Source: Tridacna crocea (taxonomy: Eukaryota > Mollusca > Bivalvia > Cardiida > Cardiidae). Taken from it: a stretch of 64,000 nucleotides of DNA. The notes beneath the pieces are model-generated. The model saw only the letters and a program-made list of their open reading frames with translations. It was not told the origin of the DNA and did not search any database. Made by a program: the position numbers and the translations under genes. The stretch's first letter is position 1. Each line of letters opens with the position of its first letter. The DNA lies in contig OX031062.1 in the NCBI GenBank assembly GCA_943736015.1, forward strand, positions 58,082,962 through 58,146,961. Reading direction: 5' to 3'. Below are positions 1 through 64,000 of the stretch, one piece after another.

Positions 1-176
1 TATATCCGATAGTAAAAACCAAAGTTTGCTATTTCAAAGGTATCTTTTCTGGGTAAATATGTCCTTATCGGACAGTGTAGATCAAAGATCAGACTGCACG
101 TTCTTGTGCAGTCTGATCTTTGATCTACAATGTCAGCAAAAGGTCAGTGAGTCGCACTTAGCAGCCAAAGGATTGA
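1..176 (-). mobile_element. TTAA-C MITE, cut by window start
   Basis: The core is a near-perfect hairpin at about 72-140, with arms reading GTAGATCAAAGATCAGACTG and its complement. It is followed by the family end GCAGCCAAAGGATTGA, a decayed TTAA end. The left end lies outside the window. Confidence 0.7.
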
Positions 177-259
177 TATCCAAATGAACTCCTATAGAAA
201 AATGAATCTCAGAAATGCTAATCCAGTCGACTTCACGTCTGACGTGAACTATTTCGTAA

Positions 260-308
260 CATATCGTCGGTTTACTTCCAAAATCTCGTAACTACAGCTT
301 GAAACAAT
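260..308. repeat. G-repeat, single hairpin arm
   Basis: It matches one arm of the hairpin at 937-1013: ATCGTCGGTTTACTT, then CTCGTAACTACAGCTTG. The second arm is missing. Confidence 0.5.
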
Positions 309-332
309 ATCAAAGCTAACCGTTGGCCCTTT

Positions 333-450
333 ACAAAATAATTCTGAGTTGTAACAACCTTTATAAACCTTTGAACGCATTCTGGGAAAAGGATAATATG
401 CTGGTTATCAGCATGTACTCCTTCTCCAACAATGTTTTCTGAACCCTCAA
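333..450 (+). mobile_element. TTAA-A MITE, decayed fragment
   Basis: CCCTTTACAAAATAATTC is followed by a decayed palindrome (GGGAAAAGGATAATATGCTGG and its partial complement) and ACAATGTTTTCTGAACCCT. The right third is absent. Confidence 0.6.
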
Positions 451-470
451 AGATGATTACCAAAGCTGCA

Positions 471-936
471 GCACCATTTCGGTGGTGGTTCGCAAATCAC
501 ACGTATTTGAATTTAGATCCGTCTAATAATAGGTTCAGTGTTTAATCATTGAAAGTCAAGAAAATTGGGGCTTCCTCTGTTACAACAAGAGCACCACATA
601 GGGGTGCCGATGCCTCCTTTCAATTATTTATCAGAAAATACCTAGGGCGTGTTTGACTCCAAACAACAGCAGTACCAAAATCGAAATTGGGACAAGAAGG
701 CGCTATTTGGGGCATGACGACATCAATAGCGACAGGGCTACACAAAACGATTCTGTAGGTTTAAGCCATAGAGGAAACACAGTTTTTTTTAAATATTGCC
801 CGAAAAGGAAAACAATCCAAATTCCACAAATCAAATAACCAGGTATTTGAAATTAATTTATTCCGTCCTCTACAAATGTTTTCAAATTGGACATTTCTAA
901 AGCTTTGCAGTCTAGAAAGCAGTTTAAGTGGAACAT
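471..936. other. Unassigned spacer
   Basis: I see no splice-bounded open frame and no recognisable repeat. A short open frame at 653-838 has no family signature. Confidence 0.4.
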
Positions 937-1013
937 CGTCGGTTCACTTAAAAAACCTCGTAACTACAGCTTGGAACAAGCTGTAGTTACGAGGTTTTTT
1001 AAGTAAACCGACG
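937..1013. repeat. G-repeat: 77-bp hairpin MITE-like element
   Basis: Two arms of about 36 nt (CGTCGGTTCACTTAAAAAAC..., then CTCGTAACTACAGCTTG) fold back over a loop of about 3-5 nt. A diverged copy lies at 7508-7592 and a single arm at 260-308, so this is a dispersed family and not a one-off palindrome. It could be a very small MITE. No target duplication is clear. Confidence 0.7.
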
Positions 1014-1084
1014 TAATGCTTCAAGTGTCTTTGGCTCATCTATTAACTCTTGATCTGGCAAAAATGATGGGATTTGTCATGATG

Positions 1085-1215
1085 AAAACAGAAAGCGTGG
1101 TTGGACAAAGAAAATATGCAGGTCAGGAATATCATCTCCTTTTACCAAGATGCTTTTAAAAATCATCAAAAGTAATGATTGGATACAAGTGTACATTTGG
1201 GACAAGAAATATCGT
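1085..1215 (-). mobile_element. Possible ancient TTAA-A fossil
   Basis: It shows weak but collinear likeness to a minus TTAA-A copy: a GTGG...AAAATATGC...TCTCCTTTT core, then ATCAAAAGTAATGATTGG where the family has ATCAAAAGTAGGGATTG. Confidence 0.3.
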
Positions 1216-1794
1216 GGAATCATGAAAAATGCAGTCCAAGTCTCATTACAAGTCCAATTCACTTTATTTTTCTTAGGAAAACAGTGTGGCAAAATAATTC
1301 ATTTTTCGAATGAGCAATCACAACATACATTCACTAGGTATCATCAGTGGTATTTGCACATAATTCTGTACAAGCAAACGGTTGCTTTTCTACATGGACA
1401 CATGTAAGACTAATGATTCTGTAAAAAGTTTCACCATGGAGCAGGCACTCCTTTTCAAAGTACAGCAGGCCAAATATATCTAGTGTTTGCATGAGGTCGT
1501 GAAGTGTAACCGTTCCCAGTTTGAGAGTATTTTAGTTAGCGGACGTAGATACCAACTGTGGCTAAAGCATTACCAATAAAATGTCAGATGCATCAAGTTC
1601 TGCAACGTTAGCAATGCAGTTGTATATGGCAGGTTGGTATAAATATGGATTTTGCAATTGTTAGAAGATATATGGAGAAATTCATAGAATTAAACTGAAA
1701 GTTGCCCCTGTTTGTTGTCGGAATTCCGTTCTCTAGTAAGGCGATCTCGTACAATTTCACTTTAGTTTTTTAAAACTAAGCGTCTGATGCGACT
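1216..1794. other. Unassigned spacer
   Basis: I found nothing recognisable apart from overlapping short open frames on both strands that lack codon or domain signal. Confidence 0.4.
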
Positions 1795-2000
1795 GTGGAG
1801 CCCTTGGTCGTAATGTAGAGCGCCGCCCTCGCAAACGTAAGGTCCACAGAGTTCGATTACCATGGGTGGGTGTCAACTTTAGAACTTTTTATCAGATTGG
1901 CAAACACTATCGGCGGATGCATCGGTGTGGTTTCCAGGAAGCGGAACAATGAGAGAGATTTGTAAAAAAGCAAGAACTGTTTTCTGAAGCGATGAAAAGT
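1795..2000 (+). mobile_element. tRNA-derived SINE
   Basis: An A-box-like stretch (GTAGAGCGCC) lies about 40 nt before a B-box-like GAGTTCGATTACC. The tail TTTCCAGGAAGCGGAACAA recurs in the copy at 38700-38890, which supports one SINE family. Confidence 0.6.
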
Positions 2001-2344
2001 AAACAATGCTATCTAGAGTTGTCCCAGAATTGACCGTGACGCGGGAAAAAAAGATATAATCTAGGCAGGGTGAATGCGTGATATATTGAAATAATCTCCG
2101 TAGAAATAATCACTAATGCCCGCACTGCCTATTGCAAGCTACTTTTTTTTATCTTAGAAAGCATTTTACAAGATGAACAAATCTTCGTCACTTAATTTAA
2201 CAATGTTTTCATGCATTTAAAATTGGTCACAAGTACAAAATTAATGAACCTAGCCCATCGAGAAGCAAACGCAAACAAAAGGCCATGGTAAAGGGGTATC
2301 AAACATGTGATGGGTCACGTAGTAAACCTTTAGCTGGCTACAAT

Positions 2345-2440
2345 GGGGGACTGCTAAGCTCCGGTAGCTCACTCGTTAGCAAACTGGACTTGAGAACAGC
2401 AGGTTGTTGGTTCGGCTAACTTATTGCGACGCAGGAAGTA
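2345..2440 (+). mobile_element. tRNA-like SINE head or tRNA pseudogene
   Basis: GGTAGCTCACTCGTTAG resembles an A box and GGTTGTTGGTTCGGCTAAC a B box, at tRNA-like spacing. No second copy of this type is clear in the window. Confidence 0.4.
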
Positions 2441-3060
2441 GCTTGAAAAAAGTATTGTGCGAAGAAGTGGCAAAAGAAGCTCCAATAAAGCACTGACTGG
2501 TGCATTGGCCGCTGTAACTAATTCGTATTTTCTTGACAAATTCATTTTCTACCTATTCACTTGGGCATGTATGGTTCAGTTTTGAACTGTATCTAAGCAG
2601 TTTTTTGCATAAACAATTGATTCTAAAACCTCTCTCCCTCACTAGGTATCTTTACATAGAGCTTACTTTGCACATACTAGACGAGTATTTATTGTAAAGA
2701 TAGACAGTAAACCAAATCCCAGACCTCTTAGAAAGTACATGAAACACAAAACCTTTCCGTCCAAAGACGATGGTTTGTTGGCAAAAATAACGCATCAGTT
2801 TCGCATTGTTTATACAAGGATAGATCTGTTTCTCTGCTGTAATGGCACGTTTACTTTTAACAGACAACGTTATCTGCGCCACTTCAGACAGTCTCAGACC
2901 AGCGCAACATGGTATAGAACGTGATCCGTAAAGACAGAAAACAATTAAAATTCCTTTAAACCCTTTCACCTATGCAAGAAATGCCTTTGGCTTGTCTGGC
3001 GCGATTTACATTTTATCTTACATAGAATTTAAATTCTTAACCGTTATCCAAATACATTGA
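2441..3060. other. Unassigned spacer with an orphan minus-strand frame
   Basis: A 105-codon frame (2652-2969, minus) is the longest non-repeat frame here. It has a hydrophobic start but no motif I recognise, and a second frame is open antisense to it, so I do not call it a gene. Confidence 0.3.
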
Positions 3061-3238
3061 TTAACACTCAAGCCGTAAGTAAAAATCGGAATTTTGCTAT
3101 TTCAAATTATGGAGAAAAACATCTCCTCAACAGACAGCGTAGATCTACGATCAGACTGCACGTTCTGTGCAGTCTGGTCGTAGATTTACACTGTCAGCAA
3201 AAAAATCAGTGAGTCGCACTAAGCAGCCCAAGAGTTAA
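3061..3238 (-). mobile_element. TTAA-C MITE
   Basis: TTAACACTCAAGCC on the left and GCAGCCCAAGAGTTAA on the right form TTAA-bounded inverted ends. The central hairpin (GTAGATCTACGATCAGACTG and complement) is at about 3139-3201. Both TTAA ends are intact. Confidence 0.75.
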
Positions 3239-3884
3239 TACATGTTAGTAACGTCGTTTTCAACAGTATTTCATTTATGGTCACTTACATGTATCAGTGC
3301 ATTTCTAGCGTTTCTCTTACAAGGGACCATACTTACCTAGCACACTAATCAGTCTAATTCGAAGGTCTAATACTATTTATCTGACCTTTTGCCACAACGT
3401 TTTTCCTAAGTTTTCCACTTAATGGATTTTAACAATCGTACCTGTACAGTGATGATCAAAATAATTTGTTGGGTATAAAAAGGTCTGCACGACCAAACAG
3501 GCTACCTTGGTAAACTCTCTTTTAGAAGAACACCAGAGGTCGCAAAACTAAGTATATTGGTCCGATGGGATGCTAGTATCTAATGTCGACAGAACAAGAA
3601 ACTGCCTGAGAAATGTTTCTGCCATAACCATGTACAATACGGCCGAGTTCGGCAAACCGAAACCTGTATTTATTGGTTTCTTGGGATGAGATTTTCAAAT
3701 TGTGCCTTACAAAGACAGAATGTTTTTATGTTTTCAAAAGAATACAGTGCTTCTTCATACGTGGCCTAACGGTCAATAACTTTGTTTGAATGATTTTTTT
3801 TCCAACCAACTGCAATAGAATCTCATTTATATCGAACCGAAAACCCGCTTTTTTCGTATGTTTTCCTTGGTTTCACTATTAGTT
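3239..3884. other. Unassigned spacer
   Basis: I see no repeat family or exon signal. Confidence 0.4.
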
Positions 3885-3995
3885 GGTGTACCGCAGCAGT
3901 ATCATCCGTGTGAGATGGTGTGCCGTTAGTGGAATCGAACCCCAAAACCTCCGACTGAATGTTGAAATCCACCACTTTGGCAATTACGGGCACTG
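3885..3995 (-). mobile_element. tRNA-derived SINE or tRNA pseudogene
   Basis: On the minus strand there is an exact B box, GGTTCGATTCC, preceded by an A-box-like TTGCCAAAGTGGTGG. The tRNA spacing is kept, but I could not confirm a full cloverleaf. Confidence 0.6.
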
Positions 3996-4057
3996 CAATT
4001 ATAGTTTTAGGAAATGAATCGTGACCTGGTTCAATATTACACGTTAAGTAACTATTT

Positions 4058-4221
4058 GTAAACCAATTCTTAGTATGAATCTCAAATATATATATATTTC
4101 AATGCAACGCAATTTCTTATTGGCTAAAGCAACAAGTACATCCAGTCAGAAATTTCGTTACTTTCTAAATCTGGAATAAGACTTAGAAAGTCATTTAGAA
4201 TTGGTGAATACGGGCCCTGGA
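4058..4221. mobile_element. D-element (GGGCCCGTATTCACC ends), decayed
   Basis: The right end GGTGAATACGGGCCCTGG matches the inverted end of the complete copy at 5661-5853. The interior keeps TTGGCTAAA and TTACTTTC, but the left end is eroded. Confidence 0.55.
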
Positions 4222-4305
4222 TATCCCGACATTCAATTCATCTCCGCTTTGTCCAATAATAGCTCTGAGCTGCTATCACGTGTCTATGAAGCAATATGTC
4301 CGGAC

Positions 4306-4516
4306 TTAACCCTTTTCCCAATCACTTACCTTTTGCGGACAGTGTAGATCAAGATCAGACTGCACAGAACGTGTCTAATCTTGATCTACACAGTCCGGTA
4401 AGGAGATATCACTCCCAAATACATAACTTTGAAATAGCAATATTTGGGTTTTACAATCAGTTTGAAAATGATTGTTTGAAAAATTTCATTTCATTTATTT
4501 AGCAGGATTGGAGTTA
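4306..4516 (+). mobile_element. TTAA-C MITE
   Basis: TTAACCCTTTTCCCA starts it. The hairpin GTGTAGATCAAGATCAGACT and its complement follow, then the family right half (CAATATTTGGGTTTTACAATC...AGCAGGATTGGAGTTAT). The right TTAA has become TTAT. Confidence 0.75.
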
Positions 4517-4664
4517 TTGTTTCTGCTACAGAACTAGCCATGATCTGTGAAAGGGGGTGGGGCTAAATGAATGTGATCAAGGTATCATCCAGGTCCTCTT
4601 ACGAACTTCACGTTGGCGCATTATTTAGTCAATTGTTAGACACAACTGATTATCACATGAATCT

Positions 4665-4935
4665 GATGTCTAAATATGGCCTGAAACACGCTAAAAGGGA
4701 CATTCAGACAATGGCGGAAAGTGTCGTTTCGGATCAGCCTACGCAGTCCGCGCAGGCTAATCCGAAACGACACTTTCTGATTTCATGAAATTTTCTATTT
4801 TACTCATGTCTACTGTTGCACAAAATCTAATGAAATCGTAAAGTGCCGTCTCGGATTAGCCTGCGCGGACTGCGCAGGCTGATCCTAGACAACACTTTAC
4901 GCAAATGTCCGATTGCCCCTTTTCATGTGTTGCAA
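4665..4935. repeat. E-element: two hairpins back to back
   Basis: Two GC-rich hairpins (AGCCTACGCAGTCCGCGCAGG and AGCCTGCGCGGACTGCGCAGG) are each flanked by GTGTCGTTTCGGAT-like arms and lie about 100 bp apart in inverted order. Aged copies are at 14940-15165 and 7880-8003. Confidence 0.65.
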
Positions 4936-4936
4936 G

Positions 4937-5658
4937 CCATTATGGTCATAGGAAAGTAGTATACATGCATCTGGTAATTGGCGTAAAGATGTGGTCGCCA
5001 GCCGATATTGTCAAGGGAGAGGTTGATGGTGAGTTTTCAACAACACAACTAATTCGTGCACAGAAACTAGTCGAGGTGCAACTGTCCTAGGTAAATACAA
5101 TTTTGCTAAACCCAATGGCTTGTTGATAGCTCCGGGAGCATGGAAACGTTTTACGTCTCTTCTATGATTGAAATACGGTTGAAATCTGCGTTATATACAT
5201 CACGCTTGTACAAAAAAGAATTTATTTCAAAATAAAATTCTTCTTGTGTGGTCTTACAGTAAAACACATTTCATATTTTGATTCTGTAAGAACAAAGGAG
5301 AGGTTCGTTTCTACTTTCTAAACCACCGTATCTATTATCACTGACCCAATATCAGTCTCGTGTTTAAAAGCCAACATGGAGGAAATGCTTTTGTGAGAAA
5401 AGAAACATACATTGATAACTAGCATTTGCTTATTCCCCCAAGATCCATTCTTTCGTTTCAACGTCAAATTCCATCATAATTAAAATTTGTTGTCTGAAAA
5501 TGCCTATCATATGATATATATGCGAGATGACCATGTTGTTGTGTAGTAAAGAGTTAAACAAAGGTCCTGTTTAGACAAAGGTAGGAAGAATGTTTGTAAG
5601 CAAAATGTTTACCACCTTTGAACTTTTTCACGGCAACTATTTCCAAAATTGATGTTTC
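4937..5658. other. Unassigned spacer
   Basis: A 61-codon plus-strand frame ends at 5090 but shows no family feature. The rest is AT-rich with no repeat I can assign. Confidence 0.35.
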
Positions 5659-5660
5659 CT

Positions 5661-5853
5661 GGGCCCGTATTCACCAACCATTCTTACTTGAAAAGTCTTT
5701 GTCTTATTCTCCAAGAATTTGAAAGTAACGCAACTTCTGATTGGCTAAACCATTTGGTTTAGCCAATCAGAAGTTGCGTTACTTTCAAATTTAGAAAATT
5801 TCTGGAGACTGAGACCAAGAACGTTCTTAAGAATGGTTGGTGAATACGGGCCC
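5661..5853. mobile_element. D-element, complete non-autonomous inverted-repeat element
   Basis: Perfect 26-nt ends begin GGGCCCGTATTCACCAACC. The centre is another palindrome in which ACTTTCAAATT, TTGCGTTAC and GGCTAAACC arms meet at CCATTTGG. The element is almost entirely self-complementary (about 193 bp). No target-site duplication is evident. It resembles hAT-type or foldback MITEs. Confidence 0.75.
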
Positions 5854-5859
5854 TGATCT

Positions 5860-6690
5860 ATCATGAACAAGTTCTATGCGAATTACCTCATTCTGCCAAT
5901 TGCACGGTACCCCGCTTTAATTCGGAATTTGGTTTCTTACATTTATAAGCATTTGAACAATAATTTCACCAATGAACAATTCAGATACTCTTTACCCCCC
6001 CCCCCCCTTATATATGGTTATTTTTTTTCCTGCAAGTGTAGATCAACATAGAACTGCACAAAACGTTCAGTCTGATCTTTGACGCACACTATCCGAGATA
6101 TTCCAGACACGAGCGCTCTCAAATTTACAATTAATTAGGTCTCATTTTGCTTGAATGAAAGTGTTCTATTTAGGTCTATTCGACGCTGAAGAGGTTAAAA
6201 GCGCATTATTGCATATGAGCACGCGACCCGAAGAGAAAAACACGTAAATATAAAGACAATTAAGCCTGCATTTGATACTAAACAGAACATGTACGTTTGG
6301 CAGTTTCTGTATTCTTTATTAACTTCTTGCTTTCAGATCTCCTTTCAACCCTTACGATGCCATATTAGACATTCTTGGCTTCTGCGGTCCAGATTGGCTA
6401 AAGATTAGCTAACAAAACTGCCCGTGCAGTCTGATATCGGATGCACTCTGTCTGATACTTATACAGATATTCTGAACAAAATTACTTCAAATGCAATACT
6501 GTATTTTTCCGTTATCTGAAAATGCCAGAATGATCCATTGAAAACTTGAAGGGTTAATTAGTATCAGATCGACGCACATCAATACAAGTATAGAGCGCAT
6601 TAACAAAGGAAAATAGTTAGGTATAATTATGAAGAGACACTCAACCTCCAGCTCTCTCCCATTCTATAGATAATCTGACAAAAACAATGT
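5860..6690. other. Unassigned spacer with a TTAA-C core relic
   Basis: The relic at 6034-6095 keeps AAGTGTAGATCAACATAGAAC and GTCTGATCTTTG. Another half-core lies near 6425. The rest is unassigned. Confidence 0.45.
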
Positions 6691-6910
6691 TTAACTCTTA
6701 AGTCTGCTGATCGCGAATTGCATGCCATTTGCGAACAGTGTTGATCAAGATCAGACTGCACAGAACGTGCAATCTGATCTTGAATCCACACTGTCCAATA
6801 AAGTTATATTTTTTCTTAAAACAAAAAAAAAAAATGGAACAGTATTATCTAGGAATTTTTTCTATCAACTTGAAAGTTTCATTTCATATATCTTGTAAGA
6901 TATGGGTTAA
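6691..6910 (+). mobile_element. TTAA-C MITE, both TTAA ends intact (family reference)
   Basis: TTAACTCTTAAG opens it and ATGGGTTAA closes it, 220 bp overall. The central hairpin of about 60 bp is at 6738-6800 (arms CAGTGTTGATCAAGATCAG and complement). The right half carries the AT-rich tail typical of the family. TTAA boundaries with C-starting ends fit piggyBac-type insertion. There is no coding capacity. Confidence 0.75.
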
Positions 6911-7507
6911 AGTGTACTTACTTGACATGTTTAGATCTTTTTCTGCTTCAAGAAAGTATTGTTACATTTATATATCACAAAGAGGATCAATTAGAACAAG
7001 ATCGAGGAACATTAATACAAGTACTGAGCACGAAATGAGGAAAAACAGTTTCATGTAATTCCATTTCCCGCCCCTAAAAACCCCTTCCAAGACAAAAAGA
7101 ACTAATGTCTTCAATAACAGTTCCAACAAACATTCGAGTATCACAAAACTTCAGCTACAGCAGAGATCGCCCATGAATTTTCCAAGTCATTTCTTAATCT
7201 TTTAGGGACATAGCCGTAGTAGGCTGCGAAAACAAGTCATTTTGCGATCAACAACGAACTGCACAAAATGTGCAATCGAGTCTTCACTTTCTAAGTTTTG
7301 GTAAATTGTGTATTCAGTCGTCGTGAGCTTTGACTTTATCTATATGGGCTCAGATTTTATAAAAAAAAAATCTAAATGAAGTTCGTGTTTATGGTAATCC
7401 ATAGGGATGTCCATCAATCTGTACCTTTATATCCTGAGGTAGAAGATGGAAAATCACAGAATCTCGGTTAAAACGTTGATGACTGCTGGAGAAATCGAAA
7501 GATGATG
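6911..7507. other. Unassigned spacer
   Basis: A weak TTAA-C core relic lies near 7225-7290 (GAACTGCACAAAATGTGCAA). Nothing else is recognised. Confidence 0.35.
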
Positions 7508-7592
7508 ATATCGTCTGTTTACTAAAAAAACTTCGTAACTAAAGCTTGTTACATGCTGTGATTACGACGTTTTTGAAGTAAGCCGACGATAT
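7508..7592. repeat. G-repeat hairpin, diverged copy
   Basis: ATATCGTCTGTTTACT on the left pairs with AGTAAGCCGACGATAT on the right. The inner arms CTTCGTAACTAAAGC and GCTGTGATTACGACG correspond to the 937-1013 copy. Confidence 0.65.
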
Positions 7593-7879
7593 ATTCTTTC
7601 AGGTAGAAAAACGCCGTCAAAGCAAATATCGGCAAAATGAAGAAACACATCAAAGGATCTTGGATTAGATCAAGTAGTGATATTTCACTTGGATCTTTTT
7701 CAACAACTCTGACCATTTTGAAACCGTTTTAGCCATGCTCTCACAAAAGGGGACTTGGTTTATCTCCGTTGGGCGTCATAGGAAGCAAGTCATTACATGA
7801 TCATCGATCCACATAGTCCATTGTTGAATAACTGACCGAATCATGGCTCAAACTAGTCCTTGGACTTGCAGAAAACAAG

Positions 7880-8003
7880 ACTAGTGGCAAAATGTGTCGG
7901 TTAAGGTCAGTCTGTGCAGACTATGCAGGCTGCTCTGGATCGATACTTTTTTTATTCAGATGCATAAGGCCTCCTTTTCACAGAGTATGACTCATAGCTA
8001 ATT
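7880..8003. repeat. E-element fragment
   Basis: It contains one half-hairpin (AGTCTGTGCAGACTATGCAGG) and the end GGCCTCCTTTTCACAGAG. That end is the complement of the sequence just left of the 35-bp minisatellite near 25040. Confidence 0.5.
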
Positions 8004-8049
8004 CAAAATACACGAGCCAACTTCCTAAATTAATTAAGCATACTCGGTC

Positions 8050-8242
8050 ACAAATTAGCCGTACTTATTTTCTGACAGTGAAAGTAACAGAACTTCTGAT
8101 TAGCTAAACCATTTGGTTTAGCCAATCATGGCTAAACTAAATGATTTAGCCAACCAGAAGTTCTGTTACTTTCACATTAATGAAATTCTGAAGAATAAGA
8201 CTAAGAACGTTCTGAAGCATGATTTGTGAATACAGACCCTGG
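8050..8242. mobile_element. D-element, diverged
   Basis: The palindromic core GGCTAAACTAAATGATTTAGC and arms CAGAACTTCTGATT and complement are retained. The right end is GTGAATACAGACCCTGG. The core has a small internal duplication of the ATTTGGTTTAGCCAATCA arm. Confidence 0.6.
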
Positions 8243-8399
8243 TCTCGGTCCTGACACCAGCCAAGTTATTGGCGGACACAGAACGTCTAACTCAATTCGG
8301 GGTCCAGAATCCAAATTTTATGAATTATAAAACCCGCACAGGGCGACCATCCACACATTTTTCTTTGATTGGCTTAAAGAAAGATTACACTATAGAAGA

Positions 8400-8629
8400 C
8401 TAACTCTTTACCAAACGACACAATTTTAGACTTGTTCAAACTGAAAGCATTTGCAGAAGACAAAACAAATGCAACTCAACACTTTAAACTTGAATTTAGA
8501 AGAGTAGAAAAAATTGTGGGAAAAGGAGAAAATGCTGGTTACCAGCATTTTCTCCTTTTCCTACAGTGTTTTCAGAAGGCTTTTGTCTCTGGGTCGTAAA
8601 AAACCAGGGATTGTTTGGTAAAGGGTTCA
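8400..8629 (-). mobile_element. TTAA-A MITE
   Basis: CTAACTCTTTACCAAACGAC on the left and TTGTTTGGTAAAGGGTTCA on the right flank an intact palindrome at about 8515-8572. Both TTAA sites carry a single change. Confidence 0.85.
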
Positions 8630-9098
8630 GCCCAGGGTAAGTACATGCCTAGTGTACTTACTGCCCACCCACATAACTCTGGAAATATTTTTCTTAGTCA
8701 CCGCCACAAAAAAGCTCCACTCCCCTTATTTATATTAGGTATCATTTTTGAAAAAAAAATATTGGCAAAGACTGGTTTTACTCTCCTATGGTCCTGTGGT
8801 CAACGCTTATTCCATTACTAACGGCATCCAAGATTCACTCAAACGTGTATAATGACGTCCATTTACTTTATAGCAGTGTGGTTTTCGTCCAAGCTCAATG
8901 AAGCACAATGATGTGTGAATGATGGGAATTGGCATCCTAGAGTAGCATACGGCTCTCTGTCGCATAGTTCACACTAACTTTTTTGGCGCCAAGAGCAATT
9001 TTAGTAACTTGTACCATAGGCCTATGAAACTTCATTGGTCTATCAAGGGATAACGAAGTCTTCATTATCGGGCGCCGTTACTTTAAACAGCACTTTGG
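8630..9098. other. Unassigned spacer
   Basis: I saw no family match or exon. Single-base runs and a GGCGCC pair at about 8985 and 9072 are the only oddities. Confidence 0.35.
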
Positions 9099-9169
9099 CG
9101 ACTCCCTGTATATTGCATATTGTAGGACATTTGTCCAATTATACTAGTACATGATATACAGGGTGTCGC
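9099..9169. repeat. Facing inverted ends GCGACxCCCTGTATA
   Basis: GCGACTCCCTGTATA and TATACAGGGTGTCGC lie about 44 bp apart as inverted repeats. TACAGGGTGTC next to TA is typical of mariner-type ends, so these could be outer ends of two elements or of one tiny element. Confidence 0.4.
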
Positions 9170-9486
9170 TAATGCTCTTTTATAGACATGATGTTAACTC
9201 ATTATCAAACAAAATATTGCTTGATTAAGAAGACCATCAATCGTGCCGGACACTGACAGTGTACAAGAACTTTTCTTTCCAAAGCAGAGGCAAATTTCTT
9301 TACAAAGCAGAGGCAAAAAGCATCATCACAATGTGGTTAAAGTCGTTACCATTATATTCTCAATGTTAGAACATGCAGCCTCCAACATCCTCAGAAGCAG
9401 CATTACAAAGCAACTGTAAGGCGTCTAAAAACAGGCATTCTATTCAGAAATTCCTCTGTATTTCGTGCTATCCTGTCTTTGTTATT

Positions 9487-9790
9487 CCCCCGCCGAAGGC
9501 GGAGGAATATAATTTTAGCGTTGTCCGTCCGTCTGTCCGTCCGTCCGCTTCAATAGCTCCAATAACACTGAACGGAATTTCCTGAAACTTTATACAAGTG
9601 TAAAATAACCCTTTCTGTCATGACACTTCTTTTCTTTTTTTGATTCGGTGCAAAATGGCCGACTGGGAGCCATTTTAACTTATGTGGTCCAGTACATTTT
9701 TTATGTTTTGAGTAATACCTATAACATGCTTGTAACAAAATAGGTCTTTTTCGACGGGGGATATCATTTCAACGAAATTGCTTGTTTGTC
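9487..9790. repeat. Interspersed repeat with terminal GC hairpin
   Basis: It begins with the hairpin CCCCCGCCGAAGGCGGAGG and a GTCCGTCCGTCTGTCCG run, and ends near GACGGGGGATATCATTTC. This layout is common in bivalve interspersed repeats, but I cannot assign a class. Confidence 0.45.
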
Positions 9791-9965
9791 ATAGTAGGGG
9801 AAGGCTGAATGGCAAAAAAAGCGTAGCGCAGCAGAGAGGTAGACAGACAAACAGACAGACTGACAGAGATAATTGGCAGATAGTCTGCCAGAGAGGGGGG
9901 TATAATGTATGTGTTGTCCTCTTTTATTCTTCTCTACATACAATTTATCTTAATCCTTTTCCTAA

Positions 9966-11104
9966 TACTACGGTCACAAATCAGTAAATGCCGCCTGCCG
10001 GCGTGGTAACTGCCAGTTTTCACTCAAATTCGGCCGGTGGCAGCCCGGTGGCAGGCACAATCGGCAGGCGGCATTTTAGACGCCGCTAGGACGCCGCTGA
10101 AGTTTTAAGAAAAAGTTAAAATTCTGACTGCCACCGGCCGATTTTTTCTAATTGTGGCTGTCGTCAGGGCGCCGGCCGGGCGCATTTCGTGGTCGCGCGG
10201 TGGCAATCAAGCGCCAGACGGCCGGCAGCGCGATTTTTACTCGGTCGTCACGGGGTTCGAGGGCCTTTAATCTTCGGCCGGCGATCGGTAGGAACTAACT
10301 GCCACTCTCCAGCATCCGGCCTGCTACCGTTATGCTACCGACATGCCACCGTGCGATTTCAAAATACCTGCCGGCGGCAGGGCGGAGATTGAAAAGCAGA
10401 TGGAAGGCGGCTGTTGGTGTTGGTAGGTGGCAGGATAGCGATCTGCCGAGTGCAGACTCCCGGCCCCTGAATATAAATCCGAAGCTATTCACAATAAGAA
10501 ATTGTCGTCATGGCGATTCTAACCGCACCAGGGCGACTCAGAGACTTGCATATTGCTGGGTTAAGATCTAGTCTCTTGCGCTTCGGTACTGGCGCTTTGT
10601 CCTGCCCCTTGCCTTTAGGGAGCAACTTGTTGGAAGGAAAAAAATTCTTAAAAATTAGATTATTTATCTTGTGGTTGATAATAATGATGAACACTTTGTA
10701 GTGATACGAGAGCAATCTAGCTATATATACTCCCTGTAAACCAGCCTGCCGCCGTCAGATTATCGGGCGGGCGCCTGTCGGTGGCAGTTCGAACGCCCGA
10801 TCGCCGGCCAGTGTCAGTTGTAAATGGTCGGTGTCCGCCAGGTCGCAGGGCGGTGGCAGGTAAAATCTGACGGCTGCCGGACTGTCGCCTAACTGCCACC
10901 GGCCGACACCCTGATGACACCCCACACCCCTCGAACTTAAGAAACTGCCTGCCGCCGCCCGGAATCCGCCAGGCGGCCTTTTACTGGCAGTTATTTATGA
11001 CCACTCTCACCGATTTGTAAAAAATCGGCCGGCGGCATGTAATTTTAAGAATCCACCGATGTCTAAAAATCGGCAGGCGGCAGTTTCACATTGTGACCAT
11101 AGTG
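9966..11104. mobile_element. CACTA-like non-autonomous DNA transposon, GC-rich
   Basis: The outer ends are TACTACGGTCACAA on the left and, read inward, CACTATGGTCACAA on the right. Each is followed within about 10 nt by TGCCGCCTGCCG. The subterminal zones are packed with GCCGGCGGCAG-type motifs in both orientations, a habit of CACTA/EnSpm elements. The middle (about 10480-10720) is AT-rich with no transposase domain. The flanking triplets TAA and TTA are not an exact duplication. GC content is far above the neighbouring DNA. Confidence 0.55.
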
Positions 11105-11118
11105 TTACAATGAGGACT

Positions 11119-11319
11119 TTAACACCCCTGAAATAGATGGCCTTTGAAAAAATTGTGGGAAAAGGAGAAAATGCTGGTTACCAGCATTTTCTCCTTTTCT
11201 CACAATGTTTTCTAACCAATCAAAGAAAACTCATTTCATATGAACCACATTGAAACTGTCATCAGCAAATGTTTTTAATTCCGACAGATCTAAAATCTTG
11301 TCGGGTGGTAAAGGGCTAA
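11119..11319 (+). mobile_element. TTAA-A MITE with shortened left end
   Basis: TTAACACCCCTGAAATAGATGG replaces the usual longer left arm. The palindrome is intact at 11148-11211 and the right end is GGTGGTAAAGGGCTAA. Confidence 0.75.
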
Positions 11320-11461
11320 AAACTCTTTTCAAGACCCTCAGGATGGAGCCATGTGAAAAAATTGGAGAAAATATTTTCTGTTTTCTCTTGTATTTTCCTT
11401 AACTCTTTACCTTTTTCTACCTCAGGGACGTAAGAACCGGGGATTGTTTGGTAAAGGGTTT
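11320..11461 (-). mobile_element. TTAA-A fragments, scrambled
   Basis: A worn palindrome half (GGAGAAAATATTTTCTG) is followed by CTTAACTCTTTACC, then the other end ACGTAAGAACCGGGGATTG and GGTAAAGGGTTT. It is probably two nested relics. Confidence 0.5.
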
Positions 11462-11958
11462 ACTCTTTTGAAGAGTAAATCTATAATTACAACTACATCT
11501 AATTTGTCATCCATTAGACTAGTTTCACTAAATGGTTCTTTTTCTTGAAGAATCTTCACCTTTTTACCTTAACCAACCTTTCCACTTGAACTTTTCATCC
11601 TAATGACTCCATATACAGGCACTTAAATCTGTCTTCAATTTACATAAAACCTTGTTAAAATAAAGAAATTACTTTTTGATTAACATTTTAATAGGAAAAA
11701 AAAAATTCAGGTTAGACCAAGGCCAAGATCACACTTGCAAAGCAATTGATAAAATTTTCATAGATGCAGCTACAGCCTCAACATCAATTGATGGAGTTAA
11801 ATGTACTTTGGCACACATTTTCTGCTGCATCAATGGATTAAAGCCATCTGAATCATTGGCATAGGTACCAGTCAATAGGCAATAGATACAGCTACATACT
11901 TAATATCTAATGATGGGAGTCAATTTGCAAGGTTAGTTCCAGGTGAAACTATAGTTGT
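11462..11958. other. Unassigned spacer
   Basis: I see no repeat family or exon. A repeated phrase (CATCAATTGATGGAGTTAA / TATCTAATGATGGGAGTCAA near 11780 and 11905) suggests a short decayed duplication. Confidence 0.35.
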
Positions 11959-12186
11959 TTAACTCTTTACTCCATAGATACTCATTTCTACACATTGCTT
12001 GTAGGAGCCTTTAGAAAACATTGTGACAAAAGGTGAAATTGCTCGTGACGAGCAATTTCACCTTTTGTCACAATGGTTTCTATGCTATCAAAAGGTGTCA
12101 TATACATATAAGAAACAGCTTCATCCTTGCTTTTATTTAGGGTCAATTAGAGATACCATAGAAATGCCATATGGGGTAAAGGGGAA
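11959..12186 (-). mobile_element. TTAA-B MITE
   Basis: It runs from TTAACTCTTTACTCCATAG to ATGGGGTAAAGGGG. The palindrome arms GGTGAAATTGCTCGTGACG and complement are intact at about 12013-12077. The right TTAA is lost. Confidence 0.8.
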
Positions 12187-12286
12187 AAGCGGAGCTAGGT
12201 GAAGCCAAGACATTTACAGATAGATTTCAAATAATTGGGCATAATTTTCCTACATGACTACAGGTGCTATTTGCAACATTTTTATA

Positions 12287-12514
12287 TTAACCCTTTACCA
12301 AACAATCCCTGGTTTTTACGACTCTTGAGATATAAGCCTTTTGAAAACATTATGGGAAAATGAGAAAATGCTGGTAACCAGGATTTTATCCTTTTCCCAC
12401 AATGTTTTCTACCCTGCTGGAAACAAATTTCAATTTTAGAGTTACATTTATTATATCTTTTGCAAGTGCATTCAATTTGGACCAGTCTAAAACTTTATCG
12501 TTTGGTAAAGAAGA
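12287..12514 (+). mobile_element. TTAA-A MITE
   Basis: TTAACCCTTTACCAAACAAT opens a full-length copy. The palindrome has two mismatches and the right end GTTTGGTAAAG has lost its TTAA. Confidence 0.85.
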
Positions 12515-13021
12515 AAAAAGGTTCATGGTCAAACATGGTCAAGGTCTCCCTTGAAGTACATATGATAAACTTTTTAACAATCTTTTTTTAATTTTAGTTC
12601 CTGCCAGATCAATTCCATACTTGAAAAGATCTTCTGTTCTGCTCAGGCCCGTAGGAACAGGGGGTGCTAGGGGGAGCTCAGCCCCCCCCCAAAAAAAATT
12701 TTTGAAAATCATAATAACTAAAATAACAGTATTTCGAAGTTAGCCCCCCCCCCTCCCAGTCAATCTTCCTACGTGGCTGCTGCTGCTGCTGAATAAGTTT
12801 CTTCCATGGATTATAAAGTTTTAACTTGGAACTTCATGCACATTATTTAATCTAAAAGTATCTGAGGGTAACACTAACAGAGATGCATCTACACACATTT
12901 TTAGCCAGTTTTTAATCCATTTCTTAATCCATTTCATCCTTATTTTAACCTTTTACAAAACAATCCCAGTTTTTACGACTCTGAGATAGAAGCCCTTCGA
13001 AAACATTGTGGGAAAAGGAGA

Positions 13022-14591
13022 CAAGAGGGCCAAGATGGCCCGGGATCGCTCACCTGAATTTTTGAGATGACCATGCCCTATTTTTTTTTTTTTTTTTTTT
13101 TTTTTTTGAGGTATTGAAACAGAAACATTGGAACCAAATTTATAATTTTGCTAAGCAATTTTCAAAAGGTCACCTGTAAAATTCATTTCGAAATGTGACC
13201 GTCAGTTTCAAAAAGAAGAATTTTTAAGAATTCTTCATTTCTGTATAAGAGCAAGTATCCCCCATCCACGAGAGCCATGTTTCTTGATGGATCAAAATTT
13301 ACGAACAAGTTTTGAAAAGGGTCACCCAAGGAACATTTCGGAAATTTTCTTTTAAAATCTGACCAGGGGTTTCAGAGAAAGAGAATTTTCAAGAATTTCA
13401 TCATGTCCATATAGTGCAAGTAGTCCCCATTCACAAGAGCAAGGATCACCCAAGGAACATCTCTGTCAAATTATTTTAAAATCTGACTAGGGGTTTCAGA
13501 GAAGAAGAATTTTCAAGAATTTCTTCATTTCCATATAGTGCAAGTAGCCCCCATTCACCAGAGCCATGTTTCTTGACGGATCAAAATTTTGTGAACAATT
13601 TTTGAAAAGGGTCAACCAAGGAATATCTCTGTGAAATCATTTCAAAATCTGTCCTGCCGTTTCAGAGAAGAAGAATTTTTAAAAATTTCTCCATTTCCCT
13701 ATAGTGCAAGAAGCCCCCATTCACCAGAGCCATGTTTCTTGACCAATCAAAATTTCGCAAACAATTTTTGAAAAGGGTCACCCAAGGAACATCCCTGAGA
13801 AATTATTTCAAAATATGACCAGCGGTTTCAGAGAAGAAAATGTTTTAAGAATTTCCTCATTTCCCTATAGTGCAAGTAGCCCCCATTCACCACAGCCATG
13901 TTTCTTGAGCGATCAAAATTTCGCGAACAAGTTTTGAAAAGGGTCACCCAAGGAACAACTTTGTGAAATTATTTCAAAATCTGACCAGCGGTTTCTGAGA
14001 AGAAGATTTTTTAAGAATTCCTTCATTTCTGTATAGTGCAAGTAGCCCCCATTCACCAGAGCCACATTTTTTGACAGATCAAAATTTCACAAACAATTTT
14101 TGAAAGGGTCACCCAAGGAACATAATATGAAATTATTTCAAAATCCGACCAGCGGTTTCAGAGGAGAAGATTTTTAAAGAATTCCTTCATTTCTATATAG
14201 TGCAAGTAGCCCCCATTCACCAGAGCCACAATTTTTGACGGATCAAAATTTCACGAACAAATTTTTAATAGGGTCACCAAAGGAACATACATGTGAAATA
14301 ATTTCAAAATCGGACCAGCGGTTTCTGAGGAGAAGATTTTTAAAGAATTTGCTAAAAAAGTCCATTTGGTTGTCATGGCAACCAGAGTTTTTGACGGAAT
14401 CAAATTCTGTGAACAATTTTTAAAGAGGACCTCCCAAGGAACATTCCTGCCAAGTTTGGTCCAAATTGGCCCAGCGGTTTAGGAGGAGTTGATGTTTAAA
14501 GAATTGTTGACGACGGACAAGGCATGACGCACGACGGACACCCAGTGACCCTAAAAGCTCCCCTTGAGCACGTTGTGCTCAGGTGAGCTAA
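13022..14591 (+). mobile_element. Non-autonomous Helitron-type element with internal tandem repeats
   Basis: It begins CAAGAGGGCCAAGATGGCC and ends with hairpin GAGCAC-GTT-GTGCTC (14566-14580), 11 nt before a terminal CTAA. A short hairpin 10-12 nt before CTRR, together with the absence of target duplication, is the Helitron signature. No Rep or helicase sequence is present. The interior holds a poly-T run and about seven to eight 166-bp repeats. A second element with the same start is at 35480-36540. Confidence 0.7.
13240..14400. repeat. 166-bp tandem repeats inside the Helitron
   Basis: The marker GATCAAAATTT recurs at about 13291, 13580, 13746, 13912, 14078 and 14242, a spacing of 164-166 bp. 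The first gap is two units with a deletion. Each unit reads ...CAGCGGTTTCAGAGAAG...AGTGCAAGTAGCCCCC.... Bivalve Helitron relatives are known to carry satellite-like internal repeats of this size. Confidence 0.75.
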
Positions 14592-14741
14592 AAATGCCGG
14601 TAACCAGCATTTTCTCCTTTTCCCACAATGTTTTCTACCCTGATAGAAAGAAATTTCAATTTTTGAGTCATGTTCATTTTATCGTCTGCAAGTGCCTTCA
14701 ATTTGGACCAGTCTAAAATTTGTTGTTTGGTAAAGGATTAA

Positions 14742-14939
14742 GAAACTATAATAATTCTTGGTTTTTCTTGCCAAAATGTTGCCCCTGACGGCTACATAAT
14801 TGATGATTTCAATAGATTTTCAGCCTTTTCAGCCAGTCTCCAGCCAGTTTCTTATCTAATTCATCTTTATTTTAAGAAACTAAAAGCATTCTTGTACTTT
14901 CTTGGAAAATACTGCCTTTGATGGCTACATGTTTGTGTA
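14742..14939. other. Unassigned spacer
   Basis: It holds a short phrase repeat (CAGCCAGTTTCTTATCTAATTC) that echoes 12902-12940 left of the split MITE. Nothing else is seen. Confidence 0.35.
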
Positions 14940-15165
14940 CAATGTCATCCAGAATCAACCTGTGGATTCTGTGCAAGCTAATCCAAAATGACACTTTCCA
15001 TTTCTATGTAATTTTCTGTTTTGCACAAGAGTACTTTTACACAAAACCTAGTGTAGTTGTACAGTGCTTTCTCATATTAGCTTGCGCAGACTGCATAGGC
15101 TTATCCAAAATTATACTTTACGTAGATGTCTAATGCACCTTTTCACATGCTGCAAGCTACATGTA
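14940..15165. repeat. E-element, aged copy
   Basis: It is collinear with 4665-4935: AATGACACTTTCC, TTGCACAAGAG, TTAGCTTGCGCAGACTGC and CCTTTTCACATGCTGCAAGC occur in the same order with many substitutions. Confidence 0.55.
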
Positions 15166-15431
15166 CATGTGTCAAAGTTTTTGGAAATCCTACGTCAGGA
15201 AGAACATATTTTGATGGCTGTCTGTCCCATTTTATGGTTTCCACTTATGACAGTAAACAACTTGTCCGAGTTTGAATTACATATCTTTGGTATTTACAGA
15301 AATATTCAAAGATGTCAAATTGTTTTGCATGATGATGCAGGCAACATAGCAGACCATAACAATGACAAACCCCTGGGCTTACAACAAGTAACCTTGAAGT
15401 TTATTTGAAAACAGCTGAACTAAAAATTCGT

Positions 15432-15510
15432 AATAACCTACATTTCCTCCTTTTTCTACAGTGTCTTCATAAGCCTTCTTCCCGCAAAAAGGTCAATGAA
15501 TCTTAGGACT
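15432..15510 (-). mobile_element. TTAA-A fragment
   Basis: Only the right half of a minus copy remains: TTTCCTCCTTTTTCTACAGTG, then CATAAGCCTTCTT. Confidence 0.4.
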
Positions 15511-15862
15511 TTACCTTATAGGGTTACTATCAAGTATTCATAGGAAATTGTATTTCCTTATCATAAGACAACATATTGCATAATTTCATATCGGAAAGAA
15601 TGTGATTTATTGCAATATCTAAATTGTGATTTGTCCTCTGAAATTACTTTTGAGTTGATTGTCAAAGATAAGTAAGCTTTATGGGCTTGCATCTTTGTAT
15701 CACATCTCCGGTCGTAAAATTTTTTTTGAAATAGACGGTGATCCAAAATTTGTTCTCAAAACTAAATTTTTGATTGATATTTGATATTTGGAAATATTGA
15801 TATCACTAATAACATGCCTGGTCACCTTTAGCATTTCAGAGCGGAAAAAAGACTATCTACCC
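15511..15862. other. Unassigned spacer
   Basis: AT-rich; no repeat family or exon seen. Confidence 0.35.
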
Positions 15863-16130
15863 TTAACCCTGTACTAAGCAACCCATGGTTTTCACGACCC
15901 TGAGGAAGAAGCCTTTTGAAAACATTGTGAGAAGAGAAGAAAATGCTGGTAGCCAGCATTTTCTCCTTTTTCCACAGTGTTTTCTACCCCCCTCCCCAAA
16001 AATAAATAAATAAAGAATTAAATAAATAAATAAACTTCGATTTTTGAGTAACATTAAATTTGTTATCTGAAAAATCTTTCAATTTGGACAAGTCTAAAAT
16101 TTAATTCAGATTTCCCTCTTATAGAGTTAA
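15863..16130 (+). mobile_element. TTAA-A MITE with TAAA microsatellite
   Basis: Full length from TTAACCCTGTACTAAGCAAC to ATAGAGTTAA. A TAAA run (about 16002-16033) expands the segment right of the palindrome, making this copy about 40 bp longer than usual. Confidence 0.8.
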
Positions 16131-16193
16131 ACAATGATGGCTATTTACTCTTTGAGGGAAAGACTTATACTCTCCGACTGCTACGTAAGCTGC

Positions 16194-16762
16194 GTTGACA
16201 CCTTATCTAGTTTACCTTAGTGGGGAATTATCATAGATGGCCATAGTTGTGGTGACACCTTACCTAGTTGACCTTAGTGGGGAATGATCGCAGATGGCCA
16301 TAGTTGTGGTGACACCTTATAGAGTTGACCTTAGTGGGGAATGATCGCAGATGGCCATAGTTGTGGTGACACCTTATAGAGTTTTTTCTTAGTGGGGAAT
16401 GATCATAGATGGCCATAGTTGTGGTGACACCTTACCTAGTTGACCTTAGTGGGGAATGATCGTAGATGGCCATAGTTGTGGTGACACCTTAAAGAGTTTA
16501 CCTTAGTGGGGAATGATCGTAGATGGCCATAGTTGTGGTGACACCTTACCTAGTTGACCTTAGGGGGGAATGATCGTAGATGGCCATAGTTGTGGTGACA
16601 CCTTACCAAGTTGACCTTAGTGGGGAATTATCGTAGATGGCCATAGTTGTGGTGACACCTTACCTAGTTGACCTTAGTGGGGAATTATCGCAGATGACCA
16701 TAGTTGTGGTGACACCTTACAGTGTTTACCTTTGTGGGGAATTATCATAGATGGCCATAGTT
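16194..16762. repeat. 57-bp tandem repeat, about 10 units
   Basis: The unit contains GTGGTGACACCTTACC, TAGTTGACCTTAGTGGGG and ATGGCCATAGTT. Units vary mainly at CCTA/TAGA before GTT and at the G/A of CGCAGAT. 57 is divisible by three, but the units show no sign of coding selection. Confidence 0.9.
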
Positions 16763-16765
16763 AAA

Positions 16766-17414
16766 TGTATTAAACATAGTTGTCAGTAGTTTCACTTAGA
16801 TAACCTTATTTCAACTTACTAATGAATGTTTGAAGTTATGAATTGTAAGTAGTAAGTGCATATTTTTCAAACATGTTCAAAAATTTATTACAGTTAACTA
16901 CAATGTTGTGACACTGCTGTAAGAAAAGTTTGAACATAGTTGACTGCAGTTAAATTTAAATGACCCTACTTAATCATGGTGTGTTTCATGCATTCAACTA
17001 CATGTACATGTAAGGCCAACTACATAAGATTTGACAGCTGAAAAAACTGCAGCTTACCGGTACTGAGCACGACCAACAACAATGCTTTACTTAGCTTTAC
17101 TGTAGTTGTGTACACTAAGGATGTAATGAATATATGTAGATTAACATATTTCAGGGCAGTTAGATGTATGTACTAAAACCCTAGTTAATCTTAGCCAACT
17201 TTGCACGTATTTAAATATGGTTAACCATACTTCCATGTAGTTCAATCTACTTTGAATTTCTAGACCTCCTATAATTGCCAAGTTTAACCTACTTTGAACC
17301 TTCTGTAATCTAGCTGACTGCACTTACACTATGGCAGAATATGTTTGAAATGATCTATGGACAACAGTGTGAATGACCAAATATGTGACCATGGCTATAT
17401 ATAGAAGGGATAAT
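16766..17414. other. Unassigned spacer rich in AGTTAACTAC-like words
   Basis: Short phrases such as AGTTAACTACA, CAACTACA and TAGTTGAC recur irregularly. They may be remnants of a much older array related to the 57-bp unit. Confidence 0.35.
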
Positions 17415-17637
17415 TTAACACGTTACCAAATGGCAAAATTTTAGGTTTGTCCAAAGCATTTGCAGACGACATAATAAAAGTGACTGAAATTTTGAAATTT
17501 GTTCGGTGAAAGGTAGAAAACATTGTGGGAAAAGGAGAAAATGCTGGTTACCAGCATTTTCTCCTTTTCTCACAATGTTTTCTAAAGGCTTCTTTCTCAA
17601 GGTCGTCAAAAGTAGGGATTGTGTGGTAATGGGTTAA
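17415..17637 (-). mobile_element. TTAA-A MITE
   Basis: TTAACACGTTACCAAATGGC to GTGGTAATGGGTTAA; palindrome intact; both TTAA sites present. Confidence 0.9.
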
Positions 17638-17950
17638 TTTAGGAAGTCAAGGAATTCAACAGTGCATATTTCACAGCAGAATGTGCAGTCTGATCACATT
17701 TCTATAGACCTACCATATCCTAATGAAAATAGTTCTTTCTAGTTTTGCCACAAAAAAGCCTGTATTCAGTTCAAATGACAGGCTTATTTTGAGAAGTCAT
17801 TCATAATTCATCCATAACAAATCTTCAACAATACAGTTTACAATCTCTTCCAGACAGTATAAATAAATAATTTCCTTTATCCATTATTGGATCTAAGTTC
17901 AAACATCTCTCAAAATAGTTCATGTAATACAAAGAGGAAATATTAAACTT
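17638..17950. other. Unassigned spacer with a TTAA-C half-core
   Basis: AGAATGTGCAGTCTGATCA near 17677 is the only recognised piece. Confidence 0.35.
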
Positions 17951-18248
17951 TTAAAGCAAAATCTCAACTTTTAACTACTCTGAAGGACCTGAACTCTTGA
18001 AAACATTGTGGTAAAAGCAGAAAATGCTGTTAAAGCAAAATCTGAACTTTTAACTACTCTGATAGACCTGAACTCTTGAAAACATTGTGGGAAAAGCAGA
18101 AAATGCTGCTCATCAACATTATCTTCGTTTCCAACAATGTTTCCTTTCCTATCAAGGAAACATTTCATTCTAGCCACCTTTCCTTTGTTATCTCTATCAA
18201 GATTCAATATGGACTAGTGTAAAACCTTGTTGGATGGTAACGGGTTAA
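17951..18248 (+). mobile_element. TTAA-A MITE with 79-bp internal duplication
   Basis: The left arm through the first palindrome half is present twice (17951-18029 and 18030 onward), each ending AGCAGAAAATGCTG. The rest runs to GGATGGTAACGGGTTAA. The duplication boundary is at the palindrome apex. Confidence 0.75.
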
Positions 18249-18457
18249 CTCTTCAAACAATTCTGAATTTCATTGATCATGACAAAGAAAACCTTTGAAA
18301 ACAATTTTTGAATGGATGCCAGCATTTTCTCCTATTCCAACAATGTTTTCTACCCTTTCTAAAACAAATTTCTCTTTTTGAGTCACCTTCCATTTGTCAT
18401 CAGCAAATGCTTTCAATTTCGAAAAGCCCAAATTATTGTTGTTTGGTACAGTGTTAA
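18245..18457 (+). mobile_element. TTAA-A MITE abutting the previous copy
   Basis: It shares TTAA 18245-18248 with its neighbour. The left palindrome arm is mostly lost (ACAATTTTTGAATGGATGCCAGC). The right arm and end TTTGGTACAGTGTTAA are kept. Confidence 0.8.
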
Positions 18458-18577
18458 TTAGAAAACCAATGTCTTTTTGGTATAAAATAGAATACACTGT
18501 GGGAGTAGGAGCAATTGACTGTTACAAGTAACTACTCCCAAAATACCAACATTTTTTGCCTAAAATAATTAGCTACA

Positions 18578-18870
18578 CAAGAGGGTCATGATGGCCCTGG
18601 ACTGCTCACTTCAGTACTGGCAGCTTTGTAGCCTCTTCACACAAGATGTTTTATAATTTGACCTACTGACCTACTCGCCCTCAATTTTTTTTCCCCAAGG
18701 GTGACCCAGCCTCAGAGATCAATATAAAGACAAAGATTATAATCAAATTTTGATAGCATTGTCTTGAAAATGGAAAATCTTAGAGTGCACAACAATGTTT
18801 TTCATTGATCTGACCTAACGACCTACCTTTTAACAAGGGTGACTAATATCCAAACTCCCTTGAGATATAA
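18578..18870 (+). mobile_element. Helitron-type element, 5-prime fragment
   Basis: CAAGAGGGTCATGATGGCCC matches the start of the elements at 13022 and 35480. No hairpin plus CTAA end follows. Confidence 0.45.
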
Positions 18871-19012
18871 ACGGTGGAATCTTAGGATCTTTTATGAATA
18901 AAGTCCACAGGTAAAACTAGTCCACCTCACTAGCATTTCAAATAGTTTTGAATATAACTTTTCGTCTAATGAAAGAGTTTACCCAAATTCAGCTACTAAT
19001 CTCGAACAATAA

Positions 19013-19233
19013 TTAATCCTTTACCAAACAACAAAATTGAAAGCATTAGCAGACAACAAATTTAAAGTGACTCAAATTTTGAAGATTGTTCTGACAAGGG
19101 TAGAAAACATTGTGAGAAAGGTAGAAAATGCTGGTGACCAGCATTTTCTCCTTTCTCACAATGTTTTCAGTTGGTTTCTTTTTCAGGGTCATCAAAAGTT
19201 GTCAAAAGTCGGGATTGTGTGGTAAAGGGGTAA
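19013..19233 (-). mobile_element. TTAA-A MITE
   Basis: TTAATCCTTTACCAAACAAC to GTGTGGTAAAGGGGTAA; palindrome present with small changes. Confidence 0.85.
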
Positions 19234-19297
19234 GCAAGTTTCTTACAATGCTAAATAACAGGTCTGCATACAGGATAAAGGGATATGAATACTTTTG

Positions 19298-19529
19298 TTA
19301 ACCCATTACATACCTCACAATCCCTACTTTTGAAAACCCTCAGAAAGAAGCCTTTAGAAAACGTTGTGGGAAAAGAGAAAATGCTGGTAACCAACATTTT
19401 CTCCTTTACCCACAATGTTTTCTACTCTTCACAAAACAAATTTCAAATTTTCAGTCATTTTTATTTTGTTGTCTGCAAATGCTTCCAATTTGGACAAGCT
19501 TAAAATACTGTTGTTTGGTAATGAGTTAA
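19298..19529 (+). mobile_element. TTAA-A MITE, CCCATTACC subtype
   Basis: TTAACCCATTACATACCTC to GTTTGGTAATGAGTTAA. The interior uses TTTTCAGTCACTTTTATTTTG, a subtype-diagnostic block. Confidence 0.9.
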
Positions 19530-19639
19530 AGGCACATAGCATTACATGAATTACATGTATATATTTTACAGCCATTAATAACAGCAAAGACACGATACTT
19601 CAGTTTCTGATCAGCATCAGCTGGAACATCATAAAAACA

Positions 19640-19800
19640 TGCAGTGTAGATCCAAGATCAGACTGCATGTTCTGTGCTGTATAATTATGATCAACAGGGA
19701 TGGGAACACTATTTTGAGGACTTGCTGACAGTGTAGGTCAAGATCAGATTGCATAGAATGAGTGGTCTGATTTTGATTCTACTGTCTATAAGGTCAGCAT
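19640..19800. mobile_element. TTAA-C cores, two decayed copies
   Basis: CAGTGTAGATCCAAGATCAGA at about 19641 and CAGTGTAGGTCAAGATCAGA at about 19730 each have a partial complement after them. The ends are lost. Confidence 0.5.
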
Positions 19801-20020
19801 TTGTACCATTCCTTGACTGTAAATGACAGTTGTGAAAACTTGCCACCATTTTTCTACTGGCAGAAAATATCCGAATCATTTATTTAATGATCTGTGGCTT
19901 AATTGTGCGACTGGGAAATACCAATTCAATTTGCAGTCTGGTTCTTGCTCCACTGAACAACAGAGAAATCTAAATTCCTGTGTAACTGATTATGTCTACT
20001 CCCTTGATTATCTAACTCAT

Positions 20021-20209
20021 TTAACTAAATTACAAAATTCTAGACTTCACCAACTGAGAGTATTTGCAGATGATACAAAAAAATGTGACTTAAAACATGA
20101 AATTTGCCTATGGAAGGGTTGAAAACATTGTGCAAAGATAAGAGAAAATGCTTGTTACAAGCATAATAACACCTTTTGCTACAATACCTTTATAATCTTT
20201 CATCTTTAA
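20021..20209 (-). mobile_element. TTAA-A MITE, decayed
   Basis: TTAACTAAATTACAAAATTC, then GTATTTGCAGATGATAC and a worn palindrome (GAGAAAATGCTTGTTACAAGC). The right arm is largely gone. Confidence 0.6.
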
Positions 20210-20434
20210 GCCTTTACCACACAATCCCTGGGTTTTACTACCCTGATAAAGAAGCCTTTTGCAAACATTGTGGGAAAAGGAGAAAATGCTGGTAACCAGC
20301 ATTTTCTCCTTTTCCAACAATGTTTTCCATCATGCTGAAAACAAATTTCAATTTTTGAGTTACATTTATTTTGTAGTTTGCAAGTGCTTTCAACATGGAC
20401 CAGTCTGAAATTTTGTCTTTTGGTAAAGGGTTTA
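20206..20434 (+). mobile_element. TTAA-A MITE
   Basis: TTAAGCCTTTACCACACAAT to TTTTGGTAAAGGGTTTA; palindrome intact. It is flanked by near-identical 22-nt direct repeats (TTTATAATCTT.C.TCTTTAAGC at 20190 and 20437), longer than a TTAA duplication. Confidence 0.85.
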
Positions 20435-20839
20435 GGTTTTTATAATCTTCCTTCTTTAAGCTCTTTAAAACTTTAAAACTTAAGATTATTCTGTAAAGGG
20501 TTATCATAGTAACCCATTACTGCCTGAAAAAAATTCAAATTGGACTAATGTGCTATGATCTTCCTTAACCCTAAACATTCTGTGCAGTCTGATCTTGATC
20601 TACACTGTATGCAAAACGTTAGTAAGTCAGGAAGGTTAAGGTTTGGAAGAGCTCCATACCCTAGTGAGGGTATCCTAGTGACCTATGGAGTTCTTTCTAC
20701 AGGCACTTAAAACATAACAAAGCCACATTTTCACCTTCTATCATTTAGTAATTAGCTGCTAATGAAATATACAGTATTGGCTTACTTTCTACAGAGAAGT
20801 TACATCTGATGAGTATTGACCCAAGTCAGGTTTGTCTTC
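20435..20839. other. Unassigned spacer with a TTAA-C relic and a short palindrome
   Basis: A TTAA-C relic lies at 20575-20650 (CTGTGCAGTCTGATCTTGATC). An imperfect palindrome (CTCCATACCCTAGTGAGGG / CCTAGTGACCTATGGAG) lies at about 20650-20695. Confidence 0.45.
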
Positions 20840-21113
20840 TAGGAACCCATACCAAACAATCTGTATTTTAACGACACTGAGGACAGCGATTTTTCATTGT
20901 CCAAAAAGCAGGGAAGACTGATTTTCAGCCATGTTTATCTTCTCTGAATCTGTACCAAACAATATGTATTTTGTCAAATTGAGGACAAAAGCTTTTGAAA
21001 ACATTAAGGGAAAAGGAGAAAATACAGACTACCATTATTTTCTTTTTCCATAGTCTCACTTTTTTTTCAAAAAACATGACATCATTTGGCAAAGAGCTTT
21101 GTCATTTAACCCC
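20840..21113 (+). mobile_element. TTAA-A fossils, two overlapping relics
   Basis: ATACCAAACAATCTGTATTTTAACGACACTGAGGAC and, 100 bp on, GTACCAAACAATATGTATTTTGTC...AAAACATTAAGGGAAAAGG show two left arms. Only the second has a palindrome. Confidence 0.5.
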
Positions 21114-21233
21114 TCAACCTACCGCCTCGAAGCCCTTTCAAATACATAATTACTGAACACAATTGGGATGTTTTTTATCAAAAAGTTTTGACATGCATCA
21201 TTCTTTTTCTGGCAATGTTTTGCTCCCAGGATG

Positions 21234-21440
21234 ATAACCCTTTACCCCACAAGGCATTTCGTTGGTATCTCTAATTGACCCTAAATAACAGCAAGGATGA
21301 AGCCGTTTTTTATGTGTATATGACACCTTTTGATGGCACAGAAAATATTGTTACAAAAGGTGAAATTGCTTGTGACAATGTTTTCCAAAGACTCCTACAA
21401 GCAATGCGTAGAAATCAGTATCTATGGAGTAAAGGGTTAA
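21234..21440 (+). mobile_element. TTAA-B MITE lacking one hairpin arm
   Basis: ATAACCCTTTACCCCACAAGG to GGAGTAAAGGGTTAA. The interior jumps from GGTGAAATTGCTTGTGAC to AATGTTTTCC, so the second arm is cleanly absent. Confidence 0.85.
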
Positions 21441-21755
21441 AGGACATCCTCTTGACAAATCCTCTTTGTATACTATAAGGGAATCAAACCTTTGTCAAAA
21501 TTCTCTTTCAAATATGCATAGGCACTCTATCAGCTAAATACCAATCGAACAATGGGAAGTCTTTCGGAAACAAACTGTTATATACAATCATGCCCTTTCC
21601 AGCAATGTCTTTTAATATGATTTAAAAAGTATGCTCCTGGAACAACACTTGAGGCATCCTCTTGACAAATCCCTTCCTACACTACAGGGTAGCTAAAGAG
21701 CTTTGTCAAATACTAGTATACAATCAGTCTAGGAGCCCTGTCAAATTAATACCAA
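21441..21755. other. Unassigned spacer with a short duplication
   Basis: CATCCTCTTGACAAATCC occurs at about 21446 and 21655, with AAAxCTTTGTCAAA nearby in both, suggesting a decayed local duplication of about 210 bp. Confidence 0.4.
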
Positions 21756-21954
21756 TTATTCTTTTTACCAAACAATCCCTGGTTTTTATGACTCGCATAA
21801 AAAATCCCTATGAAAACATTGTGGGAAAGGAAGAAAATGCTGGTAACCAGCATTTATAAGTCAAGTTTCAATTTTTGACTCATGTTTATTTTGTCATCTG
21901 CAAATGCTTTCAATTTGGACCAGTCCAAAATTTTGTTGTTTGGAAAAGAGTTAA
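21756..21954 (+). mobile_element. TTAA-A MITE lacking the right hairpin arm
   Basis: CTTTTTACCAAACAATCCC to TTTGGAAAAGAGTTAA. After GTAACCAGCATTTAT the sequence moves directly to the TTTCAATTTTTGA block. Confidence 0.8.
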
Positions 21955-22146
21955 ACAATGCTAAGCTTTTAGGCAAAAAGTTGTGAACTTGGCAAATGAC
22001 ATCTACCAACAAAGCTTAATGGCAGAGAACTTTAATAAGAGCATGTCAGAGAAATTAATACTGTTCCTCTCAGAAGGTCACTGTGCCCAGGCATTCTTCT
22101 CCAAACAGGATTAACATTTAGCATTCTAAGCACAAGATAAGTGCTT

Positions 22147-22407
22147 TTTACCCTTTATCAAAAAATCCTGGATTTATCAATCAATCCTGAGGTCTAATGA
22201 CCCTAAACAGTTTGGCTTTTGAAAACATTGTGGCAAAAGGAAAAAAATGCTGGCCACTATCATTTTTTCCTTTTACCTTTTACCACAATGTTTTCCAACC
22301 TTTAAAAGACAAATTCTTTCAACTGATTGACATCTACAATGTGCTTAGTCATCTGCAAGTACTTCAATTTAGCCAAGATAAAACTTTTATTGTCTGGTAA
22401 AGACTGA
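22147..22407 (+). mobile_element. TTAA-A MITE, diverged
   Basis: TTTACCCTTTATCAAAAAATC to TGTCTGGTAAAGACTG. The palindrome is worn and the loop altered (GCTGGCCACTATCAT). Confidence 0.7.
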
Positions 22408-22491
22408 AAACGCAACTTGAGAAAGAAGCTACCTTTTGCAGGCAATGTGTGATTGAGATCAAAGTACCAAGAACATCAAGTCTGATCTTGG

Positions 22492-22713
22492 TTAACTCTA
22501 CCAAATTTCAAAACTTTAGACTGGTCCAAATTGAATGCTCTTGCAAATGACAAAATTCACTCAAAAGTTGAAATTTGTTTTGTGAAGGGTAGAAAACATT
22601 GTGGGAAATGGAGAAAATGCTGTTTACTAGCATTTTGTCTGTTTCCTACAATGGTTTCTAAAGGTTTCCATCTCAGGGTCATAGAAACCAGGGATTGTTC
22701 GGAAAAGAGTTAA
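22492..22713 (-). mobile_element. TTAA-A MITE
   Basis: TTAACTCTACCAAATTTCAA to TGTTCGGAAAAGAGTTAA; palindrome with several mismatches. A TTAA-C half-core lies immediately left (22445-22490). Confidence 0.85.
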
Positions 22714-23086
22714 ACATAGTTTTGGGTTGAAATATTCTGGAAAAATAAAAGCTACTGTAAAACGAACAAGCTACATATTACACTACACTAAAATGAAAAT
22801 ATTTATTTCATTTGAACTACAGATCAGGGCAAAACCATAGAAAGGAATCTCTAATTGTGTCTGGGTAACATAGAGGCCAGCTCAATGGTTCAGTATACTA
22901 TTTGCTTACATTGATCTCAGAGATAGCATGGCAGAAGAAAGTGCCTTGTTACCCCTTTGCTGTGATACAACTTCACTTGCTGTCCTAGACAAAGTATATC
23001 CTAGACCAAACTGCATATAATATAGCATCTAATCTTTTATCTACACTTTCTTATATCCTGGCAAATGCAGCCTAAATTTGTAGTAT
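22714..23086. other. Unassigned spacer with a TTAA-C relic
   Basis: A relic at 22985-23052 keeps CCTAGACCAAACTGCATATAA and ATCTTTTATCTACAC. The rest is unassigned. Confidence 0.35.
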
Positions 23087-23318
23087 CTAAGCCGTTAGCA
23101 CACAGCAAAATTTTAGACCCATCCAAATTGAAAGCATTTGCAGATGACAATTTCAAAGAGGCTCAAGTGGTGCAATTTTACTTTGTTAGAGTAAAAAACT
23201 TTCTGGGAAAAGGAGAAAATGCTGGTTACCAGCATTTTCTCCTTTTCCCACAATGTTTTCAATGGGCATCTTCCTCGGAGGGGTGTTAAAAAGTTGTCAT
23301 TGTGTGGTAAAGACTTAA
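23087..23318 (-). mobile_element. TTAA-A MITE, GACAATTTCAAA subtype
   Basis: CTAAGCCGTTAGCACACAGC to GTGTGGTAAAGACTTAA. The long arm carries GACAATTTCAAAGAGGCTC and GGTGCAATTTTAC, shared with 41699 and 48581. Confidence 0.85.
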
Positions 23319-23389
23319 TTTGGCCTTTTTCATGGTAGTCAATTGATAATCATTGTTTAAATTAGCCTAAACAAGATGATCTTTTGTCA

Positions 23390-23500
23390 AAAAGATTTGA
23401 TGACTTTGACCATAAGGAAGATGGTCCTAGAAAATAGTGTGGATAAAGGAGAAAATGCTGGTAGTCAGTATTTTCTACACTTTCAGATTCTGCGCTTTTG
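23390..23500 (+). mobile_element. TTAA-A fragment
   Basis: GACTTTGACCATAAGGAAGATGG, then AGTGTGGATAAAGGAGAAAATGCTGG. The right arm is truncated. Confidence 0.45.
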
Positions 23501-23573
23501 AGCCACTTTACCCCTTCTAGCTGCAACTGCTGTTTGTATGAGTCAGGATAAAATACCCTAACCTGGTATAGAC

Positions 23574-23785
23574 TTAACCTTTTAGCTTGCTAATCACTAC
23601 TCCCTAACCTTTTGCAGACAGTGTAAATCAGGATCAGACAGCACAGAATGTGCAGTCTGATCTTGGAGCTACAATGTCTGATAAGGAGATAACTTGCCTC
23701 CAAAAATAAATTTCAAACAGCAAATTTTGAGTTTATACTTTCAACTTGAAAGTTTCACTTCTTTTATTTTACACAAAAAGGTTTA
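23574..23785 (+). mobile_element. TTAA-C MITE
   Basis: TTAACCTTTTAGCTTGC to AAAAGGTTTAA; hairpin at about 23615-23683 (CAGTGTAAATCAGGATCAGAC and complement). Confidence 0.7.
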
Positions 23786-23831
23786 ATCAATCAGTCCCAA
23801 CATAGTTTTAGAAGTGTTTAGTCTAAAAGCA

Positions 23832-24060
23832 TTAACCCATTACCACACAATCCCTACTTTTGACGCCCCTGAGAAACGAGCCTTTTGAAAACACTGTGGG
23901 AAAAGGAGAAAATGCTGGTAACCAGCATTTTCTCCTTTTCCCCCAGTGTTTTCTACCCTTCCTAGAACAAATTTCAATTTTTCAGTCACTTTTATTTTGT
24001 CGTCTGCAAATGCTTTCAATTTCAACCAGTCTAAAATTTTTTTATGTGGTAAAGAGTTAA
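23832..24060 (+). mobile_element. TTAA-A MITE, near intact
   Basis: TTAACCCATTACCACACAAT to GTGGTAAAGAGTTAA, 229 bp; palindrome with one or two mismatches; both TTAA sites present. Confidence 0.95.
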
Positions 24061-24074
24061 GTATGGATAACAAC

Positions 24075-24304
24075 GTAACTCTTTACTAAATGACAGAATG
24101 TTGGACTAGTCCAAATGAAAAGCATTTGCAGACGACATAATAAATGTGAATCAAAAATTGAATTTTGATTTTGGGTGGGTAGAAAACTTTGTAGTAAAAG
24201 GATTAAAATGCTGGTTACCAGCATCTTTTGCTTTTCCGTCAATGTTTTCAAAAGGCTTCTTTCCCAGGGTCGTCAAAAGTCGTGATTGTATGGTAATGGG
24301 TTAA
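24075..24304 (-). mobile_element. TTAA-A MITE
   Basis: GTAACTCTTTACTAAATGAC to GTATGGTAATGGGTTAA; palindrome worn on the right. It lies 14 bp from the preceding oppositely oriented copy. Confidence 0.85.
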
Positions 24305-24318
24305 ATGTGATTTAGACC

Positions 24319-24477
24319 ATAGGTGAAGTCTTTGAAAGAGCAGAAAACGTTGTAGGAAAAGGAGAAAATGCAGATTACCAGTGTTTTCTTAATTTCCCAC
24401 AATCTTTTGAAAGGCTTTTCATCTCTCAGGGTCATTAATACTCAGGAAAAAGCTCAGGGATTGTTCAGTAGTAAATT
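24319..24477 (-). mobile_element. TTAA-A MITE, long arm missing
   Basis: It starts at TTTGAAAGAGCAGAAAACG, keeps the palindrome and short arm, and ends GTAGTAAATTAA. It is the first unit of a local tandem duplication with 24545-24690. Confidence 0.7.
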
Positions 24478-24544
24478 AATCAATCACTTCTCACACACTA
24501 ACAAAGGATGTTGCAGGAATAATAGAGGTTGATCAAGATGACAG

Positions 24545-24690
24545 GTTACATCTTTGAAAGGGCTTAAAACACTGTGGGAAAAGGAGAAAATGCTGGTTAC
24601 CAGCATTTTCTCCTTTTCCCACAGTGTTTTTCAAAAGCCTTTCATCCCTCAGATTTGTCATACATCAGGGATTGTTGGGTGAAGTTTTAA
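24545..24690 (-). mobile_element. TTAA-A MITE, long arm missing, duplicate of previous
   Basis: Same truncation point (TTTGAAAGGGCTTAAAACAC), palindrome intact. Downstream flank AATCAATCACTTCTCACA is repeated from 24478, so flank and MITE were duplicated together. Confidence 0.75.
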
Positions 24691-25037
24691 TCAATCACTT
24701 CTCACAAACTAATGACAAGGATGTTAGATAAATAGAGCCACAGGTCAAGGATTGGGATGGTCAGCTGTGAAAATATTATCTAATACAAAAAATCAATCAA
24801 TGAATGGAGACTTTGGGATCTTATAGAGTTTACCCTTAGCAACGGCGAGTTCTCTCTAATTCTCTCGTCATTAGAGAAATATTAATCCTGATAATTCTCG
24901 AAGTTGTAAAATTGAATAATCACAGACAAATTTGCAGAAGAAAGTCCAGTATAATTACTTGACAGAAAATATTCCACTTCTAAAATGATTCTCTAACCAT
25001 AATGGTATGATGGCCTATATGCTTGGGTTAACTAAAA
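24691..25037. other. Unassigned spacer
   Basis: Holds the second copy of the duplicated flank (to about 24760), then AT-rich sequence with no family match. Confidence 0.35.
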
Positions 25038-25085
25038 ATGAGCCATGCTCTGTGAAAAGAGGGCTTAATGCATCTTGTACTGACT
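25038..25085 (+). repeat. E-type flank left of the minisatellite
   Basis: GAGCCATGCTCTGTGAAAAG and GGGCTTAATGCAT match E-type ends at 7970-8003 and 55108-55140. The array therefore lies inside an older interspersed repeat. Confidence 0.6.
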
Positions 25086-26225
25086 GCACAAGCTTCGGCC
25101 CGGGTCAGCATGTGCCGCATGCACAAGCTTCGGCCCGGGTCAGCATGTGCCGCATGCACAAGCTTCGGCCCGGGTCAGCATGCACCGGCCGCACAAGCTT
25201 AGGCCCGGGTCAGCATGCACCGACCGCACAAGCTTCGGCCAAGGTCAGCATGTGCCGCATGCACAAGCTTCGGCCCAGGTCAGCATGCATCGGCCGCACA
25301 AGCTTAGGCCCAGGTCAGCATGCACCGACCGCACAAGCTTCGGCCAAGGTCAGCATGTACTGACCGCACAAGCTTCGGCCCAGCTCAGCATTGCTGGCTG
25401 CACAAGCTTAGGCCTGGGTCAGCATGAATTGACTGCACAAGCTTCAGCCCGGGTCAGCATGTCCTGGCTGCACAAGTTTCAGTCCGGGTCAGCATGTGCT
25501 GACTGCACAAGCTCCAGCCCGGGTCAGCATGTACTGGCTGCACAAGCTTATGTCCAGCCCAGCATGTACTGACCGCACAAGCTTCGGCCAAGGTCAGCGT
25601 GTACTGACCGCACATGCTTCGGCCAAGGTCAGCGTGTGCTGACCGCGCAAGCTCCGGCCCGGCTCAGCGTGTGCTGGCCGCGCAAGCTCCGGCCCGGCTC
25701 AGCGTGTGCTGGCCGCGCAAGCTCCGGCCCGGCTCAGCGTGTGCTGGCCGCGCAAGCTCCGGCCCGGGTCAGCGTGTCCTGGCCGCGCAAGCTCCGGCCA
25801 AGGTCAGCGTGTACTGACCGCGCAAGCTCCGGCCAAGGTCAGCATGTACTGGCCGCGCAAGCATGTACTGGCTGCACAAGCTTCGGCCCAGGTCAGCATG
25901 TACTGACTGCACAAGCTCGAGCGAAGGTCAGTATGTACTGACTGCACAAGCTTCGGCCCAGGTCAGCATGTTCCGGCTGCACAAGCTCCAGCGAAGGTCA
26001 GCATGTACCGACTGCACAAGCTTCAGCGAAGGTCAGCATGTACCGACTGCACAAGCTTCGGCCCAGCTCAGCATGTACCGACTGCACAAGCTTCGGCCCA
26101 AGTCAGCATGTACCGACTGCACAAGCGTCGGCCCAGCTCAGCATGTACCGACTGAACAAGTTTCAGCCCAGCTAAGCATGTACTAACTGTACAAGTTTCA
26201 GCCAAGCTCAGCATGTACCTACTGC
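25086..26225 (+). repeat. 35-bp minisatellite, about 33 units
   Basis: The unit begins GCACAAGCTT (HindIII site), then CGGCCCGGGTCAGCATG and TGCYGRCC. Starts at 25086 and 25121 fix the 35-bp period. Units 25610-25860 are more GC- and CpG-rich (GCGCAAGCTCCGGCC). The outermost units degrade gradually, as in arrays growing from the middle. The period is not a multiple of three and stays open in all three frames, so the repeated peptides are a by-product and not evidence of a protein. Confidence 0.95.
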
Positions 26226-26353
26226 ACAGGCTGATTTGGGTCAATACTTTTTGCCACTGGTCCATAATGGTCAATTTTGTGCATTATGAAGGATCAGTAT
26301 ACTGTACTTATGTGATGACCTACTCATACTGTATATACATGAAAGAGATGCAT

Positions 26354-26567
26354 TTAACTCTTTACCAAACGAAAAAATTTTAGACTGGACCCAATTCAAA
26401 GCATTGGCAGACAACAAAATCAAAGTGACTGAAAATTTGAAATTTGTTTTGGGAAGGGCAGAAAACATTGTGGGAAAAGGAGAAAATTTTCTCCTTTTAC
26501 TACAATATTTTCAAAAGGCTTCTTTCTCAGGATCATAAAAAGTCGGGATTGTGTGGTAAAGGGTTAA
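26354..26567 (-). mobile_element. TTAA-A MITE with palindrome centre deleted
   Basis: TTAACTCTTTACCAAACG to GTGTGGTAAAGGGTTAA. The core reads GGGAAAAGGAGAAAATTTTC, lacking the TGCTGGTTACCAGC apex. Confidence 0.9.
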
Positions 26568-26627
26568 CCAACTTTTCACATAGTGTCGTTCATTATAATT
26601 TAGCTCAATACCTCAACTAGGAGCATA

Positions 26628-26856
26628 TTAACCCTTTACCCCATGAGGCATTTCTATGGTATCTCTAAATGACCCTAAATAACAGCAAGGATGAAGCTGT
26701 TTCTTATGTGTATATGGCACCTTTGGATAGCATAGAAAACATTGTGACAAAAGGTGAAATTGCTCATCATGAGCAATTTCACCTTTTGTCACAATGTTTT
26801 CCAAAGGCTCCTACAAGCAATGCTTCAAAATGAGTATCTGTGGAGTAAAGGGTTAA
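26628..26856 (+). mobile_element. TTAA-B MITE, intact (family reference)
   Basis: 229 bp from TTAACCCTTTACCCCATGAGG to GAGTAAAGGGTTAA. The inverted ends are about 10 bp. The hairpin at about 26731-26800 has arms ACATTGTGACAAAAGGTG and GAAATTGCTC with complements. Diagnostic flanks are ACAGCAAGGATGAAGCTG and TGTGTATATGGCACC. There is no coding capacity. Its outer ends and hairpin outline match TTAA-A, but the remaining sequence does not. Confidence 0.9.
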
Positions 26857-27084
26857 TCCCGTAACTTATTTTTGAGAATACAGCAGTGTAGTACCATTTT
26901 TGTGGGTTGTCACGGTTAAGGTTGACAATCATGATGCCCTGAATCTACAAGGACCAACTGTTGCTTGTTCATTTTTGTATTACTCTGGTATTTGCTAAGA
27001 AAATGACTCTTTTACGACACAAATGCACTACAGTTCTTTGTGGGTTAATCTTCGCTAACTACGCCAAATGATGCAATAATTAGT

Positions 27085-27313
27085 TTAACCCTTTACCAAA
27101 TGACAAAGTTTTAGACTTGTCCAACTTAGAAGCATTTGCAGACGACAAATAAAACATGGCTCAAAAATTAAAATTTGTTTTGGGAAGGGTAGAAAACATT
27201 GTGGGAAAAGGAGAAAACGCTGCTTATCAGCATTTTCTCCTTTTCCCACAATGTTTTCTAAAGGCTTCTTTCTCAGGGGCGTCAAAAGTCGTCATTGTGT
27301 AGGAAAAGGTTAG
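27085..27313 (-). mobile_element. TTAA-A MITE
   Basis: TTAACCCTTTACCAAATGAC to GTGTAGGAAAAGGTTAG; palindrome nearly perfect. Confidence 0.9.
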
Positions 27314-27513
27314 GTCAATAGACATCTGAAAATTGCTCTGCTCCTTTAAGAATTCTGATTTTGATGTTAATATAGTAGAGCTATCTTCTTCAGTATTTAC
27401 ACATTTCAAATCTAAAATATACTTGTACAAATGTACTAGTTAACAGTATACAGGCTACAGATGGTGCTGCAAGATTTTTCTTGTTCGTCATTCCTTGGTT
27501 GTAGATAAACATA

Positions 27514-27778
27514 CAGTCAGACATAAGTTAAGCATCACCAAAACTGACCAGCAATAGCCCATGTGCTTAGACCAGCATTACTCATACCCACAATTTGCCA
27601 TTTCTGGGTTTTGGAAAGTTTTCTCGGGGCCATCCTTTCATTTGACTCATAAAGCAGCCTGTTACTTGTCTAGTGGGTCCGTGCATAGCTTGAAAATATA
27701 CCAAATAAAAAGGTTATCCATTAAAAAAACTGTATGACTAAATTTGTTTGGATGATGCTTAACTAATATGTCTGACTG
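27514..27778. mobile_element. Tc1/mariner-like MITE
   Basis: Inverted ends CAGTCAGACATAAGTTAAGC and (read inward) CAGTCAGACATATTAGTTAAGC are flanked by TA on both sides (27512-27513 and 27779-27780). It is 265 bp with no transposase. TA duplication and CAGTC-type ends are typical of the IS630-Tc1-mariner group. Confidence 0.8.
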
Positions 27779-27836
27779 TATATATATATATATTAAAAGT
27801 AACAAAATTCTCCTCACTCCAGCTAAGAAATCCATG

Positions 27837-28110
27837 TAGTATCGAGAAATAAGGAGAGATTGAGTTCATACAGTTATATAGTTGGACACCTTGTTTTATA
27901 CAATAGGTTATATCCACCTTGTTTTATACAATAGGTTATATAGGATAAAGTTTTGTCATACAACATGTACTAGTGTCTTCAACTGACGGATAACAAATTT
28001 GTGAAAAGTATTGAGAAATAAATGGGGATTGTGTTCAGCCTGTAATATAGTTGGACATCTTGTTTCAAACAATAGGGTATAATTTTTGGGGTAAAGTTTG
28101 TTGTTCGAGG
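27837..28110. repeat. Two diverged copies of a repeat of about 170 bp
   Basis: ATATAGTTGGACACCTTGTTTTATACAATAGGTTATA (from about 27870) and ATATAGTTGGACATCTTGTTTCAAACAATAGGGTATA (from about 28042) share longer flanks beginning GAGAAATAA. The first copy contains an extra 28-bp tandem step. Confidence 0.6.
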
Positions 28111-28123
28111 GTGTCTCCAACTG

Positions 28124-28351
28124 ATAACTCATTACCAAACAGCAAAATTTTTGGCTTATCCAAATCAAAAGCATTAGTAGATGACAAAGTAAAAGAGACT
28201 GAAAATTTGAAATTTATTTTGTGAAGGGTATAGAACATTGTGGGAAAGGAGAAAATGCTGGTTACCAGCATTTTCTCCTTTTCCCACATTGTTATCTATA
28301 GGCTTCTTTCTCAGGGTCATCAAACGTATGGATTGTGAGGTAATAGGATAA
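28124..28351 (-). mobile_element. TTAA-A MITE
   Basis: ATAACTCATTACCAAACAGC to GAGGTAATAGGATAA; palindrome with one-base deletion; both TTAA sites mutated to ATAA. Confidence 0.85.
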
Positions 28352-28628
28352 ATACAAAGTATGTGTGAAAATGGGTACAGTAACTTGATGGTGTTTGATA
28401 ATTCAACTGAGTGCTGTCTGCTGATGACTTTCCGCTCTTGCAGTTACTCATTTGAAATCATAATGGTAAAAGGACAAACTGTTTGTAAACTAGCAATTTC
28501 TCTTCTTATAAAAATGTTTTCAAATGAATTCAAGAATATATTAAACCAAAAGTAATGTTGATTATCAGTGTCCATCTAAAGTTTTTCCAGGTTGTCTGCA
28601 GGCAATTTTGTTTCAGAAGGTAATCATA
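28352..28628. other. Unassigned spacer
   Basis: A faint TTAA-A resemblance (AATGGTAAAAGGACAAAC...TTTTCAAATGAATTC) near 28461-28530 is too weak to call. Confidence 0.3.
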
Positions 28629-28850
28629 AACCTGCACCAGATCAAAAAATTTTAGCCTTAGCCAAATGGGAATCATTTGTAGAGTAGAAGACATCGTGGG
28701 AAAAGAAGAAAATACTCGTTACCAGCACTTTCTCCTTTTCCCATATTGTTTCCAAAATCCCTCTGTTTCAGGATCATGAAAAGTTGAGATTCAAAAGTCT
28801 TCACCCTAAGGGTCCTTAAAAGTCAGGATAGAGTGGAAATAAAGGATTAA
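28629..28850 (-). mobile_element. TTAA-A MITE, decayed
   Basis: CACCAGATCAAAAAATTTTAGCC, a palindrome with GAAAATACTCGTTACCAGC, and two repeats of the GGTCxTxAAAAGTxxGGAT end. Final TTAA at 28847. Confidence 0.7.
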
Positions 28851-28870
28851 AGCAAGTAAGCTCACACTAC

Positions 28871-28946
28871 CTGTCTGCTGGTACCTCAGGTTGGTCCCAT
28901 TCAGGTATTTCTGGTGTCTCAACTGGCCTTTTTATTGGTATTGCCA
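28871..28946 (-). CDS. Candidate host-gene exon (76 bp)
   Basis: On the minus strand an acceptor (CAATTTTTCAG) and a donor (CAG then GTAGTG) bracket a 76-nt segment with only one open frame. It reads AIPIKRPVETPEIPEWDQPE then VPAD, a Pro/Glu-rich composition unlike nearby repeats, which have stops in all frames. It enters with two bases of a split codon and leaves with two. I do not recognise the protein. It could be a linker exon of the deacetylase gene whose catalytic exons lie at 60.9-63.0 kb on the same strand, because transcription would reach here later, or an exon of another gene. Confidence 0.5.
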
Positions 28947-28980
28947 CTGAAAAATTGCATCAAAACATTGGTTTAATATT

Positions 28981-29206
28981 TTAAAACTCTTTGCCACACA
29001 ATCCTATTTACGACCCTGAGGGGGAAGTCTTTGAAAACATTGTACGAAAAGGAGAAAATGCTGGTAACCATCTTTTTCTCCTTTTCCAACAATATTTTCT
29101 ACCCTATCAAACACAAAAATAATAATCTGAGCTACATTTATTACGACATCTGCAAATGCTTTCAATTTAGACTAATCTAAAATTTCCTTGTGTGGTAGAG
29201 AGTTAA
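28981..29206 (+). mobile_element. TTAA-A MITE
   Basis: TTAAAACTCTTTGCCACACAA to GTGTGGTAGAGAGTTAA; palindrome moderately worn. It lies 34 bp upstream (minus sense) of the candidate exon acceptor. Confidence 0.8.
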
Positions 29207-29274
29207 ACAGTTTAACATACGGTCCAATAGGGAACAGTTGAAGGAGACATAGGAAACTTCATAAAGCAGAATCT

Positions 29275-29403
29275 GTACAGAGGCTCTTGAAAACGAACAT
29301 TATTGAAAATGGTTACCAACATTTTCCCCTTTTCCTACATTGTTTTCAAAACTCTCTTTCCTTGTGGTCATTAAAACATAGGACTGCTTGGCAAAAGGTT
29401 TAA
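29275..29403 (-). mobile_element. TTAA-A MITE, truncated
   Basis: From GAGGCTCTTGAAAACG through GGTTACCAACATTTTCC to GGCAAAAGGTTTAA; the long arm is missing. Confidence 0.55.
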
Positions 29404-29716
29404 TTACTGCTTTCATAGATCACTTCAATCTTTCACTATCAGCAACTTTTATATAACTTCTCGTATTCTGCAATATACATGTAAATGAAAAGGGGCACTC
29501 AGCCAGCATAAAGAGCCAAACTGTATCTACAAGGGGATGCTCCAATCCTGTAGGATCAGACAAATAAGCCCTTCAAGTGATATAAATTTTTCACTATGAA
29601 TTATACCAGGAAACTATCTGAAACTTGTGCCAAAATGTGGCTAGCATGCAAGTTTGGTCACACAGTCTTGAATGCAAAGAAGTATGATTCAAACAAGTGT
29701 AAAAGCCGAACAAGCC
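29404..29716. other. Unassigned spacer
   Basis: No family or confident exon. CTACAAGGGGATGCTCCAATC near 29520 has a polypyrimidine-AG before it on the minus strand, but its open frame shows no domain. Confidence 0.3.
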
Positions 29717-29934
29717 CTTTATAAAACATTCTGGAGTCTTAACGACCCAATAGAAGAGCGATTTTGAAAGCATTGTGAGAACAGGAGAAAATGCTTGTAA
29801 TCAGCATATTTCAGCATTTTTACAGCACTTTCTCCAAATCATATTTCAATTTTTGAGTCACATCTATTTTGTCATCAGCAAATGCTTTAAATTGGGACTA
29901 GACCAAAATTTTGTCGTTTAATGGTAAAGAGATA
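29717..29934 (+). mobile_element. TTAA-A MITE, decayed
   Basis: CCTTTATAAAACATTCTGGAG to CGTTTAATGGTAAAGAG; palindrome with an ATCAGCATATTTCAGCAT step. Confidence 0.65.
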
Positions 29935-30109
29935 CCAGTTAAGTACATGTTGTTTACTGCAGGGTAAGGACAAGTGCATTACCTCTAAATTTCAGGCTTT
30001 TCCAGTAGTTCTTGTGAACGTCCAACACACCATTGATGGTATCTATGGCTCTGAAATAAATACATTCAATCCAATTAGTCCTGTACCACTTGATCCACTG
30101 TTTTCTCTC

Positions 30110-30306
30110 ATGCAAAAAGCCCTTGAAAACATTGTGGAGGGAAAAAAGAGAAAAATGCTGTTAACCCCAGCATATTTTCTTTTTCTTACACTGTTTTTCA
30201 CTCTTTCGAAGACAATTCCTATCATTGCAGTCAAATGGGAACAGTCTAATACAAATGCTTTCCATATGGGTAGGTCCAAAATTACGTTTTCTTGGAACAG
30301 AATTAA
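30110..30306 (+). mobile_element. TTAA-A MITE, left end missing
   Basis: AAGCCCTTGAAAACATTGTGG through GCTGTTAACCCCAGCAT to GAACAGAATTAA. The long arm is altered (CAGTCAAATGGGAACAG). Confidence 0.6.
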
Positions 30307-30521
30307 CTCTTTACCAAATAATGAAATTTTGGACTTCTCTAAATTTAAAGCATATGCAGACAAACTAATATTGATTGAAAAATTGAAAGTTGAAGAGTAG
30401 AAAATATTGTGAGAAAAGCAGAAAATGCTGGTTACCAGCATTTTCTCCTTTTCCCACAATGCTTTCTAAAGGCTTCTTTCTCAGGGTTATCGAAAGTAGG
30501 GACTGTGTGGTAATGTGTTAA
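30303..30521 (-). mobile_element. TTAA-A MITE abutting the previous copy
   Basis: Shares TTAA 30303-30306; ends GTGTGGTAATGTGTTAA; palindrome intact. The junction is tail to tail. Confidence 0.85.
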
Positions 30522-30568
30522 AGGGTAATTGTAGCTTGAGACAGGTAAACATCAATAGGGACCATTTC

Positions 30569-30719
30569 ATAACAGTGAATAAAATTTGAAATTTGTTTTT
30601 TGAAGGGTAGAAAACATTATGGGGAAAGGCAACCAGCGTTTTCTCCTTTTCCCACAATGTTTTCTAAAGCTTCCTTCTCAGGGTTGCTATAAGAAGAGGA
30701 TTGTGTGGTAATGGTTTAA
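30569..30719 (-). mobile_element. TTAA-A MITE, truncated, left hairpin arm lost
   Basis: GTGAATAAAATTTGAAATTTG, then ATTATGGGGAAAGGCAACCAGCG, losing most of the left arm; ends GTGGTAATGGTTTAA. Confidence 0.75.
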
Positions 30720-30935
30720 AGAATTTAGACCTGCCCATATTGAAAGCGTTATTTTTCAGACTACTATATGTCAGTGTGGCTCTAATGATGCTGTTATTCT
30801 TTGAAAGGGTAGAAAACATTGTGGGAAAGGAAGAAAATGCCAGTTACCAGCATTTTCTCCTTTTTCCCACAATGTTCCCATAAGGCTTTTACACATTATG
30901 TCATTAAAATCCAGCATTCTGTGGGAAAGGGCTAA
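30720..30935 (-). mobile_element. TTAA-A MITE
   Basis: ATTTAGACCTGCCCATATTG (outer end missing), palindrome AAAATGCCAGTTACCAGC, end GTGGGAAAGGGCTAA. It follows directly on the previous copy. Confidence 0.7.
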
Positions 30936-31086
30936 TTGTCAACTTGACTTCTATATTGATTTTGACCCTTGTAGATGTGTTGTTAAGATTTTCTGATGAG
31001 AAATTTCACACCAAACGAAATACTAATTTATCATCCACTAAATGAATTATGATCTTCTTCCCTTTGAAAAAAGCATAATTCATGTC

Positions 31087-31314
31087 TTAACTCTTTACCA
31101 GACAACGAAATTTTAGCCCGTTCCAAATTGAAGCACTTGCAGACCACAATTTCAGTGTGGTTAAAATGGACCAGTTGTTTATTGATAGGGTAGAAAACAT
31201 TGTAGGAAAAGGAGAAAATGCTGGTTACCAGCATTTTGTCCTTTTCCCACGATGTTTTCAAAAGGCTTCTTTCTCATGGTCATCAACAGTCATCATGATG
31301 TGGTAAAGGGTTAA
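31087..31314 (-). mobile_element. TTAA-A MITE
   Basis: TTAACTCTTTACCAGACAAC to GATGTGGTAAAGGGTTAA; palindrome with one mismatch. Confidence 0.9.
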
Positions 31315-31400
31315 TCTTTCAATCCAATCACCAGATTTCATTTATACCTTCTGAACATTATTCTACTGAATATGAAGTTTCCATTTCAGTAATCTCCTTT

Positions 31401-31818
31401 TTAACCCTTAGCTTGCTCCGTGTGACTTACTGACCTTTTCTGGACAACGTAGTTGGTTGTAATAGTTGTGATAGGGTTTTATGCTACTTTAACAGCTAAG
31501 GTCATATCATGGCGGTCAGAGATGCACATGTGTTTCCTGGCTTTCTCATACCAGTACTAACGCGACTTTCTTTCCAAAGCCACCGACTCCTTTTCTCAAA
31601 TGCTTCAGCAGAGGTGAGAGGCGAAAATAGGCCGGGGAGAAAGTTCGCCACAACCGGGTATCGAACTCACAACCACCACTGGTCATGTGCAGTCTGATAT
31701 TTGATCTACACAATATAATAAGGACATCCATCTCCAAACTACCTTAAAAACAGTAATATTTGGGTTTTTACAATCTGCCTGAAAGTTTTATCTTAGTTAT
31801 TTAGCAGGATAAGAGTTA
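31401..31818 (+). mobile_element. TTAA-C MITE split by a SINE
   Basis: The left part TTAACCCTTAGCTTGCTCC...GGACAACGTAG ends near 31451. The right part resumes at GTGCAGTCTGATATTTGATC and runs to GCAGGATAAGAGTTAT. The inserted block is 31452-31690. Confidence 0.7.
31452..31690 (-). mobile_element. tRNA-derived SINE inserted in TTAA-C
   Basis: Minus strand shows GTTGTGAGTTCGATACCC, a good B box. The block interrupts the TTAA-C hairpin between its arms. Confidence 0.6.
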
Positions 31819-31841
31819 TTCCTTACAGCAACATTGGTAAC

Positions 31842-31915
31842 CCATGTCACCTTTGTAGACAGAGTGCACTAGGATTAAACAGTCCAATCTTTGATCTACA
31901 TCATCCCTGCTTCAT
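31842..31915. repeat. TTAA-C core relic
   Basis: GTAGACAGAGTGCACTAGG and CAATCTTTGATCTACATC correspond to the hairpin arms. Confidence 0.4.
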
Positions 31916-31920
31916 TTTAA

Positions 31921-32154
31921 TTAACCCTTTACCACAAAATAACGACTTTTGACAACCCTGGAAGAGATTTGGCTTTAGAAAACATTATGGGAAAAGGAGA
32001 AAATGCTGGTAACCAGCATTTTCTCCTTTTCCTACAATGTTTTCTATTCTAGTATCCATAGCAAATTTTAACTTTCAAGTCACATTTGTTTTGTCATCTG
32101 CAAATACTTTCAATTTGGACCAGTCCAGAAATTTGTTGTTTGGTAAAGAGTTAA
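31921..32154 (+). mobile_element. TTAA-A MITE
   Basis: TTAACCCTTTACCACAAAAT to TTTGGTAAAGAGTTAA; palindrome nearly perfect. Confidence 0.9.
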
Positions 32155-32490
32155 TGGAAAACAGCTATTTCCACTAAAATATCATCCTGCAAAATTAGCT
32201 ATAATTAAAAATAGGTATTATTGAACTACTTTCACCTATTCATTTTTTCCATTTTTTCCTTCTTTGAATTATCATTTATAAATCTAAAACCACTATATTC
32301 TCAATTCAAAAAGAGATAATAATTACCTCCCTTTTCAGAAAACTAACAAAAGTATAAAAAAATAATTTCAAGATAGACATAAACAAAATTTCTGATCCGT
32401 TATAAATGTGCAAAAATATAATTTCTGCATAAATCCTTATTTATCAACCAATTAGAATTTTCACCGGAAGTGCATTACACAGGTCTTACC
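32155..32490. other. Unassigned AT-rich spacer
   Basis: No family match or exon seen. Confidence 0.35.
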
Positions 32491-32662
32491 TTAATTCTTT
32501 ACCAAACGACAAAATTTGAGACTTGTCCAAATTGAAATATTGCAGAAGGCAAAATGAACATAAAACATTGGCTACCAGCATTTTCCCTCTTTTCCCATAA
32601 AGTTTTCAAATGGCTTCTGTCTCAAGGTCGTGAAAACAAGGGATTATTTCGTAAAGGGTCAA
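32491..32662 (-). mobile_element. TTAA-A MITE lacking the left hairpin arm
   Basis: TTAATTCTTTACCAAACGAC, then ATAAAACATTGGCTACCAGC, jumping from the arm base to the apex; ends CGTAAAGGGTCAA. Confidence 0.8.
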
Positions 32663-32712
32663 TGAACACATTTTGCATCAAATTGTCTGACCATTGAAAA
32701 CTGACTTTCAGA

Positions 32713-33133
32713 TTAAGTCTTTACCAGAACATTTGAAGTTTTAACCATCTCTGAGAAAAATTGCTTTTGAAAGCTTTGTGGGAATAGGGCAAAATCTTCT
32801 CCTTTCCCACAATGTTTTCTACTCTTTAACCCATTACCAAACGACAATATTTTAGACTGGTCCAAATTGAAAGCATTTGCAGACGACAAAATAAAAGTGA
32901 CTGATAATTGAAATTTGTTTTCTGAAGGGTAGAAAACATTGTGGGAAAAGGAGAAAATGCTGGTTACCAGCATTTTCTCCTTTTCCCACAATGTTTTCAA
33001 AAGGCATCTTTCTCAGGGGCGTCAAAAGTAGGGATTGAGTGGTAATGGGTTAAAAGTTAATTTCTATTTTTGAGTCACAATAATTTTGTCCTCTGCAAAG
33101 CCTTCAGTTTACGCAAATCTTAATTTTGTTCTA
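32713..33133 (+). mobile_element. TTAA-A MITE (outer) with another copy nested inside
   Basis: Outer left part 32713-32829 ends TTTTCTACTCTTTAA. The outer right part resumes after 33053 with AAGTTAATTTCTATTTTTGAG. Its own palindrome is shortened (GGGAATAGGGCAAAATCTTC). The far end is decayed. Confidence 0.8.
32826..33053 (-). mobile_element. TTAA-A MITE (inner), near intact
   Basis: 228 bp, TTAACCCATTACCAAACGAC to GAGTGGTAATGGGTTAA, with a perfect palindrome. It sits at a TTAA of the outer copy and that TTAA is duplicated, direct evidence of TTAA-specific insertion. Confidence 0.95.
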
Positions 33134-33240
33134 TGCCATCAGACACTGTATGGCAGTCTAGTAATTAGAAACAAATGCACATGTTTATCCAAAGAATGAT
33201 TTGTCTGTTTGTTTGCTTTTTTCAAACACACTACCTCCTG

Positions 33241-33446
33241 AATTACCTCTTCACCGAACAGCAGAATTGGAATCATAGGCAGATGACAAACTAATTCTGG
33301 CACAAATTAGTAATTTTTTCTTTGAAAACATTATGGGGAAAAGGAGGAAATGCTGGTTACCAGCATTTTCTCCTTTTCCCACAATGTTTTCAGAATTCCT
33401 TTTGCTTGGGGTCCGTAAACCTTGGAATTGTATGGTTAAGGGTTAA
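33241..33446 (-). mobile_element. TTAA-A MITE
   Basis: ATTACCTCTTCACCGAACAGC to GTATGGTTAAGGGTTAA; palindrome intact, long arm shortened. Confidence 0.8.
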
Positions 33447-33503
33447 AACTACCACAGGTAATTTAGGAAACCAATTTTGTAAAATATGAGTTATCAAAAT
33501 GAC

Positions 33504-33732
33504 TTAACTCTCTACCAAACGACAAAATTTTACACTGGTCTAAATTCAAAGCATTTGCAGATGACAAAATAAAAGTGATTGGAAATTTGAAACTTGTTTT
33601 AGGACGGGAAGAAAACATTATGGAAAAAGGAGAAAATGCTGGTTACCACCATTTTCTCCTTTTCTCATAATGTTTTCAGAAGACTTCTTTCTCATGGTCG
33701 TTACAAGTCAGGATAGTGTGGTAAAGGGCTAA
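33504..33732 (-). mobile_element. TTAA-A MITE
   Basis: TTAACTCTCTACCAAACGAC to GTGTGGTAAAGGGCTAA; palindrome apex GGTTACCACC slightly altered. Confidence 0.9.
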
Positions 33733-34092
33733 AAGACAATATCCTAAAAAAACAGAAATACAAAAAAACCCCACTTTTTTGCATCACAATGAAGATGCAG
33801 ACTAGGATGCAGACAAAGAGACACCACAAGGACAAGGCTATGACAGCTCCTCCCATTTTCTTTGTAAACAAGCCAGCTAAGAAACTCTTACAGAAAACTG
33901 ATAAATGCCATTATGCCAAGTTTCATTCCTGCTTCCATGCTATGCTTTGTTTTCCCTTTATTCATATCAGAAAGCTGTAAGTATTTTGAAAATGTGTCCA
34001 TACATTGTTAGGTACATGGGCATCCATTTGGTGGCAGAAATGCTGCATCAAACACATATTATAAGACACAAAATTAATAAGCTGGCCTAGAC
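33733..34092. other. Unassigned spacer
   Basis: Short open frames only. A purine-rich stretch (AGATGCAGACTAGGATGCAG) has no assigned identity. Confidence 0.35.
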
Positions 34093-34322
34093 TCAACTCT
34101 GTGAGATGAAAAAATTAAATTGTCCAACTTGATAAAACATGTATTTGAAGTAAGCAAATTACATTTGGCTAAAGTCATAATGAGCTTGTAAAGGAAAAGA
34201 TGGAAAATATTATGGGGGAAAAAAAGTAAATGCTGGTTACCTGCATTTCCCCCTTTTTCCACAATGTTTCTCAAAACTCTCTTTCTCAGGGTCCTTTACT
34301 CAAGGGATCATGTGGTAATAAA
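34093..34322 (-). mobile_element. TTAA-A MITE, decayed
   Basis: ACTCAACTCTGTGAGATG, palindrome AAATGCTGGTTACCTGCAT, end ATGTGGTAATAAAA. Confidence 0.6.
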
Positions 34323-34387
34323 ACCTCCCTAACCAAATGGTTATCTAAGACAGCTGTCATTGCATCTAATTATGTTAAAGGAGCAAT

Positions 34388-34580
34388 TATTTAAAAAAAC
34401 AATTTCATGTTGTTCAAAACTATGGGCAAGAAGACTTCAAAAAACTTGAGGAAAAGGAGAAAACTCTGGTAACCACCATGTGCTTTATTTCCAACAACTT
34501 CTTTTCTTTCCTTTCAAAGCAAATTTCAATGTTTATGAAATGTTTAACTTTTTGACTGCATATGCCTTCCATATGGCAGG
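34388..34580 (+). mobile_element. TTAA-A MITE, strongly decayed
   Basis: GGGCAAGAAGACTTCAAAAAAC, AGGAGAAAACTCTGGTAACCACC, then AAGCAAATTTCAATGTTTATG and CATATGCCTTCCATATGG. Confidence 0.55.
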
Positions 34581-34584
34581 ACTA

Positions 34585-34821
34585 CCATGAGAAAGAAACC
34601 TTTAGAAAATATTGTGGGAAAAGGAGAAAATGCTGGTAACCAGCATTTTCTCCTTTTCCCACAATGTTTTCTCTGCTGGTAACCAGCATTTTCTCCTTTT
34701 CCCACAATGTTTTCTCCCCATCACAAAACAAGTGTCAAATTTTCAGTCACTTTTATTTTGTCATCTGCAAATGCTTTCGATTTGGACAAGCCTAAAATAC
34801 TGCCATTTGGTAATGAGTTAA
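34585..34821 (+). mobile_element. TTAA-A MITE with duplicated hairpin arm
   Basis: The left end is missing (starts CATGAGAAAGAAACC). The segment TGCTGGTAACCAGC...ACAATGTTTTCTC is present twice (34631 and 34674, 43-bp step). Ends TTTGGTAATGAGTTAA. Confidence 0.8.
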
Positions 34822-35015
34822 GTCATCAAGGTAACAGACCAATTATCGAAAAAAATGAGGGAAAATAACCAAAAAGCAAATCATTATAGGTAGGGAAATG
34901 TGTAATGAACATGTCAATGTGTCACTGTCTGTGATATTTACATTAGCATAATAATTACCACACACATACATAGAATATCTTCACAAAAATCATTCTGGTT
35001 TCACTCATTTCTGAG

Positions 35016-35105
35016 TTATAGCCCTTTACTAAAACAGAGTTTTCATGATTCTAATGAAGAAAGCTTTTGAAAACAATATTGTAAAAGAAGGAAATTAAGA
35101 AACAA
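35016..35105 (+). mobile_element. TTAA-A left-arm fragment
   Basis: TAGCCCTTTACTAAAACAGAG, GATTCTAATGAAGAAAGC, TTTTGAAAACAATATTG; stops before the apex. Confidence 0.5.
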
Positions 35106-35189
35106 TGCTGAATAATTATGTCTTAATAGCTTGAAGCAGGTGCCATCATTTTTATTTTACATCGATTTTGAAATACGCTTTCTGGAAAC

Positions 35190-35325
35190 CCTTGCTATAA
35201 TAACATGTACCGAGATGAAGGTTGTACTAAACTTTGACGGCCCACTCATTGCTGGATTTAAACCTGGACCCTCTGATGTAAAAGCCACCATTCTATCTCT
35301 ACACCACTGTGTCCCACATACTATA
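35190..35325 (-). mobile_element. tRNA-derived SINE or tRNA pseudogene
   Basis: Minus strand: CAGTGGTGTAGAGATAGAATG as an A-box region and GGTTTAAATCC as B box, about 35 nt apart. Confidence 0.55.
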
Positions 35326-35479
35326 TAGTGCAGTTTAAATACACAATTTTCCTATCAATGACACTGAGGTTTGTATATTTTTACCATTTTCTGTATCACT
35401 GGCAAAAAAACAGCAATTTCCAAGGCATCTGAGATCAATACCTATACCCATCACTTGTTTAGTCAAGCACATAAAATAA

Positions 35480-36540
35480 CAAGAGGGCCATGATGGCCGT
35501 ATATCACTCCATTGGCTGATACGTACAAACCATACATAATGATACCAAACCTTGTAAGTCTAGGCCAAGTGGATTTAAATAAGAAGACTTTTGAAGTTTT
35601 GTCTATAAAAGTCTGAGTTAAAGTTGTGATCCCATTGGGAAGCCATTCTTGACCATAAAGCTATAGACACTTGAACCCTAGAAGAGCATCCACCATTTAG
35701 TGCCTTATTCAAATCTCCATATAAGCCTGTGGTAGAACTTAACTAGATGAATATATATGCAAAATTTGGTAGCTCTAGACCATATGATTTACCCATTATT
35801 CCATAGATACTCATTTCTATGCACTGCTTGTAGGAACCTTTGGAAAACATAGTGGCAAAAGGTGAAATTGCTCGCGACGAGCAATTTCACCTTTTGCCAC
35901 AATGTTTTCTACACTTTTAAAAGGTGTCATATACACATAAGAAACGGCTTTATCCTTGCTGTTATTTAGGATCAATTAGAGATACCATAGAAATGCCTTG
36001 TGGGGTAAAGGGTTAAGAAAGTAGAAGACTTTTAAAATTTTCACAATGTAAGCCCATGTAAAACTAGTGACCAAATTTAACCCCTAGGCTATTATTTGAA
36101 AAGGCCTACTATGTAAAGCTTCATGCAAATCTGCTAACCCTACAGTTAGAAACCCGAAGATTTTCAAAGTTTTCACAGCAAAAACCAATGTGAAACCTGT
36201 TACCCATGTGGCAGGGCTATTTTTTACCAATGAGGGCTATGATTTTGAGAATCTTAGTAGAAGTCCATTAGATAAAGCTACATGCCACATTTTGTAGCCC
36301 TAGGCCTTATGGTTAGAATCAAGAAGACTTTTAAAGGTTAATGCACTATATAAGCACCAGGTAAAACTACTGAGCCCCAAGTGGGGCCAATTTTGACCCC
36401 AGTGCAATAATATGAAGGACTTTGGTAAAGACCTATTATATACAGCTACAAACAATTTTTTTTTTTCAGCTTAGTTCCATGGCAACGAAAAACACAATGG
36501 CAAGGACATAAGCTTGCTGGCCTTCAGCAAGAGGGGCTAA
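35480..36540 (+). mobile_element. Non-autonomous Helitron-type element
   Basis: Begins CAAGAGGGCCATGATGGCC. Ends with hairpin CTTGCTG-GCCTT-CAGCAAG (36513-36531), nine nt before terminal CTAA. The interior has loosely repeated phrases (CCTATTATATACAGCTAC, AAGAAGACTTTTAAA, GGGGCCAATTTTGACCCC), so it was probably built from diverged tandem units. It hosts a TTAA-B copy at 35798-36016. No Rep/helicase. Confidence 0.7.
35798..36016 (-). mobile_element. TTAA-B MITE inside the Helitron
   Basis: ACCCATTATTCCATAGATAC to GTGGGGTAAAGGGTTAA. The hairpin GGTGAAATTGCTCGCGACG and complement is intact, with an extra CG pair at the apex. Confidence 0.9.
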
Positions 36541-36884
36541 AATGGTTCAGGCATGTGACTTGTAATCTGAGTGTCCCTATTTCAATCTTGCTAATGCTTG
36601 CCATGCAAGAAAGGTGCATATTGTCCAAATTTCAACTAGGATATTGTTACAGAAACCCTGCAACTAAATCAAAAACTGAGGTCAAAATCTGCATATCACA
36701 AATATATTCCATCCTGTCTGATCAAAATGACAATATATTTATGCAAACAAAATCAACAATATTATCAAACATTGAGAAGCAAAAACAGAAACTAAATTGC
36801 CCATGAATAACAATGGCTGTAATGTAATTCTCAATCTCATCTCACAAAGCATGATTAGAAAAGAAAAAGATTGTATTAGATCAG
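36541..36884. other. Unassigned spacer
   Basis: No family or exon. An 83-codon plus-strand frame (36555-36806) lacks recognisable domains. Confidence 0.35.
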
Positions 36885-37012
36885 GATTTGTATTCCACAA
36901 CCATTCTTAACAATATTCTTTGTCTTAATCTGCAGAATTTTCAAAATTTGAAAGTAACACAACTCCTGATTGGCTAAACTGTTTGGTTTAGCAAATCAAG
37001 AGCTGATCCATT
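36885..37012. mobile_element. D-element, right part missing
   Basis: GTATTCCACAACCATTCTTA, TTTGAAAGTAACACAACTCC and the centre CTAAACTGTTTGGTTTAG are kept. The far end is truncated. Confidence 0.55.
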
Positions 37013-37067
37013 TTTGGCCTATCAAATACTAAATTGGTACAAAAGACCTTAGGTTTTCTGATAAGAC

Positions 37068-37250
37068 AGAAATGATAGGACAGAAAACATTATAAAAAGG
37101 ACAAAATTAATGCTGGTTGGTTGCATTTCCTGGTTTTCTCACAGTATTTTCCAAGAGCTCTCTCCCACAGAAGCTATCCTATTTTCTCGAGATATTTTCA
37201 AAAGATTTCTCCCACATGTTTGTTAACTCAAGATTGTTTGGAAAGACTCC
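37068..37250 (-). mobile_element. TTAA-A MITE, strongly decayed
   Basis: GGACAGAAAACATTATAAAAAGG, GCTGGTTGGTTGCATTTCC, then TTTTCAAAAGATTTCTCCC and AAGATTGTTTGGAAAG. Confidence 0.5.
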
Positions 37251-37287
37251 ACAAAAAATCTTTTTCACTGTGCTATCATTTACTATC

Positions 37288-37516
37288 TTAGCTCTTTACA
37301 ACACAATCCAAACTTTGAACAACCCTGAGAAAGAAAGCCTTTGAAACCATTGTAGGAAAAGGAGAAAATGCTGGTAACCAGCATTTTCTCCTTTTCCCAC
37401 ATTGTTTTCTACCCTTTCCAAATCGAATTTCAAATTTTGATGCACATTTATTTTGTTGTTTGCAAATGCTTTCAATTTCGACTAGTCCAAAATTTTATCG
37501 TTTGGTAATGAGTTAA
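37288..37516 (+). mobile_element. TTAA-A MITE
   Basis: TTAGCTCTTTACAACACAATC to GTTTGGTAATGAGTTAA; palindrome with two mismatches. Confidence 0.9.
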
Positions 37517-37614
37517 GATGTTTGAAGCAGAGACAGAAACATTAGACTGTGAGCAACATAGGCAAAAAATATTTCTGGCAAGCATTCTAAAACTATATCA
37601 TCACTAGCCATGAT

Positions 37615-37704
37615 ACCAAATTACCAGCATTTCCGTCTTTTCCCAAAATTTTTTCAAAAGGCATCTTTCAAATTAGAAGTCAGCATTGTGTGGTAAAGGG
37701 TTAG
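37615..37704 (-). mobile_element. TTAA-A fragment (right half)
   Basis: AAATTACCAGCATTTCCG...TTTTCAAAAGGCATC...GTGTGGTAAAGGGTTA. It begins at the palindrome apex. Confidence 0.6.
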
Positions 37705-38333
37705 AGATGCCTGTCTACAGCCGGTGAGCAAAAATGCTGTTAAATTTCAAAAAGAAAAATAGAATGGTACAGAAATCTGTCCTTTGTGTACACAAGGATA
37801 AATTACTGACATGTATCATGTAAATGAAAAAAGAAACACGGGGGTTTGTGTGAAAAACCGAAAATTGGCCAGAAGTAAACCGGCTGACGATCGAAGCTGT
37901 AAACAACGGCGGTGACTCACGGAAATTTATCGTTGGTTTCCGCCTAGAGTCGGATATGGTGTAACTTACATATAGGCCTCGATCTCGGCGTCTAAAAGTA
38001 GAGGCTGCAGCAGAGAAGCATCCATTTTCCTTTATTTACCGCATCAAGGCCAAGGTCAAATATAGTCACGTTACAGTATGCATGATCATCATACGAATCT
38101 ACCCGAGTGTATAACGGACATCGAAAATCTTCGATTCAAAATCCGGAAACGACCAGTCTGTTTACATTGAAGGCCGCAAGTCCGCGAAATGCATTTTCTA
38201 TCAGGCGTAATCTAAGCAACCTTGCAACCGTCAGGCGCAATATTTGGCATAGATATATAAGAATGACTATATTTTGATAAAATAAAAACAAAATGAGTTA
38301 AAACTGGCTTAAAATGAGTATTATTGCCTCTTT
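37702..38333. mobile_element. Candidate longer TTAA-type element
   Basis: TTAGAGATGCCTGTCTAC on the left and, read inward, TTAAAGAGGCAATAATAC on the right are similar. The interior (about 630 bp) has higher GC and no clear frame. The outline resembles 60261-60778 (TTAAAGGTGG ends). I recall similar sequence as a widespread bivalve repeat but cannot verify this. Confidence 0.4.
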
Positions 38334-38699
38334 AAAGATTCATTCAGTGTGTTCGGTTCTCTAAGGGTTGATCAGAGACATTCCACATTCTGCTTGTCAG
38401 ACACCACTATTGCTATCTAGGATGCACTGGCCATACCCTCAATAAATGTCAAAAAACTGGTGTAGAACTTAAGTCATGTTGATTTATAGCTCTTCATCAT
38501 TGCTTCCAATGAACCTCTTTTTCTTTTAATCAAAACCTAGAAGGTAGTGCTTTGCGACCAAAGAAACAGTAATGCATAACACATGAATATATTACAGCAC
38601 TGATTCAATATACTGTAATATTGTGCAGGTAATTTTTAGATGTACTATAAATCAAAACATATTCCGAAAATGACATAATAATTGTATAAAGAAAAAAGT
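38334..38699. other. Unassigned spacer
   Basis: Low-copy-looking sequence without an open splice-bounded frame. It might include an untranslated or intronic segment. Confidence 0.3.
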
Positions 38700-38890
38700 C
38701 AATCTGTGGTTGTGAGGTTAGAATGTTGGCGTCATAATCATAAGGTTCTAAGTTCCATACCCAGATCAGGACCTAGTGTCGACTTTTTGTCTATTGGCCC
38801 ACACATCTAGCATGAGTATTAGTATATATATAGTTTCCAGGAAGCAGAATCAAGAGAAATTAGTATTATAAGTTGTAAGAACTTCTTCCT
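38700..38890 (+). mobile_element. tRNA-derived SINE, second copy
   Basis: GTTAGAATGTTGGCGTCATAA and TTCTAAGTTCCATACCC stand at A/B box positions. The tail TTTCCAGGAAGCAGAATCA matches the SINE at 1795-2000. Confidence 0.6.
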
Positions 38891-38929
38891 CAATCAATGC
38901 AAAATAAATACATGTATATTTAAACAAAA

Positions 38930-39012
38930 ACAACTAAAAACATGGTGGAAAAGGAAACAACTGTTTATTACAAGAAATTGCTCTTTTTCCCACAGTTTTT
39001 TCTAAAGGCATA
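38930..39012 (+). mobile_element. TTAA-A/B-like hairpin relic
   Basis: AAAAACATGGTGGAAAAGGAAAC, apex altered (TTATTACAAGAAATTGCTC), TTTTTCCCACAGTTTTTTC. Confidence 0.45.
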
Positions 39013-39461
39013 TAACAGGGCATGATAAGCCCGATATTTGTGGGGGCTGTACAAACAGGCGGGGCTAGGTGCGACTTAGGTCCCTCTCCCCCCCATAATT
39101 TGTAAACTCCAAAAATTGACAATTTTTCACCATTTTCAATCAAACAAAAATGTATTCATTAAAAGGGAAAAAAAAATCTTCCAAGGCATCATTCTCAGTC
39201 CATTGAAGACCCTAGAAAATAGTAAATAAAGTGTTCAATAAACTTTTAGTCAAGCAAAATTGGAATACCATATATTTCTTTGCACACCCCCCCCATTCTG
39301 AAGGTGCTTTTTACAGGCCTGAGCATAGAGTACTAATTTAACTTTGAGCATGATAATAAAGTATGGTGTTTCTGCCAGCCAAGTTGATCTTCATTATGAT
39401 TATTTATCTAAGCTACCTGACAATCAAGGTACAGCCTCCAAACAATCATTTTTTCAACACT
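39013..39461. other. Unassigned spacer
   Basis: C-rich runs near 39090 and 39287. No family assigned. Confidence 0.35.
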
Positions 39462-39689
39462 TTAACCTTTCCAAAATGACAAACTTTTAGACTAGTCCAA
39501 ATTGAAGGCTTTTGCAGACAACAAAATTAATGTGAATCAAAAATTAAATTTTTAGTTTTGGAGGGTAGAAAACAGTGTGGGAAAAAGACAAAATGCTGGT
39601 TACCAGCATTTTCTCCTTGTCCAACAATGTTTTCTAAAGGCTTCTATCTCAGAGTAGTCAAAACCATGGATTGGCTGGTAAAGGGTTAA
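39462..39689 (-). mobile_element. TTAA-A MITE
   Basis: TTAACCTTTCCAAAATGAC to GCTGGTAAAGGGTTAA; palindrome with three mismatches. Confidence 0.9.
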
Positions 39690-39889
39690 CTCTTTATCAA
39701 ACAACAAACTTTTAGACTGGTCCAAATCGAAACACCTGCATACGACAAAATAAATGTAACTCAAAAATTAAGATTTGTTTGTATGGAATAGGAGAAAATG
39801 CTGATAACCAGCATTTTCTCCCTTTTCCAAAATGTTTTCAGAAGGCTTCTATTTCTTGGTCGTAAAAAAACCAAAAAAAAAAGATTTAA
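39686..39889 (-). mobile_element. TTAA-A MITE abutting the previous copy
   Basis: Shares TTAA 39686-39689, same orientation. The right end is replaced by A-rich sequence before a TTAA at 39886. Confidence 0.8.
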
Positions 39890-40177
39890 AGACTCTTGCA
39901 CTTGGTGGCAAAAACTGCATTAGCACATGACTCTCCCAAAAAAATCATGACAAAAAATAATGTATTTTTCATGATATTGCCTGAAAAGTCAACTAATCAA
40001 CACCTACCCGTATCCAGGGGTTATGACGACTGAAAATCTAATTAAGAGTTTCTGATGTTTTAGCAGTGTTACTTGCAAAGTCATCATGACTTGGTCATAT
40101 TATCAACAAAGTTAATAATAGACTGTATAATATAAGTTTCCCACAATGATCTAAACAAGCCTTTTTTCATTAACAAC
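39890..40177. other. Unassigned spacer
   Basis: No family or exon seen. Confidence 0.3.
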
Positions 40178-40316
40178 TATAGCTGTCACTGAATATGACT
40201 TAATAGCCCCCGCCCGTGTTTTGACAGAAACAGGCAATTATTTGTACACAGACAGACACACGGATGGATACAGGGGCGGACAAACATTCGTTTTGCACAG
40301 GTATAATTATCCTATC
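40178..40316 (+). repeat. F-repeat (AGCTGTCACTGAAT...GGACAGACA)
   Basis: AGCTGTCACTGAATATGAC, GACAGAAACAGGCAATTA and a CAGACAGACACACGGATGG run end near TTTTGCACAGGTATAA. Collinear copies lie at 50187 and 62015. Confidence 0.65.
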
Positions 40317-40448
40317 CTTGGTAAACAAGGATGCATGTGGAAAAGGGTGCAGGCAGAGATCACCCTGGACCTACATTGGACCATTTGGTGATGGGGGGAT
40401 TACAGTACGTACTATATAAAGCATGTCACTATTGATGTCAATCACAAC

Positions 40449-40676
40449 TTAACCCTTTACCCTATAAGGCATTTCTATGGTATCTGTAATTGACCCTTAA
40501 TAACAGCAATGATGAAGACGTTTCTTATGTGTATATGACACCTTTGATAGTGTAGAAAACATTGTGGCAAAAGTTGAAATTGCTTGTCACGAGCAATTTC
40601 ACCTTTTGCCACAACGTTTTCCAAAAGCTCCTACAAGCAATGCGTAGATATGAGTATCTATGGAGTAAAGGGTTAA
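40449..40676 (+). mobile_element. TTAA-B MITE
   Basis: TTAACCCTTTACCCTATAAGG to GGAGTAAAGGGTTAA; hairpin with one mismatch (AAAGTTGAAATTGC); both TTAA present. Confidence 0.95.
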
Positions 40677-40795
40677 GTATTGTCATCATCATGATGGTCA
40701 TATTTTACTCTTACAAATCAATCAACAAAGAATAATAATTATATTCAAGACTGCTGCCACTAATCACATTTTGTGTTCCACAACACTGTATGTGC

Positions 40796-41003
40796 AGTCT
40801 GATCTTATGTTGCATGCTCTGTACTTTTTATTATATACCTAGCAGTGAAATCCTGGAATTTCCCAGTGTAATAAATTTTGATAACATCACTAGTGATGTG
40901 AAGTCTGATCTTATGTTGCATGCTCTGCACTTTTTATTATATACCTAGCAGTGAAATCCTGGAATTTCCCAGTGTAATAAATTTTGATACCATCACTAGT
41001 GAC
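40796..41003. repeat. 106-bp direct duplication
   Basis: AGTCTGATCTTATGTTGCATG...ATCACTAGTGA occurs twice in tandem with about four differences. Confidence 0.85.
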
Positions 41004-41126
41004 ATTATCAACTTTCACTTTCACTTCCTGACGTAATTTGGGAACTACTTTTTTTTTTCAGCTACATTTTTTTCCACTTTCCAACGCAAAATTACAAATA
41101 ATGATGTTAATAAGGTACATAATAAA

Positions 41127-41260
41127 TAGAATAATCAACTGGTTATTTTTGATATGAAAATAATCTCACTCGGACGCTGTGCACTCGTTTTTTCAACGCC
41201 TAACAATGCATCCTCGTGAGATATTTTTCATATCAAATTCAACCAGTTGATTATCCTCTA
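41127..41260. repeat. Foldback repeat
   Basis: Arms of about 43 nt (ATAATCAACTGG...GATATGAAAA..ATCTCAC and complement) flank a 40-bp centre with CTCGGACGCTGTGCACTCG. Same outline as 47773-47942. Confidence 0.7.
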
Positions 41261-41392
41261 TATATTCTTCCAATCTTTTTTTTCAACCATTTCAAATACA
41301 AATCCAATGATTTGAGGTACAATCATTTACCATAATCTCAAACTCATCTGCAAATGTTCTAAAGTGGAATTATTTCTAAATTTTGTTGTCTA

Positions 41393-41620
41393 TTGACTCT
41401 TTACCACACAATGACGACTTTTGACGACCCTGAGAAAGGAGTCTTTAGAAAACACTGTAGTAAAAGGAGAAAATGCTGGTTACCAGCATTTTCTCCTTTT
41501 CCTACAATGTTTTCTACCCTATCAATAAACAATTACACCATTTGAGCCACAGTGAAATTTTGGTCTGCATATGCTTCAATTTGGACAGGTCTTAAATTTT
41601 GTCTGTTGGTAAAGAGTTAA
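41393..41620 (+). mobile_element. TTAA-A MITE
   Basis: TTGACTCTTTACCACACAATG to TGTTGGTAAAGAGTTAA; palindrome nearly perfect. Confidence 0.9.
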
Positions 41621-41698
41621 AACACTAATTAGCCTGTGCGCCTATGAGAACATCCCAATGTCTTCTCAGTCATGGTGCCTGTTCTATTATTTGTTGCT

Positions 41699-41927
41699 TT
41701 AACCCATTACCACACGGAAAAATTTTAGACCTATCGAAATTGAAAGCATTTGCAGATGACAATTTCAAACTGGCCAGAATGGTGCAATTTTACTTTCATA
41801 GGAAAGAAAACTTTGTGGGAAAAGGAGAAAATGCTGGTTACCAGCATTTTCTCCTTTTCCCACAATGTTTTCTAAAGGTTTCTTTCTCAGGGGCGTCAAA
41901 AGTAGGGATTGTGTGGTAATGGGTTAA
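41699..41927 (-). mobile_element. TTAA-A MITE, GACAATTTCAAA subtype
   Basis: TTAACCCATTACCACACGG to GTGTGGTAATGGGTTAA. It shares GACAATTTCAAAC and GGTGCAATTTTAC with 23087 and has ACTTTGTGGG at the hairpin base. Confidence 0.95.
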
Positions 41928-42039
41928 GGTATCCAAGTAACTATTGTTCCAGTTTTCCAGTATTCTATCTGAAAGATTCACACAAGACTAGCCAGTGGAA
42001 TATGTAATTTATAATTTTTATCTTGTCAGGCCAAAGTAG

Positions 42040-42264
42040 TTAAATTTTTACCAAATTATGAAATTTTACAGTCTTTTAAATTCAATACATATGCAGATAG
42101 CAAAATAAGTGACTCAAAAATTAAAACTTGTCTTGGAAACAATAGAAAACATTGTGAGAAAAGGATAAAATGCTAGTAACAATCAAGTTCTCCATTTCCT
42201 ATAACCTTTTCACAAGTTTTCTTCTTTGGGTTGTATAAAGCAGGACTGCGCAGTAAAGCATTAA
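42040..42264 (-). mobile_element. TTAA-A MITE, decayed
   Basis: TTAAATTTTTACCAAATTATG to GCGCAGTAAAGCATTAA; palindrome worn at the apex (GCTAGTAACAATC). Confidence 0.75.
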
Positions 42265-42489
42265 CTCTTTACCACACAATCCCAACTTTTGATGACCATG
42301 AGAAAGAAACCTCCTGAAAACATCATTGGAAAAGGAGAAAATGCTGGTAACCATCATTTTCTCCTTTTCCCACAATGTTTTCTTCCCTTCCCAAAACAAA
42401 TTCAAAAATTTGAGTCACTGATATTTTGTTGTCTGAAAATGCTTTCAATTTGGACCAGTCTAAAATTTTGTCATTTGGTAAAGGGTTAA
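42261..42489 (+). mobile_element. TTAA-A MITE abutting the previous copy
   Basis: Shares TTAA 42261-42264, opposite orientation; ends ATTTGGTAAAGGGTTAA; palindrome with two mismatches. Confidence 0.9.
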
Positions 42490-42598
42490 AGAAAGAACAT
42501 ATTACCCAACCACTTAAACACTATTTTTTAGCAATTTTCCTACGTTGTATTCAGTGCAAGAAACTCCCCAAACATTCTCAGCGGTACCTTGCATCCTA

Positions 42599-42715
42599 CT
42601 ATCTATTGTTTTTGGATAATCCAGTGATTATTGTGACAGTTTGCTGGCATCATATCTAAAAGGTTTCTTACAAGAGTATCAAGGAGGGTGTTCACCAATG
42701 AACAAGTACATTTCA
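42599..42715. repeat. Low-copy repeat, first copy
   Basis: CTATTGTTTTTGGATAATCCAG, TTATTGTGACAGTTTGCTGGC, ACAAGTACATTT recur in order at 43268-43390. The pair lies on either side of a D-element and a TTAA-A copy. Confidence 0.6.
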
Positions 42716-42811
42716 CCTTTAACTCTTTCCTCAGTACAATATAATTATGATGCAAAAGGCTTTTGTGCACAGTGTAATTCAAGAGCAGACTGCAGAGAAC
42801 ATGCAGTCAAA

Positions 42812-42980
42812 GCCTGTATTCACCAACCTTTCCAAAGAACATTTCTGGTGCTATTCTCTAAGGGTTTCTAAATTTGAAAGTAACAAAACTTCTGATTGGC
42901 TAAAACCAAATGGTTAAGCCAATCAGAAGTTGTGTATCTTTCACATTTAGAAAATTTACATCAAGAAAATTCCTCAACAA
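42812..42980. mobile_element. D-element
   Basis: CTGTATTCACCAACCTTTCC and the central CTAAAACCAAATGGTTAAGCC palindrome are present. The right end is eroded. A TTAA-C half-core lies immediately left (42745-42800). Confidence 0.65.
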
Positions 42981-43185
42981 TTAACTCATTATCAAACAAC
43001 AAAATTTTAGACTAGTCCAAATTGAAAGCAATTGAAGACGACAAAATAAAAGTAACTTTGAAATTGAATTTTTTTACCAGCAGGGTGAAAAACATTGTGG
43101 GAAAAGGAGAAAATGCTGGTAACATGTTGCAAAAGGCTTCTTTTTCAGGGCCGTGAAAACCAGGGATTGTGTGGGAATGAGTTAA
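42981..43185 (-). mobile_element. TTAA-A MITE lacking the right hairpin arm
   Basis: TTAACTCATTATCAAACAAC to GTGTGGGAATGAGTTAA. After GAAAATGCTGGTAACATG the sequence jumps to TTGCAAAAGGCTTC. Confidence 0.85.
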
Positions 43186-43267
43186 GCTGTAACATTACTC
43201 CATTGGTCAGTGTAGGGTGTGAGATTTACTCCCCAAACAATTTCATCTGTACAATACATTGTACTAG

Positions 43268-43390
43268 CTATTGTTTTCAGGTAATCCAGCAATTATTGTG
43301 ACAGCTTGCTGGCACCATATCTAAACTGTTCTCTCACAATAGTATCAGTTCAAGCATTTGTTGGTGGAACAAGTACATTTACACAATGCA
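43268..43390. repeat. Low-copy repeat, second copy
   Basis: Diverged copy of 42599-42715 (CAGGTAATCCAGCAATTATTG, CAGCTTGCTGGCACCATATC). Confidence 0.6.
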
Positions 43391-43397
43391 TTGCATT

Positions 43398-43490
43398 AGG
43401 TTTTTCCCAAACAACAGAATTTTGAACTGGATGACTTGAAAGCATCTGCAGCTGACATTTTGAATGGACCAACTTGAAAACATAATTATG
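43398..43490 (-). mobile_element. TTAA-A long-arm fragment
   Basis: CCCAAACAACAGAATTTTGAAC, GAAAGCATCTGCAGCTGACAT, then ACTTGAAAACATAAT; ends before the apex. Confidence 0.5.
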
Positions 43491-43658
43491 CAGAAGATTC
43501 ACCTACATGTATATCTATTTTCAGTCAGTTCTAAACCCATTTCATGCTTATTTCATGACACTATAGTTATTCTTATTTCTTCAAAGTGCCAAACACCTGA
43601 AAAGTTGCACAGAATACCAGAGATAATGAATTCATTACATTTTTTCAAAGCAATCACT

Positions 43659-43943
43659 TTAACTCTTTACCACACAACAATTTTTTTTTACTTATCCATT
43701 ACGAAAACACGTCTTGTAGAGGAGAAACTATGCATAATTCAGATGAGGAGGTTTGTTTCTGAAAAAGTAGAAAACATTGTGTGAAAAGAAGGAAATGCTG
43801 GTAGCCAGTATTTCCTCCTTTTCACACAAGGTTTTCTACCTTTCACAAAACTAACTTCAAATTTTCAGTCACTTTTATTTTGTTTTCTGCAAATGCATTT
43901 GATTTCAACAAGCCTAAAATATTGTTGTTTGGTAATGAGTTAA
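43659..43943 (+). mobile_element. TTAA-A MITE with altered left arm
   Basis: TTAACTCTTTACCACACAAC, then about 90 bp of unrelated sequence before GTAGAAAACATTGTGTG. Palindrome apex GCTGGTAGCCAGT. Ends TTTGGTAATGAGTTAA. Confidence 0.75.
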
Positions 43944-44209
43944 CTAGTTTATGTAACACTATCATACCGAAACTATTAAAATAGAAGCCTATAGTAAAGC
44001 CCACCACCAGACTGCACTTTCCACAAAGATCATCCACAAAAGGATAAGAGCTACAGCAGATGAACCTTCCCCAGTTACAAACTCTCCAAGCCTCCATCTT
44101 CTTGAGTTATTGCTCCTGGTGTTATCTTATATACCAATCTTACCATAAATTTCATCAAATCCTTGGGCTGATAAATAATGGACATTTCTAGTCCATTGAC
44201 CCTTTACAG

Positions 44210-44438
44210 TTAACCCATTACCATACGAGAAAATTTTAGACTGGTCCAAATTGAAAGCATTTGCAGACGACAAAATAAAGGTGACTGAAAAATTGAAATT
44301 TGTTTTGGGAAGGGTAGAAAACACTGTGGGAAAAGGAGAAAATGCTGGTTACCAGCATTTTCTCCTTTTCCCACAGTGTTTTCAAAAGGCTTCTTTTACA
44401 GGGGCGTCAAAAGTAGGGATTGTGTGGTAATGGGTTAA
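44210..44438 (-). mobile_element. TTAA-A MITE, near intact
   Basis: TTAACCCATTACCATACG to GTGTGGTAATGGGTTAA; palindrome perfect with ACTGTG/CACAGT compensating pair. Confidence 0.95.
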
Positions 44439-44709
44439 AACACACTTTTACACTAGATAAAAGCATTTGCAGAGGACATGGAGACTCCTAGACTTGTGAC
44501 AGTCCTGAATAGAGCCTTTTCATTAAAACAAAATCATCAAGTAAAACTGCAAAATGAAAACTCGGTGTTCTCAAAGGTTCTTAATATCTGATTTAACATA
44601 TTTCAGATGAAAGGCAAATATAAACAACACATGTTTCTGTGATTTTGCTGTAGTTGTGTACCTTGTTTATTAAAATGACTTAAATGCAGGGCCTGAATGC
44701 CAGGCTTGG

Positions 44710-44897
44710 GGACTCCTTACTCAACAATCTAGAGTTCTAACGACCCTAGGTATAATTCCTTTGAAATAACTGTACCAAAAGGAGAAAATAATCCTAAAAT
44801 AATTAACTCTCATGTCATGTTATGCTACATTAATGTTGTCGACAATTTTTCTCAATTAAGACAAGTCTAAAATTATTTTGTTTGTTCAGGAGTTGAA
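44710..44897 (+). mobile_element. TTAA-A MITE, strongly decayed
   Basis: CTTACTCAACAATCTAGAG, TAACGACCCTAGG, CCAAAAGGAGAAAATAATCC, then AGACAAGTCTAAAATTATTTTG. Confidence 0.55.
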
Positions 44898-44988
44898 GCA
44901 TTCCTAATGCACAAACATCTTAGCCATACAGGTGGCTCCTCTTCCAATTTAGAATTTAGAAAAGCTGGTGATAACAGACTAGCTGATC

Positions 44989-45213
44989 TTAACACTTTCC
45001 CAAACGACAAATTTTAGACTCTTCCAAACTGAAAGAGTTTGCAGACGACAATTTTAAATAACATTCACAACAATGGCAGAAAATTATCTGAACGAGCAGA
45101 AAACACTGTGGGAAAAGGAGAAATTGCTCGTTACGAGCAATTTTACCACAGTGTTTTCAAAAGACTTGTACTGCAGACACGCAAAAACCAGGGTTTGTTT
45201 GGGAAAGGGTTAA
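44989..45213 (-). mobile_element. Chimeric TTAA MITE: A-type flanks, B-type hairpin apex
   Basis: TTAACACTTTCCCAAACGAC and GAGTTTGCAGACGACAATTT are TTAA-A. The apex GAGAAATTGCTCGTTACGAGC is TTAA-B-like. The right end ACCAGGGTTTGTTTGGGAAAG is again A-type. Confidence 0.85.
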
Positions 45214-45689
45214 ACTACAATGTCCATAATAAGACATTTACCCTTAGAGTGCAGAATACACCAAACAGATATTTTCAGTGTAGAAACAAGACCCAAGCTA
45301 TTGCTCTTGTCCAGGATATCTCATCGGTCTCTGTCAGTGTAGATAAAGATCAGACTACACAATGTTATGATTTCACATAATTTCAGTGATTTATTGTACT
45401 CGATATTATACTAGTTTCAATTTATATCTACACAGTCTGTAACTCATTGTAAGTTATGCATGGAGGGAGTATGGTGATTCATAAGTTTAAAGTAATTTAT
45501 ACTAGTTATTTACTGCCTCAAATCTTAACTTAAAACAATAAATATCTAGGGGCTTCCACCAAAATTGCTTTTTTACTTGTTTCCAAGAAAAAAACTGATA
45601 ACAAAGGACATATGTCAATAATTAATGACATATCTGACATAAATGGGAATTTATCCCTAACTAGAACTAGGACTGAACTAAGATCTAAT
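45214..45689. other. Unassigned spacer with a TTAA-C half-core
   Basis: GTCAGTGTAGATAAAGATCAG near 45334 is a TTAA-C relic. The rest is AT-rich and unassigned. Confidence 0.35.
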
Positions 45690-46332
45690 TTTCTATGCAG
45701 ATGATGTAGACAAACATAAAACTGCACAAAATGGGCAGCCTAACCTTATAGCCCCATTCCACGGTGCTCTGTGTGCTCATACAAAGTGCCATAGATTGCC
45801 TCGCATTGCTGCCAGATTGAAAATTACGAGGACACTCCCCGCTCAGATAACAACCAGAAGACGCTCTGCTGGCGATCAAGTAACAAGCATTGAGATCCCA
45901 CGGAGATTGAATTGTACATGGTCAGTATCGTAGCCTTGCTAAGAGTTGCGACCTTATACTACCCGTCTTCACTCCGTTAGCAACCCGAGGCTTCGATGCT
46001 CCTTCCGCCCTTCCCCTGGGTGGCATACTGTAGTTGACTAAAGAATTTATTGTACCTACATCAGGTGGTTTCCAAATGCGAAATGATGATATGATGACTT
46101 TGTACGATTAAGGTCCCTCTGTGCTTGAGGCATGTATGTTATGGACCATTAAAGAGAAAGAATCGGCTACAAGGAAATCCTGGTACAAGCCCCTAGCTTT
46201 TCTTCGAATAGACCTCCTTGGTTCCTTAACATGCCTGGTGTAAAGCACCGACAAACACGAGGCTACCTCTGGGTTCCAAACCAGTTCACCTCCAGTTGGA
46301 TGGGAAACACAAGGTGTCTCAGAAAGGTCCCG
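45690..46332. other. Structured, GC-richer unassigned repeat-like block
   Basis: Starts with a TTAA-C-like GATGTAGACAAACATAAAACTG, continues with TGCCATAGATTGCCTCGCATTG and TAGCAACCCGAGGCTTCG, and ends at the truncated TTAA-B. A minus-strand frame (45685-45879) has no domain I recognise. Probably an old mobile element. Confidence 0.35.
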
Positions 46333-46472
46333 GACGAGCAATTTCACCTTGTGCCACAATGTTTTCTATGCTATCAAAAGGTGTCATATACACATAAGAA
46401 ACAGCTTCATCCTTGCTGTTATTTAGGGTCAGTTAGAGATACCATAGAAACGCCTTATTGGGTAAAGGGTTG
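46333..46472 (-). mobile_element. TTAA-B half copy, broken at hairpin apex
   Basis: Begins GACGAGCAATTTCACC, exactly at the apex, and runs to TTGGGTAAAGGGTTGA. The other half is absent. Confidence 0.85.
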
Positions 46473-46680
46473 AGAAACTGGTAAAACTCAATAATTTCAT
46501 GACAATAAACACAGTGGTTGCATTTCAAATACAGAACCTTTGATTTTAAACTGAATTTCCTGTAACAGGTAATAGATAGGTAGAACAAACAGAAGCTTAA
46601 TGGAAACCAAATAGAAATCAAAGTAAATGTTTAATTGGATTAAAGTGGTTTTATGAAACATATTGATGAAAGAAAAACAT

Positions 46681-46790
46681 TTAACCCGCTACCACACAAT
46701 CCTGAATTTTTATGATTTTCATAAAATATTAAGAAAGAACACTTTTGAAAAACATTGTAGGAAAAGGAGAAAATGTTGTCATCAGTATTT
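46681..46790 (+). mobile_element. TTAA-A left half, broken near the apex
   Basis: TTAACCCGCTACCACACAATC to GGAAAAGGAGAAAATGTTG, with nothing of the right half. Confidence 0.7.
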
Positions 46791-46817
46791 CTTAGAGTGC
46801 AACAGTTCAATTCTGTC

Positions 46818-46967
46818 GTCACTCTTTATCAGATGACAAACTTTCGGACTGGTCTAGATCGCAAGCAGTTGCAGACTACAATAATTGTAATGTGGCTGAA
46901 AGTTTGATTTTTGTCTTTGATTGGGTAGAAAACATTGTGGGAAAAGAAGGAAGTGCTGGTTACCACT
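46818..46967 (-). mobile_element. TTAA-A half copy, broken at apex
   Basis: CACTCTTTATCAGATGAC through TAGAAAACATTGTGG to GTGCTGGTTACCAC, where it fuses directly to the next copy. Confidence 0.75.
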
Positions 46968-47190
46968 TTATCACATGACAAAATCTGAGACGAATCCATA
47001 ACTGAATGCACTTGCGGACGACAAATTAAATGTATCTCAAAACTGAAATTTGTTTCTAACAGGGTAGAAAACATTGTGGGAAAAGTAGAAAATGTTGGTT
47101 ACCAGCATTTTCCCCTTTTCCCACAATATTTTCAAAAGGCTTCTATCTCAGGGTTGTAAAAACCCGTGGGGATTGTTTGGTAAGGTCTGC
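46968..47190 (-). mobile_element. TTAA-A MITE fused to the preceding half copy
   Basis: TTTATCACATGACAAAATC to GATTGTTTGGTAAGG; palindrome AAAATGTTGGTTACCAGC. Confidence 0.8.
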
Positions 47191-47311
47191 CGGTTAAAGT
47201 ACTTTCTGTGTTTCCAACAATCTTTTACAACATCTACAGCTGAATAAAGCACATTGTTACGGAAGAACACAGGTTTGTCCCCAATTAAGTGCAATACCTA
47301 ACAACAAAGGG

Positions 47312-47660
47312 AGATATCTCTTTAGCTCTGTGGTTATGGTATTGGTCTTTTAACTCATTACCAAACAACAAAATTTTTGGCTTGTGCAAATTGAAAGCAT
47401 ATGCAGACGTCAAAATATCAGTGACTGAAAATTTGAAATTTGTTTTGTGAAGGGTAGAAAACATTGTGGGAAAAGGAGAAAATGCTGGTCACAAGCATTT
47501 TCTCCTTTTCCCACAATGTTTTCTAAAGGCTTCTTTCTCAGGGTCGTCAAAAGTAGAGATTGTGTGGTAATGGGTTAAACCTCTTAAAAGAGGACATTTG
47601 TCCTCCATGGGTTCGAATCCCACCAGATGCAGTTTGAATTTCAGCTGTGCATTTGTTGCA
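47312..47660 (+). mobile_element. tRNA-derived SINE (tRNA-Lys-like) split by TTAA-A
   Basis: The left part ends TAGCTCTGTGGTTATGGTATT then GGTCTTTTAA, with an A-box-like TAGCTCTGTGG. The right part resumes ACCTCTTAAAAGAGG and has a perfect B box, GGGTTCGAATCCC. With the 47350-47578 insert removed, an anticodon-like CTTTTAA falls in the middle, suggesting a Lys-type head. Confidence 0.7.
47350..47578 (-). mobile_element. TTAA-A MITE inside the SINE
   Basis: TTAACTCATTACCAAACAAC to GTGTGGTAATGGGTTAA; palindrome nearly perfect. TTAA is duplicated from the SINE sequence CTTTTAAACC. Confidence 0.95.
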
Positions 47661-47772
47661 AACTTTCATGTTCATAAGACCATACAGCTGTCTCTACTGA
47701 GGACAGGACTGAAACAACTGAGAACAACAATATATGTGAATTAGCTCTGGGAAAAAGGAGGTTTCAGTTAAG

Positions 47773-47942
47773 AAATAATCTTCTTTCTATCGTGGTATAT
47801 CGTTCGATAAACCACAGTTGTGAGTTATGAGGCACAATAAATAATCCACGAGGGCGACAGCCCGAGTGGGTTATTCATTGCACCTCATAACTCACAACAT
47901 GGTTTACTGAACGATATACCACAACAGAAAGAAGATTATTTT
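47773..47942. repeat. Long foldback repeat
   Basis: Arms of about 78 nt (AAATAATCTTCTTTCT...GGTATATCGTTC...GTGAGTTATGAGG and complement) face each other across CACGAGGGCGACAGCCCGAG. That centre is itself a small hairpin. Confidence 0.85.
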
Positions 47943-48267
47943 GATTCTAAATTGGCCAATTCTTAATGAAAGGAAGACAAGTTCAAACTAAGAGTAAAAA
48001 CATGGATGAGGATTATGTTCCATTGAATAACCCACTCATTGAATGATGTTACTCTACATAGATTGTCGTAGATTTTACCACGTTTTCCTTGCACTGTATT
48101 TATAGAGCCAATGTCGCGTGTCATGTTGGAATGGACGTTATACAAGGCAAGTCATCACATAATTACGGATCCCTAAAATCCATTCCATCTAAACAACCAT
48201 CTGAATCATAAAGTAGAACAGTCCTTCTACAGGCAGAAAATATACAAAAACGCAAAGCATTTCAACC
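47943..48267. other. Unassigned spacer
   Basis: No family. A minus-strand frame (47963-48145) has no recognised domain. Confidence 0.35.
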
Positions 48268-48530
48268 AAGGTAAGCCCATGTAATGCAGAGAAATGACCC
48301 TCCCCTACAAAATGAACAGGGTCATTATTCTATGTAGAGAAATGACCCCCAGAAGTCATTTCACTACATAGAAGAATAACCCAATGGTTCATTTCTCTAC
48401 GAAGAGGAAAGACCGGGGTCATTGTTTTACGTAGAGAAATGACCCCAGAGGGTCATTTCTCTATACATAGAATAATGTCCCGGGTCATTCCTCTACGTAC
48501 TGAAATGACTTCTAGGGTCATTTCCCTACA
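48268..48530. repeat. Alternating inverted-tandem array (GTAGAGAAATGACCC)
   Basis: GAGAAATGACCC and GGGTCATTTCTC alternate about ten times in 260 bp, separated by CTACGTAGAG or short spacers. Almost every unit can pair with its neighbour. Confidence 0.85.
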
Positions 48531-48580
48531 TTACACCAGCATGGATTGCATAGGCAATGGGTCAAAAGTTTTCAGACTCA

Positions 48581-48809
48581 TTAACCCTTTACCACATGGC
48601 AAAATTTTAGACTTATCCAAATTGAAAGCATTTGCAGACGACTATTTCATAGCGGCTCACATGATTCAATTTCCCTTTGATAGGTTAGAAAACTTTGCGG
48701 GAAAAGGAGAAAATGCTGGTTACCAGCATTTTCTCCTTTTCCCACAAAATTTTCAAAAGGCTTCTTCCTCAGTGTTGTCAAAAGTCCTCATGGTCTGGTA
48801 AAGAGTTAA
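48581..48809 (-). mobile_element. TTAA-A MITE, GACxATTTCA subtype
   Basis: TTAACCCTTTACCACATGGC to GTCTGGTAAAGAGTTAA; hairpin base ACTTTGCGGG; both TTAA present. Confidence 0.95.
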
Positions 48810-49034
48810 CCCTTTACTCCATAGATACTCATTTCTACGAATTACTTGTAGGGGCCTTTGGAAAACATTGTGGCAAAAGGTGAAATTGCTCGTGACGAGC
48901 AATTTCACCTTTTGCCACAAGGTTTTCCATGCTATCAAAAGGTGTCATATACACATAAGAAACAGCTTCATCCTTGCTGTTATTTAGGCTCAATTAGAGA
49001 TACCATAGAAATGCCTTATGGGGTAAAGGGTTAA
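48806..49034 (-). mobile_element. TTAA-B MITE abutting TTAA-A
   Basis: Shares TTAA 48806-48809 with the A copy, joining two families. Ends ATGGGGTAAAGGGTTAA; hairpin perfect apart from CAAGGTTTTCC. Confidence 0.95.
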
Positions 49035-49266
49035 GCTGCCCACTCCCCGCCCCCCTTTTTTTTTTAACAGAGCATTGCTGATACCTTCTGTAACAATCCT
49101 CTGTTAATAACTAGTAATTGTTTCTGAAGGTAATACCAACGTTCAAAGCAGTTTTTTGATGCAGAGATTTAGATATGCAAGTCATTGGAGTACAGAAGCA
49201 TTCCACCAGTATACTTTTTGTGCATTTCAAGCATCTTAGCTGTTAGCTGTATGCAAGAAAATAAAA

Positions 49267-49440
49267 GTTAAGACTAAACCAAATTAAAAGCATTTGATGT
49301 GGTTAAATATAGTGCAAATATTTGGATTTGTCTTTGAAAAAAAAAAGGACAGCACTGTGGAAAAAGGAGAAAATGCTGGATACCAGCATTTTCTCCTTTT
49401 TCCACACTGTTTTTCAAACACCTTTTTCCAATGGTTTGTT
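49267..49440 (-). mobile_element. TTAA-A MITE, decayed flanks, intact hairpin
   Basis: TTAAGACTAAACCAAATTAAAAGC, then ACTGTGGAAAAAGGAG, apex TGCTGGATACCAGCA. Confidence 0.7.
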
Positions 49441-49484
49441 AAAACAAACACTGTTTTACAAACAAATAACATGCAAATATGACT

Positions 49485-49600
49485 TTTTACACCCCTGACA
49501 TGGACAGCTTCTGAACATATTGTGGCAAAAGGAACAAAATGGTTGTTGTAGCATGGTTTCACACTATACTATCATTAGAACACAATTTCTCTCATTCCAA
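49485..49600 (+). mobile_element. TTAA-A relic
   Basis: TTTTTACACCCCTGACATGG, ATATTGTGGCAAAAGGAAC, without an apex. Confidence 0.4.
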
Positions 49601-49649
49601 ATCATGTTTCCATTCACAAAAGTAGATGTGAAATTAACCTGTTCTGCAC

Positions 49650-49868
49650 TTTAGAAAAAAATTCTGTTTTAACAGTCGAAATAAAAGAGGAACTTGATAT
49701 CATTGTGGACAAGGGAGAAAATGCTGGTAAGCAGCATTTTCTCATTTTCCCACTGTGTTTCCTGCCCTATAAAATCCAAAATTACATTACTAGAGTTACA
49801 ATCATTTTGTCATAGGCAAATGCTTTCCATTTGAAGAAGTCCAAAATTTTGTCATCTGGGGAAAATTA
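49650..49868 (+). mobile_element. TTAA-A MITE, decayed
   Basis: CATTGTGGACAAGGGAGAAAATG, apex GGTAAGCAGC, CAAATGCTTTCCATTTGAAG, end TCTGGGGAAAATTAA. Confidence 0.65.
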
Positions 49869-49899
49869 ATACCGAGTCGATGCTATTTCTAGTAATGTA

Positions 49900-49975
49900 A
49901 ACCCAAGCTAGTGAAGTTAGCAGCCAATACAGCTTGTGATACAAGAGTTCTAGTCCCTAGCTTGGCTAGCTTTTT
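49900..49975 (+). mobile_element. tRNA-like SINE head
   Basis: GTGAAGTTAGCAGCC and GAGTTCTAGTCCC stand at A/B box spacing. Confidence 0.4.
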
Positions 49976-50186
49976 CTCTAAGAAAAACAACTTTGCACTT
50001 AACTTGAAAGGCACTTCAAGGGTTAACAATACCATCCTTTCCATGAGTTAAAAGATATGGACACAAAATGTCTCTCAGTTGTACACAATCTAAATGATAT
50101 TGTCCTTGACAAGACGTGGATAAATTGCCTCTTAATTAAAAGATCAAGACAAATCAGTAACAATACATAGCACTTGAAAAAGCATT

Positions 50187-50385
50187 TAAAACTTAGAGCT
50201 GTCATTGAATGCAACTTGATTCCCCCCCCCCCAGCACTCTGACAGAAAGAGCCAATTGCTAGTATTTTATACACAGATGGACAGACACACAGACATATGG
50301 ACAAACATACGGACAGACACATGGACAGATAGGCTAATTCAAGTATATCCCCAAAAACGTTTGTTTTACAGGGGGTATAAATCTA
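50187..50385 (+). repeat. F-repeat
   Basis: AGAGCTGTCATTGAATGC, a C run, GACAGAAAGAGCCAATTGC, CAGACACACAGACATATGG, ending TTTTACAGGGGGTATAA. Confidence 0.65.
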
Positions 50386-50989
50386 GACATAAAAGCGTTG
50401 AGAACACTGAAGTGGTATTTGTCAAGGAAACCCACTGCGTAGAATCAATAGTTTGAAAGAAAAAGAGACATATCGTTCAAATATTGACTTAAAAGCAAAT
50501 GAATACCTTTTCGGCTAAAGGGAGAGTACTCCGGTACCTTAAAACTAAAATTTTGAAATATCTTCAGCCTTTTACATTTGATTTCCAACATTACAATTAA
50601 TTACTTTGGTCTATAAATATTCATGAACAATCAAATGGAGCAGCACGCAATCATAGGATGAACAAGCCATGGAACGAATTGGTTTTGGAACGAAAAAGTC
50701 CAGGGTCAGTAGGCAATTTGTATCATTGCGCCAATAAAAGCATATGAGTGGGAGAAGCTATTTTCAATCAAAAATAAGTATTTCAATGATCGATAGCCTC
50801 GCCCAATGTATTTTAAAATGCCATTTCAAATTACATATTTGTGCACCACCGAAAAACTCATTTGCCTGAGAAAGAACGAGTTTAACTGGGTTTATTTCCT
50901 AAATCGGCTTTGCACAAAATAAGATACATGGTTATCGAAATTCAATCTTGAACTCATATTGGTACTGTCTTCCACAAATACCACAAAAA
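50386..50989. other. Unassigned spacer
   Basis: No repeat family or exon identified. Confidence 0.35.
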
Positions 50990-51277
50990 CTGTCCATAAA
51001 ATAACAAGACCTAGACGAAGCTCAAATACAGACCAAGCCTGGCCCTCCATTTCTGTAGTCTTCACCATACTGTACCTCACAAGACATTAATAAAACTGTC
51101 TCTTAAGATCAAGACAAAACTATCTCTATGTAACAAGATCTAGACCCAATTGTTTCTGAATCATGCTTGAAATTGAACATGATAACCCTCTTACTGACTA
51201 ACAAGATCTATACTACTATTTCTGTTGAACAACTTAGATAAGACTGTCCAAGATTTTCAATATGACAAGACAACTCC

Positions 51278-51506
51278 TTAACCCTTTCCCAGACGACAAA
51301 CTTTTGTACTAGACCAAATTGAAAGCATTTGCAGACGACAAATCAACTCTTGCTGAAAAGATCATTTCTGTCTATGATAGGGTAGAAAACATTTTGGGAA
51401 AAGGAGAAAATGCTGGTTACCAGCATTTTCTCCTTTTCCTACAATGTTTTCAAAAGGCTACTATTCAAGACCTGTAAAAACCAGGGATTGTTTGGGAAAG
51501 GGTTAA
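51278..51506 (-). mobile_element. TTAA-A MITE inside the 30-bp array
   Basis: TTAACCCTTTCCCAGACGAC to GTTTGGGAAAGGGTTAA; palindrome nearly perfect; both TTAA present. Confidence 0.95.
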
Positions 51507-52470
51507 TAAAAGTCCCTTGGCAATACAATTCCTGAATTACAACATAGAGATAAAAATGTTTTCAAGTCCAAGATCTTGACAATGTGAAAACCATCACTAT
51601 TACTGAATAACAAGAATCAGACATATTAAGTGTTCTGGAAAAGCAAGATATTAGCATTAGCAAGAGCTTGATATTACTGTTCTTGCATTACAAAAGCCTG
51701 ACATTACTATTGTTGAATAATTAAGAATTCAACATAAATATTCCCTGAAAAGAAGGCTTTCATATTAATATCCATGAATATCAAGAGCTTGGTTTGACTT
51801 TTCCTGAATATAAAGAGCTTGGCATCAATGTCCCTAAATTTCAAGGACTTGTCCTTCATTCTATGGTCCCTGACAAACAAGAGCTGGATTCTACCTCCAA
51901 TGTCCCTGATTAACAACAGCTTAATACTAGTTTCCCTGAATAACAAGAATGTGATATTACTGTCTGTGAGCCATAGAAGCTTGATATGACTATCCTAGAA
52001 ATAAAGTACCTTGCTTCTACCGTCCCTGAATAGTAAGGCCTTGGTGTAATTGTCTCTGAACAACATGAGCTTTATTCTCCTTGATTAAGGGCTAGATACT
52101 AATGTCCCTGAATAACACAATCTTGATATTACTGTACCCAAATAGCAAGAGATTAATGAAATAATCTCTGAAAAGCAAAAGCCTGATATTACTGTCTCTG
52201 AATAGCAAGAGCTTGATATTGTTGTCTTTAACAAGATCTTAATGATACCGTCTCTCAATAATAAGAGCTTGATATTACTGGAATAATGAGGTTTTGCTAT
52301 AATTTTCCCTTGATGACAAATAATTCATATAAAGGTGTATTAACTATAACATCTTGATAACTGTCTTTCAATTAAAAAAACCTTGACAACGGTGTTCCTC
52401 AATAACAAAACACTGATGATACTGTGCCTGAATATAAGACTGAAAATTACAAAAGCTTGACAATATTGGC

Positions 52471-52708
52471 TTAACCCATTGCCACACAATCCCTAATTTT
52501 GACGATCCTGAGGAAGAAGCTTTTTGAAAATATTACGGGAAAAGGAGAAAATGCTGGTAACCAGCATTTTCTCCTTTGCCCACAAAATTTTCTACCCTAT
52601 CAAAGGGAAAGTGCACTATCTGAGCTACTTTGAAATTGTCTTCTACAAAATTCATGCTTTCAATTTGGATAGGTCTAAAATTTTGCTGTATGGTAACGGG
52701 ATGAGTTA
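52471..52708 (+). mobile_element. TTAA-A MITE
   Basis: TTAACCCATTGCCACACAATC to GGTAACGGGATGAGTTAA. It contains GTGCACTATCTGAGCTACTTTG, the inverse of the GACAATTTCAAA subtype arm. Confidence 0.9.
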
Positions 52709-52934
52709 ACCCCTTACCACACAAGCCCGACTTTTGACGACCCTGAGAAAGAATCCTTTTGAAAACATTGTGGGAAAAGGAGAAAATGCTGGTAACCAGC
52801 ATTTTCTCCTTTTCCCACAATGTTTTCTTCTCTTCACAAAACAAATATCAAATTTTCAGTCACTTTTATTTTGTCATCTGCAAATGCTTTCAATTTGGAC
52901 AAGCCTTAAACATTGTCATTTGGTAAAGAGTTAA
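52705..52934 (+). mobile_element. TTAA-A MITE abutting the previous copy
   Basis: Shares TTAA 52705-52708, same orientation; ends TTTGGTAAAGAGTTAA; perfect palindrome. Confidence 0.95.
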
Positions 52935-53070
52935 GGATACCGGTATTCATTACTGTACCTGAATAAATCTTGTCACTTTTGTCAGTGAGTTAAGAAAAAA
53001 AAAAATTACTTAAAATACTATATCAACAGATATTGACAAAAGCGTACCTGAACAAATCAACAGGTTGAGG

Positions 53071-53415
53071 CTTAATCAATTGCACTTTACAGTGTATGTG
53101 AGAAATAACTATGGGGTTACCCCTCTAGACTTTCAATCTTTTCCATATGACTATTTTTTTGTCTAACAGTAATAACAATGATACAAATGTAAGAAGTTGT
53201 TGCTGTAATGCCTAAACATAATGGTATTTGAAGGAGTGTAATGTGATGAAGCATGGATTGCATTGGAAAAACAGGATTACGTAATCCAGGAGAGTGTTCT
53301 TTTTGATGACTTAATTACATTGTTCTGTTTGTCCTTATCTTACAGGATCTATCCTCTTTGCATAACTCATTATCCTTCCTTTTTTCTGTAACCAAACCAT
53401 TTCTGATTAAATACA
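53071..53415. other. Unassigned spacer
   Basis: No family or exon identified. Confidence 0.35.
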
Positions 53416-53590
53416 ATGAACTCTGCACCAGACAACAACAATTTTGAAAGCATTTGTAGACATTTTTTAAGCTAAAATGATGGCGTAAGTATTTAAAGAG
53501 AACAGAAAACATTGTGGGAATAGGAGAAAATCCTGCTTAAATATTTTTCATCAGGGTCATCAAAATACCAGTAAAAGGTTGTGTGGAAAA
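53416..53590 (-). mobile_element. TTAA-A MITE, right half decayed
   Basis: TGAACTCTGCACCAGACAAC, GAAAGCATTTGTAGACATT, AAAACATTGTGGGAATAGG; apex and right arm collapsed. Confidence 0.6.
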
Positions 53591-54141
53591 AAATCTAGGA
53601 AAGTCTATGACTATAAAAATCAAACAAATTCCTGCAACCATCATTTAATGTTTTGCTTTTAGTCTTTTTTTTTAATGTAAAGAAATTGCTTGGCCAAATA
53701 TCTTTTGAATTTATAATGGGAACTGAAGAAAGTGCTAATTTTAAGTAATCTACCTATTTGTCAAATTATTAGACAAAACATTAAAGCCTTTCATGACTTA
53801 CTTTTACAAACAACCTTTTTCATTCACCCAGCAACCATTTTGAAAACATAATGACAGAGAGGAAAAAATTCTAATTCAAAGTTTCTGAATTTGCCCCAAA
53901 GTATCCTCAAGTACATGTATTTAACTTTTAACCCTTAAAAAGCCTTCTACATCCATAACTGTCTTTGCCTCCAGTGTAGACCAAGATCAAGCTTCACAAA
54001 AATTGCAGCCTTATCTGTAATCTAAACTGTCTGCTTTGCTAAACCACTGTAGACAAAAGCAAACATGTAAATGTAATTTTAATTGTTTTGGTTGTATTTG
54101 TAAGTTGAATATTTCAGATAGGTTTATTTGGTGCTCTCAGA
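53591..54141. other. Unassigned spacer with TTAA-C relic
   Basis: TCCAGTGTAGACCAAGATCAAG and CAGCCTTATCTGTAATC at 53970-54040 are TTAA-C arms. The rest is unassigned. Confidence 0.4.
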
Positions 54142-54365
54142 ATTAACACTTTAACACACACTCCTGATTTTTAATGCCCCTAAAGTAATACTCTGCCTTT
54201 TAAAAACTTTGTGGGAAAAGGAGAAAATGCCTGTAACCAGGTTTATTCTGAAAGGTTGGACAATGATAATGTAAAATGAGAAAAACAGTATTTTTTACCT
54301 ACAGTGTTTTCAAGGTCTTTAGCTCAGGGCTGTTAAAAGGCAAGATTTTTTTTGTATTAAAAGTA
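54142..54365 (+). mobile_element. TTAA-A-like relic, rearranged
   Basis: TTAACACTTTAACACACACTC, AACTTTGTGGGAAAAGGAG, then an unusual middle and TACAGTGTTTTCAAGGTC, which belongs to a minus-type right end. Confidence 0.5.
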
Positions 54366-54849
54366 TATAAGGTAGTCAGGTGAATAAGACTATGCAAAAA
54401 CAGCATGAAGGTAATATGAAAGCACTGCATGCAGGTGCCATCGCTTGGCTGCAATTGCTTTATATGAATACATGTATTCGTACTGAAAAAAGAGGCATGA
54501 CTGTGTCAAAAATGTTTTGATGGTTAGCTCCCCTGTTGTATGGGGTTCCTTTTCGATAGTGAACAACCAGTCCAAATAAGTAAATATCTTCAGCAATGAC
54601 AGATATAATAAAATGTCAATTTGAAAATGTAAAGTTTTTGCACAAGTACATGAGAACAATAAAGATGATGCCAGGGCGGTGAAAATACCTCAAGGTTTTC
54701 TTTGAATAAAAGCTTTCAAGCTAACAATAAGTAAAGGGAGAGAATGGCTTGGATCCCAATATCTGTTGTGGGGGTGTTGACCAATGAAAATGATCAGAGA
54801 TAATTTTTCTGTTCCTGAAACTGTCTTCCAAAGGTACTATTTTTAAACT
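54366..54849. other. Unassigned spacer
   Basis: No family. An 89-codon minus frame (54390-54659) shows no recognised domain. Confidence 0.35.
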
Positions 54850-55062
54850 TTAACCCTTTACCAAACGACAAAATTTTGCACTTGTCCAAAGTAAAAGCAT
54901 TTGCAGACAACAAAATAAATGTGAATCAAAAATTGGAGAAAATGCTAATGTTTATTGATTTCTACTACTCCAACAATGTATTCTGCCCTCTAGAATATGA
55001 ATTCTCGCATTAAAACCACCTTACAATAATTATTGTTGTCTGCTAATGACTTCCATGTTGTT
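54850..55062. mobile_element. TTAA-A chimera with long arms at both ends
   Basis: The left is a minus-type long arm (TTAACCCTTTACCAAACGAC...CAGACAACAAAATAAATG). The right is a plus-type long arm (CCAACAATGTATTCTGCCC...ATTGTTGTCTGC). They join near GGAGAAAATGCTAATG at the apex. Confidence 0.6.
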
Positions 55063-55107
55063 CATTTAGTTAGTGCATTTTTTAAAAAAACCTGCTGACA
55101 TTTTTCC

Positions 55108-55560
55108 GTACTCTGTGCTCTGTGAAAAGGGGGCTTAACCCTTTACCAAACACCAAAATTTTATACAGGTCTAAATTGAAAGCACTTGCAAACAAGAAAA
55201 TAAACATAACACAAAAATTGTTTCCAGCAAGGTAGAAAACATTGTGGGAAAAGGAGAAAATGCTGGTTACCAGCATTTTCTCCTTTTCCCACAATGTTTT
55301 CAAAAGGATTTTATCTCAGGGTCGTAAAAACCAGGAATTGTTTTGGAAAGGGTTAATGGATCTGCAAAAGCTAACCTGGACAGAAACTCTTCAATAATGG
55401 TCAATTCTCCGAGTCAAGGAACCAGTCTACCCCATGATTAAATTGGTTTGTTCAAAAAGTTGCTCTTATGGATCCACAGTTATGTGAAGACTTTGACGGG
55501 GCATCTTGTATCACACTGATCCGTTAAGCCCCCTTTTGCCAAAGCCTGGCTCATTTTCTT
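55108..55560. repeat. E-type repeat hosting a TTAA-A copy
   Basis: Left GCTCTGTGAAAAGGGGGC and right GCCCCCTTTTGCCAAAGCC are inverted. The TTAA-A insertion at 55135 sits in the TTAA of the phrase GGGCTTAATG. Confidence 0.5.
55135..55356 (-). mobile_element. TTAA-A MITE
   Basis: TTAACCCTTTACCAAACACC to GTTTTGGAAAGGGTTAA; perfect palindrome; long arm slightly short. Confidence 0.9.
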
Positions 55561-55569
55561 TACATGCAT

Positions 55570-55798
55570 TTAACCCTTTATCACACAATCCAGGCTTTCT
55601 ATGACCCTGAGATAGAAGCCTTTTGAAAACATAGTGCGAAAAGGACAAAATGCTGGGAGCCAGCATTTTCTCCTTTTCCCACAATGTTTTCCACCCAGCT
55701 GGAAACAAATTTCAACTTCTGAGTTATGGTTATTTTGTCATCTGCAAGAGCTTTGAATTTGGACTAGTCTAAACTTTTGTCATTTGGTAAAGGGTTCA
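55570..55798 (+). mobile_element. TTAA-A MITE
   Basis: TTAACCCTTTATCACACAATC to ATTTGGTAAAGGGTTCA; apex GCTGGGAGCCAGC. Confidence 0.9.
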
Positions 55799-55839
55799 TC
55801 AATATCCTTCTCAATGACTAAAAGTGAAGTTTTCAATTT

Positions 55840-55982
55840 GATGGTAAAAACCATCGGGGAATAATTTCTCCTTATCGGACAGTGTAGATCAAAGATCAGA
55901 CTGCACATTCTGTGCAGTCTGATCTTTGATTTACACTGTCCACAAAAGGTCAGTGAATCGGGTTTAACAGCCTAAGAGTTAA
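55840..55982 (-). mobile_element. TTAA-C MITE
   Basis: Hairpin CAGTGTAGATCAAAGATCAG and complement at about 55877-55940; right end CAGCCTAAGAGTTAA. The left end is unclear. Confidence 0.75.
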
Positions 55983-56302
55983 GATATGAAAGCCTAATAA
56001 ACCTCTGCTGATGTAAAAGTCTGATGGAATCAAGTCCATTTGTTTTGTTTTCTTTTCATTTCCCAAATGTGTGATAAGACAGATTTCTGTCTTTTCTAAA
56101 ATAATATTCCCCGCATGCAATTTATATCCAATTCCAGAAAAAAGCAATTTTCCTCTTCACTCATCCTTTGCACTCCAAATAAATAAAACAGACAGCTCCT
56201 GAAACTCCAACAATGCATTTCTGAGGCTGTCTTTGACTGCTGAAAAAAATATCAGTAACCAAACTCTTGACCAAACAACAAAATTTCAGCCTCGCTCATA
56301 GT
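55983..56302. other. Unassigned spacer with a TTAA-A end fragment
   Basis: CTCTTGACCAAACAACAAAATTTCAG (56262-56290) is the outer end of a minus TTAA-A. The rest is unassigned. Confidence 0.4.
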
Positions 56303-56530
56303 TTAACTCTTTACCACACACAATCATGACTTTTAACGACCCTGAGAAAGAGGCCTTCTGAAAACATTGTGGGAAAAGGAGGAAATGCTGGTAACCATTT
56401 TCTCCTTTTCCAACAATGTTTTCTATCCTTTTCAAACCAAATTTCAATTTTTCAGTCACATTTATTTTGTCGTCTGCAGATGCTTTCAATTTGAACCAGT
56501 CTACAGTTATATCGTTTGGTATAGAGTTAA
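56303..56530 (+). mobile_element. TTAA-A MITE, apex shortened
   Basis: TTAACTCTTTACCACACACAA to GTTTGGTATAGAGTTAA; GCTGGTAACCATTTTC lacks the CAGC of the right arm. Confidence 0.9.
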
Positions 56531-56594
56531 AGGGTTTAGACTGTACCCACAGTCTTGTTACATATTATCTCTGTGCAGCAAAAAGGTTAATCAT

Positions 56595-56822
56595 TTAACC
56601 CATTACCAAATGACAAATTTTCACCTGGCCCAAATTGAAAGCATTTGCAGACGACAAAATAAAAGTGACTGAAAACTTGAAATTCATTTTGTAAAGGGTA
56701 AAAAACATTGTTGAAAAAGGAGAAAATGCTGGTTACCAGCATTTTCTCCTTTTCCCACAATATTTTCTAAAGACTTCTTTAAAAGGGGCATCAAAAGTAG
56801 GGATTGTGTGCTAATGGGTTAA
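56595..56822 (-). mobile_element. TTAA-A MITE
   Basis: TTAACCCATTACCAAATGAC to GTGTGCTAATGGGTTAA; palindrome with a few mismatches. Confidence 0.9.
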
Positions 56823-56899
56823 ATACTAAATATATGAAATGTATTTTCTTGATTAGAAAAAGAGACCAAGAATTTTCAACTGAAGCTTTTTCCCCCAAT

Positions 56900-56985
56900 C
56901 AGACTGACAGTCCTGATCAAAGGTAAAACATCTTTTGTGCTGTCTAATTTTGATCTTAACTGTCTGCAAAGGGCAGTCTGACTCT
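56900..56985. repeat. TTAA-C core relic
   Basis: GACAGTCCTGATCAAAGG and GTGCTGTCTAATTTTGATC are eroded hairpin arms. Confidence 0.4.
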
Positions 56986-57041
56986 GATTTACCTGTACAT
57001 TGTCTACAAAATCAACCAGTTGTGTGCTGTACTAAAAGAAT

Positions 57042-57270
57042 TTAACCCTTTACCACACAATGACGACTTTTGACGACCCTGAGGTAGAAGCCTTTTGAAA
57101 ACATTGTGGGAAAAGGGGAAAATGCTGGTAACCAGCATTTTTCCTTTTCCAACACTGTTTTCTACCCTTTCCAAATCAATTTTCTATTCTTCAGTCACAT
57201 TTTTTTTTGTCGTCTGCAAATGCTTTGAATTTGGACCAGTACATAAATTTGTTGTTTGGTAATGAGTTAA
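57042..57270 (+). mobile_element. TTAA-A MITE
   Basis: TTAACCCTTTACCACACAATG to GTTTGGTAATGAGTTAA; palindrome nearly perfect. Confidence 0.9.
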
Positions 57271-57365
57271 AGAATGAAGGAGTTGTCTTACAATTGACAT
57301 GAATTCAAATCATCTCCAATGCGTTATTCCTAGACAGAGAGTCTAAGCCATGAACAGTTCAACCT

Positions 57366-57478
57366 GTATTTTCTACCCTTCACAAGCTAAATTTCAATTT
57401 TTCAGCCACACTTCTTTTCATCTGCAAATGTTTTTAATTTGGACCAGTATAAAATTTTTTCGTGTGGTATAGAGTTAA
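57366..57478 (+). mobile_element. TTAA-A right half only
   Basis: Starts at TTTTCTACCCTTCACAAGC, just after the hairpin, and ends GTGTGGTATAGAGTTAA. Confidence 0.8.
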
Positions 57479-57733
57479 TTCCCCTTTTACCACAGCATGA
57501 TTCAAAAATAATTCTAAATACTGTCTCGATTCTTAAGTCTGAGACAAACCATCTAACTGACTGAGACTCTGGCTATTCTCAGAATTTAGAATTAAAACAG
57601 AATTCAAAGTGGATGGTGCAGCTGTGACATCTACCTGCTGAAAGTGTCTATACTATTTTTCTCATTCCCAAACAACGCAATTTCAGACAAACTGATATTG
57701 AAAGCTGTTGCAATTGCTGTATCAAATTTCAGC

Positions 57734-57955
57734 TTAACCCTTTACTAAACAATTCCAGGTTTTCACGACACTAAGAAGGAAGCGTTTTGAAAACATTGTG
57801 GGAAAAGGAGAAAATGCTGATAACCAGCATTTTCTCCTTTTCCAGAAATATTTTCTATCCTTTCCAAAACGAATTTCAATTTTGGAGTCACAAAAATTTG
57901 TTGACTGCAAATGCTTTGAATTTGAACTAGTCTAAAAAGTTTGGTAAAGAGTTAA
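57734..57955 (+). mobile_element. TTAA-A MITE
   Basis: TTAACCCTTTACTAAACAATTC to AGTTTGGTAAAGAGTTAA; palindrome with minor changes. Confidence 0.9.
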
Positions 57956-58163
57956 CCCATTACCACACAATCCCTACTTTTGACAATCCTGAGAAAGAAG
58001 CCTACAGAAAACATTGTGGGGTAACCAGCATTTTCTCCTTTTCCCACAATGTTTTTTACCCTTCACAAGACAAATTTCAAATTTTTAGTCACTTTTATTT
58101 TGTCGTCTGCAAATTCTTTCAATTTGGACAAGTCTTTTATATTGTCGTTTGGTAATGAGTTAA
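57952..58163 (+). mobile_element. TTAA-A MITE abutting, left hairpin arm lost
   Basis: Shares TTAA 57952-57955. ACATTGTGGGGTAACCAGC skips the left arm. Ends CGTTTGGTAATGAGTTAA. Confidence 0.9.
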
Positions 58164-58307
58164 ATAACAGAATCTGTGAAGGCATAGAAAACCTTGTGGA
58201 AAAAGGAGAGAATGTTTGTTACCAGCATTTTCTTCTTTTCCCAAAAGGTTTTCAAAAGACTGTTTCTCTGGGTCATTAAAAGTTCAGATTGTGTGGTAAT
58301 GGATTAA
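58160..58307 (-). mobile_element. TTAA-A MITE, third in the abutting chain, truncated
   Basis: After the shared TTAA only 24 bp precede ATAGAAAACCTTGTGG. Worn palindrome. Ends GTGGTAATGGATTAA. Confidence 0.75.
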
Positions 58308-58901
58308 TTGGCACTTTAAGAATCAAATCTGGCAGATCCACATAAACTTTGAACAATTTAATAGTGCAGTTCCACATTAAAACTAAGGCTAATAAATAGT
58401 TTAGATGGTAATTTCCATCTAATAAATAAAAAGTTAATTATTATGATTTCAAACTACTTTTTACCTCTCACAATCCCATTGGACAATTCAAATCTAAGAC
58501 CAGCTGACCTCACAATCTTTGCAATCTGATCTAAGTCTACATTTGAAACACAAGCAAAGGCCAAAGGATTATAAACCAAATGTTCATTGAAGACTAAAGT
58601 TTGTCTTGATGAAGGGCCAGATAAAATAATGAAATATTTATTTCCGGATGCGAGCAGCCTGCACTCTTTCATTTATACAATGAAATTAAATTTTCTCCAT
58701 TTCTTATCCCTTGATTTCCCCGTAGGATGATTTGGAGAAAGAAATTTCTACTTTGCCAAGACCTGTTAACAATGAATGCAGTTTGTTATGAAAGCTTACA
58801 AAAGAACATTTGAAATTTTTCTTCCACTAGAGGAAACCTAATCTTTTTCTATACAGGCTAATTTCAGACCTCCCAAAAAAAAGCCCATATTACATCATGA
58901 C
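58308..58901. other. Unassigned spacer with TTAA-C relic and one copy of a duplicated segment
   Basis: A TTAA-C core lies at 58484-58550 on the minus strand; its translation mimics an open frame. Sequence from about 58790 is repeated near 59590. Confidence 0.45.
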
Positions 58902-59127
58902 TTAACTCTTTACCAAACAACAAAATTTTAGTTTTGTCCAAATTGAAAGCATTTGCAGACGACAAAATAAAAGTGACTGAAAATTGGAAATTTTTGTAAA
59001 GGGTAGAAAACAATGTGAGAAAAGGAGAAAATGCTGGTTACCAGCATTTTCTCCTTTTCACACAATGTTTTCCAAAGGCTTCTTTCCCAGTGTCGTCAAA
59101 AGTAGGGATTGTGTGGTAATGGATTAA
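58902..59127 (-). mobile_element. TTAA-A MITE in a duplicated segment
   Basis: TTAACTCTTTACCAAACAAC to GTGTGGTAATGGATTAA. The paralogous segment at about 59600-59810 appears to lack it. Confidence 0.95.
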
Positions 59128-59339
59128 CATTTTCAAAACAGACTTTTTCCAACATTTTGGAAAACATAATGGGAAAAGGAGTTTACTAAGTACAAGCAAT
59201 TGCTCCTATTGCAAAAGCTGTTTTTAATTATTTTCGTTTTCCAAGCTTTTACCTAGAAACAAAATCTTAATTATCTTTTTTCTTTCCTGAAAAGGCTGTT
59301 GGGCAAAATATTGAAAAAGAGAGTGTTGCATTTTATGGT

Positions 59340-59557
59340 TTAAACCTTTACCAGATTACAAAATTTTAGACTGGTCCAAATGGAAACCGTTTGCAGACGA
59401 CAAAATGAATGTGACTAAGGAATTCAAATTTGTTTTAGGAAGCTGAGAAAACATTGTGGGAAAAGGAGAACCAGCATTTTCTCCTTTACCCACAATGTTT
59501 TCAAAGGGATTCTTCCACAGGGGTATTAAAAGTCGCTATTATATGGTAAAGGGTTAA
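59340..59557 (-). mobile_element. TTAA-A MITE with deleted apex
   Basis: TTAAACCTTTACCAGATTAC to ATATGGTAAAGGGTTAA; core GGAAAAGGAGAACCAGC lacks part of the left arm. Confidence 0.9.
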
Positions 59558-59819
59558 ATTGCACTTCAAGTCTCTGTAGAATTATTTCTCATTATTAAAG
59601 AAGGACATTTGAACTTTTCAATTCTATAGAGGAAACTGAATCTTTTATTGTGAAAGCTATTTTTAGACCTTCCAAAAAACAATTTCAAACTACATAATGA
59701 TTCAATGTTTCCAACAAGGCATCTTTTTCTATAGCAGTCTGGTTAAAACCTTGGGAAGAAGAGTCTACTCTGTTCCTTTTGCAATAGCTGCTTTTTATTC
59801 AGATTTACAGATAACAGTC

Positions 59820-60048
59820 TCAACCCTTTACTAAACAATCCCTGGTTTCTACGACCCTGAGTTAGAAGCCTTTTGAAAACATTGTGGCAAAAGGAGAAAA
59901 TGCTGGTAACCAGCATTTTCTCCTTTTCCCACAATGTTTTCTACCCTGTTGGAAACAAATTTCAATTTTTGAGTCATGTTTATTTTGTCGTCTGCAAGTG
60001 CTTTCAATTTGGACCATTCTAAAATTTTGTTGTTTGGTAAAGGGTTAA
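59820..60048 (+). mobile_element. TTAA-A MITE, near-consensus (family reference)
   Basis: 229 bp. Ends TCAACCCTTTACTAAACAATC and TTTGGTAAAGGGTTAA give inverted ends of about 14 bp inside TTAA sites (left mutated). Order: short arm with ACGACCCTGAGTTAGAAGCC; 65-bp palindrome (59876-59941) with arms AAAACATTGTGGCAAAAGG and AGAAAATGCTGG; then long arm with CAAATTTCAATTTTTGAG, TTTTGTCGTCTGCAAGTGC and TCAATTTGGACCA. There is no coding capacity. TTAA targets and CCC-starting ends are the habit of piggyBac-group elements; the mobilising transposase is not in this window. Confidence 0.95.
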
Positions 60049-60075
60049 TCATAAAAAAAACAAAAACATAAAAAC

Positions 60076-60195
60076 TGTTCCAAATAATCCAGACATTTGA
60101 TGACCTTAAAAAAAAAAAGATTTTTGAAAACATTACGGAAAAGAAGAAAATGCTGCTTGACAGTGTTTTCTCATGATGTTTTCTCAAAGTCTTGT
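60076..60195 (+). mobile_element. TTAA-A fragment
   Basis: TCCAAATAATCCAGACATTTG, GAAAACATTACGGAAAAG, GCTGCTTGACAGTG; the right arm is collapsed. Confidence 0.5.
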
Positions 60196-60260
60196 TTTAT
60201 GTACAAATATTAGTTTATAGTAATAAGTTTAATATTTTTTGTATCAGAATAAACCACACA

Positions 60261-60778
60261 TTAAAGGTGGGTACTTAGAATTTTCACATCACACCAAATC
60301 AAAAAATATATATATCACTGAAATTTATATGAAAAAACAATACAAATCATCAATAATTAAGAATCATAAGATTACCAAAAACAAATTTTTTTGGTGGTAT
60401 TCCCTTAAAAGGCTACGTAGCTCTTAAGCTATTTTTAGATTTTGCGCCAGAAATAAAAAAAATGCATTGTGGGAATGTTAAGTGACTGGCACGTGACTAA
60501 TGACGCTTAAATTCCGTTACATAACAAACATGTAATTACTTTTCATAATATCTTCTTCGGATGCTATGTTTGAAGCTTGAGTTGTTCATGTAAAAATAGA
60601 ACATGTTTCCCGTCGATGTCGACCTTGGCCATAGTAAATCTCTAATTTCTCGTGTTGTCGGATGGTTTTCGACTACTGGGGTTTTATGGATGACGATTAT
60701 AAGGCTTTAGGAGTATAAGGATGACATTTTTGTATTTCTGTAAGAGTTTTGTCCCAAATTCTGAAGGGCCACCTTTAA
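60261..60778. mobile_element. Candidate longer TTAA element
   Basis: TTAAAGGTGGGTACTTAGAAT on the left and, read inward, TTAAAGGTGGCCCTTCAGAAT on the right. 518 bp with TTAA at both ends and no transposase frame. Confidence 0.6.
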
Positions 60779-60890
60779 GGCATGAAAATCTTTTATGTAG
60801 TTATTAAATGTCATTATCACAAATTGAAGATTAGAATCAAGTGATAACCAGTATATACAATGCCAGATTATAAAGTTGACAAAAACTTAC

Positions 60891-61000
60891 CCCTGTTGTG
60901 GGCGCCTTATATCACATCCCCACTCCGGGACTGAATCACCCAACAACACAGACGTACAGGTAGCCATACAGTTTGCTATAGAAACTAGGTTGTACCCACC
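60891..61000 (-). CDS. HDAC6: Class IIb histone deacetylase exon with catalytic tyrosine
   Basis: On the minus strand, TTCATTTTAG precedes a 110-nt exon and GTAAGT follows it. It encodes GGYNLVSIANCMATCTSVLL, then GDSVPEWGCDIRRPQQ plus a split codon. GGYNL is the end-of-pocket motif of classical HDACs; its Tyr stabilises the transition state during zinc-dependent deacetylation. SI...M..CT..LLGD matches the second catalytic domain of HDAC6, a cytoplasmic tubulin/HSP90 deacetylase, better than HDAC10. The exon joins the 62947-63036 exon in phase zero (...VLE|GGY...). A TTAA-A copy begins only 17 bp before the acceptor. The gene symbol is inferred from domain likeness; HDAC10 or a bivalve paralogue remains possible. 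Confidence 0.88.
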
Positions 61001-61017
61001 CTAAAATGAATGTAGGT

Positions 61018-61244
61018 TTAACCCTTTACACCACAATCCAGACTTTAAGGCCCTGAGAAAGAGGCCTTTTGAAAATATTTTAGGAAAAGGAGAAAATGCT
61101 GGTAACCAGCATTTTCTCCATTTCCTAAAATGTTTTCTACTCTTCCCAAAACAAGGTTTAATATTTCAGCAAAGTTTATTTTGTTGTCTGCAAATACTTT
61201 CAATTCCGACAAATCTAAAATTTTGCTATTTGGTAAAGAGTTCA
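61018..61244 (+). mobile_element. TTAA-A MITE beside the HDAC splice acceptor
   Basis: TTAACCCTTTACACCACAATC to TTTGGTAAAGAGTTCA; palindrome nearly perfect. In minus sense it fills the intron up to 17 bp from the acceptor. Confidence 0.9.
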
Positions 61245-61545
61245 GAAATTATTCAAGCAAGAACATTTACTTGTATCAATCTGTTTATCAGAGCTTTTTC
61301 ATTCGAAGAAATCATAGAATTAAACTGCTCAGCTAATATACTAAAATAATGCTCTAAATGGGTGATTAAAGAGGGAATATTAAGATGTTACAGTTTTACA
61401 AAATTTCAAAAAATGTTTTAATCTTCAAAATGTTTTAATACTGAATCTAATAATCCAATGAGACGAAGACTGTTTCTCTTAAATAAGATAAAGTAGTGCA
61501 AGAAAAAATGTCAGATAGTATTTCCGTAATGGGATACGTAACTTC
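61245..61545. other. Intronic spacer
   Basis: Between the two deacetylase exons. No repeat family assigned. Confidence 0.4.
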
Positions 61546-61736
61546 TTCACTCTTTACGACAACCCTGAATTTTAACAACCCTGATAAACACTCCTTTTGA
61601 AAACATTGATGGAAAAGGAAAATAATGCTAGTAACCAGAAACAGATAGAAACAAATATAAACATTTGAGCAACACATGACTTGTTGTCTGCAAAATTTGG
61701 ACAAGTGCTCTATTTTGTTGTGTGGTAAAGGGTTAA
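61546..61736 (+). mobile_element. TTAA-A MITE, hairpin decayed
   Basis: TTCACTCTTTACGACAACCC to GTGTGGTAAAGGGTTAA. After GCTAGTAACCAG the right arm is absent. Confidence 0.75.
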
Positions 61737-61780
61737 CTCTTTCCAAGATGACTAAAATTTAGGCTTGTCAAAATTTCACC
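61733..61780 (-). mobile_element. TTAA-A outer-end fragment
   Basis: TTAACTCTTTCCAAGATGAC, TTAGGCTTGTCAAAATTT; only the outer 45 bp of a minus copy before the next copy takes over. Confidence 0.65.
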
Positions 61781-61992
61781 CTTTCCTGGTTTTTATGGGT
61801 CAGGAATACAAGCCTTTTGAAAACATTGTGGGAAAAGGAGAAAATGCTGGTAACCAGTATTTTCTCCTTTTCCAGCAATGTTTTCTACCCTGTCATATAG
61901 ATAAATCATCTTTTTAGCAACTGTTAATTTGTCACCTGCAAAATGCTTTCAATTTGGTCTGGTCCAAAATTTGCCATTTGGGAAAGGGTTAA
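61781..61992 (+). mobile_element. TTAA-A MITE fused to the preceding end
   Basis: CACCCTTTCCTGGTTTTTATG to TTTGGGAAAGGGTTAA; palindrome with two mismatches; left outer end lost. Confidence 0.85.
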
Positions 61993-62014
61993 AGCACTCG
62001 CAGACAACATCACA

Positions 62015-62190
62015 AACTAGAGCTGTCACTGAATGTGGCTTAATACCCCCACTAGCGCTTTGACAGAAACAGGCAATTACTAGTAATTTGTACACAGACA
62101 GACACACGGACAGACACATGGATGGACGGACAGACAGGCTGATTCCAGTATACCCCCAAAAACATTCGTTTTGCAGGGGTTTTATAAGGC
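62015..62190 (+). repeat. F-repeat
   Basis: AGAGCTGTCACTGAATGTGG, GACAGAAACAGGCAATTAC, a GGACAGACA run, CCAGTATACCCCCAAAAAC, TTTTGCAGGGGTTTTATAA. Confidence 0.7.
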
Positions 62191-62363
62191 TCAGATGATG
62201 ATATTCATCTGTGAGGGTAAAACACATTGTGAGAAATTAGAAATTGCTGGTTACCAGCATTACCTCCTTCACCCACACTGTTTTCAAATTCTAAAGGAAC
62301 AGACTTCAAATCTTAAAGTCTTTTCGAGTCATTTAAAATCAAGATTGTGTGTTAAAGTGTTAA
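62190..62363 (-). mobile_element. TTAA-A MITE, long arm missing
   Basis: GAGGGTAAAACACATTGTGAG, apex TTGCTGGTTACCAGCA, end GTGTGTTAAAGTGTTAA. Confidence 0.7.
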
Positions 62364-62588
62364 TCCTTTACCAAACAATCCCTGGTTTTTTTGACCCTGA
62401 GACAGAAGCCTTTTGAAAACACTGTGGGAAAAGGGGTGAATGCTGGTTACCAGCATTTTCCCCTCTTCCCACAATAATTTCAACCCTAACGGAAACAAAT
62501 TTAAGTCTCTGAGTTACATTTATTCTGTCGCATGCAAGTGCCTTGAATTTGGACCAGTCTAACATTTTGTCGTTTGGTAAAGAGTTAA
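62360..62588 (+). mobile_element. TTAA-A MITE abutting the previous copy
   Basis: Shares TTAA 62360-62363; ends CGTTTGGTAAAGAGTTAA; palindrome with GGGGTGAATGC change. Confidence 0.9.
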
Positions 62589-62946
62589 GATATACATGTT
62601 TTCAGATTGTTAGCCAGAATTTCTATGAAGTTTTTCAGAAATTTTACCTCCAAAAAGACATGTCTATTATATAGAATTGTATTAAAAAAAAAAATACTAT
62701 GAGGTCAAAATTGATCCCAAAAAAGTAGAAGCATTTACAACTGAAAATGAGTGCCCTGTTATTTTACCATCAAAAATGCGCCATTTTACTGACTGCAATC
62801 CTGTAGTTTCTTTTGTGACCTCATTTTCAATCTTGCAGTTCCTGAATAAATGCTGTATGTCCTGGTGAGCGACTGAAAATTTGAAAGTTTTGTGAAGGGT
62901 GAGGGGTTACGATAAAAACTGTCCATAATAGGGAAAATAATTTTAC
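62589..62946. other. Intronic spacer
   Basis: AT-rich intron of the deacetylase gene, without recognised repeats. Confidence 0.4.
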
Positions 62947-63036
62947 CTCCAACACCAATACTACTCTCCCATTGGCCAAACCACTCAGCATGTGGGTCAT
63001 GTGACCATATCCAACAGGTGTCACTTTACAACCTCC
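62947..63036 (-). CDS. HDAC6: Class IIb histone deacetylase exon
   Basis: Minus strand: acceptor ATCTTTTCAG, 90-nt exon, donor GTAAAA. It encodes 30 residues, [20 protein letters not shown] then [10 protein letters not shown]. In HDAC6 this corresponds to the stretch GGCxVTPEGYAHMTHLLMGLA just before EGGYNL, forming a wall of the active-site pocket. It is phase zero at both ends and continues into the exon at 60891-61000 across a 1.95-kb intron that carries six TTAA-A pieces and an F-repeat. The upstream catalytic exons are not in the remaining 1 kb and must lie beyond the window. Confidence 0.9.
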
Positions 63037-63139
63037 CTGAAAAGATAAAATTTCAAATTGATATGAAGATAACTGAGTAACTTAGTAATGATAGATTACT
63101 TTCTTTTTCTTGTTTTAAGCATTGTAAGCATTTACAAAA

Positions 63140-63296
63140 TTTTAATGTGTGACGAAAGAATACTGGTAACCTGCATTTCATCCTTTTCTGACAATGTTTC
63201 CTACCCCTTGTACACAAATTCCATTACTTGAGTCATTTGTATTTTGTTATCTGCAAATGATTTCCATTAAGACCTGCTTAAATTTTCTTGTGCAGA
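63140..63296 (+). mobile_element. TTAA-A MITE, left half missing
   Basis: ATACTGGTAACCTGCATTTC, GACAATGTTTCCTACCCC, TTTTGTTATCTGCAAATG; ends decayed. In the intron upstream of the 62947-63036 exon. Confidence 0.65.
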
Positions 63297-63363
63297 AAGC
63301 ACTTATGCACCTTTAGTACACAGCTTGGGAAAATATGGAAGGTAAATGAACATCATTCAGTAT

Positions 63364-63402
63364 TAAATCTTAAGGGCCCCTTTTTACTAAGGTACTAGAG
63401 CT
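63364..63402 (+). repeat. 38-bp direct repeat, first copy
   Basis: TTAAATCTTAAGGGCCCC, then TTTTACTAAGGTAC; repeated at 63720-63758 with two differences. Confidence 0.85.
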
Positions 63403-63495
63403 GTGTATTGCCAAGAAAAATGTATCGCGATAGTATTGCGATACCAGACAGGCGATATAATACAATATCATGATACTTAATTGTTTCAGATTTAC

Positions 63496-63723
63496 TTAAC
63501 CCTTTACCCCATAAGGCATTTCTATGATATCTCTAATTGACCCTACATAATAGCAAGGATGAAGTTGTTTCTTATGTGTATATGACACCTTTTGATAGAA
63601 TAGAAAAATTGTGACAAAAGGTAAAACTGCCCGTCACGAGTAATTTCACCTTTTGCCACATTGTTTTCCAAAGGCCCCTACAAGCATTGCATAGAAATGA
63701 GTATCTATGGAGTAAAGGGTTAA
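63496..63723 (+). mobile_element. TTAA-B MITE
   Basis: TTAACCCTTTACCCCATAAGG to GGAGTAAAGGGTTAA; hairpin with several mismatches (GGTAAAACTGCCCG). Its right TTAA is the first four bases of the second direct repeat. Confidence 0.95.
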
Positions 63724-63758
63724 ATCTTAAGGGCCCCATTTTACTAAGGTACCGTAGT
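63720..63758 (+). repeat. 38-bp direct repeat, second copy
   Basis: TTAAATCTTAAGGGCCCC, then ATTTTACTAAGGTACC; see 63364-63402. Confidence 0.85.
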
Positions 63759-63911
63759 TACGAATAAAATTTGCATATGTTTTATGTGAATATGGTATAG
63801 TGGCATTAATCTGCTACAAGATACAAGGTAACTAAGTTTTCAATTTTATCTAGATAAAAATTTGCAGGAAATTTCAATTTATCGCAATAGTTTTTTTACA
63901 GAATAATTGGT

Positions 63912-64000
63912 TTAACCCTTTACCAAACAATCCCTGGTTTTTACGATCCTGAGATATTGTTTTCTACCCTACTGGAAGCAATTCTCAACTTTTGAGTTAC
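63912..64000 (+). mobile_element. TTAA-A MITE with the hairpin removed, cut by window end
   Basis: TTAACCCTTTACCAAACAATC, ACGATCCTGAGATAT, then directly TGTTTTCTACCCTACTGG. The whole palindrome is absent while both flanks are near consensus. Confidence 0.9.

Follow-up and report, generated by a model that had tools for sequence, protein, structure and literature searches.

Host locus and composition of the MITE family

The 64-kb stretch of Tridacna crocea DNA analyzed here (the window) carries, on its minus strand, part of an HDAC6-like gene (two exons and the intron between them) and, besides this, a dense population of short, TTAA-bounded elements (Table 1). A phase-compatible third exon is probable, as is the 30.8-kb intron that it would delimit; this exon had no match in the PDB, and a tblastn search did not recover the zinc-finger domain of HDAC6. 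A large block of the window is depleted of CpG, which probably reflects germ-line methylation. The HDAC6-like exons, the CpG-depleted block and the palindrome constraint described below were absent from an earlier, preliminary description of this DNA.

An nhmmer profile built from full-length copies annotated 122 non-overlapping pieces in the window (E<=1e-3), together 20.4 kb out of 64 kb, and gave no match in any of five Markov-2 resampled windows, which confirms the TTAA-bounded hairpin MITE family claimed in the preliminary description. Its count of more than 90 copies or pieces in 56 kb also held, with 118 of the 122 pieces beginning at position 8400 or beyond, and the high density that it put at one piece per 0.6 kb is in fact greater, at about one per 0.47 kb. 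The stretch it delimited as 8400-64000 is indeed dense, although a boundary near 12 kb fits the change in density at least as well as one at 8.4 kb. Forty-five pieces span the model from positions 1-3 to 225-227 and were counted as full length. Building a consensus, as had been suggested, gave a unit of 229 bp including both TTAA, with TIRs of about 14 bp and a central palindrome of 67 bp (33-bp arms and a 1-bp spacer); the plan is the one described before, while the earlier sizes of about 228 and 65 bp are slightly revised. Short, non-coding and homogeneous in length, with TIRs, a putative target duplication and many copies, the elements have the general properties of MITEs. The longest open frame in the whole window is 169 aa.

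Besides the main family A, we identified a subfamily B of eight copies that agree with A in length and in the layout of TIRs and palindrome. Identity between A and B falls to 37% in the left arm and 46% in the right arm of the element but reaches 87% in the palindrome, level with the 81% and 88% of the two TTAA-plus-TIR ends. One copy carries an intermediate hairpin. Average-linkage clustering did not resolve A into clean subfamilies, 46 of the 52 copies falling in a single cluster.

The word 'burst' in the preliminary description was not borne out. Filling of the region by local hopping, or by a burst in the recent past, would fit the high density and the neighbors with one TTAA in common, but it is already contradicted by the copies, which are old and mixed, with no recent ones and no spatial relatedness, and we give it next to no credence. 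Among the 52 family A copies, pairwise arm distance has a median of 0.28 (nearest-neighbor median 0.17, closest pair 0.074), and relatedness does not follow position (Mantel correlation -0.07, p 0.94). Neighbors with a common TTAA number 6 pairs in one count and 5-7 in another, below the mean of 12.9 (range 7-18) that simulated random TTAA insertion without decay gave for 70 insertions. A special tandem-array mechanism was rejected, shared TTAAs not being in excess of the simulation. The putative 30.8-kb intron, about 39% MITE and inside the CpG-depleted block, points to introns enlarged as a single short element slowly accumulated rather than through a burst.

Table 1. Positions of exons, introns and selected MITE copies in the window
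Feature	Position	Strand	Evidence or remarks
HDAC6-like exon	62947..63036	-	Flanks TTTTCAG / GTAAAA; PDB HDAC6 E 5e-14 whole chain, 1.4e-7 best stretch; splice sites
Intron, 1,946 bp	61001..62946	-	5 MITE pieces, 53% MITE
Next HDAC6-like exon	60891..61000	-	Flanks ATTTTAG / GTAAGT; PDB HDAC6 E 2e-6 whole chain, 6.5e-4 best stretch
Putative intron, 30,840 bp	30051..60890	-	69 MITE pieces, 39% MITE
Probable third exon, phase-compatible	29983..30050	-	Flanks TTTATTTCAG / GTAATG; tblastn E 0.2, phase, splice sites
CpG-depleted block	12001..64000	.	Obs/exp mostly 0.1-0.5 per 2-kb bin; 115 of 122 MITE pieces
Region of the preliminary description	8400..64000	.	118 of 122 MITE pieces; nhmmer annotation
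Representative family A copy, full-length, 229 bp	44210..44438	+	Top-scoring, TTAA at both ends; profile annotation
Central 67-bp palindrome of the preceding copy	44317..44383	.	Alignment columns 5-73, consensus
Full-length family A copy	32826..33053	+	Palindrome a 32-bp hairpin, RNA -53.2 kcal/mol, z -13.9; folding
Copy with intermediate hairpin	44989..45213	+	Two of four B-type palindrome pair changes
MITE copy next to exon	61018..61243	-	TTAA end 17 bp from exon acceptor at 61000
Subfamily B copy	11959..12183	-	
Subfamily B copy	21235..21440	+	Internal deletion
Subfamily B copy, 229 bp	26628..26856	+	TTAA at both ends
Subfamily B copy	35789..36016	-	
Subfamily B copy	40449..40676	+	TTAA at both ends
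Subfamily B copy	46309..46472	-	Truncated
Subfamily B copy	48806..49034	-	TTAA common with A copy 48581-48809
Subfamily B copy	63496..63723	+	TTAA at both ends

Termini, TTAA target and candidate mobilizer

Exact TTAA was present at 48 of 63 left ends and 51 of 73 right ends, and on both sides in 27 of the 45 full-length copies. When TTAA was accepted within 6 bp, a tolerance with a chance rate of 8.6% per random position, 36 of 64 near-full-length A and B copies had it at both ends, 21 at one end and seven at none. From these TTAA ends, which are observed directly, we infer the target duplication itself. An apparent flank preference beyond TTAA looks like the ends of neighboring copies and is not claimed. 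The terminal sequence reads TTAA-C(C/T)CTTTACC (family ends also given as TTAACCCTTTACC), so that the element opens with 5'-C(C/T)C and closes with G(A/G)G-3'. Exact matches to the 13-mer CCCTTTACCAAAC number only seven in the window. Family A has C(T/C)CTTTACCAAAC as its left end and CCCTTTACCACAC as its right end. The CC[C/T]T tip of piggyBac is matched by the subfamily B ends and the family A right end, all CCCT, whereas the family A left end is more often CTCT, with T at position 6 in 27 of 46 copies that have a letter on both sides and CCCT in 17.

Since a TTAA target is combined with 5'-CYC ends, a piggyBac-type mobilizer is the best-supported reading, favored over Kolobok, a superfamily likewise associated with TTAA and described as having 5'-RR...YY-3' ends (PMC9587614). 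A Kolobok-type transposase would suit the host group: these elements duplicate TTAA, bivalves are reported to be particularly rich in their KolobokP lineage (PMC9587614), and within the molluscs Kolobok types are described as almost exclusive to bivalves (PMC10294476). The RR and YY termini given for them (PMC9587614) nevertheless differ from those of our MITE, which begins with C(C/T)C, and we consider it very unlikely that such an enzyme moved the family. The preliminary description had a piggyBac-type transposase mobilizing the copies; target and ends agree with this, yet it is unproven because no transposase was seen in the window.

The ORF list comprised 121 ORFs of at least 55 aa, mostly unmasked. 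Pfam scans of 30 ORFs and of minus-strand frames of 1-9900 and 12001-64000 gave nothing above the curated cut-off, and weak matches under it look like chance. No transposase or autonomous partner was seen in these ORFs and minus-strand frames, but the Pfam frame scans miss short exons; these nulls say little because the positive control did not recover the HDAC exons. PDB frame scans were more sensitive: as a control, a single one of the three minus-strand frames over 49-64 kb recovered the first HDAC exon (E 2.1e-7), and the three minus-strand frames of 15-30 kb had no PDB match.

Constraint and covariation in the central palindrome

The palindrome is the most constrained part of the element between the TTAAs. 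In family A, identity to the consensus is 92.8% in the palindrome, 81-82% in the arms and 84-87% in the TIRs, for copies picked partly through an alignable palindrome and hence biased toward conserved palindromes. When changes were placed on a tree built only from arm sequences, the palindrome had about eightfold fewer inherited changes than the arms (0.19 per site versus 1.61 and 1.40; TIRs 1.39). Private changes per site are also fewer, at 2.9 versus 5.1-5.9 elsewhere, a difference that a mutation process would account for no less well than selection. MITE interiors are usually seen as drifting freely; here the TIRs beyond the TTAA are under less constraint than one segment of the interior. 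We rejected the idea that the palindrome derives from the TIR of the element itself: the similarity was not significant, being absent in B and weak in A (p 0.06-0.08, while a wrong-strand control also reached 0.06).

Changes within the palindrome are matched between its two sides. All four pair differences between A and B are compensatory. In a set of 49 selected sequences, both sides had changed in 14 of 33 pairs, and none of 500 shuffles reached any of five covariation measures. This set held 43 A palindromes (a length filter retained 47 of the 52 A copies, and four of these, with disturbed palindromes, were then removed by hand) and six of eight B copies, one included B stretch being trimmed and the two B rows left out having a deleted and a truncated palindrome; because disturbed palindromes were excluded by hand, the test favors structure. 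A second test took 51 family A copies, the intermediate one excepted, free of this hand selection and with only gapped cells set aside. Here doubly changed cells numbered 24, against 5-11 in 16 slid registers; 13 doubles were complementary (mean 4.2, maximum 11 in 1,000 permutations) and 11 were not, alongside 144 one-sided changes. These patterns suggest that matched changes in its two arms have preserved the palindrome and that the hairpin as such is of use to the element, although the large surplus of one-sided changes within A and the doubles that do not pair weigh against this. A palindrome evolving like a paired structure offers a testable structural signal in a TTAA transposon.

Interpretation and comparison with known systems

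We consider it modestly probable that this is a long-lived, non-autonomous piggyBac-type MITE that accumulated in HDAC6-like introns and whose palindrome is a cis-acting transposition site. The family, with at least two subfamilies and an intermediate copy, would be TTAA-specific and long-lived, its copies mobilized by a trans-acting transposase, of which none was seen in the window, and collected slowly in the apparent introns of the minus-strand HDAC6-like gene, inside the CpG-depleted block. As sequence or as extruded hairpin, the palindrome would be required in cis for efficient transposition, and only copies in which it is intact would give offspring. It may be an elaborate form of the internal inverted repeats to which piggyBac transposases attach by their C-terminal zinc domains. 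Both piggyBac ends are described as carrying identical 19-bp palindromic sequences, the left-end one bound by two zinc domains (PMC11707139), and piggyBac-like elements are reported to contain internal inverted repeats with the potential to fold into hairpins (PMC12324416, preprint); by analogy, the transposase may bind our palindrome, although its 67 bp far exceed the 19 bp used by piggyBac, which counts against the parallel. A narrower version, doubtful at present, makes the palindrome a hairpin-dependent cis element, recognized or copied as a folded strand and needed for piggyBac-type MITE transposition. If true, a transposition signal would be defined by pairing beyond sequence, each subfamily acquiring its own hairpin through matched changes.

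The main rival to the cis-element reading is a hairpin-copying mutation process, a real though lesser possibility, by which intrastrand template switching in replication or repair would copy one palindrome arm from the other, turning mismatches into perfect pairs so that paired changes arise in single events. The hairpin is predicted by folding to be very stable, 9 of 16 complementary doubles in family A are of a kind found in one A copy only, and the reduction extends to private changes, all in keeping with such copying. The excess of one-sided changes over complementary doubles in the 51 A copies, however, indicates that arm copying is rare after insertion, and copying alone does not account for palindromes so similar between A and B next to such divergent arms. 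Retention as an RNA hairpin and small-RNA source, as in MITE-derived microRNA genes, for which Made1 and hsa-mir-548 are reportedly a precedent, would agree with the predicted RNA fold as a single long stem and with intronic copies being transcribed along with the gene. We hold it to be very unlikely: an Rfam search of the window gave no match, copies in the CpG-poor block lie in both orientations (58 plus, 56 minus), and selection on an RNA product would be expected to act at few loci rather than on the active source lineage.

Searches for related sequences returned little: element strings in literature text gave only a chance short-string overlap with a gastric-cancer paper, and palindrome DNA patterns had no match in viral contigs and one chance match in prokaryote genomes, in a Ruminococcus contig unlike the element. 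The closest description is that of CMITE from the coral Acropora (PMC2872659), which shares with our family the TTAA target, CCCTTT-type ends in most of its families, neighbors in tandem arrays and a proposed piggyBac affiliation. Several CMITE families have in common an internal region that is better conserved than their TIRs; here this plan appears within A, but between A and B the palindrome is level with the TTAA-plus-TIR ends. CMITEs are given a length of about 100 bp, of which 75 bases form an internal region of unknown origin (PMC2872659), in contrast to our 229 bp with a covarying palindrome and freely diverging arms, a comparison made by description. The available text of that paper mentions no palindromes, hairpins, stems, secondary structure, covariation or compensatory changes (PMC2872659), and the paired evolution seen here extends the puzzle that CMITE poses.

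Trichoplusia ni piggyBac and piggyBac-like elements are described with TTAA duplication, CC-type tips, internal palindromes near the ends and asymmetric left and right spacing (PMC11707139, PMC12324416), a plan that our family resembles apart from the frequent CTCT of the family A left end; they have a separate 19-bp repeat at each end, whereas our element, for which no transposase was seen in the window, has a single, perfect and far longer central palindrome. Kolobok and T2-MITEs share TTAA duplication and long-lived MITE subfamilies but are reported with terminal RR...YY (AGGRR in T2) instead of C(C/T)C (PMC6004289, PMC9587614). Made1-type palindromic MITEs resemble ours as short, hairpin-forming elements. 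They differ in layout, our palindrome being central and set apart from short TIRs, with a TTAA target.

Composition and age of the element family

A profile built from full-length copies (cut-off E ≤ 1e-3) annotated 122 non-overlapping MITE pieces in the window, totaling 20,446 bp, and matched nothing in five Markov-2 resamplings. This bears out the preliminary description, which had reported >90 TTAA-bounded pieces with a unit of ~228 bp and a central palindrome of ~65 bp. The consensus measures 229 bp, both TTAA included, and carries a perfect 67-bp palindrome (33-bp arms, 1-bp spacer) at consensus positions 108–174, so that the left arm of the element, between TIR and palindrome, has roughly double the length of the right one. 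The left end reads TTAAC(T/C)CTTTACCAAAC; inward from the right end the sequence is TTAACCCTTTACCACAC. Exact TTAA was present at 48/63 left and 51/73 right ends, and at both ends in 27 of the 45 full-length copies. No tRNA, no Rfam match at gathering thresholds and no open frame >169 aa was found in the window. At consensus position 8 of both ends, the TIRs covary (T with T in 31/52, A with A in 9/52); the 41 matches among 52 copies compare with a permutation mean of 27.5 and a maximum of 36 in 500, which hints at end types suited to different transposases.

The same description had spoken of a burst, a view that the distances among the 52 analyzed copies of the main subfamily, A, contradict: pairwise arm distance had a median of 0.281 (0.173 for nearest neighbors, 0.074 for the closest pair) and was unrelated to physical distance (Mantel −0.07, permutation p 0.94). 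Divergence from the consensus ranged from 4.8% to 36% (median 13.5%). Six near-full-length pairs of neighbors have one TTAA in common (five to seven by element-end matching). Random TTAA insertion without decay predicts more, ~13 shared TTAAs when 70 elements insert and 37 when 126 do, making a special tandem-array mechanism unnecessary. One 285-bp element perhaps arose through deletion between the palindromes of two opposed neighbors.

A second subfamily, B (eight copies), agrees with A in length, type of TIR and location of the palindrome. Site-by-site identity between A and B reaches 81% and 88% at the ends, falls to 37% and 46% for the arms and stands at 87% for the palindrome. Four palindrome pairs differ, each altered on both sides with pairing retained; the one remaining difference, the ninth, falls on the central base.

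Features in and around the MITE copies
Feature	Position or length	Strand	Characteristics
Second dispersed repeat	8–178, 3068–3244, 4322–4518, 6691–6894, 23579–23770 and others		11 places, five within the first 8 kb, a CpG-rich stretch with few MITE pieces
Tandem repeat	13441–14350		166 bp, 5.5 copies; <2.5 kb from CpG boundary
Minisatellite	16196–16762		57 bp, ~10 copies
Short tandem duplication in MITE copy	17951–18108		79-bp unit, half palindrome included
Minisatellite	25076–26232		35 bp, ~32 copies, GC-rich, CpG-bearing, within CpG-poor block
Candidate third exon	29983–30050	minus	Next HDAC6 stretch, weak match (E 0.2)
Short tandem duplication in MITE copy	34631–34716		43-bp unit, half palindrome included
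285-bp TTAA-bounded element	43659–43943		Left arm, palindrome and second, inverted left arm clearly different from the first
Copy with hairpin between A and B types	44989–45213		2/4 A/B-changed palindrome pairs present
Segment carrying on HDAC6 sequence	60891–61000	minus	HDAC6 (PDB): chain E 2e-6, best stretch 6.5e-4; flanks ATTTTAG, GTAAGT
HDAC6-like exon	62947–63036	minus	30 residues match HDAC6 (PDB): chain E 5e-14 (two stretches summed), best stretch 1.4e-7; flanks TTTTCAG, GTAAAA
Intron	1,946 bp		5 MITE pieces, 53% MITE
Putative intron, bounded by probable third exon	30,840 bp		69 MITE pieces, 39% MITE

Constraint and covariation in the palindrome

The palindrome is under constraint. Identity to the consensus among the 52 A copies is 92.8% for the 71 columns of the palindrome region, compared with 81–82% for the arms and 84–87% for the TIRs. 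On a tree built from the arms alone, changes per site on internal branches number 0.19 for the palindrome, whereas the arms show 1.61 and 1.40 and the TIRs 1.39. The resulting eightfold arm/palindrome ratio may be somewhat high because arm changes tend to fall on internal branches of a tree fitted to them. Only the TTAA lies lower (0.12). Private changes per site number 2.93 in the palindrome versus 5.06 and 5.94 in the arms and 4.39 in the TIRs. The difference persists for each of the four bases separately.

Covariation was assessed in 49 palindromes, comprising six of the eight from B and 43 from A (47 of the 52 A copies passed the length filter; four disturbed palindromes were removed by hand). 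In this set, 14/33 pairs were altered on both sides (shuffle mean 6.6), with 43 doubly changed cells (shuffle mean 9.1), and 0/500 shuffles attained any of five covariation measures, although kinship among sequences can beat every shuffle without structure. Slid registers gave 6–11 pairs and 8–13 cells, which makes the pair count less striking than the cell count; many of the 43 cells stem from B through common descent. Within A, using 51 copies without hand selection (the copy of intermediate type excluded), the true register held 24 doubly changed cells versus 5–11 in 16 slid registers and a permutation mean of 9.7 (maximum 20 in 1,000). Thirteen of these were complementary (permutation mean 4.2, maximum 11 in 1,000). 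Against this stand 144 one-sided changes and 11 non-complementary doubles, which indicate that the palindrome of an inserted copy for the most part decays as any other sequence would. All 52 A copies together contain 16 complementary doubles, nine of a kind occurring once.

CpG depletion and HDAC6-like exons

In 2-kb bins, CpG observed/expected was 0.68–0.91 up to 12 kb and 0.12–0.46 beyond, except for 0.67 at 24–26 kb, the site of the CpG-bearing minisatellite. DNA between MITE pieces past 12 kb was likewise low (0.07–0.48), with two exceptions (0.72 at 24–26 kb, 0.69 at 60–62 kb). By midpoint, seven pieces fall in the first 12 kb and 115 in the other 52 kb (binomial p 3e-5, boundary picked post hoc), and MITE content per 2-kb bin correlates negatively with CpG ratio (Spearman −0.69). 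Transition decay in the arms affected 24% of consensus CpGs versus 9–10% of other C and G, which fits germ-line methylation.

We infer that the CpG-poor block past the exons is a single gene body. The candidate third exon had no match in PDB; despite its weak HDAC6 match, good splice sites and correct phase (2+1 split codon) make it a probable exon of the HDAC6-like gene. One MITE terminates 17 bp ahead of an exon acceptor.

Mobilization and relation to known elements

The TTAA and C(C/T)C tips point to a piggyBac-type mobilizer. A Kolobok-type mobilizer is unlikely; Kolobok ends, as given in PMC9587614, differ from these tips. According to PMC11707139, piggyBac ends contain identical 19-bp palindromic sequences, the left-end one bound by two zinc domains, and a preprint (PMC12324416) describes internal inverted repeats able to fold into hairpins in piggyBac-like elements. 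By analogy with both, the MITE palindrome is best read as a part that serves in docking or folding and would have to be retained by active source copies, with the binding presumed. The main rival is strand copying between the palindrome arms, which could also operate jointly with selection.

Searches confined to open-licence papers yielded neither a covarying palindrome of this kind nor the sequence of this family, which, given that scope, may well be cataloged already. An interior more conserved than the TIRs was already apparent in the coral CMITEs, a TTAA MITE group that also occurs in arrays (PMC2872659).
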